This document shows, in pieces, positions 1-64,000 of a stretch of 64,000 bases of DNA (position 1 is its first letter; every line of letters begins with the position of its first letter). The position numbers and the translations under genes were made by a program. The notes beneath the pieces were generated by a model. The model ran no database searches and had not been told where the DNA came from. It saw only the letters and a program-made list of their open reading frames with translations. The DNA is taken from contig OZ020244.1 in assembly GCA_963971285.1 (NCBI GenBank), forward strand, positions 3,162,001 to 3,226,000, written 5' to 3'. This stretch comes from Astropecten irregularis (Eukaryota > Echinodermata > Asteroidea > Paxillosida > Astropectinidae).

Positions 1-96
1 AATTTGGTTGGCAATTCTGTTAATATTCCAGGAAGAATTGTCATGCTTAAGCAAGTTTTGAGCTTAAGCAGCTCTATGAAATTGGCTCCTGTTCCA
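1..96. mobile_element. MITE-D right end, cut by window edge
   Basis: TTTGAGCTTAAGCAGCTCTA then TGAAATTGGCTCCTG is the right end of MITE-D. The rest lies outside the window. 97-441 holds nothing I recognise. Confidence 0.65.
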
Positions 97-441
97 TTTG
101 GTTTGATTATTTTTTTATTTAATGTGGTCAGGTAATGTGTTTATTAACAGAATGGGTCATACTTATAGAGCTATATTAAAATTACTAGAGCGCTAGCCCC
201 GTATCCAGAGTGATGCCTGCTGGGCGCATCCACGTTTGTGCACAAACTTATGAAAAGCACAACATTTTGTACATCTTTTGTACGTCTATTTGCATATCTG
301 CATTTGTGTTCTATACAGGTACATTATTGAAGCCCAATACGCCCAAAGTCCGGTGCACCTTCAAGACGCACTTCCGGTAACGTTCACGCATACGGTGTAC
401 TTGCACGTTGCATTTTGAGTACATTCTGTAAAAAACATTCC

Positions 442-1065
442 AGGCCTTGAATTTGGACATTTTTAGGGCAAGGCCACTTTGGCCTTGGATGGAGCAAAAT
501 TACAGAGGGCAACAAGGCCAGTAGGTAGGGCACCAAGGCCAAATAATATCTGCAGAAAGGGCACAGAGGCCAAATGTGAATATAATATTTCAGATGTTGG
601 AGTAGGCCCTAATGAATTTGTTGTGCTCCCACCACATACAATGTGTGTAATTGTGTATACTTGTGTACTGTACACCCCATGTGTACGACCATCGAAATGT
701 GCAGTGCACAGTGCATTAAGTGTGAATTCGGCCTCGTGTTTAAAAACACTACCAGAATGGTAGTAGCAGGATGTTGTGTCTGCGGCAGAGGTTGGGCTGC
801 AAGTACTTGTGTTATCAGTTCCCAAGAAACTTTACAACAACCGGTCCATAAATTTGAGATGTCATTGAAGTACACAGTTAGTGAGAGCATGGATGCTTAC
901 TACTCCTTATGGATTTTTTTGCAAAAGGGCATGACGGCCAAAGTAAATATAGGGCATGGCATAACTGGCAGTGAACAAGGGGATGCTTTGTGGGGCACCT
1001 CGGCCAGTTAGAAGAGCCAAGGAGGCACTGGCTGTCGTGGCCATCGTTTAATTCAAGCCCTGACA
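442..1065. mobile_element. Inverted-repeat element, ends CAGGCCTTGAATT / AATTCAAGCCCTG
   Basis: The left end CAGGCCTTGAATTTGG and the right end TAATTCAAGCCCTG (1053-1065) are inverted; the interior is made of GGGCAAGGCCACTTTGGCC-like words. A shorter copy lies at 17551-17722. ACATTC flanks both sides and may be a target duplication, but the alignment is not exact. Confidence 0.45.
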
Positions 1066-1413
1066 TTCCAGTCAAAGTTTCTTCTTTCACAGACACTCAC
1101 TCAAATTCAACATGACTGCCCCCAGAGGTTGCGGCAGAGGTTGGGCTGCAAGTGCTTGTGTTATCCGTTCCCAAGAAACTTTACAACAACCGGTCCATAA
1201 ATTTGAGATGTCATTGAGGGGCATTGATGTCATTGAATATAGGGCATGGCATAACTGGCAGTGAACAAGGGGATGCTTTGTGGGGCACCTCGGCCAGTTA
1301 GAAGAGCCAAGGAGGCACTGGCTGTCGTGGCCATCGTTTAATTCAAGCCCTGACATTCCGGTCAAAGTTTCTTCTTCCACAGACACTCACTCAAATTCAA
1401 CATGACTGCCCCC
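785..1413. repeat. Direct duplication, about 300 bp
   Basis: 785-1115 and 1132-1413 are near-identical over GGTTGGGCTGCAAGT, CAACAACCGGTCCATAAATT, CAGTGAACAAGGGGATGC and the end AACATGACTGCCCCCA. The first copy has about 50 extra bases at 880-935. It lies at the left of the window, within or beyond the last visible ROCO intron. Confidence 0.85.
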
Positions 1414-1513
1414 AGGCCGACTTCAAAGCGTCTACGCACGGAAAATGCAGAGCGAGCACTCTAGTGATTTTAACATAGCTCTATGATCATATTACAGTGT
1501 CAGTGACACCTAC

Positions 1514-4500
1514 CTGTATGATATCAGCTGCTTTGATGAGCCAGCGTTTGACAGCAGGATGTTGGTCAATCTGCCTGTCACCACACCAAATTGGCACCGG
1601 TGCCCTGCCCCGGGCAATGTCAATGACGTGAGTCTTCCCTGGTTCACTTGCCCGGACGCTGCATAGATAATGCGGTAGAGGGCAGGACGGCCCGACGGTG
1701 ATCCGAAGGTCGGACTTGAAGGCTTTAAGGTTGTCCACGATGCGGGTGACCAAGATGAGAAGGTCTTGGATTTGGTAGGTCACACGGCATCTTCACGGTT
1801 GGAAAACAAAGCACAGGAGAGTATTATGGACAACTATACACCAAAGTTCAAAGTTTAATCAAAAAACAATTCACAAAAGGCAACATAGTGTACATGTTCT
1901 GGGATGCTGTGGCCTAGTGGTCTGGCATGTGGAACTCAAGGTCTTGTGGTCAATCCACAGATTGTGGGTTCGAATCCAGCCATGGGCTGGTGGTGCTTGC
2001 GTCCTTGGGCAAGATGCATGTATTAGATTTAGATTTTTCTTACAGATGAAGCTATTCCAAGTACATTAGAGATTCATTGAGTTTGCTTTCGATCCTTGAG
2101 GTGAGAGTTATTACAAGAATAGAAATGATGAACATGGGTCAACTAAGGGAGTCCTACTTCCTGGACAGAAAGCATGCATGCAAGCGAGCTTGAGAACCCC
2201 TCAACTTGTTCTTAAATTCACGGAACACATCAGTCACTGGCTCTTGGCTAACCTGGCTTAGAGAACTGGAAACAAAACCTCTGTTTCCTATTTTAACTAC
2301 AATATCCAGATATGAAGATTTCTGATCCTCTCATCCATTTATGTGTATCTTTACTTGCATGTTCTTGTCCTCTTGTCATTTAGCCTTTGATAAAGATCCT
2401 GCAAGGATCAAAACGTCAGACCCTTCTACAACAAACTATGAGACACGATGCACATCTTACTCACCTTGCAAAGATCTTGATCATGCTCTCTGCTTCATCG
2501 CACACCATGTTCATCTGGCAGTCACTGGACAAGCTCAAGGAAGCTGATAGAGCACCATTGATGTTCCCCCTGCCGTTTGTCTCCCAGGACTTCCTCAGAA
2601 GCCCTATCAGGCAATGCATGAAGAATCCATCCGGGAGGCATCCATGGAAGTCCACACACAGGTCGTAGAGGCTGGGGTCTGGGGCTTGATAACAATCCAA
2701 GAGCTGGGTGGGCAGCGGCTTGCTCTGGAAGAAGTAAGGGACGAGGTAGGTGGATGCGCTCCTGGCATCTGGCTGCTGGATGCAGTGGATGATGTTCATC
2801 AGACTCAGGGTGGTCAGGAGGTTGCTTCTCTCCGAATCGTTCCCAAGGAGGTACTCCAGGAAGGTGGACGAGGCAGTCCCACGCTGCCCGAGAGTATTCC
2901 AGTGCTGCATGGAGTCCGTGAAGCTGGGATCCTGTTGCTGGTCACGGCTGGGGATCGTTGTCAGTCTTCTGGCCGCCGTGATCAGGTGCTGACGGTCCAG
3001 CAAGATATTGTTGCTTGTGGTTTGGAAGCAGACAAAGCTGTTGGCGACCCTATACTCCAGGAAGTCTGCAAGAGGATATGCAGCAGCATATTAAAGGTAG
3101 TATCATACTTTGGTAAGAAACCAAAACAGAAGTGTTCACAGATTTATATATAACTTACAGGGCATGAAGATGATGCTGGTAGAAAAATACCATTAAAATT
3201 TTTCCGCCTGAAATGGTGTATTTATCCAGAAAAGAGTAAAACGACAACTGAAAATCTTTTTGATCTTTTAAAAGATCAAAAATAAAAGAGAAAGACTTAA
3301 GAAATACTTTGGCCGTTTTTCACGATTTTCTCAAAAAGTTTGCTCTGTATGGGACTGAAATTCTCACAGATGACTGTTACTGTATCTGTCTTGATTTTTT
3401 GCCAATGAATCTGTACTTCCTTGACAAAAACCAAAGTATGATACTACCTTTAAATCGCAAAATGGCACATGCGACAGCAATGGACTGCTGAAATTTGACC
3501 CAAACAACAACAAAATTGTGCGAGGCCAAATTAGTAAATCGCTTGTAATCAAAACTGTGAGAAGACTAGGCAAACAATGAGTCTTCAGTCTAAAATAAAG
3601 AAAATGAAACTTGCTGCACATACACATTATAAAGTTTATAGTGGGTACATGTGTAGCTGCGTTGGGCCCAGCCACTGGTCTTCTATAATTCCTAGCCTTG
3701 AACTATCAACTTCAAGCCCCTGCTGTGTGCCCTGGATCATGCATAGTTTGCACTATAAACTTGATTGACATTGGTCGTGGGCAGTATCCAGAAGCCAGGC
3801 TTTATTGTTTTTGACCAACTGGTATGAAAGTTTCTCTTCCTATGAATTTCCCTCAAAGACATTGCCTTTTGCCAAGGAAAAAATGCACAATTTTGAGAAT
3901 AAAGTTCCACACCTGATGTACCTGCATCAATGAATGAACCAGGTTTATTTAATCTTAAGGTTAAACTTACCGGCACATATGATGTCTCCATTGTTATGAA
4001 GAAACTGGAGGAGACTGGTAAGCTCCTTCTCAGATGAGATGGCACTGCATTCTTGCATAATCCTGGCTTTATACACGTAGCGGAGACAGTTCTTCTTCAG
4101 CTTGTTCACTCTATCCTGCTCCAGCAGATAGTAGAAGGGGTAGCGGTCTGTGATGAAGGGCTGCTTGAATGCAACCTGCGACACGTGCTCCTTCAACTTG
4201 CTGACATCAAAAAGCACTGATCTGGCGTGAGTCGAGGTGTTGGCGGGTCTCACAGAGAAGCTGACCCTGAGGCTGCCACTCAGAGATGGGGAACTGATGT
4301 GGCACTCTTCGGAGTCACTGAGGTTTGTCAAGAAACTGCTGTCATTGCTGAGTTGCTCTCTTGCCTGAGTGCGTACCAACTGGAAGCAAGGGAAGTTTGT
4401 GGCAGGATTATACTGGAGCTGGTTCATGAAGGCTTCGGAAAACTGATTGTGTAAAGTCTTTCCTGTGGTTGTCAGCTGCTCGACGGGTAAGCTCTCCTCG

Positions 4501-7240
4501 ACTGTCACAACAAGATATACAGGGGCTTGATTGGATGCATAAGTACGAATCTTGTTCAGTCTTTTCTGAATGTCCACGAGGACAGCCTGCTTGTTATCCA
4601 AGAAGTCCTGGTGGCAGAATTGGATGATGTAGATAGAATGGGCAGTGGCAAGAATGTGGTCACAGTAATTTGAGAATGGGTGAGTCTTCAGGGCCAGGAT
4701 CTCCAGCTCGACGCGATCGTAGGTCTCAATTGGCTTCACATTGGCAACAGACTCCAAGAGATCAGTCATCCACTCCTTAGGGTCTGAGCAAGAGGCTTCC
4801 ATGGCAAATCCTGAACAAGTTTTCCTTACTGAAGCTCGATACCGAACACCAACATCGTTCCCTAAAGGCTCTGTGCTTCCCGCTCCACCTACAAGGGAGC
4901 TAGCTATCAGTTCTGCCTGGTTGCCAGCAATCACCAGCCTCAAGCAGGGCAGCCTTGGCATGTGGGCACTGAGGCAGGACAAGTTCCCAGAGTCAGCGAG
5001 GGCCTGCAGCCTCTCATCGACACTTTTCGGGGCAGCGCTGGGTGCCTTGGAGGCGTGGGAGGAGTTAGTGGACATCTTGCTGCTGTCCATCCTCTCCAAC
5101 TGTTTGTGAGTGTCACCACTGGCTTCATCTTGGCTGGCCTGCCTGTCCTGGCTGATTGACCTCTGGACACGGGGCTTCCTGCTCTGCCTCTTCTTGCAGA
5201 TTATCCCCTTGGGACTCTGGATGATGAGGCACACTTGATCTGTTTTGTTCATCCTGAGCACAGACGCTAGGGTGACACCCTGAAAGAATGAATGAGACTT
5301 GTAATTAGTATCAGGAGAATGAACGGAGAATACATGACCAAGGGAATGTCGAGTTAACTGCCTCTTTTTTAGAGCCAACCCATGCTCCCAAAAGAGTGTG
5401 TCACATGGTGCTAATGCAAAACATTACTTTATGTACTTCCGCCATGCATTTAAGGTGCGTTCGAGTATTTTCCCTCGGTCAATACGCGTCAAGTCACTGA
5501 ATCAGCCACCGGCTGGGCTAATCGAACGCTTGCTTACCTTTCCGTCATCTTGAATTCGTGTGACGTGTTTCCCACCACTGACTTTGTTCGGGAGCAGGGT
5601 CATTGGTGGCTGCCCTGGGTGAACTCGAGAATGACGTCAGATCTAATCGACCGGTATGGGGGCATAGACTCGGAGCGACCTAGGTGACCTACTCGAACGC
5701 ACCTATAGCCTTAAATCTAAGTTACCTCTAAATGATGACGGTTTGCAGACAGGATGCAGTCCCCAATGTAGATTCTACCATGTGCCGGTCCCCTTGGAGT
5801 CACCTTTGAGACCATCGTGTGCATTTTACCTGAAGTCTGTCCCTGCAAAAATTGATGTGATTCACTTCAACTCACTTCAAATCCTTCTCTTAGAAGCCAT
5901 ATCCATTTGTTGCAATGCAGAGTTATAGGTACTATCATACTTTGGTAGCATACCTAAACAGAAATCTTACTTACAGGGTATAAAGATGGTGATAGTAGAA
6001 ACATACCGTTAACATTTTTCTGTCTGAAATTCTGTATTTATCCAGAAAAGAGTAAAATCAATTGACCAAAAACAATTTTGATCTTTGGAAGATAAAAAAA
6101 CTTGTGAAAAAAATGTAAAATACCAATTTAAAATGGGCGTTTTTCACTGTTTAAAAAAAAACCTGGGCACCGTATAAGCCTGGGAATTTCACAGATGACT
6201 GTTACTGTATCTTTCTTGATATTTTTGCTCATGAATCTGCAATTCTTTGACAAAAACCAAAGTATGATATTACCTTGAATGAATAGAATTGGTGCATGTA
6301 CTTGGCAAAGCAGATGTTTAACTGAAAATGTCGCATTATACATAGCTATAAATTTATCACGACAAGTGTACTTGGCTTACATGTAGTTTAGAAATTCTGC
6401 AAAAACTCATGACACTATCAAATCTCCTTGTGAATGTTATGCTCAGCAAACAATGGCCAAATACAAGTCAAAAGCATTTAAGCCCTAAACATCACATGAA
6501 AATACATGATGATGTACAGTGTATGGTTGGTAATCCTGCAGGGCTGATTTCACAAAGCACTAAGACTGATCTTAAGTTTAAAATCAATCCTAATCGCTAA
6601 GCAAAGTGTGATGTCACAATACAAATCACTACATGTGATTACTGACAACTCATCTTAAGATTAATTAATCTTAGTGTTTGGTGAAATCCAGCCCTGTTTT
6701 ATCGATAAAGATCCTGCTGAGATTGAAACGCGTCAGGCCCTTCTAACTCCCAAGCATTTCATAAATTTCAGGTCAATATTTTGGCTGATGAGAGGTTTGC
6801 AGCAGTTATCACTTGTTTAGAAATAAGAGATTGATCTGGACATGTACACGTACTTTGACTTTATTGTAGTTGAAACCTAGGAGTCCATTGCTGTCCCGTG
6901 TCAACATTACAGTCTTCGTTGGAAACGTCCATCGGATTCGGTCTGGATCCAAAAAGGCCGTTTTTATCAGCCGCTCTAGTTCCTCCCTATCATTCAAGTT
7001 GCTGTTGCAGATGCCACAGTGGGAATGCTTGGAGGAGTGAGATGAATGCTTGGAGGAGTGAGGAGAGCTCCGAGGCTGGGCCTCTGAGGCTTGAGACCAG
7101 CTAGAGACCCCGGTGCTCCCGCCGGACTCCTTACTGGAGCCTGACAAGATGAAGGAATCGTCGCTGCTTTGCGAGGCACAACTACGACTGCCTGTCCCCT
7201 TAGAGTAGCTTGCTTGGTCTACCTCATCGGGTTGGCCCAT
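1514..7240 (-). CDS. ROCO-family protein: PDZ - degenerate Roc - COR (5 exons, 3' end off window)
   Basis: I joined five minus-strand exons: 7240-6854, 5842-5726, 5279-3971, 3065-2465 and 1790-1514. All have AG/GT borders and matching phases (0, 0, 1, 0 after completing split codons), giving 897 residues with no stop; the gene runs on past 1514 (donor GTAGGT). Residues 1-107 are Ser/His-rich with a CGIC pair. Residues 108-191 form a PDZ domain built from three exons: the carboxylate loop GLLGF, then GRIYIGDCIL, then the last strand ending VCLIIQSP. Residues about 279-430 resemble a Roc domain, but the P-loop position reads LRLVIAGNQAELIASSLV without GKT/S, and the base-recognition site is VTVEES rather than TH/NKxD, so GTP binding is unlikely. 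COR-A follows (LLQFLHNNGDIICADFLEY, ILLDRQHLITAARRL) and then COR-B (YLVPYFFQ, DFHGCLPDGFFMHCL). ROCO proteins are usually large scaffolds that dimerise through COR. I know no named vertebrate orthologue. Domain calls are by eye. Confidence 0.8.
1905..2035 (+). mobile_element. tRNA-derived SINE fragment
   Basis: GGCCTAGTGGTCTGGCATGT (A-box-like) and GGGTTCGAATCCAGCC (B-box) are spaced as in a tRNA with a long variable arm, followed by the GCGTCCTTGGGCAAGA tail common in marine-invertebrate SINEs. Confidence 0.65.
3091..3453. mobile_element. MITE-A copy in ROCO intron 3
   Basis: Full-length copy of the most common element. The ends TTAAAGGTAGTATCATACTT and its inverse are 363 bp apart, and a perfect central hairpin TTTTTGATCTTTTAAAAGATC sits mid-element. 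It starts only 26 bp upstream of the exon 4 acceptor (3065), so the branch-point region abuts or overlaps it. No coding capacity. Confidence 0.85.
5453..5704. mobile_element. Foldback element filling most of ROCO intron 2
   Basis: AGGTGCGTTCGAGTA at the left and TACTCGAACGCACCT at the right; interior GACGCGTATTGACC-type words. It takes 252 of the 446 intron bases and ends 22 bp from the exon 2 donor. Confidence 0.78.
5923..6278. mobile_element. MITE-A copy in ROCO intron 1
   Basis: Starts TATAGGTACTATCATACTTT and ends AAAGTATGATATTACCTT. Its central hairpin is degraded. Confidence 0.75.
6390..6538. mobile_element. MITE-D internal fragment
   Basis: AGCAAACAATGGCCAAATAC, CAAGTCAAAAGCATTTAAGC and GGTTGGTAATCCTGC match the interior of MITE-D. 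It is cut by the adjoining MITE-F. In ROCO intron 1. Confidence 0.65.
6539..6697. mobile_element. MITE-F (CAGGGCTGATTTCACAAAGCAC)
   Basis: CAGGGCTGATTTCACAAAGC to TGGTGAAATCCAGCCCTG, 159 bp, foldback; TGTGATGTCACA inside. In ROCO intron 1. Confidence 0.8.
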
Positions 7241-8241
7241 TGCGATGTCTAACGACCTCTAGCTATAACACTGAAGGAAAAACAGCCTAGCTGTACTGTA
7301 TATAACTTGAGTGGAGTCACAGCTTCACAGAAAGTATACACACATTACTTTCACTTTGTATGTCTACCAGTGTAGGATACTGACACGTATGTGATAGAGA
7401 CCACCATGGTATGCACATTTCGGAAGCTCCATGCTTACATCACCTCATGGGTGCGTCACAGATGCACAATGTCACTGGTGGTCACAGTCACTGGTACTGC
7501 ATGTACACTGTATACAGGTGTGTACAACATGCATGCACATGAACTTGTCCCAGATCGTTCACTGTATGTACTGTGTCCTCAGCCAAGTACTACTGATTAA
7601 CAAGCAGCATCCATTCAACACATCAACTGTATACTGTACATGAGCATCACAACAGTCGGAATTTCTCTGTTCAATCTGGTAATACAATCAGTGAGGACAT
7701 GAGCTTCCTGCGACGTGCAGATTTCCTGCTAAATGTGACCCTTCTGCTGATCCCCGCTCTGCCAATAAAACAAACAAGCAAGAGAATTGCTGGAATTAAT
7801 GTTTCCTTATAAATTCAGCAAGTTCGTACACATACATGTACATGTACAATGATGTACATGAAAATTTTTTACATGTTCACCAATACTTGAAAGTTGAATG
7901 AACAGTATACTTGTAGAGACATGGCTTTGTTCTTGTGTACTAAAATGAACACTCTCCGAATAGTAGAATTGAAATCATTCACCATTTCTCCTTTTTGAAG
8001 TTTACAATTCCAAATATTTAGTTTTGAGACAGCTGACTTTGGTTTTTAAAACAGAACACAATTACATTTACCACATGTATGATAATGTAATGTACGTCCT
8101 CCACAATATAATGATGGCCTTAGAGTTGATGTACTGTATCTTATCAGTATTGTCCCTTGCAGTGCCACCACAGTCTAATTAAGTACAGGAAATATGATAA
8201 TACTACCACTGGTTGTACACATATTAGAACCATGTTCTATT
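7241..8241. other. Upstream of the ROCO gene; no element recognised
   Basis: The ROCO promoter should lie here, but I see no clear TATA or initiator match. 7390-7640 and 7800-7870 are rich in TGTACA/ATGTAC words that open short chance ORFs on both strands. Confidence 0.4.
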
Positions 8242-8617
8242 TTAAAGGTAGTATCATACATGTACTTTGGTAAGAAACCAAAACAGAAATGTTCACAGAT
8301 TTACGTATGACTTACAGGGTATAAAGATGGTGGTGATAGAAACATACCGTTAAAATTGTTCCGCCTGAAATGGTGTATTTATCCAGAAATTAGTAAAATA
8401 AAGACCGAAAATCTTTTTGATCTTTTAAAAGATCAAAAATAAAAGAGAAAAGACTTAAGAAATACTGTGGCTGTTTTTCACTGTTTTCTCAAAAAGTGGG
8501 CACCGTATGGGACTGAAATTTTCACAGATGACTGTAACTGTATCTGTCTTGATACTTTTGCCCATGAATCTGTATTTCTTTGATAAAACCCAAAGTATGA
8601 TATCATACTACCTTTAA
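8242..8617. mobile_element. MITE-A copy
   Basis: TTAAAGGTAGTATCATACAT at the left, GATATCATACTACCTTTAA at the right, and the central GATCTTTTAAAAGATC intact. Confidence 0.85.
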
Positions 8618-9045
8618 GGAAAATATCCCAACTGATCTACATGTAGGGGCTCAACAATATACTGTGGGTCTGGCCTCCAACAAAAAAATACATGTAGTTA
8701 GAGAGAGTAAGGCTTGCAGTAACACCATGTATCATAAATCTCTTTTAGAAAGATGTGTGGTCTGAAAAGGACCGATGAGAGTGGATTCTCGACGTTTCGA
8801 CTAGTGTGCTCTAGTCGTCCTCTCTCCTGCACCATGCAAAACTTCAAACCTTACATACATGTAGTTCAAAATAAGAACACCAAAATTGGGTCCAAGCTTG
8901 GCAGACATGGCTGACTGTCTAGTCTTGCCTAGTGTGTCAAACCTTGTTACCACTGTGCTACCAGTGGCCAGCTACATGTAAACAAATCTCAAAGTGAAGA
9001 AATCTTGACATTTCTTTAAGTACGCAGTGTGCAACTGTGCATATA

Positions 9046-9420
9046 TTAAAGGTAATATCATACACTGTACTTTGGTTTTTGTCAAAGAAATACAGATTCA
9101 TGGGCAAAATTATCAAGGACGATACAGTAACAGACATCTGTGAAAATTTCAGCCCCATACGTTGCCCACTTTTTGAGAAAACAGTGAAAATGGCCTCAGT
9201 ATTTCTTAAGTCTTTTCTCTTTTATTTTTGATCTTTTAAAAGATCAAAAAGATTTTTGGTCGTTGTTTTTACTAATTTCTGGATAAATACAATACCATTT
9301 CAGGTGGAAACATTTTAACGGTTTGTTTCTACCACCACCATCTTCACACCCTGTAAGTAATACGTAAATCTGTGAACATTTCTGTTTTGGTTTCTTACCC
9401 AAGTATGATACTACCTTCAA
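9046..9420. mobile_element. MITE-A copy, inverted
   Basis: Internal order reversed relative to 8242-8617. Ends TTAAAGGTAATATCATACAC and AAGTATGATACTACCTTCAA; central hairpin present. Confidence 0.85.
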
Positions 9421-9454
9421 AGCACATTCTACTCTGAAATGTCAAATCAGTTGT

Positions 9455-9608
9455 GGGGTCAATTTCACAAAGCCCTACGATCGATCGTAACTGGAGTTAT
9501 GAAGGATAACCCATTGTATCCTACATGTACGTAGGCCTGCAATGCATCATAAGTCCTACAATTGATGGTACCTATAAGTTACAATGAGTTTGGTGAAATT
9601 GATCCCTG
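9455..9608. mobile_element. MITE-E (GGGGTCAATTTCAC palindromic element)
   Basis: About 150-bp foldback: GGGGTCAATTTCACAAAGCC to TTTGGTGAAATTGATCCC, with GTAGGCCTGCAATGCATCAT inside. Other copies at 31984 and 41752. Confidence 0.8.
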
Positions 9609-9704
9609 GAAACAGAAGTACATCATGTAATACACCGCTGTGTTCAAAATAACAATCTGCGTCACTGACAGCTACAAGAAATAATTCATAAACCTCCAAA
9701 GCTC

Positions 9705-9857
9705 GTTTTCACCAAACACTAAGATAAATCTCTTCAGATGACCTGTCAGTATTACCATCTGACCATGGTGATTTGTATCTTCACATCACACCTTGCTTAG
9801 CAATTAAGATTCAATTCCCAATTTCTGATTGATTCTCATCTTTTGTGAAATTGGCCC
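9705..9857. mobile_element. MITE-F copy, inverted
   Basis: TTTCACCAAACACTAAGATA to TTTTGTGAAATTGGCCC; GCAATTAAGATTCAATTCCC matches 6539-6697 in reverse. Confidence 0.7.
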
Positions 9858-9901
9858 AGGAGGTTGTTTTCTTGATTGGAAAACTGTGCATCAAAACAGC
9901 C

Positions 9902-10492
9902 AGGGGCCAATTTCATAGAGCTGCTTAATTAAAGGGAACATGCATGTCGGATTTGCAAAGAGGTGCGTTTTGGCTGAATTTGGAACTTAAACAGAAGTGA
10001 AGGTCTTAAACTTCCTTATGGACGTTGTTTCATGTACCTTTCTACGCTTTGTACATTTGGATAGCAGAAATATTGCCGAAATAATCTTGCCCCCTCCGAA
10101 TCCTTCAGGCTTTCGAATTGCTATTAAATTGTTTGGACGAACCATCTTTTTAAAAGACACTAAATCTTAATTTCCTTGAAAAACCCAGCATCTGATGAAC
10201 CAAGATTTCCCATGGTGACTGTTTGCACTGATTCCGAACTGTTGAGTCCATTTTCTGTCTCAAACTCAATAATTTTCTTTTTTTGGAGGCCTTGCAAATC
10301 CTGTACGCTGCCTTTAAGCACAAAAATAGCTTAGGCCTAAAGCATGAAAAGTCTTCCTTGATCAAACAGGATTGCCGACCACATTTTTAATTGATAGTGC
10401 TTTTGACTTGTATTCGGCCATTGTTTGTCGAGTATAACATTCACAAAGAGTTTTGGTTGGCATACTGATTTTATTTACCAAGGTTTTGGCCC
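9902..10492. mobile_element. MITE-D copy carrying an inserted MITE-C
   Basis: Outer element begins GGGGCCAATTTCATAGAGCT at 9904 and resumes after 10315 with AAGCACAAAAATAGCTTAGG, ending near GGTTTTGGCCCC at 10492. MITE-C (9930-10315, TTAAAGGGAACATGCATGTC to GTACGCTGCCTTTAA) is inserted at a TTAA, which is present on both sides. Confidence 0.75.
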
Positions 10493-10861
10493 CATCATGC
10501 ATGATGAACCAAAAGGTCTGAACTTGTTGTCAACAGGGAGAGGGGTGCGTGCCTGGGGAGGGGTGGGGGTCGTTAATTGATTGGCCTTTTCATGTAGGCC
10601 CAACCTCTAGCCTCCTCCACACACGGTTGATTTAATACATATATCATCAGGCGACATCACAAAAAGGCATATTCTGTATAAATTTGTACATGTAAGAGTC
10701 GTGACACTCAGTGGCCTCTGGCAAATTGCCAAACAGGATCACGCACTGCAGTCTAATGTACATTACGCAGCTCAATACCTTCTACCATTGCTTTTTCATC
10801 CATCTTTTTTCTTCAGATCAAGGTGCATAGTTTCTTTGCTCTTATTCTTACCAAAAATGGT

Positions 10862-11509
10862 TTAAAGGTAATGTCATACATGTACTTTGGTTTTTGTCAC
10901 AGAAATGCAGATTCATGGGCAGAAGATACACTTAACAGTCATCTGTGAAATTTTCAGTCCCATGCGGTGCCCACTTTTTAAGAAAACAGTGAAAAACGCC
11001 CACAGTATTTTAAAAAAATGTTTCAACCATTATTTTTTATCTTTAAAAGATCAAAATTGTTTTTGGTCATTGTGGTTAATACCAAAGATCTTAAAAGCAC
11101 AAGATAGGACACTGCCTATCTGTTTGTACAGGGTGCAGTGAAACAAGGATGGCGTGTACAGATACATCTCTATTTTCCTTAACCCAACGTAAGCGGCGCT
11201 ATTCCCCCATTGAATTGGGAATAGCGCCACTTACGTTGGGCAAGTAAAAATGTGTGGAAACTACGCAGGCTCCCAATTCGCTCAATTCTCCACACTATAC
11301 GCAGTAGTCAGGTTCTGTTGTTTCACTTTATACGGCAAGTGTCCTATCTTGTGCTTTAAAGATCTTTGTTAATACTCCTTTCAGGATAAATACAGCATTT
11401 CAGGCAGAAGATTTTTAATGATGTTTTCTACCATCACCATCTTTATATAAAGTTGTAAATCTGTGAAGATTTCTCTTTCGCACTACCGAAGTATGATAAG
11501 TACCTTTAA
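10862..11509. mobile_element. MITE-A copy split by another MITE
   Basis: The halves 10862-11075 and 11376-11509 are one MITE-A; 11083-11368 is a later insertion. It ends TACCTTTAA and directly abuts the MITE-B copy starting at 11506. Confidence 0.8.
11083..11368. mobile_element. Foldback MITE nested in MITE-A
   Basis: Ends CAAAGATCTTAAAAGCACAA and CTTGTGCTTTAAAGATCTTT are inverted repeats of about 33 bp. A second inner inverted repeat (CCCAACGTAAGCGGCGCTAT / inverse) lies at 11181-11241. TTAATAC (possibly GTTAATAC) is duplicated on both flanks (11076-11082 and 11369-11375): a 7-8-bp target duplication. Confidence 0.85.
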
Positions 11510-11886
11510 AGGTACAATACATGATTGGTAAAGGTCACAGGACAGCACTCAGCCTGATCAAACATGTACATAAAATAATAAACCTGTGAAAATTTGCGCT
11601 CAATCGGACATCTGAGTCACGAGAAAATAGCGAAAACCCGACTCAATTTTTATTATAATTAAACATGAAGAATAGTTTACTTTATGTTTGTTCCAAAAAT
11701 CATTTGGACGAACGATCTTTGGAAAAGACACTAAATCTTGATTTCCTTGAAAAACCCAGCATCTGATGAACCAATATTTCCCATGGTGACTGTTTGCACT
11801 GTTTACGAACTGTTGAGCCCATTTTCTGTCTCAAACTCAATAATTTTTCTTTTGAGGCCTTGCAAATCCTATATGCTCCCTTTAAT
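11506..11886. mobile_element. MITE-B copy
   Basis: TTAAAGGTACAATACATGAT at the left, TATATGCTCCCTTTAA at the right. Left half has GGTCACAGGACAGCACTCAG; right half has GAACGATCTTTGGAAAAGAC and CAGCATCTGATGAACCAATA. Confidence 0.8.
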
Positions 11887-12164
11887 AATGAGAACCAAGC
11901 AGGGTTAAAACTTCCATAAGCAATCTTGGTATGTGTTGTGTGAAACCACCCTGCTTTAACCCGAGGTGACTTTACCCGGGGTTAAAGAAAACTCAGGATT
12001 ATTGACACAGGTGTGAACAGAATGCAGGATTACGAAACCCTGCATTGGTGGCAAAATTCTGGTTCATAATTTTGGTATCGCAACAATCTAAAAATTGGTT
12101 TTTCCCACTGTGTTGCAAGAATATTTTGCAAATTTGCAACGTAAGCCTGCACTTTACATGTAGG

Positions 12165-12557
12165 CAGTGTTATAGCTAGCCCATTTTGAGTGCCGGCTAA
12201 ATTTACTTATTGTGAAGCATAGCAAGCGGAGCTCTCGCCCCTCATGGCCTGGGTCCAGGAGATAATACATGCATACATGGTAGATAAATGCAAGTCCGTA
12301 CATACGTTAGTGTGTCAGTAATATTCTGTTTTGTTATCGAAGTTCTGGTCAATTCATCTTTACAAATTTGTCTCTATAAAATCAAAATCTTACTATTCTT
12401 TCAGTGAAAAAACACAACATTTATGTTGTAACATTTTCTGTGATTTTCAAGATTTTTTGAGCCGGTCGGCAACATTATGTTTCGTCCTGAGTGTCGGTCG
12501 GAAAGGCTGAGTGACGGCTGTCCCAGACCGGAGCCGCCCGGCGTGGCTAGAACACTG
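12165..12557. mobile_element. hAT-type MITE with perfect 8-bp target duplication
   Basis: Ends CAGTGTTATAGCTAGCC and GGCGTGGCTAGAACACTG are inverted. CATGTAGG is exactly duplicated at 12157-12164 and 12558-12565. Interior GAGTGCCGGCTAAATTTACT and GGAGCTCTCGCCCCTCATGG. The CAGTG ends and 8-bp duplication are hAT hallmarks. Non-coding. Confidence 0.9.
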
Positions 12558-14033
12558 CATGTAGGCTACTTGTTATATCACGGCATTAGATTGAGGAATT
12601 TCATTGGTCAAAACGTGATCACCTATACGCTTGTAAGTTGTGTACATGAGCCGACTTATAACAACAACGAAAGTGATATGTACATCTCCGACAAATGTCA
12701 TGTACCACTCGCCTCTTTCCCAGGTTTTAACCCATAATTGTACGATGTTTGTAATGTACGTATTTAGCAATGGGAACAAACTTGCAGCATTGAGTTTTCC
12801 CTGGTACCACGTGACAATGCATGCACTCTGCACTGTGGGTTGTAGGGAACAGTTCAAACGAAACTGTAGGGAATTTTGTATCTATAGCTATGGCCTGGGC
12901 ACGCAGTTCAAGGTGTTTTCAGTCAATGATTTGGACATCCTTCCCAAATATTTCTTTGAAAACTTAAATAAAGATGACTGTATGGTACATGTATTTAACA
13001 AAACAACTGTCGGATGTTGTGATGTGGTACATGTACATGGGTTTTGTACCACATCATACTGTTAAGCCTACATGTACATGTATACAGGAACAGGCTTTAA
13101 GCAGTAAGGCCATAAAAAAAAATGGTTGTGTTGGAATAACGGAGGGTTGGGAAATAGGGTAGGGCGGGCGGATTTTTTTTTTTATTAATTTAATTTTTCC
13201 TGTATTAAATGCTTTTTTTCCTGTATATCACAGTATTTGACGAGTCAAATAAAGACAAGAAATGACATAACAACTTTAACCAGTCTGGTTTCCATCTTTT
13301 GCTCCTTTTAAGCTGCATACAAATTTGCGATTTATTTAGTTGTTTTTTTTTCCCCGATTTTCTTTTTAATTGAAAAAAAACAACAATTTGTTTGGTTAAA
13401 ATGTTTACGGTCGGGGTATATTTTTGGGTCGGGCGGGTTACGCCAATACAACAATTTTTTTTTTTATGGCCTAAGCAGTACATAATGTTGAGGTAGTGCT
13501 GGGCAAAATTGGGTAATTTCATATCCGGTAACTGATTGCAAAACAAATCAGGTTGATGGTTAACCTATAGATGTAATCATGTGCAACATGTGCAATTTAT
13601 GGTATACATCTTCTTCAATGTGATCGTCACTTTCAGAATGCTTTTTATGATGTTATTTAGATCAAGTACACAAGGTTTCTTTTGGATCTAGTATGTGAAA
13701 AGCGTGTTTCTATTTGGCAAAATAGACTAAATAACTGACTGAAATTCTACAGTTAATACTTTTTGGGTTGCTGAGCATGAGCCAAAGATTCATCCCTTTG
13801 TTTTCCTTACAGTTTCGGCTAACTGTTAGTGAAAATTTGTAACTGGATAATTAAATCTGGGTCGGCTAACCTTTAACCGGATAAAAATCCAAGCAGATGT
13901 TGAAGCCAAGAGGCCACAATTCCCTAATACTAGAGGGATTTGTAACAATTTCAGGGATAGGGGACATTTAGGGAATTTTCCAGCATTCTTTTGAATGACT
14001 GAGAAATGTTGGAAGGTCGAAGGGAAACAGACG
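12558..14033. other. No gene seen
   Basis: A/T-rich with GTACATGTAC words near 13020-13085 and an inverted pair of AAAAAAAATGGTTGTGTTGG / CCAATACAACAATTTTTTTT around 13115-13465, which suggests one more diverged foldback element of about 350 bp. Confidence 0.4.
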
Positions 14034-14411
14034 TAAAGGGAGCATATAAGATTTGCAAGGCCTCCAAAAACAATTTTTGAGTTGGAGACAGAAAATGGAC
14101 TCAACAGTTCGTAAACAGTGCAAACAGTCACCATGGGAAATATTGGTTCATCAGATGCTGGGTTTTTCAAGCAAAGATTTAGTGTCTTTTCCAAAGATCG
14201 TCCGAACGATTTTTGGAACAAAAATAAAGAAAACTTTTCTTAATGTTTTATAAGAAAAATCGAGTCGGGTTTTCGCTATTTTCTTGTGACTCAGAACATG
14301 TCCGATTGAGCTCAAATTTTCACAGGTTTATTATCTTATGTGCATGTTTGATCAGACAAAGTATGAGTGCTGTCCTGTGACCTTTACCAATCATGTATTG
14401 TACAATTTTAA
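14034..14411. mobile_element. MITE-B copy, inverted
   Basis: Reverse orientation of 11506-11886: TAAAGGGAGCATATAAGATT to ACCTTTACCAATCATGTATT. Only a few substitutions separate the two copies, so the family moved fairly recently. Confidence 0.82.
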
Positions 14412-14910
14412 TACAAATCCTGTCTGATGATAGGTCAGTGCACATTCTCTGTGTTCCTACTCAGCACACGCTATTCACCTGGTACAAGTGCTATTTTCTG
14501 GGTGCTGGTGATCTGGATCACAGACAAACGCCTTGTTTCCTCTCAATACAAAAAGGCGAATGTCGCCCACATCGGCATAATAAAAAAAAAAGTTTGAAGC
14601 GGGGATTAGCTTTCAAAATGAATTTGTCAAACTGGTCTTAAAGGGAAGACACGTTGAGACTTAAACATGATTTCTGCCAAATTTCAACCCCTATGTTCAC
14701 CTAAAACTTCATAAAATTCAAGTTTGAAAGAGTCCCACATCATCTGTATCTTTCTTGATATTTTTGCCAATGATATGCATTTCTTTGACAAAATACAAAG
14801 TATGAAGCTCCCTTTAAATTGTGTTTAAACAGCTGCATGATGATGCTGTTCTAGTATCATCAGGATCTTTCATCCATGATACAATAATCCTATTAACCTA
14901 TCAGTGTATA

Positions 14911-15269
14911 TTAAAGGTACTTTCATAATTTGGCATGTTTGGTGAAGTTGATAGAACAGCTGCAGTCTGTTCATAAATTGATTTCTCATGAAATAAAAAC
15001 AAAGCTGTGCCTTTTTTCAGCTAAATTGATTATTGGAAAACAGCAAAAAAAATTGCAATTGTTATGTGAAATTGTAAGGTTCTGATCTCGGAGATCAAAA
15101 CTGGCTTTGGTCTTTTGTTTTTATTAATTTCAGGAACAATACAGCATTTCAAAATGTCAACAACTGGCCTACATATGTTTCTACCATCACCATCTTTATA
15201 CCCTGTAAGTTACTCTGTGAACATTTCTGTTTCAAATGGTTTCCTACCAAAGTATGATAGTACCTTTAA
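14911..15269. mobile_element. MITE-A, diverged subfamily
   Basis: TTAAAGGTACTTTCATAATT at the left, ACCAAAGTATGATAGTACCT at the right; centre GATCTCGGAGATC. The interior left half differs from the main type and matches 26500-26838. Confidence 0.75.
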
Positions 15270-15648
15270 AGGTAATATCATAATATCATGGTAAGAAACA
15301 AAAACAGAATGTTCACAGATTTACATGTATGTATTTAACTTACTATACAGGGTATGAAGAGGCTGGTGGTAGAAACATACCGTTACAATTTTTCCGCCTG
15401 AAATGCTGTATTTATCCAGAAATTAGTCAAACAACGACCAAAAATCTTTTTGATCTTTTAAAAGATCAAAAATAAAAGAGAAAAGTCTTAAGAAATATTG
15501 TGGCTGTTTTTCACTGTTTTCTTAACAAGTGGGCTCCGTATGAGACTGACATTTTCACAGATGATTGTTATGTCTTGATATTTTTGCCCATGAATCTGTA
15601 TTTCTTTGATAAAATCACAACGTACATGTATGATCATATTACCTTTAA
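15266..15648. mobile_element. MITE-A copy
   Basis: Begins in the TTTAAA shared with the preceding copy, so two elements stand end to end. Central GATCTTTTAAAAGATC intact; right end ATGATCATATTACCTTTAA. Confidence 0.82.
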
Positions 15649-15671
15649 ACAATACACTAGTTACACAAACT

Positions 15672-16034
15672 TTAAAGGTAGTATCATACTTTGGTTTTGG
15701 TCAAAGAAATACATGGGCAAATACATCAAGGAAGATACAGTAACAGTCATCTGTGAAAATTTCAGTCCCATACGATGCCCACTTTTTTAGAAAACAGTGA
15801 AAAACAGCCACAGTATTTCTTAAGTCTTTTCTCTTTTATTTTTGATCTTTCAAAATATCAAAAAGATTTGTGGTCGTTGTTTGACTAATTTGTGGATAAA
15901 TACAGCATTTCAGGCGGAAAAATTGAAACGGTACACTGTATGTTTCTAACACCATCTTCATACCCTGTAAGTTATACATAAATCTGTGAACATTTCTGTT
16001 TTGGTTTCTTACCAAAGTATGATACTACCTTTAA
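15672..16034. mobile_element. MITE-A copy, inverted
   Basis: TTAAAGGTAGTATCATACTT to AAGTATGATACTACCTTTAA, 363 bp, lying 24 bp after the previous copy in the opposite orientation. A run of three copies fills 14911-16034. Confidence 0.87.
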
Positions 16035-16995
16035 GATTATCAGGCCAGAATAGGGCCTATGTAATTAATGAAGCTTAGACTATCAGGGTGTGTAAACTGG
16101 TTAAAATGTTAAGTCAACATAACTAGGAAAAGTTTATCATATACAAGTATACAGAACACCATAGGCTGGCTTATGTAAGCCCTTATTGTATCCTACATGT
16201 ACATGTACATGTCCCTTACAAAGATCAATACATTTAATACTGCAGGTGCATGCAACCCTGGGCAACAGTACAATGAGTGGTATAACAATGTAACATATGA
16301 AGGGGAAATCCCCTAACCATCCCCATAGCCCACAGGGCAAAGGCCTCAAATATGCAAGGTCAAATATCACAAGTTATAAGGCCTACAATGTATGTGTGCA
16401 CACAATTCTAAGGCCTTTTTTCATGAAGCTGTATGTACACATACATGTACATTCATGTACTACATGTGTGCAAAATGCACTCTCTGGTACATTGAAGATG
16501 CATGTAGACATATACCCATACGTGTACACCCATACCCAAACTTGTATCTTGTGGAGACATGGCTTTGTTCTTGTGTACACATCTACATGTACAGTAAATG
16601 AACACTCTCCATGTGAACCAGAAAAGTTCTGGGTTGAAATTTTTAGTGAACGTCCCTCTAGGCCTAATCCCATACTTTTCTTTGCGACCTTGGAATTTCT
16701 TCCTTTTTGAGTTAATTCCAAATATGAATTCCGTGGAAACCTTTTGGAGACATGTGCCTATGTAGTACACCTAACCTTTAGAATATCCATGTGGAGCCTA
16801 TTGTGCTATGTCTCCATATAACACCAGATTTGCGCCCATGTACATGTATGTACACACATCATACAATTGATGTGTACATGTATCGTTTAAATAAGGTACA
16901 TGCTGGTCTACCGACTATCAGTCATAAAGAGCGTGTTTCCACAGGCCCATCGCTATTTAGCAGTAAGTGGATATCGCTAAATACCATTTTTCCGA
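16035..16995. other. No gene seen; ATGTACATGT-rich
   Basis: Dense TACATGTACA words at 16195-16215 and 16435-16590. Overlapping ORFs on both strands here are low-complexity by-products. Confidence 0.4.
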
Positions 16996-17275
16996 TTAAA
17001 GGTATTATCATACTTTGGTAAGAAACCAAAACAGAAATGTTTACAGATTTACGTATTTAACTTACAGGGTATGAAGATGGTGGTGGTAGAAACACAGTTT
17101 TTTCATTTTTGATCTTTAAAAAGATAAAAAATAAAAGAGAAAAGACTTAAGAAATACTGTGGCTGTTTTTCACTGTTTTCTCAAAAAGTGGGCACCATAT
17201 GGGACTGACATTTTCACAGATGACTGTTACTGTTTCTGTCTTGATATTTTTGCCCATGAATCTGCATTTCTTTGA
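16996..17275. mobile_element. MITE-A copy, right end lost
   Basis: Left end TTAAAGGTATTATCATACTT. A piece is missing before the central hairpin, and the match stops at TTTCTTTGATTACAG. Confidence 0.75.
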
Positions 17276-17550
17276 TTACAGTTTTTAAGCTGCTGTTTCC
17301 ACAGCCTACACTATCGCTTAGTATTATTAGCATGTTTAATGCTGATGGAGTTGCATGATGTTCATAAGTTATCCGTCGGCAAGTATTGCCAAAAACCTGC
17401 TCGGAGTACTTATAGGTTGCCGATACTGATGAAAAGGCCATAGCGATGCCAATTAAAAGGCGATGGAGTTGACTTCTACAGAAATGAAATGCATGTTTTT
17501 TAGCATTATTTAGCGGTAAGTTGGCTCTATAGATTATGGAAACACGCTCA

Positions 17551-17722
17551 AAGCAGGCCTTGAATTTGGTTCTGATAGGGGCAAGGCCACTTTTCCATTG
17601 CAAGGGGCACTTCCATTGGAAAATCATAATGTCTATGGAAATATTTGAAGGGGGCACGAAGGCCAAGAACAAGGGCAACGAAGGCATTGGCCTCAGTGGC
17701 ATCCGTTAAATTCCAGCCTTGC
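17551..17722. mobile_element. Second copy of the CAGGCCTTGAATT element
   Basis: Starts CAGGCCTTGAATTTGG, with GGGGCAAGGCCACTTTTCCA inside, and ends TTAAATTCCAGCCTTG. It is a shortened relative of 442-1065. Confidence 0.5.
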
Positions 17723-18149
17723 CAAGTGAAAAGCACTGAAAGTGAAAGGTTACATTTACGCCTGTCTGGGTCGACTGGGTGTACATTTGTTGAGAACTTA
17801 CTTGACATGTTTTCCTGCCAATGGGGTGCCTGGGTGTCACATTACTGTGACAGGTATCCTGCTTCGTTCCGTAGAAATTTTATTAAAAGTTTAAAACTTC
17901 TTTACATATTGGAAACCCAGTATTTCTGTGGAATCCGTACTGGATTTCCTGTTTCCCCAAATGGACTTGCAATCTAATACGCATGTTACATGTGAGCAAA
18001 TGTTTAAGTAGTAGGCCTATGCACAGAGCCAATAACTTTCTTCTTAAATACAAACCTTAAACAAAAGTACTGATTTTACTCTAGATCCATTTTAAGACTT
18101 CTACGATGAATGTACACACAGATACTCCTTAATTATAATAGTGTCTTGG

Positions 18150-18330
18150 CTTTGTAGTCTGGTGTGTCATACTCTTGTGGTCAATCTATAGATTGTGGGT
18201 TCAAGTCCAGCCATGGGTGCTTGCGTCCTTGGGCAAGACGCTTTGTAACATATTGCTCCTCTTCACCCAGGAGTAAATGGGTACCTGTGAGGGTAGAGAT
18301 GGCTTTCGCCTTTGTGTTTGATTAGCCTTT
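18150..18330 (+). mobile_element. tRNA-derived SINE, longer copy
   Basis: Same head as 1905-2035 (TTGTGGTCAATCTATAGATT, GGGTTCAAGTCCAGCCATGG), then GCGTCCTTGGGCAAGACGCT and CACCCAGGAGTAAATGGGTA, a tail module shared by many deuterostome SINEs. Confidence 0.7.
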
Positions 18331-19160
18331 GTGTGCTTTCCAAGAATGCATCCTTAGGGTGAGTGTGTATTAATCCTCAAAGAAGAATGTACATATGTAT
18401 GTACTGTACACATTTTACATACATGACAAGAAACACTACACTAGCGTATGTTCCATCATTTTCTTGAGGTTGTGGTGGAAGATTTTGGTCAATTGGGGCT
18501 GTACATGTACACTATTCATGTCCAAAGATATTCAAATAAATTACATACATGATAGTGGAGCACTGAGAAAATACCAAATTGTACGCATAATGTACATAAT
18601 ATTATAAAAGTTGGATGACTTTTGGAGGATTGGTGGTTAAAATGAGATTTGAAAGTTTGCATGGTGGGTTCACAATGTCATGAATGTAGGATGTTTGCGG
18701 TAACATTTCCTGACGATGGGCGGAGCACACACACTGCATGATACATGTACATTGTACAGCACATCAGTTTAGTTATTGGCTCTTTTCGGAACCACACTTG
18801 TTGTCAAAAGAGTACATATTCAGAGATACAACTTGCCACTGCCAACAAAAATCTGAAAAGGACTGCGTTATACATGTACATGTAGCTACAATGTAGATCT
18901 AGTCATAATTATATACATGTATGTACATGTATGCGCTGCGTTTAGACACACTGTGTACAATCCAAGGCAGTGCCGTAGAAGATAAGTAAATATCATCAAA
19001 GGAGACTTGAAAATAAATTGTACATAATAATTCAAAACATTTGATGGGGAAACAATTGGAATTATGCTGAAAAAAAAGAAACAAAAATCTGATTTCCGAT
19101 TAAAATCTGAAAAGTTGCATCTGAGTCATGTGCAATGTTGTGCATACATTATTCTGACCA

Positions 19161-19383
19161 CAAAAGAAATTGCAAACGGTTGGTCCATTCAATTTAATGT
19201 CACGTTTTTGACATTTCATTGCGGCTGTTCGTGACACATGACCAATTTTTGGTTATGAAAACAAGAGCAACACTTGTCTGAAACTTTGTACCACATTTTC
19301 TTAAATTAGAGTTAAACAGCTGCAATGAAATGTCAAAAACATGACACTAAATTGAATGGACCAACCGTTTGCAATTTCTTTTG
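19161..19383. mobile_element. Foldback element, about 60-bp near-perfect inverted repeats
   Basis: CAAAAGAAATTGCAAACGGT and TTGACATTTCATTGC at the left pair with GCAATGAAATGTCAA and ACCGTTTGCAATTTCTTTTG at the right, with a 100-bp loop. Few mismatches: young. Confidence 0.85.
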
Positions 19384-19459
19384 TACCTGTTAGCATTTTA
19401 GCAATTAGCATTTTTTGTGGCTCAGTAGCCAAAAGGGCCAACACATAGGTTAGCACTAA

Positions 19460-19913
19460 ACTGTAGCTAGCCCATTTTGAGTGCCGGCTAAATTTTAATA
19501 CTTTGTGAAGCATAGCAAGGGGAGCTCTCGCCCCTCACGGCCGGGGTGCAGGAGACAATACATGTATACATAACATACATGTACGTCTACAGTGTACATG
19601 GTAGCTACATGTAAATGCGTATGTGTATGTGAGCGTGTAAGCAATAGGCCTATTCCGTTTGGTTATCGGGGATCTCAGGGGCCAATTTCACTAACACTTT
19701 GCGATCATCACTAAAGCCCAAATCCATCGTTGAATGGAAAATTGCTACGCAAAGTAGAGATCGATTTTCCGTTTATTTTCCGCGATGGATTTGGGCTTTA
19801 GTGAAATCTGCCCCTGGTCATTTTATCTTTCCAAATTTGTCTCCAAGTCAAAATCTTACTGTTCTTTTCAACATTTATGTTGACCGGTGCCGACCGGCGT
19901 GGCTAGAACACTG
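19460..19913. mobile_element. Second copy of the 12165 hAT MITE, with a nested foldback
   Basis: CTGTAGCTAGCCCATTTTGA to GGCGTGGCTAGAACACTG. It is interrupted at 19677-19818 by another inverted-repeat element (AGGGGCCAATTTCACTAACA, then ACTAAAGCCCAAATCCATCG and its inverse). Left end degraded; no clear target duplication. Confidence 0.75.
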
Positions 19914-22319
19914 AAATGTACAGTATGGTACATGTACATGTAAGCCGTCTCCCTTATCACAGATGGTTCTGAAAATCAAGGCACAGCACAGTACATGTAG
20001 TATGTATTACATACTGGGGATGTACTGGTGCAGGAATACACGTGTACTTGTACCATCTTCCTACCGACATATGCACAGCAACAGTACATGTAACACAGGT
20101 TAACATTCAGATATCGAAACCCTGACTGTCAGTGACTAACAGCTTGAAGACGATTCAATTATACTACAAATTAAGAAACTTACCAATGCAAATTCACATC
20201 AATATGGTACGCACATTGCACAGATATCAAGTCACACTTAGCATAGCAGATGACTTTTAATAACTGACCAAACTGGAGTGAACACTTGTTGCAAGTCCGT
20301 TAATTCTGAAGTGCACTGTACAAAGTCATTCATTACAGTATCCTGTTGGACTTTATGCACTAATTTTCCCCTATTTTCTCCACTTGATAATTGTTGAAGT
20401 ACCAGTACAGTCTATGCTTTCATCAAATTCACATCCTTATGAGTGAACAAAACAAGCAGACGGACATCGCCCACCTACACACTATATACAAGTACACGTA
20501 CATATACATACGTGTCATTAATATTTGACACAATTCATTAGACAGTACATGTATTATGTACACGATTTATGTAATTTATTTATACTGTACTATAGGCTAC
20601 CCATACATGTCTTGTACACGTGTGTTATAGTGCATACAGCAGGTATTACTGCTGAAATCGTTCCTATCTTCTGAAACGAGTTCAATTATTTCCTACATGT
20701 GATGTAGGCTACATCCTTTCTGAAAGGAAATAAAATGGCACTTGGAAGTGTTTTGTACGTGTGTAATTTGTAAATGTACCTTAAATTTTTCTGGAGATTG
20801 AGAAAAAAATAAAGAAGGAGTTTTAGTCATTTAGGATGAAGAACAAAACAAAATGAGATTTCAAAGCAATGTTCAAAAAATGAATAGCTTGCCAAGTTAA
20901 CATTTATTATACATACCATGTATAGGTATTGTATTTTGAACTTTTTATTAGTCGGACGTATATGTATATTTTGGTGTTGAACATAATGTACTTTCTGAAA
21001 TGGAATAATAAAATTTACAGAACATGTATGTAAGCGATCAGTTCAGGATTTGAATTTTTTGTGTATCCTACTAATACATGTCGTACTAGTTAGTACAAAT
21101 TATTTGTGCACTAGATAATTAGTTGGGATTTAAGGGAAACTGCTTTGTTTGTTGAGAAAAATCATACAGAAAAACTTAAATTAAAAACTTAGCAAACCAT
21201 TTTGGCTTTATGTGCATGTACCCAAATGTGTATCCTTTGTTCTTGTGTATTAAATGTTACAAAACAATCTCTGAACATGCTGAAGAGCAGAATTGAAATC
21301 ACTCCCATTTGAACCAGAATTCACTTTCAAGGTATTTCAGCACAGAAAAAAGCTTCCCTTTCTTCCAATTTTGTCTGCATTATTTGGGTCTGTCAAAAAT
21401 CTAAATGCATACATTTAATTTATGTGACTATGTAGAGGGAACCAAGCACAGGAGTTGATACATATCAAGTAATATGCCATGTTTTCTCTTTAACTACATA
21501 CTTGTAAGAACCTAGCCAGCTAAAAAGTTTGATAGATTTCGAAGTACTCAAGATAATACAGAGGATCATCTTCAAGATGTAACGTTTGTAACATGGGCAG
21601 ACATTTCATCATTAAGTGCTGGCAATTAGGAATGAAAATAATTTTAATTATCCCAAATTTTGTTCCTTATGCAAAGCTATCCAATTGAGGGATTGCCACT
21701 GGCCAATCATAGTATATTACCTAGGCTCTAGGAGTCTAGGTATTTTTGCAACTGGAAGGTCTACATCTTCAAGATTTAATGATCATTTTGGACGGACATT
21801 TGTCATAAAATGTCTGTCCATGTTATGAACATTGTTCAAGAGGCATCCCAATTTCTTAAATACCAAATAGGTTGCTTTAATTTTGAGTGATGACAAGTTT
21901 ACATTGAACAAGTTATATAGAACAAGTCTGCATTAATTAGAACAAGAATACAATGTATATACAATACAAGAATGTCTGTCCATGTAACAAACATAATCAT
22001 ATATTCATTTCATCTTAAAGATGATCAAATTCCGACATATCCAGTGTATTAGCCTATTCATTTTTCAGTACTACAATTACACATGAATATAGGAATGTTG
22101 AGGAAACAAAAATGAGCAAAACCTGATTTTAAATCCACCTCCCACATTACACCCCAAAGGTTATCAGTTGCATAAATCATTAGTGTGGATAGACCATTAT
22201 GAAAGGCTTTGTTTTGGAAATACCCATTTGCGCAACAAAAAGCTAACCTGTAGTGTAGGGGGCCTACAGTACAAACTTGACTGTACAAACTTGAGAGAAA
22301 ACAAAAACAAAACCATCCA
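19914..22319. other. No gene seen, 2.4 kb
   Basis: A/T-rich with scattered ACATGTAC words. Around 21540-21840 TTCAAGAT and TGTCTGTCCATGT recur with inverse partners, hinting at a decayed foldback. No coding signal. Confidence 0.4.
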
Positions 22320-22505
22320 TGACATTAGTGTCTTTTATGCCACCCATATTATTTTCACTGAAATATTGCAGAAATATGTTCATTTCAGGGTTTACAGGAC
22401 CCATGAATACATTTGCTCTAAGTAACAAATCTCATTTTGGAACAGAAGAAACAAATAAATACTGAAAATAATATGGGTGTCATAACTAGTAAAAGACACT
22501 AACCC
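22320..22505. mobile_element. Foldback element
   Basis: ACATTAGTGTCTTTTATGCC and ACCCATATTATTTTCA pair with TGAAAATAATATGGGTG and TAGTAAAAGACACTAA. Confidence 0.65.
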
Positions 22506-23343
22506 CAAACAAAGTGCAGGTATTACAAATTCAATAAGTAACTTTTTTCCTACATGATAAATCAGTGTCTTCATATACGTTCTGAGAAACTGGCACAGTC
22601 TGTAAAACGTGCAACTTTTGGTAGGCCACATGTTATGTAGGCCCTACGTGATTTTGTTCAATGTAGGCAATACGTTACTGACAATCACAATACAAATGCA
22701 CTAACTTTTTACAACGAATGGCCAGTTTAAACGTTACATTATGTTAAAAAAGGGCACATTTCGGGTTAAGAATTTACCTTGTATGTTTTCGGTGGTCGGT
22801 TGCACAGAGCATACATCACTTTGCAAGAATCCACACCTGTGAAAATGTCGCAAATTCAGCAAAATTTGACATACTCCACCCAACCACAAGTTTCACAGAA
22901 CAGCAGCCCAAAAGTATGGCATGCAAATTACTTGCCAAAATGACAAAAACGTCTGCCCGTCATGCTCCCTGACTGCTTAGTGACACAAGGATATGATACT
23001 TCTTAACAACACAGAACCAGACTACTCAAACCGGATGCAAAGTTTTGCAACAGCGCCATCTCGTGGTGGGGCTTTTAGCTTTCTGAACTTTGCAACAAAC
23101 TTTTATAATTATTTTGGGTAAAAATACAATTTTAAGGAGATTGGCAATTTTGTTCTTTTTGGTTTGAATTCTAGTCCCAAGACAAAAGTAAATGGGAAGT
23201 TTACATTTCAGTTAGCCCATCAAAACTTTACAATTTTCTTTTGTTTAATTGTTCAAATGTTTGTCTTTTAATTTGTTTTAGGTCTCAAACATTTTTTAGT
23301 CTACCGACTTCAGTTGCCATTATGGTTTCTATCAAAATGAACC

Positions 23344-23576
23344 AGGGGCTAATTTCATAGAGCTGCTTAAGCATCAACATTTGTTTAAGCTCCCAAAACC
23401 TTGGTCAATAAAATCAGTATGCCAGCAAAAATTCCCTGTGAATGCTAAGCAAACAATGGCCAAGTACAAGTCAAAAGCAGAAGACCAAATTTGGTTCACA
23501 ATCCAGTTCGATCAAGGAAGACTTTTTATGCTTAAGCAATTTTTGTGCTTAAGCAGCTCTATAAAATTGGCCCCTG
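23344..23576. mobile_element. MITE-D full-length copy
   Basis: GGGGCTAATTTCATAGAGCT ... AGCTCTATAAAATTGGCCCC, 233 bp. Sub-terminal GCTTAAGCA words are inverted at each end. Confidence 0.83.
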
Positions 23577-23698
23577 AATGAAAGAAATGAAGGGTGATTA
23601 TTTTGGTTCTTTTAAATAAGAAATGAGGAAGCAGTAGTGAAAATTGAAAGAAGTGAACTGATTAGGACTGAGTAGGATTCGAACCAGCAACCAACAGA

Positions 23699-24079
23699 TT
23701 ACAGCAGAGCTACCAAGTCTCACGCATTGTGGGTGAGACTCACGCATTTTGGGGCCGTCTCACGGTCTCACGCATGACACCCATATTTCTCACGCATCGG
23801 GACCAGACAAGGAAAAAAAAAAAGTAGCATTATTTGCATTGTTTCCTTTTTGTTTTTCAAAATAAATTTTAAAAAAGGAGAAAAAGGTCACTTAAGTATG
23901 CACCAGATCGCACCATTAAGAGCTAACAATTGAAAAAGCTCCCTACCATGGGAGGGGGGGGGGACACCCCCTCCCCACTTGGTTGCTCTGCTCCCTCACT
24001 TTTGCGCATGTGCGCGCGCTGAGACACCGCGTCATGAAAATCTCACTCATGAAAAATTTTGAACTTGGCATCTCTGTAA
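23699..24079. mobile_element. Inverted-repeat element with CTCACGCAT words
   Basis: TTACAGCAGAGCTACCAAGT at the left is roughly inverse to ACTTGGCATCTCTGTAA at the right. The interior has four CTCACGCAT repeats, a poly(A)/poly(G) stretch and GTGCGCGCGC. The left end joins the SINE fragment at 23648. Confidence 0.55.
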
Positions 24080-25466
24080 CAGTATGGGTGCACCTGAGTT
24101 ATTAAGCTCTATCTTTATTGTGTTTTAATGTCAATTACCTTTCTAAAGATGCTTGTCCGAATTTGACAGATTCCTTTGTGGCTTATCTCATAGTTTGTCA
24201 TCCTGTTAAGCAAAGATATCATTAATTCAGAGCAAAAGTTATTTCACACACTAAAGATTTGCTCAGCAGTGTGTCTTGGGAAAACGGTGGCCGGGGCAAG
24301 CGCTAAAATTGCTCCCCTAATTCAACCTTCTGATGCCATTTAAATAAAAATCAGACAGTTTGAAATTGGAATCTTTCTTTGTTTGTTCATTGGATTAGAT
24401 TTCCAATAACTTCACTGACAGTACAGCTACTTTTGTTTTCCTTTGCATTTTTTGCGCCCCCTAAAAAGTGGCGCCCGGGGCATGCGCCCCCCTTTCCCCA
24501 ATGGGTTTGCCAAAACAAATTTCTCAACACATTCCCTTCACAAATTTCAAATTGCCTATCTCTTTGGTATAATATTCATCCACTTTTTGAATAATATCCT
24601 CTCCAATCCAACTAGCCCGAGCCCCAGCCCAAGCCCTAGCCCCGCCCAATCTTATCCAAACCAATGTACTGATCTAAAGCAATCAATTGATCCAATGTAA
24701 TCCAATCAAATCCAACCCAACCCAGCCCAACCCATTCTAATGTTGGAACCAAGTTTCCTGTTAGGAAATAATTTGCTTAACTTAACTCAAATAACAAAAC
24801 AAAACCGAACAAATAAAGTATGCCCCCAAATGTGACTGCAACGATTTATTACATCCGAGGAAAAGAGGCCACTCATTTGTTATTCTCGTGATTTAATTTG
24901 TTATTCATTCAACCGGAAGGGAGCCACCTGTGGAAATATTTAATGGTATCAAGCATTTCCCCATATTCATCCAAAATACCAAGTAAAATAAACCCTATTT
25001 ACAGTGCATCCATCCTGCATTGGAAGCAGTGCAATCAAATCGAGGCTTGGATTCAATATAGTCTGATACCCGTTTTCTTTTGTAGAATTGGTGTTATCTT
25101 TCCCAATGGGTGTACAAGAAAGGTGACAAGATGGATGCACTGTGAATAGGGTCTACTGCATTGTGCTAAGACACTGTAAACCAATACCAAGCCTGTTTGG
25201 GTTATTCAAAGCGTGCAAAACACACACACACACACACATGGGACACACTACAACAAAAAAGCTACTTCGAAAGTTACTTTCCAAAAAGCGTACTCAAAAT
25301 TAAAGTGATTGCGATAAAAACCTACATGTACCTACAAAAATAACACTATTTTCGAAATTAACACAAATTATAAAAAGTATTGAACTGTAGGTGCAACTTT
25401 AAAAATGAGTACAGTGGTTTGATGAAAAAGAAACTGCAAGTTTACATCTAAAGAAAACATCTAATG
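24080..25466. other. No gene seen; low-complexity patches
   Basis: Holds AGCCCGAGCCCCAGCCC (24615-24650), CCAACCCAACCCAGCCCAA (24710-24735), the CA run, and an inverted pair CTATTTACAGTGCATCCATC / GATGGATGCACTGTGAATAG (24992/25132) marking a foldback of about 160 bp. Confidence 0.45.
25213..25239. repeat. CA microsatellite
   Basis: Uninterrupted (CA) run next to GGGACACACT. Confidence 0.8.
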
Positions 25467-26058
25467 GCAGTGTAATGGTAGGGCATAGGATAGGGAAAGG
25501 CGGGGCATGAGATAGGTAATCACAGGGCATGGGATAGGGAAAGGCAGGGCATGCGATAGGGAAAGGCAGGGCATGGGATAGGAATAGGCAAGGCATGGGA
25601 CAGGGAAAGGCAGGGCATGGGAAAAGTAATCGCAGGGCATGGGATAGGAAAAGGCAGGGCATGGGATAGGAAAAGGCAGGGCATGGGATAGGGAAAGGCG
25701 GGGCATGAGATAGGGAAATGCAGGGCATGGGATAAGGAAGGGCAGGGCATGAGATAGGGAAAGGCAGGGCATGGAATAGGAAAATAAAGGGCATGGGATA
25801 GGGAAAAGCAGGGCATGGGATAGGAAAAGGCAGGGCATGGGATAGGAAAAAACAGGGCATGGGATAGGAAAAGACAGGGCATGAGATAGGGAAAGGCAGG
25901 GCATGGAATAGGAAAATAAAGGGCATGGGATAGGGAAAAGCAGGGCATGGGATAGGGAAAGGCAGGGCATGGAATAGGAAAATAAAGGGCATGGGATAGG
26001 GAAAAGCAGGGCATGGGATAGGGAAAGGCAGGGCATGGAATAGGGACAGGCAGGGTAG
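25467..26058. repeat. 22-bp minisatellite (GGGCATGGGATAGGGAAAGGCA-like)
   Basis: About 27 units with A/G variants. A three-unit block containing GGAATAGGAAAATAAAGGGC recurs at about 25775, 25905 and 25975. Purine-rich on the plus strand. Antisense ORFs (PMPCFSLSHA-type repeats) are by-products of the 22-bp period being open in every minus frame. Confidence 0.93.
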
Positions 26059-26499
26059 GTATTAAAATCATCCAAAGGAAAATGAAACTCAGGAAAACGG
26101 GAAAGACATGGGTAACAGCAGGGGAGAGTTTTCATATCAAATGCAACACATTCTACATTAAAAAATTATAATTAAAATCAGTGAACATTTCCTCACACTT
26201 AACATTTTCTATAAAAAAAGAGAGAGAAATCAACTTGTTAAAATGTGTAACAGTTTAAAACATAACGCTAACATGTCCCAAAATGCAATTCAAACCCCGA
26301 CATTAGCTTCTACAAAGTGACTGATCACAACAAATGGCATTAAAAAGACATTGATTTACTTTTATGAAGATAATTTAAATGTGGAAGCATTGTGTGTCAT
26401 AAATATGTTGTTGAGTTTCTGTGCAAACTGTTTTGTAATCCAACTGAGAAGTACGGTATTACTCAAAATACATGTACATTGTAACATGCTTACTCATGT

Positions 26500-26838
26500 T
26501 AGGTTTTATTAAAAAAAAAAAACCGACATGTTCACAGATTTGCGTATAACTTACAGGGTATAAAGATGGACCTGGTAAAAACATACTGTTAAAATGTTTC
26601 TGCCTGGAATGCAGTATTTATCCAGAAATGAATACAAAATACCGAAAACAGTTTTGATCTTCGAGATCAAAACTTCATAATTACAATTACCTCACTTGGC
26701 GTAACAATTGTAACGGTCTTTTGCTGTTTTCTACTGTTTCCAATGATTAATAGAGCTGAAAATTTCCCAGGTTTGTTTTTATTCCATGACAAATCAACCG
26801 CAGCTGTTCTATTGACTTTACCAAAGTATGATAGTACC
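26500..26838. mobile_element. MITE-A diverged subfamily copy
   Basis: Left end eroded into an A-run. GATCTTCGAGATC centre; right end ACCAAAGTATGATAGTACC. Shares its right half with the left half of 14911-15269. Confidence 0.7.
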
Positions 26839-27119
26839 AGTTTTATTTTAAGTAGCTTTCCAGGGTGAGTCATTTGTCAACTGACTAAAATTATTTGCAT
26901 TTCCTGTATGTTGTACTCAGGAAAAATGCTGCTGTGCTGTGGTTTAAATAAAACCATTAAAACCAAAACCAGCGAGTATTAAACATTATTTCTATATAAA
27001 CGGAAATATTTTGAGTATCTGCATTGAGTATTAAACCATGATAATGACTTTCAAATGATTACAGTTTTAATGCAGTTTTGCAGTGAACATTTAGCAGATT
27101 TTCTTTGGAGGGAGGGGGC

Positions 27120-27800
27120 CAATTCAGAAGGCCAATTGGCAAAATGGCAAGCCTTTAAAAATAGCCTCGAGGCTGATTTTAGTTTCTCTGGACTCAAGAG
27201 GTTGTGGCCCGGGCCCCAATAGGTCATGGCCTGTGCCTCAAGAGGTCGTGTTCTGGGCCACACGAGGTCGTACGTGGTCTATAGGCCTCAAGAGCTCCTA
27301 GCCTGAGCCTCTAAAGGTACTGGGCTGGGCCTCAATAGGTCATGACCTGGACCTCAAGAGGTTCTAGCCCGAGCCTCAAGTGGTTGTGGTCTGGCCTGGG
27401 CCCCAAGAGGTCAAACATGGGCCTCAACAGGTCATGGCCTCAAGAGGGTATGGCCTGAGCCTCAAGAGGTCCTAGCCTGAGCCTCAAGAGGTTCTAGTCT
27501 GCGCCTCAAGAGCTCATGATCTGGGCCTCAAGAGGTTGTGGCATGGGCATCAAGATGTCAAGGCCTGAGCCTCAAGAGGTTGTGGCTTGAGCCTCAAGAG
27601 GTACTGGTCTGGGCCTCAAGAGGTCATGGCCTGGGCCTCAAAACGTCTTAGTTACCCTGAATCTCAAGAGGTACTGGTCTGGGTTTCAAGAGCTCGTGAC
27701 ATGGGACTCAAAACGTCCAACCATGAGTCTCAAGAGGTCCTACCCTGAGCCTTACACTGTAAGAGCTTGTGGCCTGGACCTCAAGAGGTTGTGTAAACCA
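27120..27800. repeat. Diverged 21-23-bp minisatellite built on CCTCAAGAGGT
   Basis: About 30 imperfect units of the type GGCCTGGGCCTCAAGAGGT, each containing the hyphen-free palindrome CCTCAAGAGG or a variant (CCTCAAGAGC, CCTCAATAGG). Older and more diverged than the neighbouring 22-bp array. Confidence 0.85.
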
Positions 27801-29334
27801 AAATATCAAACATTTGGGATTAATATGGGCACAAAGCCCTGATGCCTTCTTCAACCCATGCAAGATTTTTTCTAGAGTCGATTAGAAGTAGTGGACGGAA
27901 CTACTCCCTCCCCAGTCATTATTGTAATACAGCTGCCTGTGAATAGCGCAAGAAATTGAGAGCTTTTCAACAAAGACGTCTCTACATTACACACAATGCA
28001 TGGAAAATGCATCTCTGTAAAAGCTTAATTAATTCACACTGATTACTCCGTCAACACCTCAGCCTAAATATATACTTAAACCTGAAGCACATCTTTTTCT
28101 CTACCAGATATAGCATTTACCACTTCTAACGTGTCCTTATTATACATTATGTATACACAGTCCGTAATTTGTACAGATTTTACAGAATTTACAGTTTCTT
28201 TGTTGTTGTTTTTTTGTTAATATGCAATACATTCTGTTATCTACGAGCCAATCCAAAGAAATATACAATGCAGGTAGATACTGGTCTCAAACTGACTACC
28301 AACGGTACTATGCAGCTACACGAAACCAACGACCCCTAACCAGCGCTTTAACTTTCCAAATCTTAAGGTTAAGAACTACAACAACATCCATCTTGTGACA
28401 TCCATTTCAAATCTCAAAATACGTTTGTGCGTTGGTTTATAAACCTGGAGCACCTGGGCATTTGAGCAAGAAATAGAAATATTCCTGAATTTAGCAGAGT
28501 CTACCAGTTCCATGTGTAAAAATACAGTGCCTGAGTTCTACAGATCGTTTGTATCTACTAAAGTTCTACAATGAGAAGACTTGGGCCCTTTTCAAAACCT
28601 CGGCTCAGACTCAGGCTCCGGCTCCATTTCGTGAATCCATTCTAAAATAACGGCTTTCAAAATAGAGGCTTTTGGAAGTAGATATTTTGAACAAGAAAAC
28701 AGAGATTCAGCTTCAATGAAAAGCTACAACCTATATTTTCAGCATATGGATGACAGCGTCGGAGACCGAGCCGGAGCTGAAGTTTTGAGATGGGTATCAC
28801 TTTGCAAAAGCTTGCCACGAATCATGTGATATAGCAACAGAGTCTTTAGTCTGGGAAATTCAAACTGGGGTGTTCATGTGCAATGAAAGAACTGTGTCTG
28901 TGTACCAGATACTATTCAGATTTAACTCGCAAATGGCTTATGGCAAGCACATAGTCCATGTAAAATTCATTGAGATTCCCTTAAATTAAAATCAAATTAA
29001 TAAAGGTTTCCTGACTCCACAAATTTGGAAATATCTAAGCAGTCAGACCATCATAACCATGGATTTGTACTGTACTGTCATTGAGTGTCATTCATGTGAA
29101 AACCATTATTGGAAGTACCTTGTAAAAACATATTTTTTCATCAGTCTTTGTTTGCTTACTCAAAGTAAAACGATTCCATTTTCTATTCGTTATCTGTTAT
29201 TTTTAATTTTTTTTTTACATTATTTACATTAATACAAATAATAAACTGCTGCTAACTGCTCAGCAACCAAAATAATAACCTGAAATACAGTAAAATGCTT
29301 GAAGTTAGGAGGGCTTAATGTTTTTAAGCAGGAT
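27801..29334. other. No gene seen
   Basis: A/T-rich sequence containing only the 28588-28795 inverted-repeat element. No exon-like stretch noticed. Confidence 0.4.
28588..28795. mobile_element. Inverted-repeat element, AAAACYTCGGCTC ends
   Basis: CCTTTTCAAAACCTCGGCTC and GGCTCCGGCTCC pair with GAGCCGGAGCTGAAGTTTTG. A right-half relative lies at 30068-30172 (GAGCTGGAGCCAGAACCGAA). Confidence 0.65.
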
Positions 29335-29522
29335 ATTTCTCAAACATGTAGCCTTTGAGAAAGATTCTGCTAGGATCAAAACATCAGGCCCTCTGATCCT
29401 AACTCTGATCATTTAGCCTTTGAAAAAGATGCTGCTAGGATTGAAACATCAGGCCCTCCTAACTCTGACCATTTAGCCTTTGAGAAAGATCCTGCTAGGA
29501 TCGAAACATCAGGCTCTTCTAC
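29335..29522. repeat. Short array of the GAAAGATCCTGCTAGGATC unit (3 copies)
   Basis: Three units of the TAGCCTTTGAGAAAGATYCT...GGATCRAAACATCAGGCYCT motif that forms the larger array at 41085. TGATCC/GGATCA words flank each unit. Confidence 0.8.
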
Positions 29523-30730
29523 TTACATTACAACTCCTTCTGCTTTTACCAAATCGGAACAGTGAGAGCAATAACAAATTTAACCAATTTAACAGAGTAT
29601 CCATCCACGGAAATTTGGGTATTAGTGAAATTGTGTGACAAATGCCCACATCAATGACCTTAATTATTGACAATAAATTTATTATTTAATGATAACAAAA
29701 CCTGGTTAGTGTCAAAACTCAAACAAAAAGCCAGAACAAAAATACAGTTTTGCTTCTTTTGATGTTTACGGGATGTTTAGTTGCCATGCCAACTATATCC
29801 CGTGGCCTTTGGTCAAACAATGGGTGGAAAACAGATTTGTACAATGAGGGATTTTCCAGCAGTTCAGCTGAGCAGCTCAATTCATATAAGGAAGGTAGGG
29901 TGGATTAAAACATTTTATGTGTCAATTGGTGTTCAAATGAATATCCTGTTTCCTGACATATCTTACATGTATGGTAAAGTAATAGGATGTAGGCTACTGC
30001 ATAGAGATAGAGGCCAACAACATGTCCTACTTTTTAGGAACATACACATATACAGTAGGGCCTTTGCCGGCTTCAATGAAAAACCACAACGTGAGTTTTC
30101 AGCGTATGGATGGTAGAGCTGGAGCCAGAACCGAAGCTGGAGCCGGAACCGAGGTTTGGAAAAGGCCCATAGCCTGCTTTTAATATCTTCTGGACCAAAG
30201 ATGGCCGACTCTGTTGGGGCTGTCTGCTGCCATGCCAATGAGAAGTAAATTGGACCACATGTCTAGTAAGCTACCTTCATGCCACAGCATGTGTATTTGA
30301 AAATGAGTATTCCCCGACTGAAATTTAATACAATGTGATGGGCCTATATGAAATGAGACATGAGGCTGGGCTTGGGATTTATTTTTCATCCTTTAAAATG
30401 AAATGAAGGGCTTGAGAAACATGGTATTAGGTTGGAGCCTTTCTTCAGCTCCGTCAGAATGTGGCCCAATACCTTTGTTTTGTTTTGTGTGGCTAAGCCA
30501 AAGCCGGAAACTATAGCAAAGAATTTGGTATGGCCACAATGTGCTTGATAGATAGTCTGGGCAATGGTCGATATGCATGACATACCAGTTTACTCTACAG
30601 TAAGATAGGGTACCAGACATAAGACAAAGCCTTTATTAACAAAATAGGTTCATTATAACTAGACTTCTCGTGAGCTGAGGCATATTTGGCTAGGTTTGGC
30701 CTCATGGTTAAGACCATCATTTGGGTGGAT

Positions 30731-30934
30731 CTGAGGCTAATTTCATAGAACTGCTTTTAAAAGCACAAAAACTGCTTAAGCATGAAAAGTTTCAAACAGG
30801 ATTACCAACCAAATTTTCAAGTGATATTTAATACTGTTTTTTGACGAGGAGTTTTGTCTGGCAAACTGATTTTATTTATCATGGTTTTTGGTGCTTAAGC
30901 AAATTTTTGAGCTTAAGCAGCTCTATGAAATTGT
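30731..30934. mobile_element. MITE-D copy
   Basis: GAGGCTAATTTCATAGAACT to AAGCAGCTCTATGAAATTG; 3' terminal bases replaced by a T-run. Confidence 0.75.
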
Positions 30935-31082
30935 TTTTTTATATGACTATGTGCACGTACACAGGAAAATGTGTGGTCTCCGTTTACAGGAATGTTGATC
31001 AGGAACGTCCGATTATTCTCTGGTTACACTCACCACAGTCAATAGTGCATTGTACTTGTCTGACGGAGGTCACAGCATGTAC

Positions 31083-31327
31083 AGGGGCCAATTTCATAGA
31101 GCCGCTTAGCACAAAAATTCGCTAAGCATGACATTTCTGTCTTTAGTAAAAACAGGATTAACAACAAAATTTCTGTGTGTTGTGTATCACTTGTGATTGT
31201 TATTTGGCTGTTGTTCGCTGACCATGAATATCAAATGGAATGTTCAATGGTGGTTTGTTTTTTTGAGCAAGCTATTTTTGTGCTAAGCACATTTTTGTGC
31301 TAAGCAGCTCCATGAAATTGGCCCCTG
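31083..31327. mobile_element. MITE-D2 copy
   Basis: AGGGGCCAATTTCATAGAGC to CTCCATGAAATTGGCCCCTG. The interior has CTAAGCA in place of CTTAAGCA, a subtype shared with the nested copy at 55496. Confidence 0.82.
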
Positions 31328-31495
31328 AAGATTATGCAATTAAGGCAACCTTTGTCATTCACTTTAAGAATTTCAGGAATTTTTCAAGGAAGATATCACA
31401 AGGATCTGTGTCTTAATGAATGGTTCCAAAGTTTTCTTTTTGCAGCTTGCCGCGTGCTTCGTTTCCTCCCAGTAAAAAAACTGATTCGTAACAAA

Positions 31496-31860
31496 ATTGG
31501 CCCTTAACCCTAACCCTCTGCACCTACCAAACAAGACAAGAGCTGCTTACCACACATTACCACAGTCTCCACAAGGGGACTGGATTAACCCTTACCCTCT
31601 GCACCTACCACACAAAACAAGAGCTGCTTACCACACATTACCACAGTCTCCACAAAGGGAACTGAACATTAACCCTAACCCTCTGCACCTACCACACAAA
31701 ACAAGAGCTGCTTACCACACATTACCAGTCTTCACAGGGGGACTGGATCATAAACCGTGCCTTATATTACACAAACCACACTGTGGTGTATTGTGGTATT
31801 CAGGATACCGCACTGACCACAGGTAAAGCCATGTGTGGTAAACTGTGGTATGGAGGTGGG
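31496..31860. repeat. About 86-bp tandem repeat seeded with telomere-like TTAACCCTAACCC
   Basis: Three units, each beginning (T)TAACCCTAACCCTCTGCACC and carrying GAGCTGCTTACCACACATTACC, followed by a longer tail with inverted ACCACA/TGTGGT words that reaches about 31860. A single related unit occurs at 47178-47330. Confidence 0.8.
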
Positions 31861-31983
31861 TCAGGGGTTAAAATTGGGATTCTTTTTCTCAGATGAACAT
31901 CAAAACGGAAAAACTCTGTACTGGATGCTCCAGCGGCGCTTTTTTGAGGATACGGAGGTAGTTGCCTTGGTGCTCCAAGCCTT

Positions 31984-32124
31984 GGGGTCGATTTCACCAA
32001 ACTCATCGTAACTTACTATCAGTCATAAGACTTATGATGCATTGCAGACCTACGTAGGATATGATGGGTTATCCTTTGTAACTTGGGTTGCAATCGATCG
32101 TAGTGCTTTGTGAAATCGACCCCT
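31984..32124. mobile_element. MITE-E copy, inverted
   Basis: GGGGTCGATTTCACCAAACT to TTTGTGAAATCGACCCC, 141 bp. Confidence 0.82.
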
Positions 32125-32702
32125 GGTGCCCCTTCATTTGATGTTTTCTCTCATGCAAGCAGTGAAGCGCCCTCTAGCATCGAAAACAGCTGCCTTGCTC
32201 CTTTGAGAATTCAAGCACTTGAAGACGACATCGTGGCCTCTTCCGAACAAAGTCTGTTGAAGTGACTCCGCAGCCCAGCGATGGAGACGCACAAATGGAG
32301 AAGAGCATTCCTTGAGTGACTGCACTCCTATCGCACTCCACAACAACAAGCATCTTGGCTTCCACACGCAAACAATTAACACAAAAAAGGCAGGCCCGTA
32401 ATAAATATAGTCTGGTACCCTTGACGATCTGCCCAAATCCACAGTCTAATACCCACAGGGTCTGTGGGGAACAAGACCAGGTTGGAAGGACTCACCTATC
32501 CTGTTCATGTAGCACACAAATTGCTGCTTCTTCGTTCAGAAACAAGAATGCTTGCGCTGAGTTCTTTCCGCGTGTTTGATCAAATTGTTTGCAGTTGTTT
32601 GCGTCGAGAAGCCAATTCTATTTCTTCTGTCCTCGTTCAAACGCATGATGCTGTTGATGAGCTATGCAACATAAACGGATGAAACAAAAAAGTCATTGAA
32701 AA

Positions 32703-32840
32703 GTGAACAAAGGAAAATTGACCGGAGCAGGATCCGAACCATCGACCACTGGAATACCGTACTTGTGCTCTTACCAACTGAGCTATCCAGCCCTTTGTTG
32801 GTGGTGTCCCTAATAGTCAATTATCTTTGTTCCTTTGCCA
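32703..32840 (-). mobile_element. tRNA-derived SINE (A and B boxes intact)
   Basis: On the minus strand, TAGCTCAGTTGGTAAGAGC (A box) and GGTTCGGATCC (B box) with GGAATACCGT-related stem words, then the tail CAATTTTCCTTTGTTCAC. It lies 280 bp downstream of the EIF4E3 stop. Not a tRNA gene: no matching acceptor stem. Confidence 0.7.
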
Positions 32841-33003
32841 GTCAGAAGCCATGAAACCACTCACATACCGCTATATCCCAAGGATCATTGAATATACAGT
32901 GCAGCATTAGCAATGCTAAACAACCCGAGAAACAGTACATGGGGATCACTCAAAGAGGATGCAGCTTCAATCAATATAATCATACAAACAGATTTGCCAA
33001 TTA

Positions 33004-33113
33004 ACCGTGAGTGTTTTTCACCGTATGGGACTGGAAATTTCACAGATGACTGTTACTGTTTCTTTCTCGTTATTTCTGCCCATGAATCTACATTTATTCC
33101 AAGGTATCATAAT
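33004..33113. mobile_element. MITE-A right-half fragment at the 3' end of EIF4E3
   Basis: Matches the TTCACAGATGACTGTTACTG ... CCCATGAATCT part of MITE-A. It ends six bases from the EIF4E3 stop codon. Confidence 0.65.
33093..33098 (-). terminator. Candidate poly(A) signal of EIF4E3 inside a MITE fragment
   Basis: AATAAA on the minus strand, 21 bases after the EIF4E3 stop (33119), inside the 33004-33113 MITE-A fragment. It would give a very short 3' UTR. No clearly better hexamer was found close by; more distal ones exist near 30630. Confidence 0.3.
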
Positions 33114-33118
33114 GAAAT

Positions 33119-36100
33119 CTAGATGGAACAGAGGGTAGGATACTGACTTTTATAAAAGTGGGTCTTGATTTCGATGCCTTGTAGAATCTCTTTGACCATG
33201 TCCACAACTTTGTCGATCTCCGCCTCGATCAGTCCTGCCTTCTTGTTCCAGACTTGGAGTATGTCCACGTCAAGGTTCCGTATACTCACACTCACGCCAC
33301 ATATCTCATCCTCTGCAAAATATATGGACCAAGGAAACAGGATTCATAATCATCTGAAGTGAGCACTGAGACATGGCATTGCTAGTGCTGTGCAAAATAG
33401 ATTAATTTGGTATTCGTTTACGGAATACAAAAAAAATAAGGTTACGTGTTATAAGATTTAAGCGCCTTTTTAATTGACAGCGCTAGCGGGCGGCGATCGT
33501 GAGTGTTCAGTGAAGAAGAAAAGTGCCTGAATAAAAGCAGTGTTGACAGACGGTATGGACATTAAGCTTGTTTGATATGACAATATTTATAAATATTGCA
33601 ATATTTTTTTCATATCGAAAATCGTATGGGGTCCCGGAAAGAATATTGAAATAATATCGGGAATATCGTGATATTCGTGATATAAAAAAATCAGAGTAGC
33701 ACATGAGCTTATTGAGCTACTTTTTGCACTTTTCGCGACGACCAAAACAAACAGATTATTGCAAATTTTGTAGCTGGTTGCGACGTTAAAAGCAGATTTC
33801 TTACCGCAAAATCTGCACTCTATGTGCACCTCAGTGAAACATGGCATTGCCACCACCTTCTACGTCGCGTTTGTCTGCTTGTTTGTCTGTTCTGTCAGGT
33901 GGTTGCTCACCTTAGTGAGACATGGCATTGCCACCACCTTCTACATTTGTCTGCTTGTTTGTCTGTTCTGTCAGGTGGTTGCTCACCTCAGTGAGACATG
34001 GCATTGCCACCACCTTCTACGTTTGTCTGCTTGTTTGTCTGTTCTGTCAGGTGGTTGCTCACCTCAGTCAGACATGGCATTGCCACCACCTTCTACGTTT
34101 GTCTGCTTGTTTTTCTGTTCTGTCAGGTGGTTGCTCACCTCAGTCAGACATGGCATTGCCACCACCTTCTACGTTTGTCTGCTTGTTTGTCTGTTGTCAG
34201 GTGGTTGCTCACCTCAGTCAGACATGGCATTGCCACCACCTTCTACGTTTGTCTGCTTGTTTGTCTGTTCTGTCAGGTGGTTGCTCACCTCAGTCAGACA
34301 TGGCATTGCCACCACCTTCTACGTTTGTCTGCTTGTTTGTCTGTTCTGTCAGGTGGTTGCTCACCTCAGTCAGACATGGCATTGCCACCACCTTCTACGT
34401 TTGTCTGCTTGTTTGTCTGTTCTGTCAGGTGGTTGCTCACCTCAGTCAGACATGGCATTGCCACCACCTTCTAGCTTTGTCTGCTTGTTTGTCTGTTCTG
34501 TCAGGTGGTTGCTCACCTCAGTCAGACATGGCATTGCTACCACCTTCTACGTTTGTCTGCTTGTTTGTCCGTTCTGTCAGGTGGTTGCTCACCTCAGTCA
34601 GACATGGCATTGCCACGTTTGTCTGCTTGTTTGTCTGTTCTGCCAGGTGGTTGCTCACCTCAGTGAGACATGGCATTGCCACCACCTTCTACGTTTGTCT
34701 GCTTGTTTGTCTGTTCTGTCAGGTGGTTGCTCACCTCAGTCAGACATGGCATTGCCACCACCTTCTACGTTTGTCTGCTTGTTTGTCTGTTCTGTCAGGT
34801 GGTTGCTCACCTCAGTCAGACATGGCATTGCCACCACCTTCTACGTTTGTCTGCTTGTTTGTCTGTTCTGTCAGGTGGTTGCTCACCTCAGTCAGACATG
34901 GCATTGCCACCACCTTCTACGTTTGTCTGCTTGTTTGTCTGTTCTGTCAGGTGGTTGCTCACCTCAGTCAGACATGGCATTGCCACCACCTTCTACGTTT
35001 GTCTGCTTGTTTGTCTGTTCTGTCAGGTGGTTGCTCACCTCAGTCAGACATGGCATTGCCACCACCTTCTAGCTTTGTCTGCTTGTTTGTCTGTTCTGTC
35101 AGGTGGTTGCTCACCTCAGTCAGACATGGCATTGCTACCACCTTCTACGTTTGTCTGCTTGTTTGTCCGTTCTGTCAGGTGGTTGCTCACCTCAGTCAGA
35201 CATGGCATTGCCACGTTTGTCTGCTTGTTTGTCTGTTCTGCCAGGTGGTTGCTCACCTCAGTGAGACATGGCATTGCCACCACCTTCTACGTTTATCTGC
35301 TTGTTTGTCTGTTCTGTCAGGTGGTTGCTCACCTCAGTCAGACATGGCATTGCCACCACCTTCTACGTTTGTCTGCTTGTTTGTCTGTTCTGTCAGGTGG
35401 TTGCTCACCTCAGTCAGACATGGCATTGCCACCACCTTCTACGTTTGTCTGCTTGTTTGTCTGTTCTGTCAGGTGGTTGCTCACCTCAGTCAGACATGGC
35501 ATTGCCACGTTTGTCTGCTTGTTTGTCTGTTTTGTCAGGTGGTTGCTCACCTCAGTGAGACATGGCATTGCCACATTTGTCTGCTTGTTTGTCTGTTCTG
35601 TCAGGTGGTTGCTCACCTCAGTCAGACATGGCATTTCCACGTTTGTCTGCTTGTTTGTCCTTTCTGTCAGGTGGTTGCTCACCTCAGTCAGACATGGCAT
35701 TGCCACGTTTGTCTGCTTGTTTGTCCGTTCTGTCAGGTGGTTGCTCACCTCAGTCAGACATGGGACAATGCCACGTTTGTCTGCTTGTTTGTCCGTTCTG
35801 TCAGGTGGTTGCTCACCTCAGTCAGACATGGCATTGCCACGTTTGTCTGCTTGTTTGTCTGTTCTGTCAAATGGTTGCTCACCTCGGTCAGACATGGCAT
35901 TGCCACGTTTGTCTGCTTGTTTGTCCGTTCTGTCAGGTGGTTGCTCACCTCAGTGAGACATGGGACAATGCCACGTTTGTCTGCTTGTTTGTCCGTTCTG
36001 TCAGGTGGTTGCTCACCTCAGTCAGACATGGCATTGCCACGTTTGTCTGCTTGTTTGTCTGTTTTGTCAGGTGGTTGCTCACCTCAGTGAGACATGGCAT

Positions 36101-39100
36101 TGCCACATTTGTCTGCTTGTTTGTCTGTTCTGTCAGGTGGTTGCTCACCTCAGTCAGACATGGCATTTCCACGTTTGTCTGCTTGTTTGTCCTTTCTGTC
36201 AGGTGGTTGCTCACCTCAGTCAGACATGGCATTGCCACGTTTGTCTGCTTGTTTGTCCGTTCTGTCAGGTGGTTGCTCACCTCAGTCAGACATGGGACAA
36301 TGCCACGTTTGTCTGCTTGTTTGTCCGTTCTGTCAGGTGGTTGCTCACCTCAGTCAGACATGGCATTGCCACGTTTGTCTGCTTGTTTGTCTGTTCTGTC
36401 AAATGGTTGCTCACCTCAGTCAGACATGGCATTGCCACGTTTGTCTGCTTGTTTGTCCGTTCTGTCAGGTGGTTGCTCACCTCAGTGAGACATGGCATTG
36501 CCATGTTTGTCTGCTTGTTTGACTGTTCTGTCAGGTGGTTGCTCACCTCAGTGAGACATGGCATTGCCACGTTTGTCTGCTTGTTTGTCTGTTCTGTCAG
36601 GTGGTTGCTCACCTCAGTCAGACATGGCATTGCCACGTTTGTCTGCTTGTTTGTCTGTTCTGTCAGGTGGTTGCTCACCTCAGTCAGACATGGCATATCC
36701 ACGTTTGTCTGCTTGTTTGTCCTTTCTGTCAGGTGGTTGCTCACCTCAGAGAGACATGACATTGTCAAGAGTCTCTAAAATCTTTTCCTTAATCCTAGTA
36801 CCTAATCAAGAATCTGCAAGATGGTTATGTCAATTACCTCTTTATCTTTTTTAACCTTGAGTGGACTTTAGCCCTGTTAAGAGTAACTGTCTATCAAATT
36901 GATTATTTAAGGGTCCCTGATTGTGGAATCGCAACCTGAATAGAAAGCTGCTTCAGTGGTTATGTAAAATTTGCAAACTTCTGGTTGGAAGAAAGGAAAC
37001 TGGCGTAGCCTTCCGGCTCATTTCAGCGGTATTATTATTGTCAACTTTCTACTTTTAACTTTCCAGGAAATATCACGCAAACAAATCCAGAAAGGTCATT
37101 TGGGCGGGTATAAAAAAACAACATTCAATTTTCAAGGAAACACCACACAAACAAATTCTTTCAAAGGTGAACAAATAAAAACTGACTGGAGCTGGACTTT
37201 TCAATGATTTAAAGGGTTGGTACAGAATTGGTAAGACAAAATACACTTCAAGATCACAGATCCACATAAAACTTGCACAGTATAATGGTGATGATAGGAG
37301 AAAACATCCCATGAAATGTTTTTGTCTTTAAATGCCATATTTGTTGAGAAATAAATGAAACTATTTTCCGATTGGAATAAATTGCTCGGAAGCGTTTTAT
37401 TCATTTGTTGAAATGTGTAACAGGTTTTCACTATTTTCTCGTGACCCAGATGGCTGTTTGACCTCAAACTTCTACAGGTTTGTCAGTTAAGGTATATGAT
37501 GGATAACATAATGTGCTTTCACTGTCAGCAACGGTTTTGTTGCAAAAACCAAATCTGTACCATCCCTTAAAAATTAATCCATGCAGTTTCCCTTGTGGTT
37601 ATTCAAATACCATCAGAAATGTGTTTTCTGTAATCCTCATAGTCTAAAACCCTTTATTATAAAGTTTAGTTAAGCTGGGGCTCCTAACAAGGGCAAAAAA
37701 TAAGGGTTTACAAAGTGCACTTGGAACTGTTGCCCAAACAGACAAGGGATGGTTAAGGGAAAGTACCGTAAATGTACCCAGACCTCCCGGTGAAAGGCTA
37801 ATAAGCATGGGGTCTGTCATATAACACCGATCACTTCAAAAGGCGATGGCATCTTTGATCTTTGAAAATGGATCAGTGACTCTGAAGGTAATTTTGTTTT
37901 TGTTATTTAAAGGTATAAAACATAATTGGTAAAGGTCACAGAACAGCACTCACACTTTGTCTGATCCAGCATGTATATGAAATGATAAACATGTCAACAT
38001 TTGAGCCCAATCAGAAATCTGGGTCATGAGAAAATAGCAAAAACTTTACTCAATTCTTCTTTATATAAAACATAAAGAATGGTTTTTGATCTTACCCCGA
38101 GATCATAACTGTTTTTGGTCTTTGTTTGACTAATTTCTGGATAAATACACTATTTCAGACGGAAATATTTTAACGGTATGTTTCTACCAGCACCATCTTC
38201 ATACCCTGAAAGTTCTACGTAAATCTGTGAACATTTCGGTTTGGGTATGTTACCAATCCTGTACGGTACCTTTAATTGGAGGGTCTACTAGCATGAAGCC
38301 TGTGCTTCAAGCGGGAAATGGATTGTCACGTACACCATCCGTTACATGAAAATTAATCCAACAGTCTTTATGTAATGTATAATTGAATAACTTCCCTACG
38401 GCATGAAATTACACACATGTGTGTATGGGAGGCAGCCGCAGTCACTTACTACATCTGTGTCCAAAATACTTCCTTATGGCTTGGAATTACACATGTGCCT
38501 ATGGAAGATTCAAGACAGCCACAGTCACTACAATAGACTCATTGAAGCCATAGTCCAAGCCCTACTTGCCGAGAACCCATGCTTAGTAGTCAGAAACCAA
38601 CATGATGTTACTATGTGATAGTATAATTGGGTGTGGAATCCAGGGTACAAGACATGAGCCCGCATCCATATGCAATGGCTATGGCATCAAGTTCCGCATA
38701 TACATGTATGTCTGGGAAAGCCACTAGCCAGTGGCTTTAGCAAATTCCCATTGACTTCATTGTTACAATAAGCCATAGCCAAGTGATATTGATAAAGCCT
38801 GAGTAGCCTAGCAGTCTGGAACCCATACTCGTTGCAACAGTCAAACACTAACTTGAACAAGCAGTGCACTGGCTACTTACCTGGTGAGAGGCAGTCGGAG
38901 AAGCGTTCTCCTATCGTTGCTAATAGTAATTCCTTCCATGCTCTTCCCTGGAAAAAAACAAATAATAATTTTTAATTATGAGCAGGGAGAAAGTTTGGAT
39001 TGAAGTGTTACGAGCTATTCAGCCTAACTGACTAAACCTCAAGGAAGGATATGACTAATATTCTTGTTCGGTTATAAATCTCCTTTTCATTCATCTACAG

Positions 39101-42100
39101 GTACTCTCTAATCCCTCCCTGCTTTTAGCATTCCACTTCTCCCTCTTGCCTTGCCTATCTTGATCTCCAATCCTCTCATTAACTCATTTGTTAATCCCCA
39201 ACCCCCAGTGCCACTCCTTCCCATCCTTTTGTAGTCTGTTACCATTGATCTTGCCTATCTGACCCCCGTTTGTCTAACTAATCTTACCTTCCCCCACTCT
39301 CCAACTACCCCCCTTCCCTTTGTCCATATCCTCTCATCCATTCATGTATGCTTCTTTCACTGGCATGTTCTTGTAGTTCATCATATAGAGGTTATTCACC
39401 GACGTCATAAAATCACGTGATTGGCCGTCAAGCTTTTCTATGTTGTCCATGGTTACCACACTGTACGTTGTGTGTGCACTGAAGCGTATTGTTTCGCGTG
39501 TGCAATCATTGTGCTTGACGGCCAATGACGTCACATAAATAACCTCTATAGCCTTTGAGAAAGATCCTGCTAGGATCGAAACACGTCAGGCCCTCCTAAC
39601 TCCAAGCATTTGATATATTTCAGGTCATTTTGGCTGATGAGCAGTTTGCAGCAGTTTATTACTTGTATTAATTTTAAATGAGTAAGGTAATGAAGAAAAT
39701 GAATTCTCCATTTCATTGACATCACAAATTGAAGGGGAAAAAAAGAGAGCCAAAACTGTAGACATTATGCAGAACATTTGGGTATTTCGCAACATTTATT
39801 TTCCATAAAGGGCTGCTTAATGAATCTTACCCCCGTTTCAGACAGGTGTTCCAGCGTCGCGCCGAACCAATTGAAAGGCAAGATATGAAACCCTAACCCC
39901 CTAGACATTTGTACTCAATACCTTTCTCAGCCTAACACACTCCAACAGCCTGGAGTGTCAGGTAATGTCCACTGTACTCAACCTGTTATACTCCAACAGA
40001 TTACTCTATAACAACGGTACACAGCTCATCAAGTTCCAACAGTTGCTTACTGTTGGAATTTGGCAGACTGTGTACATAAGGCCCTATGCAAAAACAAACA
40101 TCATTTACACATGGTATCAATCTTAGCAAATTCCAACAACTGTACCCTCCTCAGCCTAACAGATCCCAACAAAACATAATGTTGGAGTTTGAAGGGCCTG
40201 GGGGCGTTAGGGTTAAGTACATGGGAAGTTTGATGTCAGAAACAATTTGGAGCGACCAGGCGCACCTGATGCCAAAAGATCGACGGTCTGGGTCGTTCAG
40301 AACGGCGCTAGAGCGACATCGTTTTAGATGTCGCTCTAGTCATGAGCCGAACTCAATGTAAATGTATGTAAATTTATGCAAATAAGCAGTGACTTGCAGA
40401 CATATCCCACAACGCTAATGCACAGCGCTTTGATTTTCTTGGAAAGGCGCTTTATAAATGCTCGTTATTATTAATGCATACATACAAAACTTTTTGGCGT
40501 GAAAATAAGTACAAGACGCCTGCCGGCCATACATCATAGGGTGCACTTTTCAATAGACCTTTGCCCAGGAATACAACAAACAAAACAAATGATTTTGAAG
40601 GCAAAGTCAAAGATGGGGTAGACCTAATAGTAATAAAAAATTATGACAGCTACAATGCCAGTTCTGCTAACCGTGCGCCATTGAAAGCTCTCTATTTTCT
40701 CAATTCTCACCGTTTGTTCTTTAGGAATTTTGAACTTCCAATCCCCTCCACTTGCATTGCACGGATCCTCCCTAGAACAAAAGAAAATTCGATAAAGTCA
40801 TTGCACAAAAGACATTTGAAAGGTGAACAAAGAAAAATTGATTGGAGAGGGATTCGAACCAGCAACTTCCGGAATACTGTACCAGTGGCTCTACCAACTG
40901 AGCTCCCCTGCCCTGTTGGCAGTGTACCACACTGTTAGTCATCTTTGTTTGTTTGCAATTTTCTTCTCTCAAAAAATATTGCACGCTTTTAATACCTGTT
41001 TCCCTGGTCACCATGTCCTTCTTTGTTCTGATCCTCTCATCCATTTATGTGTCTCTTTACTAGCATGTTCTTGTCCTCTTGTCACTTAGCCTTTGAGAAA
41101 GATCCTGCTAGGATCGAAATGTCAGGCCCTCCTAACTATGACCATTTAGCCTTTGAGAAAGATCCTGCTAGGATCAAAACGTCAGGCCCTCCTAACTATG
41201 ACCATTTAGCCTTTGAGAAAGATCATGCTAGGATCAAAATATCAGGCCCTCCTAACTCTGACCATTTAGCCTTTGAGAAAGATCATGCTAGGATCGAAAC
41301 GTCAGGCCCTCCTAACTCTGACCATTTAGCCTTTGAGAAAGATCCTGCTAGGATCGAAACGTCAGGCCCTCCTAACTCTGACCATTTAGCCTTTGAGAAA
41401 GATCATGCTAGGATCGAAACGTCAGGCCCTCCTAACTCTGACCATTTAGCCTTTGAGAAAGATCCTGCTAGGATCAAAACCTCAGGCCCTCCTAACTATG
41501 ACCATTTAGCCTTTGAGACAGAGATCATGCTAGGATCAAAACGTCAGGCCCTCCTAACATTGACCATTTAGCCTTTGACAAAGATCCTGCTAGGATCAAA
41601 ACATCAGGCCATCCTTACTCTGACCATTTAGCTTTTGAGACAGATCCTACTAGGATCAAAACATCAGGTCCTCCTACCTCTGACCATTTAGCTTTTGAGA
41701 CAGATCATGCTACGATCGAAACGTATGCACATCAGGGACTGGGGCTGGCCAGGGGTCGATTTCATTAAGTCCTTCGAACAATCGTAACTCAAGCATGTCA
41801 AATTACGAAGGATAACCCATCGTATCCTATGTAGGGCAGGGCTGCATCACAAGTCCTACGATTGATAGTAAGTTACGATGAGTTTGGTAAAATCGACCCC
41901 TGGCTTTATATTGATTGACCCCGACCAGTATTAAAGTTTCTCTCTCTTAGGTAGTTGCAGAGCTTACCACATAGGCTTGATGTCATCTTTCATCAGGTGG
42001 TAGCTGAAACGATATCCTAGCTTGTCAACATCTGGGATGTTGTTGTATACAGCCCAGAAGCTCTGCAAACAAAAAGGCAACACACCGCATCACAAAAGGT

Positions 42101-45013
42101 TAACCCTAAGATAATTTTCTCAGAAAGATGTCTTTCTGTGATATCATGGAAAGACATCTTTCAAAGAACGTCTTGGGAGTGGCTTTTCCAATATAATTTT
42201 CTAAATGTTAATGCGGAAATGCAGCTCTGGTCATTTTAAGCTTACTGACAGGCAATTTTCGTAAACAAATCTGGATAAGAAGTCATACTCCTTAAACCAA
42301 TTTCTTTTTAAAACTGCGTTCAGAATAAGGAAAGAGGTGATCAAAGTCACTGGATGTCGTGTTGCTGGTAGCGACGTTTTGGCTGCTGGTACTGCTAGCC
42401 TTCATCAGGCAAGTGAAGAACTGGATGCTGCGGTGTCCGTCATATACTGCTGGTCCACGTGCATGTTCACCGTACTGTGTTCAGCGGACGCCGAATGGGT
42501 CACTATAGTTGACATTATACGGTTGACGTCTTCGGCGTGGTTTCGGTTTCCTCTAGTGGTTCCATCTGGTACGTGGTAGTGGTTGTGGTGTTGAAAAGTA
42601 GGTAGCCAGAATCCAGGGATGTCGATACCACTGTCCCGGTTGACACTGAAGCTACGCCGAAGACACCCCACAGCCAACCGCAGAGTGACCCGTTCGACGT
42701 CCACTGGAGTGACCTTTTCGACATCTGCAGGACACGGTACAGTGAATGCAGATGCAGAATAGGATAACGTTCACACCGCAGCATCCATCCTTTGGCTACC
42801 TGATGAAGGCTAGCAGTTCCAGCAGCCGAAACATCGCTACCAGCAACACGACATCGCGTGACTTTGATCACCTTTTTTCCTTATCTGTATCTACCACGAT
42901 GAAGATCCCTTTCCTTTCTAATGTTTAAAATGTTTTGTGAAATGGGAGCCAATCCTCGAGCTCTTCTTAAGGTGGGATTATCTTCAATTGAGGATGATGT
43001 ATGGTCAATAGGTCACATACCTCCACAGTGGATACTTTGTAGATGTTCTGCAGATTGGCTTCCACCTGAGCAGCTGTAGAGCCTGGTATTGATCTATTCA
43101 TACAAAGAAACAGTACAAGTAATTCTAAATTAATGGGTACTGAAGATAAACACACTTAGAGAGAGATACTCCAATACTTGTTCGGTCCAGCAAACGAAGA
43201 GCCGAGCCAGGCCTGTGCCTTCCGGCCTGTAATCCTTGTCTTGTCAGCCCTGAACTTCAATACAATAGAGCTGCTTAAAATCAATCAAGCCTGGCTTCTG
43301 GATACTGTCCATGATCAATGTGGACTTAATAATGATCTGTCAATCAGGTTTATGCCAACTACGATCCAGGACACAGCAGGGGCTTGAAGCTGATAGTTCA
43401 AGGCTGGGGATTATAGACGCCAAAGATCCCAGGGAAAGCCCAGGCCTGTCCTGGCTTTTCAGTGGTTGGGCCTGGAGTCTTTGGCTTCTATAATCCCTGG
43501 CCTTGAACTATCAACTTCAAGTTCAAGCCCCTGCTGTGTCCATCCTGGATAACAATTGGCATAAACCTGATAGAAAGAATGAGACCACACTGATCATGGA
43601 CAGTATCAAAAAGTCAGGCTTGAATGATTTTGAGCAGCTCTATTGTGATGTATTGTTCAAGGGCCCAGGCCAGTTCAGGCTTTTCAATGACTTGGTCTGA
43701 CTTACATACTGTACTATTAACAATGATTAAAGTTTCTCTCCCTTATTTCAAAGTTATTCTTTGTAAGTAAAACCTTATCAACAATGAAACCTTGACAAGG
43801 ATGGTGTATGAAGGCTACCTGCATTTTTGTTTGAAAATAAATACAAACAACAATCCAAAAACACGACTGATAGGCCTTTTCACATGATCAAAATTATCTG
43901 GGTAGTACACGGGTCCAACCCTTGTACAAGTGACTGAGGAGTCTGAAAAGTGTACCAGTCTGATTAACAACCATGACACTACGGCTGTTTCACGTCAGAG
44001 TAAAATGAATAAGCATGCACAATAAATTCAACAGATGCACAAAACAGCTGTTGGTTATTGCCATCTGATTTATCAGACTGGTGCTTTTTCAAACTACTTT
44101 GGTGAAACCTTGGAGTAGTCTGGGATTCAACCATTTTATTCTCTTGTCGGATTCCCCTTCAAAGATCCTGCATACTTAAATGATGCGCCATACAGTACAT
44201 GTACATGTACAATATCAACCAGATAATGAAAGTTTGGACATTGTGCATGATCCTAAAGCGAAGCCCCCTGTCTTTTTTTGTTGTAATTTCTGGGGAATGG
44301 CAATTTTTTCACAAAATAGCAAGTTGACCATAGTTTATCAAGTAGGAATCGGCATTGTTCTTTCAAACACTATTTTGCCATTCCCTTTCTCCAATTGGCC
44401 AATCCTGCAAAATAATATTTATTTACAGAAAGAAGGGCGGCATGACATATTGCGAATTGGCCAATCAGAAGAATGACAGTGCTAGCAAAATACACACTTT
44501 CCAAGTTCCATAATACTTGTAAAATTTCAGCTTGTTAAACTTCTTTTGACGGCATTTCCATACAACTGTGACAGGCCAGGGTGCCCAGGTTCCAGAGTAA
44601 CCTGGGGTGCGTTCCACTCCAGCTAACTAAGCGCACGGCGCACAATATAAAGCAATAGAGTGGACGGTTCTACCGTCAGTGTTCTGTAATGTTATCTAAA
44701 TGTACTTCATGCATTCATGCAGGATGATTTGTGGGGAAAGTTCGGTGCCGGAAAAAATATACCGGCTAAATTAACAAGCAACACTTAACGTAGGCCAAAC
44801 CACCGAGCAGCGCAAATCAATTTTGACGTTAGTTTTTATCGTTAATTTATGACCACACCTGTCCAGCCAAAACGTCCAAGGGGTGTTGAGGGGGACGCCT
44901 GTGGTCTCCAGCTCGCCAGTCGGGGGAATGGAGTCGAATTGGACATCTTCTGAGCCGCTAGGAATCCCTCCAAGATCCGAGTCCGCTAGCTGACCGACCT
45001 CCAAAGCCGCCAT
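33119..45013 (-). CDS. EIF4E3: Eukaryotic translation initiation factor 4E type 3 (class III cap-binding protein), complete, 6 exons
   Basis: Exons: 45013-44859, 43093-43021, 42062-41968, 40771-40711, 38947-38881 and 33312-33119. All introns are GT-AG with compatible phases; the exons sum to 645 nt, that is 214 residues plus TAG (human EIF4E3 has 224). Key stretches are GVPLNTPWTFWLDR (human GVPLHSSWTFWLDR), STAAQVEANLQNIYKV, SFWAVYNNIPDV, GGDWKFKIPKEQ, WKELLLATIGERFSDC and GVSVSIR...LQVWN. Trp108-Glu109 matches the cap-stacking Trp102-Glu103 of mouse eIF4E. The Trp56 position is Val62, as expected of class III, which binds the m7G cap with only one aromatic side. The product should bind mRNA caps in cytoplasm or nucleus and may compete with eIF4E. 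The start at 45013 (GAACATGG context) was chosen over an in-frame ATG at 45037. The gene is divergent from SMIM30, 1.2 kb away. The last intron (33313-38880) carries a 2.9-kb minisatellite. Confidence 0.95.
33838..36770. repeat. 76/66-bp minisatellite in the last intron of EIF4E3
   Basis: About 40 tandem units. The long unit is 76 bp (contains CCACCACCTTCTACG); a 66-bp version lacks ACCACCTTCT and dominates after about 35480. Because 76 is not a multiple of three and no forward frame has a stop, the plus strand stays open in all frames, giving apparent proteins up to 722 aa. The 66-bp part gives 22-residue repeats on the minus strand. Higher-order structure: a roughly 598-bp block repeats (markers CTAGCTTT at 34471/35069 and ATTGCTACC at 34533/35131), and a 532-bp block repeats (TGGGACAATG at 35761/36293). 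The array lies in the intron between 33313 and 38880. Confidence 0.93.
37207..37570. mobile_element. MITE-A-like relative with GGGTTGGTACAGAATTGG ends
   Basis: Ends TTTAAAGGGTTGGTACAGAA and ACCAAATCTGTACCATCCCT are inverted. Same length and layout as MITE-A (half, central GGAATAAATTGCTCGG, half), and its right half resembles MITE-B. In EIF4E3's last intron. Confidence 0.7.
37907..38275. mobile_element. MITE-B/MITE-A hybrid
   Basis: Left half is MITE-B type (AATTGGTAAAGGTCACAGAA, GAGAAAATAGCAAAAAC), right half is MITE-A type (CTGGATAAATACACTATTTC, TACCAGCACCATCTTCATAC). The two join at the central GATCTTACCCCGAGATC hairpin. In EIF4E3's last intron. Confidence 0.75.
39384..39550. mobile_element. 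Foldback element with CRE-like words, EIF4E3 intron 4
   Basis: TATAGAGGTTATTCACCGAC and TTGGCCGTCAAGC pair with GCTTGACGGCCAA and TAAATAACCTCTATA. It interrupts a dispersed copy of the 41085-type repeat (GGCATGTTCTTG before, GCCTTTGAGAAAGATCC after). Flanking TA/TA. Confidence 0.82.
40309..40340. repeat. Perfect hairpin in EIF4E3 intron 4
   Basis: CTAGAGCGACATC and GATGTCGCTCTAG are separated by six bases. The surroundings (39890-40200) also hold several CCAACAG/CTGTTGG inverted words, so this is probably part of an old foldback element. Confidence 0.5.
40820..40962 (-). mobile_element. tRNA-derived SINE next to EIF4E3 exon 4
   Basis: A second copy of the 32703-32840 family: minus-strand AGCTCAGTTGGTAGAGCC and GGTTCGAATCC, with the tail CAATTTTTCTTTGTTCACC. 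It sits about 50 bp upstream of the 40771 splice acceptor. Fragments of the same family lie at 23648-23698 and 37160-37200. Confidence 0.7.
41085..41725. repeat. 60-bp tandem array (GATCCTGCTAGGATCGAAACGTC unit)
   Basis: About eleven units. Those from 41088 to 41515 are exactly 60 bp and differ at a few sites (ACTATG/ACTCTG; CCTGC/CATGC). Each holds the imperfect palindrome GATCCTGCTAGGATC and the word AACGTC. The 60-bp period gives a meaningless 20-residue repeat ORF. Single units of the same motif lie near 2385, 6705, 39555, 50945 (inverted) and 53830/53930. The array lies about 30 bp downstream of a dispersed-repeat head (CTCTCATCCATTTATGTGT). Confidence 0.92.
41752..41901. mobile_element. 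MITE-E copy in EIF4E3 intron 3
   Basis: GGGGTCGATTTCATTAAGTC to TTTGGTAAAATCGACCCC. It lies 66 bp from exon 3 (41968) and directly after the 60-bp array. Confidence 0.82.
42325..42894. mobile_element. Foldback MITE, CTGATGAAGGCTAGCAG / GAAACATCG ends
   Basis: Inverted arms of about 95 bp (AAGGAAAGAGGTGATCAAAG ... CTTCATCAGGC; inverse CTGATGAAGGCTAGCAGTTC ... GTGACTTTGATCACC) around a second internal inverted pair (CGTCTTCGGCGTGG / CTACGCCGAAGACA). In EIF4E3 intron 2. Confidence 0.87.
43240..43672. mobile_element. Long foldback element in EIF4E3 intron 1
   Basis: Arms CAATAGAGCTGCTTAAAATC ... GATACTGTCCATGATCA and inverse, continuing inward to AGCAGGGGCTTGAAG / CTTCAAGTTCAAGCCCCTGC, with a central AGGCCTGTCCTGG region. 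A fragment of an arm lies at 3667-3740 in ROCO intron 3. Confidence 0.83.
43673..44858. other. EIF4E3 intron 1, remainder
   Basis: 43870-44105 contains inverted TCTGAAAAGTGTACCAGTCT / AGACTGGTGCTTTTTCAAAC arms (a further diverged foldback), and 44390-44465 carries TTGGCCAATC twice. No exon. Confidence 0.4.
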
Positions 45014-45047
45014 GTTCAGCTCGGTGTCAGTGTGCAATAATCACTGT

Positions 45048-45075
45048 CACGTGATCATAACACAGGATGACGTCA
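45048..45075. promoter_or_regulatory. E-box/CLEAR-like and CRE-like sites upstream of EIF4E3
   Basis: GTCACGTGAT (palindromic CACGTG, 45048-45053) and TGACGTCA (a full CRE palindrome, 45068-45075) lie 35 and 55 bases upstream of the EIF4E3 ATG. Both are within a core-promoter distance. USF/TFE-type and CREB/ATF-type factors bind these words in animals; their use here is inferred. Both could also serve the divergent SMIM30 unit. Confidence 0.4.
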
Positions 45076-45082
45076 AGACACA

Positions 45083-45196
45083 ATGCGTTCGTTTAGTTTT
45101 CTCAAGTCAACCCTAGTCAACCCTCTTGCAGGATTAGTGGAGTAAACGCGACCATTCTCAGGACAAAACTGACCCATGGATGCTAAACGAACGCAG
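45083..45196. mobile_element. Small foldback with GCGTTCGTTTAG ends
   Basis: AATGCGTTCGTTTAG and CTAAACGAACGCA are inverted. It lies 70 bp upstream of the EIF4E3 start. A related element is at 52458-52573. Confidence 0.65.
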
Positions 45197-45604
45197 CATC
45201 ATGTAGCGCATTGTACGCAGATGACCTTTTATCTCTTGCATTGTGCAATGTGTAGTCACGTACCGCCCATCAATACGAAACTCCACCCATCTTGAAGGGC
45301 GTTTAAATTACGGAGGCGTTCTGAAAGGACTAGGGTTAAACTTTTGAAATAACTTTCATGGACTATTAGTTTTGGAACAAATCATTTCTAAATGTCTAAT
45401 AATCAAATAAAATTCCAATGTTGTGGATGCTGGAAAGGGGAGGGGCATACAGCAAAATCGGGAGGAGGGCATCCAATTCGCGGTAAAAACTTGTAATAAT
45501 ATTCTGCGACAGGTACAATTGATACTTCATTTGTGCACAAATAACTGCATTAAAAATGATAAATACACGACTGGAATATTGATCTTTAATGGTAGGCCTA
45601 CAAT

Positions 45605-46020
45605 ATAACAGGATTTTACACTTACAGGATATAAAGATTGTAGAAACAATAAAACATGCCGTAATTTTTTTTTTCTGTCTGAAATACATTTACAATTATA
45701 GGGAAACGAAATGAAGTGTTTTTAACCTGCCATGACCTCCCATCTCGCATCTCGCCTAGAGAGATTGCAATCCAGAAAGGAGTACAACAAAAGACCCCAA
45801 AAGTTTTGATCTTGGGGTGAGATCAAAACTCCTGTGAATAGATTTGAAAATAACATGAGCGTTTTTCACCGTTTTCTCAAAAAGTGGGCACCGTGTGGGA
45901 CTGGAAATTTCACAGATGACTGTTATTTTATCTTTCTTGACATTAATGTTTGCATTATTTTTTGAATCTGCATTATTTTTTTTTCTTTGACAAGAACCAC
46001 TAAATCAAGTTAATTTTAAG
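45605..46020. mobile_element. MITE-A copy upstream of SMIM30
   Basis: Degraded ends but a clear interior: GGATATAAAGATTGTAGAAA, the centre TTTTGATCTTGGGGTGAGATC, and CACAGATGACTGTTATTTTA. An unrelated 50-bp stretch (CCTGCCATGACCTCCCATCT) is inserted in the left half. Occupies much of the EIF4E3-SMIM30 intergenic space. Confidence 0.7.
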
Positions 46021-46229
46021 CTGTAAAAATGAACAGCGCCCTCTGTAATCCATTGAGTGCCAGGTTGAATCTTTTGTCGTCAGTGTCACGAGATCGTCTG
46101 TTCTAAATGCAAAATGCCACAAAATGATACACCATTCACTTTATGCAGTAGAAGTCAGGGTACCAGACTGATTCCTAAACGTTAAAAGTGCCACCTTGAT
46201 CGCAAACGTCCAGTAAAAAACTCATCAAA

Positions 46230-46403
46230 ATGGCTGAAACCTGGCAATTTGTCCTTTTCATCATGGCTGTGTGCCTACCAGTCGTGTCTGCATTTGATGC
46301 AGGTGATGCTATTGCCCTGATATTCGGGCTAATCTTCGGCATCCTCGGCATATGCGCCTGTCTCGGATGCTATGCCCGAAAAAGATCTGGTGGAAATTTG
46401 TAA
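46230..46403 (+). CDS. SMIM30: Small integral membrane protein 30
   Basis: A 57-codon ORF in one exon, short enough to fall below usual length cut-offs. Residues 1-22 are a hydrophobic signal-like segment ending LPVVSA. Then follow FDAGDAIALIFG, a membrane segment (about 27-48) and the basic tail CYARKRSGGNL. Human SMIM30 (59 aa, as I recall it) has LPVVEAVEAGDAIALLLG, then ITGICACLGVYARKRNG; the shared cores GDAIAL, GICACLG and YARKR make orthology clear. The family is a short ER/membrane microprotein, and in human the transcript was first catalogued as non-coding LINC00998. The start has A at -3 and G at +4. An AATAAA lies 263 bases after the stop. Its neighbour EIF4E3 is divergent. The upstream 600 bases are largely a MITE-A copy, so the promoter or a 5' UTR exon may lie inside or beyond that element. 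Confidence 0.92.
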   Translation: MAETWQFVLFIMAVCLPVVSAFDAGDAIALIFGLIFGILGICACLGCYARKRSGGNL

Positions 46404-46665
46404 CGACGTGTACAAAATGGTTGCTGTGCATACATTGAGCAAGCGGTGCAGAAGAGCTGGTGGGTGGGCGTGTAATATCCATAGAAGTTAACTTCTAGTT
46501 CTACCATCAAAGATGTATACATTTTTACAGTGAGAACTGGAGACCCAAAGAAGTTTGCCAGAGACCAATCTTGGATTGACTGTACATATCTTACACGCCG
46601 TTGAAATTCAGAAGGAACATTCCAACAGCAACAGCGTTTTGCAGTACTTCGTTGTGATCGTATAA

Positions 46666-46671
46666 AATAAA
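46666..46671 (+). terminator. Poly(A) signal of SMIM30
   Basis: AATAAA, 263 bases past the SMIM30 stop and followed by an A/T-rich stretch. It is the first canonical hexamer I see downstream of the gene. Confidence 0.55.
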
Positions 46672-47177
46672 AATGTAAAAACTTAATATTAGTAAAGAAT
46701 GGTTTGGCGATGGATTAGTAACGTCACTAGATGGATCAACGGATTGAAGGAACGGTGATAAGTCTTGATGTATTCTGATGAATCATTTGTAATCATGATA
46801 AGAATTGATCGGGAAATGTGAATGGAGATTCTCGGCCCAATCATCCAATCATGTACAGTGGTCACATCATTAGAAATGTCCTAATTCTACCAATGTGACT
46901 CGTGTACATGGAAGAAGTCTGGAGTTTGAAAGACCAACAGCGTCGTCTGGAATTTCACCCGATGTTGCCTTCATTGACGCCTGCCAATACAACAGATGGC
47001 TTAGACGTCGGGGAACCCTTGCCCCAAACACACACACATCAACCTTCCTCAATATAGCAACGGCTTCTGTTCATTCATCATCAAGGACATTTTTATTACT
47101 CCCGTCAACGGACTCGCTTCACATCACCGTGATCACGACCTGATCCGACCTGAACATGCTGGATGCTGTTTGATGCT

Positions 47178-47330
47178 TAACCCTAACCCTCTACACTTTA
47201 CCCCACAAGACAAGAGCTGCTTACCACACATTACCACGGTCTTCACAGGGGAACTGGATCATAAACCACGGATTACCACACAAACCACAGTGCCGTAAAC
47301 TGTGGAATGGAGGAACAGACAACGCTGCAT
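47178..47330. repeat. Single copy of the TTAACCCTAACCC-headed repeat
   Basis: Starts CTTAACCCTAACCCTCTACA, shares GAGCTGCTTACCACACATTA and ACTGGATCATAAACC with 31496-31860, and ends in the ACTGTGGAATGGAGG tail. It shows the full dispersed unit, of which 31496-31860 is a local amplification. Confidence 0.7.
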
Positions 47331-48217
47331 CCTGAGTCGTTCAAAGTTCAAACAGCTACAGACTTTCATCATGACTGTCACGGTTACCGTAGATCCAAGT
47401 AGAGAGTGTGTTTTTAGTAGGGTTGGAAGAAAGTTCATGGTCTTCTCCATTTATCAGTCTTGGACCAAAATTCCTCACGTTTTTAGATCATGATCACATT
47501 TATATTTCTTCCTTCTTTACATTGACCTCACTCCTAGCTTAGATCTGCCTTCCAAAACAACTTAAGTTAAATTCCTTGTACATAGTAATTTTGAACAGGG
47601 CAGGGGCTTGTAAAGGGCAACGGAAGCAATAGATTGTTTTGGCTTTGCACTTAAGCGCCGCCCACCTTAGCAATGCCATGTGTTTTACATACAATGTGAC
47701 CGAGTTTGACCGAGGTAATGGATTATAATGACTGTTACATGTATGTTGTAACTGTTGTTTAAAGCTTTCGTGTCCTCCTATTGGTCAAAGCGCACAGTTT
47801 GATTGACAGGCCAGAAGGGCCCATTGCCTTGGTGCCCCTTAATTTTCTAGTAGACAGGTCAGTTTGCCCTTTTAGAAAATCACCTCGCCCTGCAAAGTTC
47901 CTGCCCTGTGTTGAATTCGAAAAAAAATAGGAATTTATTGCATCTGTTTATTGTTATCATAAGATTCACTTCATGTTACTTTACCCAAGCAACATCCACC
48001 CTCTTTTCCAGATTCATACAATCGTCTGATTTGAAGATTCTATATTATATAATTCTGAATTCGTCCCTGTGTAGTTTTAGTTTGGTAGTCCAAAGAATCC
48101 ATTTTGAATAATAACACATGTTAGCAGAGTAGCAGACCTTTAACCTAACAAAAAACGACGGCAATGAAATACAGCATGTAAATCCTACAGACCAGACCGT
48201 TCAACTAATAAACCCTG

Positions 48218-48561
48218 CGTTCAGACGAGGTCCTGACTATTGGAGGCAGTTTGGAGATGGCTTATCTTTTTTGCGATTGACCGTTCACACTGTTCGAATG
48301 CCCCCACTTTCTAGGGACAATTTATGGCTGAATTGGTTTCAGATACATGTATGTGTTAGGTCACCGAGCGTGCCGCTTTAGCGCATGCGCACTTATGATG
48401 AAAACAGCTGTGCGACAACAATTTCGAGCTTCTAACCGCAAAATTACCCCTGAACCCAACATGTTTGGTGGGGGCAACAGAACAAGTCCCTGCAAGCGTT
48501 CACAGTTCACACTATGGGTTTGCCAGGGAAAGTCCTGATGATTGGGACTGGTCTGAACGCA
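48218..48561. mobile_element. Inverted-repeat element, CTGCGTTCAGAC ends
   Basis: CTGCGTTCAGACGAGGTCCT at the left; GGGACTGGTCTGAACGCAG at the right. Confidence 0.65.
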
Positions 48562-49539
48562 GTTTTTATTAGATCCTGAGATTGTCCTAAGCCCTGTTTA
48601 TTGCATGTTGGATGACTACCATTGACATGTACATAATAGAATTCATTCAGTAACTCTAACACTTTATGTTATTAAAAACGTGATGTACCTTTGAATATAA
48701 AATGATGACATGAATTTTTGTACACTATATTGTAGTTCATGATTTTCATAAGATTTAAAGTCAGAAAAATAATCTACTTTAAAATTAAGCGTGTAAGCAA
48801 CTCTACAAGCATGACAAGTGTGTGTGTGTACATGTTTGTGTCTATTGCTTACAAGTCCACATTTGATTTCAAAATTTTAATAACACAACATCAGTAGAAG
48901 TCTTAACAAAAGTCTTATAACATCAAATTTACAAACAAGTTTTTTGTAACAAATATTTTGAGTTATTCATTTCTATTTGGTTTAAACATTCCTGGACATT
49001 GGGTTTGTGTGATTAGGAGAATTGTGTTTCAATTATAGTATTATTGTTTGGGATTTGAGCTGCAACGTTACAGGAAATACAATATAAGAAGAAACGTACT
49101 AATACAGCATAAATGGTGGCAAGGTCATTAATTGTTATCGTCCAAACTAAAAAGAATTAAATTATTTCTGTGAGTAATGAAATAGGGAAACAAAATTATG
49201 ACGTTTGGTACGATATGAATATGTCTTTAAACTTGTTTTTTTTCTAATATTTGCTAATATTAAGATATTAAATATGGTTATTTCTTTGAAGATTTCTTTT
49301 TTTTTCCTGGGATGGGATAGAGTTCTTGAACACCTTAGATTTAACCAAGATGTTTAATGGTTTCAAATGAGTTTTTGAGTTGGACTTTCATTAAAATGGT
49401 CATTTGTGTCTGATCTGTCGTAGAGATTACAATATGGCTAGATTATGTGCTATGTTTTGTGTGTCCATATTCCATACTCATTTACATTATGGTGACTTAG
49501 TGTTATGATCCAAGATAAATCAGATATTGCCCTTGTGCC

Positions 49540-49997
49540 CCTGGGCATTGCCTTAGTGTCCCTGGCCAATTCATTAGTGCCCCTGGTGATTGCCTTAGTG
49601 TCCCTGGCCAATTCATTAGTGCCCCTGGTGATTGCCTTAGTGTCCCTGGCCAATTCATTAGTGCCCCTGGTGATTGCCTTGGTGCCCCTGGCCAATTCAT
49701 TAGTGCCCCTGGTGATTGCCTTAGTGTCCCTGGTCAATGCCTTGGTGCCCCTGGTCATTGCCTTGATGCCCCTGGCCAATAAATTAGTGTCCCTGGTCAT
49801 TGCCATGGTGCCCCTGGTCAATGCCTTGGTGCCTCTGGTGGCTCAATGTCCCTGGTCATTGCCTTGGTGCCCCTGGTCATTGCCTTGGTGCCCCTGGTGG
49901 ATTGCCTCAGTGCACCCAGTCATTGCCTTGTTGCCCCTGGTCATTGCCTTGTTGCCCCTGGTCATTGTTTCATGCCCTTGGTCATTGCCTCAATGCC
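49540..49997. repeat. 21-bp minisatellite (GTGCCCCTGGTCATTGCCTTG)
   Basis: About 22 units. The first part is a 42-bp two-unit period (AATTCATTAGTGCCCCTGG next to GATTGCCTTAGTGTCCCTGG, four times); the second part is simpler 21-bp copies. The 7-codon period opens frames on both strands (LVPLVIA; GTKAITR), which are not genes. Confidence 0.92.
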
Positions 49998-50429
49998 TTA
50001 TAATTTCAGCTGCCATATAAGTTTCTCTCGCATAATTATTTGCCCACCCTGCTACCGTTTCTTTTTTTTACAACCAGCATCTTCCTTTCATTGCACGACA
50101 TGAAGTGCGCCCTCTTGGGACTTGACCTCCACCAATAATTCACCCCACTAGTATAAAAAAAAGACTTCTATGATTTTGCAATAGGCCTACACATGTACCT
50201 GTTGTGTCCTCGAAGATAATTGCGATGGAAAATCAGCGCACTCGCAATTTAAATTGCAATGGAATCATATGGTCATTGAGGGCAGTTTGGCCCGGGGCAA
50301 TTCGCGTTCAAGTTGTTATTCTCGCGATGGGAATACGTGGATCAGACGGCAGCTCAGCCAAAAATCATAACTACATAGAGGGCTACGACTCAGACGTTTC
50401 AAAATGAACTGACTGAGCCGGCATTGTGG

Positions 50430-50770
50430 TTAAAGGTTGCTTCATATACTTTAGTTTTTTGCCAAAAACATGCAGATTCGGAGTACAAATATCAAAGACG
50501 ATACAATTACAGTCATCTGTGAAATCTCATACGGTGCGCACTTTTTGAGAAAACAGTGAAAAACGCTCACAGTATTTTTAAAAATCTATTCACAGGAGTT
50601 TTGATCTCTCCGAGATCAAAACTGTTTTTGTGTTTTGTTTTACTCTTTTCTGGATAAATACAATATTTTTAGGCGGAAGAAAATTAAAGGTATGTTACAT
50701 CACCATCTTTATACCCTGTAAGTTATAGGTAAATCTGTGAAGATTCCTGTTTTATGCTGCCAAAGTATAC
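50430..50770. mobile_element. MITE-A copy, inverted
   Basis: TTAAAGGTTGCTTCATATAC at the left; centre GATCTCTCCGAGATC; interior CTGGATAAATACAATATTTT; right end CTGCCAAAGTATA. Confidence 0.75.
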
Positions 50771-51406
50771 TGGACACTGAACAGAAAAATCGGACTGTCA
50801 AAATATTTTCAGATGTAAGTATACTCGCTGTGTCTGAGATTAGAATAAGATAATACCCTATGTTATACATGACAAAATTTAAGCTTATAAAACATTTAAA
50901 AAAAATATCAAACTGTCAATTATGTAATGCATGGAGTTAAGAGGGCCTGACGCGTTTTGTTCCTAGCAGGATCTTTATCAACGGCTAAAGAATATGTCAA
51001 TTATTTATTCAGAAATATTACCTTAGCTTTGCTCATGAATATGGATATTCTAATTTCAATATAAAATTTAAAAACCCTGAGAATATACCCTGAAACAGCT
51101 GTAAAAGTAGGTAGGCCTACAATCTCCATCACTGACACAATAAAGCAGCTGTTATAGTGTTATTTCGCATGCGTCTATGCGATAATATTCTTATTGCACA
51201 GAGTGACCTTTTATTAATAGTAAAAACAGCTAACCCAAATGGACTGTGAAGTTAAACACTCTTTCGGTCATGCATAAGATTAATGCTTAATAATAAACTG
51301 CTAAGCATGATGCAAACTGCATTGTGCTAAGCAGCTTTTTGTTATGGCAGCATATTATGAAACATGAACAGCGCCACCATGCCACGCAAACAATACGTCT
51401 CCCTGA

Positions 51407-51735
51407 TTTAAAGGTGTATCATAATTCATACAAGTACATACTTTTGTTTTCGTCAAAGAAATGCAGATTCATGGACACAAATATCAGGAAGATATAATAA
51501 TAGTCATCTGTGAAATCTTCAGTCCCATACGATGCCCACCTTTTTACAACTGGACAGTGAAAAACGCCCACAGTATTTTTAAGATCTTTTCCAATCTTTA
51601 AATGATCAAAATTGTTTTTGGTAATTGGTTTTATTCTTTTCTTGATACATGTAAATACAGCATTTCAGGCAGAACAATTTTAACAGTATGTTTCTACCAT
51701 CACCATCTTTATACCATTTAAGTTATGGGTAAATG
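51407..51735. mobile_element. MITE-A copy, inverted, right end lost
   Basis: Starts TTTAAAGGTGTATCATAATT; interior TCTACCATCACCATCTTTAT; breaks off just before the unexplained ORF at 51797. Confidence 0.72.
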
Positions 51736-51796
51736 TTATAGGTAAAATGGCAACATTTGTCATTACTTTTGCATTGATTGACTTGATAAAAAAATA

Positions 51797-52069
51797 AAAC
51801 AGGACAATGACATTAATTTGCCATGGACAACTCGTCCAAACAAACATGCACAAGCCGTGCGTATTATTAATGTAACACAAAATCACTTTGTGAGTCGCGA
51901 TATTAAACTAGATGAGTTTTTCATTTGGAATGTAGTCCCAATTTCTACATTCACGGAAAAGGAATTCCGTGCAAGAGGACTAGTTTTTGTTATCGATAAT
52001 TATAGACAATGCACATTTCGTGTGAACTATAGTTACAAAACAGAACTTGAAAGGGAAAATCTTATTTAA
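51797..52069 (+). CDS. Unrecognised coding-like ORF fragment
   Basis: An open frame of about 90 codons with balanced, protein-like composition (for example RIINVTQNHFVSRDIKLDEF and FVIDNYRQCTFRVNYSYK) that does not look like a repeat translation. It has no in-frame ATG at its head and starts just where a MITE-A copy (51407-51735) breaks off. I recognise no family. It could be an internal exon (preceded by an AAAACAG acceptor-like word), a captured gene fragment or a transposon remnant. Confidence 0.2.
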   Translation, partial: KQDNDINLPWTTRPNKHAQAVRIINVTQNHFVSRDIKLDEFFIWNVVPISTFTEKEFRARGLVFVIDNYRQCTFRVNYSYKTELERENLI

Positions 52070-52457
52070 GAGGGTCCAAAACCTTTGATAAAGTTTCGAG
52101 GAAAAGTTGTTTCAATGACATTCAATGCGTTTTCCTTCCGCCTATACGAATTCTGTGCATACCAGATGTGCCTATAGGGGCCTTAAAATCTGCAGGAAAC
52201 ACCTGACGTATTGTGGTTAGGGAATAGGGAGGGCATATGTTTGTGTTAGAAAAGGACACGCAAGTTAGTGCAAAGTATTGATTTGAGATATCATTAAACA
52301 AAATAAGGAACAAAGAGAAAATCAATGTCCCTTATGCTCCTTATCTTTGTTAGACAGGATTGCCTTGGTATAGCGGAAATTATGCATTGACTGATGTATG
52401 TAATCTAATTATACAGGAACAATAAACGACCACGTGTTTAGATGGATAATCGACTGC

Positions 52458-52573
52458 TATGCGTTCGTTTAGCGTCCACGCGTCGACACCAGTCAACCTC
52501 TCGCATGTTTTGCACAACTATGCATGGCAATTCCCACGTCAGGGCTGCCCAGTGGAAGCTTAACGAACGCACC
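52458..52573. mobile_element. Small foldback with GCGTTCGTTTAG ends, second copy
   Basis: ATGCGTTCGTTTAGCG to CTTAACGAACGCACC. It sits 94 bp upstream of the orphan first-exon candidate. Confidence 0.65.
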
Positions 52574-52666
52574 CTATGCTGTTATGCTATATTAAGGATT
52601 CCTTTGTTTAAACGGATGTGAACTTTCATGTATGATTTCTGCTGCTGTTATTACTACTCGGGCGTG

Positions 52667-52712
52667 ATGATGGCGACATCGGGGATTTATGTCTCTAATC
52701 AATCAATTTCAG
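52667..52712 (+). CDS. Orphan candidate first coding exon
   Basis: ATGATGGCG in a strong start context opens a 15-codon stretch (MMATSGIYVSNQSIS) that ends in CAG and a strong donor GTAAGG. No partner exon is visible downstream. Joining to the acceptor before 61351 (SREB gene) hits a stop after about 20 codons, so it could be a short upstream ORF of that gene, the start of a gene lying in the gap or beyond the window, or chance. Confidence 0.22.
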
Positions 52713-53820
52713 GTAAGGAAATTCATGTTCTAGGAATCAGAATGTTTAGACTGCGGTTAGTGAAAAACGTACGTGGGCATACAACATGAATCATTAATGA
52801 GATGTTTAAAGGGTCTCTACAATAGGAATATTCTGGCTGGAACATGTGCCAAAAAGCAACTGTTTTATGGAGCCTGTGATTTTACCCACTTCCTCACACT
52901 GTTTCATGGTTAACAACAGTTTTTTTGATTTGTATGCTAATTAGAATTTCCATATTCATGAGCAAAACTGTGATGTCATCTGGGTAACTGAGAGCAGTAA
53001 CCCAATGTATTTGTGCACGAAAAGTTGGGGTTGTTTTATAGGTTTCCTGACAGACATTTTCCTCCTCAATGGGCTTCATTGTGCCGAATATGTTCCTCTC
53101 ACTCAACTGGTGGTGTTTTTGTTTTGGCCAAATGGGGCAAGTTTGCCTCTTCATTGTTTATGTTTTTTCATTATACTTTTGCTGTTGGTTCCCCACATTA
53201 TAATGCATGAAAATCCCCCATTTTGCAATTGCAAAGCCATTCAAATGAAAACCAAATGCAAGTTTGAAACCAAAATAAGACTTGCCATTAATTCATTACC
53301 TGTCACTATAATTATTCTCTGTATGAAGGCAATAAAATAACCTGACTGAAAAAGTACTGCAGGAACCCTTTAATGTGAATAGGGCGTGTGGTAGGCCTAT
53401 CCGTGCGTGAAGTAAACAATTCAGTTCGAATGACGCAAAGTTTCATCATGATCAAAAATCATCGTCACCATATGCTCGTATGTCCATAAATATAACTGTT
53501 TACTTTTATATGATGTCGTAATATGAGACAAACATATGGCTGTTACATTTCCTGTGGGCGACTGTTTCCTCCAGCTTCTATTATTGTTAATGCGAAACAG
53601 AGAGGCGGAAAAAAATACAATGAAGCAACAATGAACAAACAATTAAATGATTAATGCCAGTACATACATCCATCGACAGAGACAATAGTCATCGTTTCTA
53701 AAAATACAACTTTCATGAAAACAAAACAACAGCCACGCCCCCACAAACAAACATATTCCCAATGCAAATAAAGTATCTTTCAAAGGGAAAGCAAAGAATA
53801 TGATACATATTTATATTGAT
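52713..53820. other. No gene seen
   Basis: Two overlapping plus-strand ORFs at 53005-53340 are hydrophobic and A/T-driven without family signatures. If the orphan exon at 52667 is real, its partner is not obvious here. Confidence 0.35.
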
Positions 53821-53950
53821 TTATGCTTAGAGTTAGGAGGACCTGACGCGTTTCGATCCTAGGAGGATCTTTTATCCATTCCTTTGTGTTTCAGGCTTTC
53901 GCTTGCATGTTCTTGTCCTCTTGTCATTCAGCCTTTTAAAACGATCCTGT

Positions 53951-54331
53951 AAGGTACAGTATACAGGATTGGTAACATATACTCAAACAGAGTAATCAGA
54001 CATGTTCACAGATTTACCTATAACTTTCAGGATATGGAGATAGTGTTGGTAGAAACATACCGTTAAAATATTTCCGCCTGAAATGGTGTATTTGTCCAGA
54101 AATTAGTCAAACTAAGACCGAAAACAGTTTTGATCTCGGGGTAAGATCAAAACCATTCTTTATGTTGTGTAAAAAACATTGAGTTGGGTTTTCGCTATTT
54201 TCTCGTGACTCAGATGTCAGATTGAGCTCAAATTTTCACAGGTTTATTATTTCATGTAGGCCTACATGTTTGATTAGACAATGTGTGACTGCTGTCCTGT
54301 GACCTTTACCAATCATGCATTATTCCTTTAA
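53951..54331. mobile_element. MITE-A/MITE-B hybrid
   Basis: Mirror image of 37907-38275: left half MITE-A-like (TAGAAACATACCGTTAAAAT), right half MITE-B-like (TTTTCGCTATTTTCTCGTGA ... GACCTTTACCAATCATGCAT), joined at GATCTCGGGGTAAGATC. Confidence 0.75.
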
Positions 54332-54815
54332 GAAAGACTGACATCAAAGCTGTATGTATACGGATTCAATAGCTAAAATGGCAAACCCGCATGCCCCAAG
54401 GTACCCTCGTGTTAGCAAGTTCACCTAGTCCTGCTATGTCTGCAGTGCCACTCCAATAACTAGCCACGCCACTTATTGTAATCACTCCAACAAAACGGGA
54501 CACACAAAATGCAAATTATTTATCAGGCGAACATAATATTCAGGATGAGGGAAAATGGCCGTTCGCTAAGAGGAAATACTATCTGTCAGTTCGAATTACC
54601 CGGTGAAATAGCTCGCTGTTCTCTGGCGAACACGTCCTCAAATGGATTGGGAGAACTACTTGTGATGCAAGAGACTATGCTGAGTCTCTGGGCTATACCG
54701 ATGTATTGTTATTAGTCATACTTATCATAGGAATGTGGATATAATAGACATACATGTTTACGAAGAAAAATATACACTAAACCACACATGCTGCATTGTA
54801 ACCACAACAAATAAC

Positions 54816-55105
54816 TTAAAGGTATACTATCATACTTTGGTATAGCATGATACCCAAACAGAAATCACACATTTACGTATAACAATACAGGGTATAAAGA
54901 TGGTAGAAATTTTTTCTGCCTTAAAATGCTGTATTTATCCAGAAAAAGAGTAAAACCAAAGACCGAAAACAGTTTTCAAAATTCATGTGGGAGTAAATTT
55001 GAAAATACCGTGAGCGTTTTTCACTGTTTTCTCAAACAGTGGGCCCCGTATCATTATGGGACTGGACATTCAAAGATGACTGTTAGTATTGTATCTGTCT
55101 TGATA
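54816..55105. mobile_element. MITE-A copy, right end lost
   Basis: TTAAAGGTATACTATCATAC at the left and TCACTGTTTTCTCAAACAGT inside; the match fades after CTTGATATTCTTGACCATGA. Confidence 0.7.
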
Positions 55106-55437
55106 TTCTTGACCATGAATGAACCGAAATTGCTTTCGACTTTTTCATTGATTTTCATTCAAAGTAAACATCTTTCGAGCATGTTTTGCCGGCCAGTTCA
55201 AGCATCTGTGAGGGGTTTCGAGTAGACTATCAGCTTTTAATGTTTAATGAAATCATGCTCGGGCAGTGCGTGGGTAATTCCATGCAATTTGCATAAACAA
55301 GGAACAAACTCGGAAATCCAGCTGGAAACTTACCAATTAGCCACTGAAATAAAATTATACACTAAAACTCCGCAAACACTGAAACAGCGAAGCCTCAGTT
55401 AAATAGATGACATGACGTCAACGGCTAAGCGAGACTG

Positions 55438-56010
55438 ATTTTCAAATATGTGCGTTTTGGCTGAATTTGATACTTAAATAGAACTGAACGGACCAATTTC
55501 TTAGAGCTGCTTAGCACAAAAATTCGCTAAGCATGACATTTGTCGTAGTAAAACCAGGATTAACAACAAAAGGTCCGTGTGTTGTATATTGCTTGCAATT
55601 GTTCTTTGGCTGGAATTTTCAATGGTAGTTTGTTTTATCGGCCAAGCTATTGTTGTGCTAAGCAATTTTTTTGTGCTAAGCAGCTCTATGAAATTGGCCC
55701 AAGGTCCTAAATTTCCTTACAGACGTTGTTTCATGTACCTTTTTACGCTTTGTTCATCTGGATATAGCAGAAATACGGCCGTAATAATCCCCTCCTCCGA
55801 ATCCTTCATGCTTTCGAAATGCTACTAAATCGTTCGGACGAACGATCCTTTTAAAAGAAACTAAATCTTGATTTCCTTGAAAAACCCAGCATCTGATGAA
55901 CGAAGATTTCCCATGGTGACTGTTTGCACTGTTTACGAACTGTTGAGTCCATTTGCTGTCTCAAACTCAATAATTCTTTTCGGAGGCTTTACAAATCATG
56001 TACGCTGTGA
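55438..56010. mobile_element. MITE-C copy carrying an inserted MITE-D
   Basis: MITE-C halves (GTGCGTTTTGGCTGAATTTG ... and TTTCCTTACAGACGTTGTTT to TCATGTACGCTGTGAGTTTA) are split at 55496-55702 by a MITE-D copy (GACCAATTTCTTAGAGCTGC to GCTCTATGAAATTGGCCC). This is the reverse of the nesting at 9902. Confidence 0.78.
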
Positions 56011-57457
56011 GTTTAATTTGGAAGCCAAGGAAATTAAAAAATATCAAATTTAGTTCTCTGTGCGTCTGGCTAAATCATGCCCAGACATACATAATCAGGG
56101 AAAACCTAAGACGAAACAACCTGCTATTGTACTGAACTTTAATTTGCGGACAATGAACCGATCGAGGCCGCCGTGTAATTCAATCCATAGCCACAGTCTA
56201 CCGCAGGACTTCTATCAAATTATATCAAAATAATAGTGGAATAACCACACCGCACAAGGTCAACACTTGTTCATGCACTGGAACAAAGCACATGTGGGAA
56301 AGAGAAAAAACTACGCAGTGTTTTTCTTTTTTTTATGATGGAGGCGGCCATTGTAAAGCTGTTATCCGGCTGGTGAAGCTGCATGATCATGAAATAATAA
56401 TAACACAGTGGAGGATGTGTGATGTGAGGCGCATGCGCGGTGCTGACCCCAAAAGGATGAGTGTTTTTTCATTATACTGCATCACAGTCGCCAATCTAGC
56501 ACGCGTGTACTGTACTGTAGGGACACACGTATACGATGTAGGAGCTGCACTTGCTCTATGCTTTATACACGCACACTATACAGCCGTTCCATCTCACTAC
56601 ACAGTGCGTGTATCTACGCAACCATCATCTGCATGCATCTCCCAATAGCAGATGAGGAATAATAACATAACGGATCTCTTCCAAAAAACTGCAGTTTTTC
56701 TGTCTGATCATAAAACACAGCTGTTGGATTTATCAAGCACGTATGGGACTCAACTCCAAGGTATGTTAAAATACACAACGCTGATTTCATCATGCAATGG
56801 TATATGTAGGATGCGAGATATTTGGTGATGTTGATGATTCAATTTTCTGTGTTCACGTGAATGGATGGATGCGAAGGATCCCATACGCAGTGAGCAATGT
56901 CTAGTGAGCTTCTTTCGGTTTCTGGTAAGGTATCGTGTTGAGGGCATCCCCATGTTTTTGTGTAGATGGAGAATGCATACATAGTCTCCACCACAAGCTA
57001 AAGGAAGACCGCAGCAGGCAGACTGCATAGCGTGTGCACAGCGACTTATTATTACAACAAACACATATAAACCGTTCGCACGGCTGATTTTTATGTGCAA
57101 CCAAAAAGCATTATCATCCAAAACAGAGATGGTATATACAATGCAATGACGTCAATCCGTTAACACAATCCAATATCTTATTGTGAATTCTACTGGTAGA
57201 GAGATATTATTATTGCTACAAGGTTAGTCTGTGCATGGTGATTTTGTGTATAAACATCGTAACTGAGTGGAGGGTATATCATGGCCTGTGAGAACAGTGA
57301 ACAAAGGGAGCGAGACGGCGCAGGGGTCTTTGTTGTGATTTGAACTCGGGCAGGCGAGCGGTCATGTTTGACGGTAGGCAGCTGGCCTACTGCTCACATC
57401 ACAGCACGAATCATGGTTTCATGCGTGAGCTTTCTCTAAAAATGTTCCAAAAATAAA
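56011..57457. other. No gene seen
   Basis: Mixed composition and no element recognised. The ORFs at 56292-56648 and 56750-57121 have no recognisable domain. Confidence 0.35.
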
Positions 57458-57957
57458 ATCCTCACAAAAGTTCTGCAACTCAATTTTGAGGTGTAATACA
57501 TTTTTTTATTGCTCCATCATCATACATACAAATGGTATCATTAGAAAGCGTGATTGTTCATCTTTACAATGATGTGTCTTTTCTTATGCTGATGTAATCA
57601 AGGAATGTGTATAGCCTTGATAAATATGCATCAATGTCAAACATAAAAAGTTGGAAAATTCGTGGTTTTCATAAGTGAATTCCCAATCGTTTTCAGAATG
57701 GACTGCTTTTGAATGTTGTTGATGCGCTGATGCGTAAAAGTCCACACATTATTATTCAAAATGCATTTTGCAACATTTCACTTTTGACTTTGCCTTATAA
57801 TCAGACGAAATGCACATTCCATGATTACATAATCACAAAAATGACACATCATTGTAAAGAGGAATAATGAAGCTTTCCAATGATACCAGTTTCAACGTTC
57901 ACAGATCAGTAACAAAAAAGATATCATCCCTCAAACTTGAGTTTTGTGAGGGGATTT
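57458..57957. mobile_element. Foldback element, CCTCACAAAA ends
   Basis: ATCCTCACAAAAGTTCTGCA with GGTATCATTAGAAAGC and CTTTACAATGATGTGTC; inverse order GACACATCATTGTAAAG, GCTTTCCAATGATACC, GTTTTGTGAGGGGAT at the right. Diverged arms. Confidence 0.65.
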
Positions 57958-58438
57958 ACATCGCTGTATTTCTTTCCATGGCAGGAAAATAATTTAATTC
58001 TTTGCTGCGTCATTGATATGAAATAGATGATTTATGTAATGTAGGCCTACTCATAGAGATGAATACGGTATAGACAAACTATACCAAGAATGAAAGTGAT
58101 ATCATGTTTATTTTGATAGGGATGATAGAAACCTATATGGTTTCTATGGTTGTGTCAATAATGATTTTGATGTTGGCTATGAAAGTAGTGATCATATGAT
58201 TTTCATGTGGCAATGATAGTGGTGATTAACGTGCATAGTGACTGCATGTGGTGATTATGATTATGATTATGGTGATTATGTTATTGGGGTAAATAGGGGA
58301 TGGTGATTACGATGGTAATGATGTGAAGCCATGGATATTGATCATCAATTTGATGGTGGGGAACTTGGTGAATGTTTGGAGGAAGTAAAGGAAATTATAA
58401 TAATGACGAAAAGGTGATAGAAAACGATAATAATTAGA
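57958..58438. other. GTGAT-rich simple sequence
   Basis: Irregular runs of GATGATAG, GTGATTATG and GATTATGATTATGATTATGG at 58085-58440; no gene. Confidence 0.5.
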
Positions 58439-58446
58439 GATTTCAG

Positions 58447-58657
58447 CAGTGGCGTCACCAGACTTTTGAGTCTGGGGGGGGGGGGGGGCACAAGGGGAGC
58501 ACTAGCAATTGTTGGGGGGGGGGGGCAAACTTTTTATATATTATATATTTTTTCACCAACCCAAATCTCAAATGGGGGGGCACGAGGGGGGCACGAGGTT
58601 TTCCAGGGGGGGGGGGGCACGTGCCCCCCCCCTGGCCCCCCCTTGGCGACGCCACTG
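58447..58657. mobile_element. hAT-type MITE (CAGTGGCGTC ends) with perfect 8-bp target duplication
   Basis: CAGTGGCGTCACCAGACTTT to TTGGCGACGCCACTG, 211 bp. GATTTCAG is exactly duplicated at 58439-58446 and 58658-58665. The interior carries long G-runs that pair with the C-runs near the right end. CAGTGGCGTC is a widespread animal hAT terminus. Confidence 0.93.
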
Positions 58658-58791
58658 GATTTCAGGCTGAAAAGGAAATCAAGGATTCCATAAGTTGGCA
58701 GGAGTTTTCCCAAATACAATTTTTCTGGTAAAAATCCATCAATAGGGGGTTATATACACGAAAAATAGTTTTGTAGTTACTTGTCAGACCT

Positions 58792-59020
58792 TGGGCTAAT
58801 TTCATAAAATCTGCTTAAGCACCAAAAACTTTGGTAAATAAAATCAGTATGCCAGCCAAAACTCCTTGTGAATGTTATGCTCAGCAAACAATGGCCGAAT
58901 ACAAGTCAAAAGTATAGTAAACATCACATGACAATTTGGTTGGTAATCCTGTTTGATCAAGGAATACTTTTGATGCTTAAAAAAATTTATGCTTAGGCAG
59001 CTCTATGAAATTGGCCCCTG
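58792..59020. mobile_element. MITE-D copy
   Basis: GGGCTAATTTCATAAAATCT to AGCTCTATGAAATTGGCCCC. The interior CAAACAATGGCCGAATACAA is typical. Confidence 0.8.
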
Positions 59021-61350
59021 GAAAGTTTTTTTTCAGAAATGCACACATTGCTTTATGAATGCGCCTGGGACAGAATGTACGTGATAACCTGACTTGTAAA
59101 GTCATCCCACCGCTGCCACCAAAAACTCTTACATTTTGTCCATTATATCCTCCACACTATAACCTTCAACTCAGAAAATTCGGATAAATACAGGCAGCAT
59201 TTGATAGAATGATACAATACTGTAGCTATGTTGGCAGTGGTATTCACTAGTTCTTCACAATACAATGGATGTTGTGTGCATGTCGGCGCTTGATAGCATA
59301 AAGGGAGAATACTGACAGTACAGATTTCAACGGTGTCACCAATAACAACATAACCTTATGTTAGCACGCCCTTTATGATTTTCCTAATAACATAGACAAA
59401 TCCTCAGACCTGGAAGGGGGAGGGATGGATGATCCTGTATCTAGGTTACTATTGGTCGTACTCGTACGTTAATATACGTTTGTGCACATATTACATTATT
59501 TATACAAAATACAAAATGAAATTCTGGGGGTGTACCGTACCCCCCGTGATCTATGCTCCTGGCTTTTCTACTGGTAAGGGTTACTGCAGTGCAAGCCGTG
59601 CCGAGTGTATGGGTGATATCAGTTGCTATCCTGTTGAGTGGGACCCCCAAAAAGCTGCTTAGCAATTTTCGTATGTTAAGCAAACATAAGTACATAAACA
59701 ATTTTCGTATTGTGGATCGGTTTGCGGTAACACCATGTAATAATCGTTCGTACTTCGCACTTCTACATGTGTATATCGTTCGCACTTCTCGCAATTAATG
59801 TTCGTATTGTTAAGCAGAAATCGGACGAGAACCATACAAGTCAAATATATAATATTATTGCATGGCATTTGTGGTTGGTGACCTATGTTTGTTAAGCCTA
59901 AAACGTTTTTGCGCTTACCACGACTCGCGGATAAATACAAATTTGTGGCCATCTATGGTTAGCAGGGAATATTGGTAAGCATAAAATAATGTGGACCACT
60001 CGCAAGCAATTAAAATGACATGGCCGAATTGCGTACGGTATACCAGGTAGTTTTGTACACTTGAAAAGACGCACATGTTCAAGCTTAGCAACAACAAATG
60101 AGTTTTGTTCATACATACAAACAGCCCATGCATGCAAATGCAAAAGTCTGCATCTTGTCAAACATTTCGCAGTCACGACGTTAGAGGGCGCACTTTTAAG
60201 ACACGTAACCCCCATCTGTGACAGTCGTATATTTGTACAGTCTTTGAGTTTTGTAGTTCTGCCCCATTTGTGATATTATTTCAACGGACGGTAACATCAG
60301 GCGCGCTGCGCTGGTGCTTAAGACGAAATCGATTTTGATTTCATAGATGACGTGACTCACCCTGCATGATGTTTCATCGGAAAGTAAACACCGGACAAAA
60401 AAATCAAAGCTGGGTTGGTTTTACCAATTATTTTGAAGGGTAGAAAAACAACCCAAAAGGGAGCATATGGTTACCTTGAAGTACGGTGCGTAAAGCACGC
60501 GGAATCGATCAATGTGCAAATGTTGTTGCAAAGGTTTCTGGCATTAGCGAGGAGCTCCTTATTTTGCATCTCCGTTTTTGTGTGTGCATGTTTATAGTGG
60601 AAGCGATTGATCTGTTTTTGATGAGTGGAGGACAAGATGGGAGTGTGTGGGTTGGATTCGGCGGTCTGTTGCCCAGAAGGGGGGCTGGTGCGAGTGGTGG
60701 GCCTGACTTGTCGGTACGCTGATCGGCAGAGACCGTATTGAATTCTGTTGATTCGGAAAGAGAGAAGACCCGTAGCATGTTGTATTTGACCTGAGTGAAT
60801 ACAACGTGGTATTAATGTGCATGCAGGAGCAAGTGCTGGCCGCAGGGAACGGCAGGTTTCTAAGAGAGTGACATGGTCGTGACGTACGTAATCAGTCAGG
60901 ACCACATAGAAGAACGGATAAGCTGGATTTGAAGGGAGTCAATTTCAGGCATTTGCTCCAAACGCTCGAATTCGGTGCGGTGAGACATTTTAATCAGATG
61001 CTGGCAGTAGACGTATGTGATGCATGGCACAAGCTGCGATTAGGTTTTGGTAATGTAGAATGTAGATGACTGTATCGTAGGCCCCTGTGCTTGCTTTATA
61101 TTGTGACACAGACAGCTAGTAGAGATGAAGCCACTAGCACTAGCGCAGTGATGATATTTAGTAAGCAAATGACACCCTCGTCTGAGTTTTGTCAGGGTAC
61201 GGTGACACAACACACACGGCCAAGTCACTATTAGTAACACACTCCAGCAAATGTTCAGAGAGGTATTTTCCTTTATCAGTGGATACAAACTGACAGAGCA
61301 TGTGATATTAATTTACTTAATGTAATACTCTGGGTCTTCTCTTTTTATAG
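59021..61350. other. Upstream of the SREB gene; no coding exon recognised
   Basis: The SREB promoter and 5' UTR exon(s) are expected in or before this stretch. 59640-59960 shows repeated TTCGTATTGT/TTAAGCA words typical of a decayed element. Both-strand ORFs at 60415-60905 lack family signatures. Confidence 0.35.
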
Positions 61351-61668
61351 ATCAAGGGGATCGATCTGCGAGCATGGATTCTACGTTGTTGTTTCACGTG
61401 CAGTAGGAGCAGCATCTCTTGTTGGTGACTGTGTGTTGGTTCGTCAGGGACTGAGGCCGCATGGGATGCAGGATGCGGCTGTTGCATCCCCCTAGGAGTG
61501 CGTACAGGGTGACCGCCCAGCACGGCGCGTGATTCCTCCCTCAAGGTTGAAAGAGACCGGCGTAGCCCTGGCATTCACATGCCGTATATCTCGGCCAGGT
61601 TTCGTGCGCCAGTACGCCTGCCTTCGGATATAAGCAGCAAGCCTGCGTTGCCCACTGTGTCCTACAGT

Positions 61669-62856
61669 ATGTCGACCCCGCTGGATCTGGGCCTCGGAGG
61701 GGTCGTCAATTCCACCCCGGACGATACGACGACCGCTGCGGTGCCGACCAGAGCACACGGCGTGGACACCGGGGACGGCACCGAGGGCGAACTCGCCGAT
61801 GACCACGGCCCAAGGGTGCTGTGGTGCGGCTCCCTCATTCTCGTCATCATTCTGAGTGTGATAGGCAACGGTATACTATCCGTCGTGGTGTTCGGTAACT
61901 CCAGACTCCGTCGCCCGTCCTACTTCTTCTTGTTCAACTGCGCCCTGGCAGACTTCTTCCGCTCCGTGCTGTGTTTCCCCTTCGTGGTCTCGGCCGTGGT
62001 CTCGCGAGAGTGGGTATACAGCAACGCCCTCTGTGAGATCTTAGCCTTCTTCAATGTGTACCTGACCTATGGGGTTCTATACACTCTATTCCTGATCAGT
62101 TTGGAACGATACGTCGTTCTGCGGTTCCACAGATTCCATCGGCAGAAGCTTAAAGGACCGGCCTGCCTGTTGCTCATGCTAGCATCCTGGGCATTGGCCG
62201 TCTCCATGGCTTTCCCGCCAGTGTTTAACCCACGAACCTACTCCTTCATTGCCAACGAGAACCAGTGTACGTTCAAGCACAAGGAGTACAAGTCCAACGA
62301 GACCTTGTGCTTCCTCCTCTTCTTCGTGGCCGTCATCGCATTCACGCACTTCGCCTACTTCAGGGTGTTCCTCTTCATGCGAGCACACCGCAAGATGAGA
62401 CCTATGCAATTCGTGCCGGCTGTGTCCAACAACTGGACCTTCTACGGGCCTGGTTCCACCGGCCAGGCCGCGGCCAACTGGTTCCTGGGCTACAGACAAG
62501 GACCCACCCCACCGCCTCTCATTGGACTCGCTCCACCAGCTAACGGTAACAGCACATCCCTGTCCAAATCGGACTTTGAGAGGGAGGAGAAGTTCAGCAA
62601 GTTATCCCTGACCATCACGATGTCTTTCAGCATACTCTGGTTGCCCTACACCATCCACTGCTTCTGGCAGGTGTTTCAACCAACCAATCCGCTGCCTCCT
62701 AGCTACGTCTCTATAGCAACGTGGATGACTTTCTTCCAATCCTGCATCAATCCCATCCTATGTTTCGTGGTCAGTAAGGAGTTTCGCCAGATCGCTCTGC
62801 AGCACGTCTTCGGCGCGTCGGCATTTCAGCAAGACGGTCACAACGTGCAGTTGTGA
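61669..62856 (+). CDS. SREB: SREB-family orphan class A GPCR (single pre-duplication GPR27/GPR85/GPR173 type)
   Basis: An intronless reading frame with seven membrane segments. The frame opens at 61579, but the ATG at 61669 has A at -3 and leaves 395 residues, closer to the 370-375 of vertebrate SREBs. In numbering from 61579: Asn97 (VIGN), Asp125 (LAD), Cys152-Cys230 disulphide pair, ERY 176-178, Trp204, WLPY 354-357 and NPILC 391-395. The last is the SREB form of the NPxxY motif (NPxxC). The third loop carries the family hallmark, RKMRPMQFVPAVSNNWTF followed by GPGSTGQAAANW and GPTPPPLIG, nearly the same as human (RKMKPVQFVAAVSQNWTF). N-glycosylation sites lie at Asn44 and Asn240. SREBs are brain-expressed plasma-membrane receptors without an agreed ligand. 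A splice acceptor (TTTTTATAG) just before 61351 suggests a spliced 5' UTR. Confidence 0.95.
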   Translation: MSTPLDLGLGGVVNSTPDDTTTAAVPTRAHGVDTGDGTEGELADDHGPRVLWCGSLILVIILSVIGNGILSVVVFGNSRLRRPSYFFLFNCALADFFRSVLCFPFVVSAVVSREWVYSNALCEILAFFNVYLTYGVLYTLFLISLERYVVLRFHRFHRQKLKGPACLLLMLASWALAVSMAFPPVFNPRTYSFIANENQCTFKHKEYKSNETLCFLLFFVAVIAFTHFAYFRVFLFMRAHRKMRPMQFVPAVSNNWTFYGPGSTGQAAANWFLGYRQGPTPPPLIGLAPPANGNSTSLSKSDFEREEKFSKLSLTITMSFSILWLPYTIHCFWQVFQPTNPLPPSYVSIATWMTFFQSCINPILCFVVSKEFRQIALQHVFGASAFQQDGHNVQL

Positions 62857-62959
62857 CAGAGGCTGTGACGAGTTATCACCGTGTATATGGTGTCAGTTTG
62901 TTTGAACTGAGAACATGGCGGTGATAGCTTGCTGGGCATTCCATTAACTACAACAGTAA

Positions 62960-62965
62960 AATAAA
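62960..62965 (+). terminator. Candidate poly(A) signal of the SREB gene
   Basis: AATAAA 104 bases after the stop. Vertebrate SREB mRNAs have long 3' UTRs, so a distal site may also be used; other A-rich hexamers occur near 63210. Confidence 0.35.
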
Positions 62966-63603
62966 CAACAAACCGCTGCGCGCACGCTTGTATTTTACAT
63001 TCTATCAAAGTCTGATAAAGGCCAAGCTTCTATGAGCGACCGTCGTGCGAGTTTTATCCCCATCTCCGAAGGCCTATAGAACATGACAATGGACACATGT
63101 ATCTTAAAAAAAACCTGAAAAATCTCTCTGCAATACGCAGCCTTCAGAACTGAACAAGTACTAAAACCCTAATCCATAAGACACATGGCCAAGGCAAGAT
63201 CAAAATTTAAAAATAAAACTCGTGCGACGTATATTATATTTGTGCAGACTGTACATAATGTTGCCAATTAGACGCCCAAATCCAAGATGGCTGCGCGCAT
63301 ATTTTGCCAATGGCTTGCTTTGGTTGTTTTGTAAAATCAAAAATGCTTGCTTCAGACAAAACCCTCACAATATTTAAGCATACGTGTACTAGAGTAGATA
63401 TTGTTATTTATGAATATTTTCTACACTATAAATTATTTGCAATGTTCAAGCGCCGTAAATGGACAGAAATAGAGGCTGATTGGAACGCAGTTTTTGTGTG
63501 TATTTTTGTTAAGCGAATGGTTTCCTTCAAACTGCGTTAAATGTGGAATGTACGCATCATTGTGTCTGTTTAAGGAACAGAAATGCGTGTGTTGAATATG
63601 AAA

Positions 63604-63873
63604 CAATATGGGCGATTTACAATAGTGCGCCATCATGAGTTTGCAACTCGTTGGCCAATTACAATGCGCGGAATTAATGGTATCACCAAACTGCGTAGTC
63701 TGGTTTCCAGACCATGAATTTCCGACTATTCGATGTATAAGAGACGTCAGGGAATCTTTGGGCAGGGAACCAGACTACAAACTGCGCATGTGGAAAGATG
63801 CGCAGTTTGACGACAAATTTGGCCAATGCGTTACAAACTCATGGTGGCGCACTATCGTGAAACGCCCATATTG
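63604..63873. mobile_element. Foldback element at the right end
   Basis: CAATATGGGCGATTTACAAT and AGTGCGCCATCATGAGTTTG pair with CAAACTCATGGTGGCGCACT and CGTGAAACGCCCATATTG. The ORF inside it (63635-63874) is not a gene. Confidence 0.85.
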
Positions 63874-64000
63874 ACTGTAATTAACGAACATGGTAGACTT
63901 AAAATGGACGCGGAATGTTCAAACTATTACAGTGAAATATGGAGATAGGCATTATGTGCAATGATTACTTTATGCACCAATCAAGAAAGCTGCCTAAGGC

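Follow-up and report, generated by a model that had tools for sequence, protein, structure and literature searches.

Linkage of EIF4E3, SMIM30 and an SREB receptor gene in Astropecten irregularis and a possible ancestral neighbourhood split after genome duplication

The analysed window, which is the whole stretch of 64,000 nucleotides of Astropecten irregularis DNA, carries EIF4E3 on the minus strand and SMIM30 and one SREB receptor gene on the plus strand, all within 30.2 kb. The gene models, Pfam matches, structure matches and receptor motifs confirm this arrangement, which a preliminary description had reported as three genes within 30 kb. The span given there does hold the three genes, but its start at 33119 leaves out the last coding exon of EIF4E3 (32661-32618). 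The further proposal that EIF4E3, SMIM30 and SREB formed an ancestral neighbourhood, which vertebrates divided once their genomes had been duplicated, is partly supported by the comparisons described below.

EIF4E3 and SMIM30 in the window

The coding sequence of EIF4E3 is complete in a joined model of seven minus-strand exons (45013..32618), which have GT..AG borders and compatible phases and encode 219 residues. The exons are located at 45013-44859, 43093-43021, 42062-41968, 40771-40711, 38947-38881, 33312-33148 and 32661-32618, with the stop codon included in the last one. The open reading frame covering exon 1 alone gave no family match in Pfam, whereas the joined model matches the IF4E family with 143.6 bits. 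The top solved-structure match of the model is 4b6u, an EIF4E3 (228.8 bits), followed by 5me5, an eIF4E (106.4 bits), and the best EIF4E2 reaches 102.5 bits. Judged by these alignments, the model is nearer to EIF4E3 than to EIF4E or EIF4E2. We take class III eIF4E proteins to be defined by the loss of the second cap-stacking tryptophan, which is replaced by Cys in mammals. At the aligned column 5me5 has Trp and 4b6u has Cys, and the protein described here carries Val; the tryptophan is thus lost here too, but in favour of Val and not of the mammalian Cys.

Several repeated sequences are found in the introns of EIF4E3. In the fifth intron, units of 66-76 bp are repeated in tandem over 2.9 kb (33868-36764), and the long open reading frames within this array arise because it is open in several frames. 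A Pfam match to a spore surface protein apparently falls in the same array (33.9-36.8 kb) and was taken as low complexity. Another intron holds a tRNA-like sequence (32719-32792) that scores 31.7 bits with the Rfam tRNA model and in which ARAGORN finds no tRNA. A related stretch with 76 per cent identity is located in an EIF4E3 intron at about 40804-40948, and from their sequences the two look like a tRNA-derived SINE. In addition, one 60-bp unit family forms two far-apart arrays at 41086-41724 and 29345-29514, with a related stretch at 2320-2428.

The SMIM30 open reading frame (46230-46403, plus strand) encodes 57 residues and was identified by both Pfam and a tblastn comparison with the human SMIM30 sequence. 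Pfam assigns it to DUF4730, presumably the SMIM30 family, with 64.6 bits where the cut-off is 27, and 29 of the 47 residues aligned with the human protein are identical (63.2 bits). The 19-residue hydropathy means exceed 1.5 across residues 1-50. Human SMIM30 is described as a protein of 59 residues with two predicted helices, which lowers cytosolic calcium in human cells, apparently via SERCA (PMC10158777). The SMIM30 passages of that paper contain no link between the calcium effect and SREB. According to the preliminary description, the window connects an ER microprotein with a brain receptor; this stands as a statement about linkage, and no functional tie was found. SMIM30 and EIF4E3 are arranged head to head with their start codons 1217 bp apart, and the interval between them (45014..46229), a possible shared promoter region of the two genes, holds one dispersed repeat copy (45770-45940).

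No Pfam domain was detected in six frames of the gap between SMIM30 and SREB (46404..61400), which bears out the earlier remark that nothing recognisable lies between the genes to the extent that the scan can see, as it is blind to genes with short exons. In the control scans, the frame over SMIM30 returned DUF4730 and the frame over EIF4E3 returned no IF4E match; because the short EIF4E3 exons were missed, multi-exon genes may be hidden from six-frame scans. The six-frame scan covered 1-29890 and 46404-61400, and within 29891-46403 the scan was confined to the gene models and part of one minus-strand frame (31600-46590). The six frames of 1-29890 also contained no Pfam domain, with the same blindness to short-exon genes. 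As far as these scans see, EIF4E3, SMIM30 and SREB, each with a complete coding sequence, adjoin one another.

Several long open reading frames (477, 180 and 143 residues) are located on the minus strand at 2461-7240 and look like exons of one gene. Three open reading frames of this region had no Pfam match at the cut-off, with one match below it (E 0.15), and the longest, of 477 residues, had no solved-structure match. On reading, the gene gives the impression of a COR-like (Roco) protein, for which we make no claim. An element roughly 370 bp long is dispersed over 16 merged places in the 64 kb, the query copy at 8241-8617 included; the others comprise 3091-3453, 5923-6270, 9046-9421 and 12 more places up to 54816-55120, among them the copy that separates EIF4E3 and SMIM30 (45770-45940). 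The element is probably a non-autonomous transposable element.

The SREB receptor

The receptor gene is an intronless open reading frame of 425 residues (61579-62856, plus strand), which was assigned to the SREB family (GPR27/GPR85/GPR173) by Pfam, a tree and sequence motifs. The Pfam family 7tm_1 matches it with 141 bits, as a rhodopsin-type seven-helix receptor. The best solved-structure matches are dopamine D4 receptors, and no SREB is found among the best 60 of the 216 PDB matches. Its identity with the human sequences is 37.0 per cent for GPR85, 37.2 per cent for GPR173 and 32.7 per cent for GPR27, and with segments of three monoamine receptors it is 21 to 25 per cent. In the third-loop block (RKM to GP.PP), 30, 29 and 30 of 42 residues are identical to human GPR85, GPR173 and GPR27. 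Helix 7 carries NPILC, with NPxxC in all three human SREBs and NPxxY in all three monoamine receptors. Helix 3 carries ERY, where the three human SREBs have TRY and the three monoamine receptors have DRY or DRF; at the level of sequence, ERY instead of TRY would fit a relative outside the vertebrate SREB trio.

In a maximum-likelihood tree of seven sequences, three of them partial, with monoamine receptors as the outgroup, human GPR27, GPR85 and GPR173 form a clade that excludes the receptor, with support of 99.4/99 (SH-aLRT/ultrafast bootstrap). In this tree the receptor does not join any one of the human SREBs, a grouping that would have spoken against the preliminary description. The receptor is the only sequence sampled besides the human trio and the outgroup, and on this thin sampling the position outside the human trio is what should be expected of an unduplicated SREB. 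Searches for relatives in genome_contigs and viral_contigs, which do not include an animal genome collection, returned 40 and 1 peptide-pattern stretches, respectively, with none confirmed.

Single SREBs have been reported in cephalochordates, ambulacrarians, ecdysozoans and lophotrochozoans by Yanez-Guerra and colleagues (2022; PMC9004410). That paper gives one SREB in invertebrate bilaterians and three in vertebrates, the latter read as products of two duplications, and contradicts the statement that SREBs are absent outside vertebrates (PMC8187511). The receptor itself is therefore not new. It resembles the published invertebrate SREBs in being a single SREB apart from the vertebrate trio, whereas the passages of PMC9004410 treat sequence and presence, not neighbours.

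Vertebrate regions and a probable pre-duplication block

Two human regions resemble different parts of the arrangement in the window. At human 3p13 (FOXP1-EIF4E3-GPR27-PROK2), EIF4E3 is a neighbour of an SREB, as it is here, and the two human genes presumably have the same relative orientation as EIF4E3 (minus) and SREB (plus) in the window. In the human region GPR85-SMIM30-PPP1R3A-FOXP2, which we take to be band 7q31, SMIM30 likewise adjoins SREB and lies there on its FOXP side. Human SMIM30 is presumably divergent from GPR85, whereas SMIM30 and SREB are in tandem here, with the strand of SMIM30 relative to SREB reversed.

The human neighbours named in the preliminary description, EIF4E3 with GPR27 near FOXP1 and SMIM30 with GPR85 near FOXP2, are found in print. 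A 3p13-14 deletion covers FOXP1, EIF4E3, GPR27, PROK2, RYBP and SHQ1 (PMC5651901), mouse Gpr27 is directly flanked by Eif4e3 and Prok2 (PMC7101378), and a linkage interval, whose list we took as map order, contains BMT2, GPR85, SMIM30, PPP1R3A, FOXP2, MDFIC and TFEC (PMC6834745). SMIM30, which stands between EIF4E3 and SREB in the window, is absent from the gene list printed in the available passages of PMC5651901, and EIF4E3 is absent from that of PMC6834745. In sheep, SMIM30 and GPR85 are located inside one 300-kb interval (PMC10137859). Fish sreb3a is flanked by foxp3b and suv39h1, which places an SREB beside a FOXP gene with EIF4E3 and SMIM30 unnamed in the passages available, and one hagfish region weakly matched the flanks of teleost sreb1 and sreb2 alike (PMC8187511).

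The preliminary description proposed a search beyond the contig for FOXP, PROK2 and other genes of the two human regions; inside the 64-kb window, the queries and domain scans gave no convincing match to such genes. Human queries gave no match in the window to the forkhead domain (FOXP) or to the MITF bHLHZ domain, and PROK2 gave two alignments with E values of 0.55 and 0.75, which we took as chance. The window differs from human 3p13 in showing neither a FOXP match nor a convincing PROK2 match.

In both human regions FOXP is found on that side of SREB which also holds EIF4E3 or SMIM30, and an order FOXP-EIF4E3-SMIM30-SREB would therefore yield both of them by loss. Because this one order fits both regions, they would be explained most economically by a single block that predates the duplications, and the window carries the last three genes of the series in that order. 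On this reading the EIF4E3-SMIM30-SREB neighbourhood would be older than both genome duplications of vertebrates. Among the vertebrate duplicates, one would have retained EIF4E3 beside GPR27 after losing SMIM30, and another would have retained SMIM30 beside GPR85 after losing EIF4E3. We regard common descent of the block with such reciprocal losses as probable. The human neighbours, the position of the receptor outside the human trio, the order fitting both regions and the two published hints from fish and hagfish argue for this part of the preliminary description, while the single genome, the small tree, the lack of a FOXP or MITF match or a convincing PROK2 match in the window and the presumed difference in the strand of SMIM30 weigh against it. 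At least one inversion would be needed, since SMIM30 and SREB are in tandem here and presumably divergent in human. The collinear map predicts a FOXP gene beyond the low-coordinate end of the window, past position 1.

Alternatives and meaning of the linkage

An old block may also have been kept together by regulatory constraint, with EIF4E3 and SMIM30 as bystanders within a regulatory domain that serves SREB or a neighbouring FOXP gene and with breaks selected against. This possibility, which we entertain tentatively, adds a cause to the pre-duplication block and is compatible with it. The 15 kb gap beside SREB, free of Pfam domains, is in line with such a domain, as is the start of mammalian Eif4e3 transcripts within the Gpr27 exon (PMC7101378), but the gap contains copies of dispersed repeats, and the separation of human SMIM30 from EIF4E3 indicates that the trio is separable. 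The CpG observed/expected ratio is 0.89 over the SREB exon and 0.79 over the EIF4E3-SMIM30 interval (44859-46403), against 0.54 for the window; it is a weak measure, because many other 500-bp bins of the window reach 0.8 or more. The linkage of the three genes is established here, and constraint on it is a hypothesis.

A fuller version appears unlikely. It would place a bilaterian-old block under shared regulation, with EIF4E3 starting in or near SREB since before vertebrates, SMIM30 inside the resulting long unit, and the block divided by vertebrates between two duplicates. An antisense first exon of EIF4E3 within the SREB exon was considered and set aside: the exon has 6 donor-like sites in 1.28 kb, compared with a background of 4.8 per kb, at a threshold of 5 that five of the six EIF4E3 control donors pass and one, at 4.51, does not. 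An antisense start of EIF4E3 is unsupported, because the donor-like sites over the SREB exon are at background density, which also speaks against the regulatory constraint considered above.

Alternatively, a bidirectional promoter could bind EIF4E3 and SMIM30 together with SREB as a passive neighbour, as the head-to-head start codons might suggest. We consider this improbable: the pair is split in human, with SMIM30 by GPR85 and EIF4E3 by GPR27 (PMC5651901, PMC6834745), and the interval between the two genes holds the dispersed repeat copy mentioned above. A lineage-specific rearrangement that joined the three genes, with the likeness to two human pairs arising by chance, would draw on the fact that one such genome only has been seen and on the presumably differing strand of SMIM30, but is very improbable and no serious rival, because a random order of 25,000 genes would place two out of a set of eight human neighbour genes no more than three genes away from a single SREB with a probability of P ~ 2e-6, the gene number and the neighbourhood sizes being assumed.

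In conclusion, the probable pre-duplication block is a neat but fairly ordinary conserved gene neighbourhood. Among the matches listed, no paper describing the EIF4E3-SMIM30-SREB block was found in the open-licence literature as far as its passages were available, and published catalogues of metazoan microsynteny may already list the three genes together. Humans keep two pairs on different chromosomes, and the window keeps all three genes together. The window, in which EIF4E3 and SMIM30 both lie to the same side of its one SREB, offers a definite map of the proposed ancestral order, FOXP-EIF4E3-SMIM30-SREB. Deletion of Gpr27 has a known side effect on Eif4e3 (PMC7101378), and this effect, should the linkage be of such an age, may go back to an ancient configuration of these genes.
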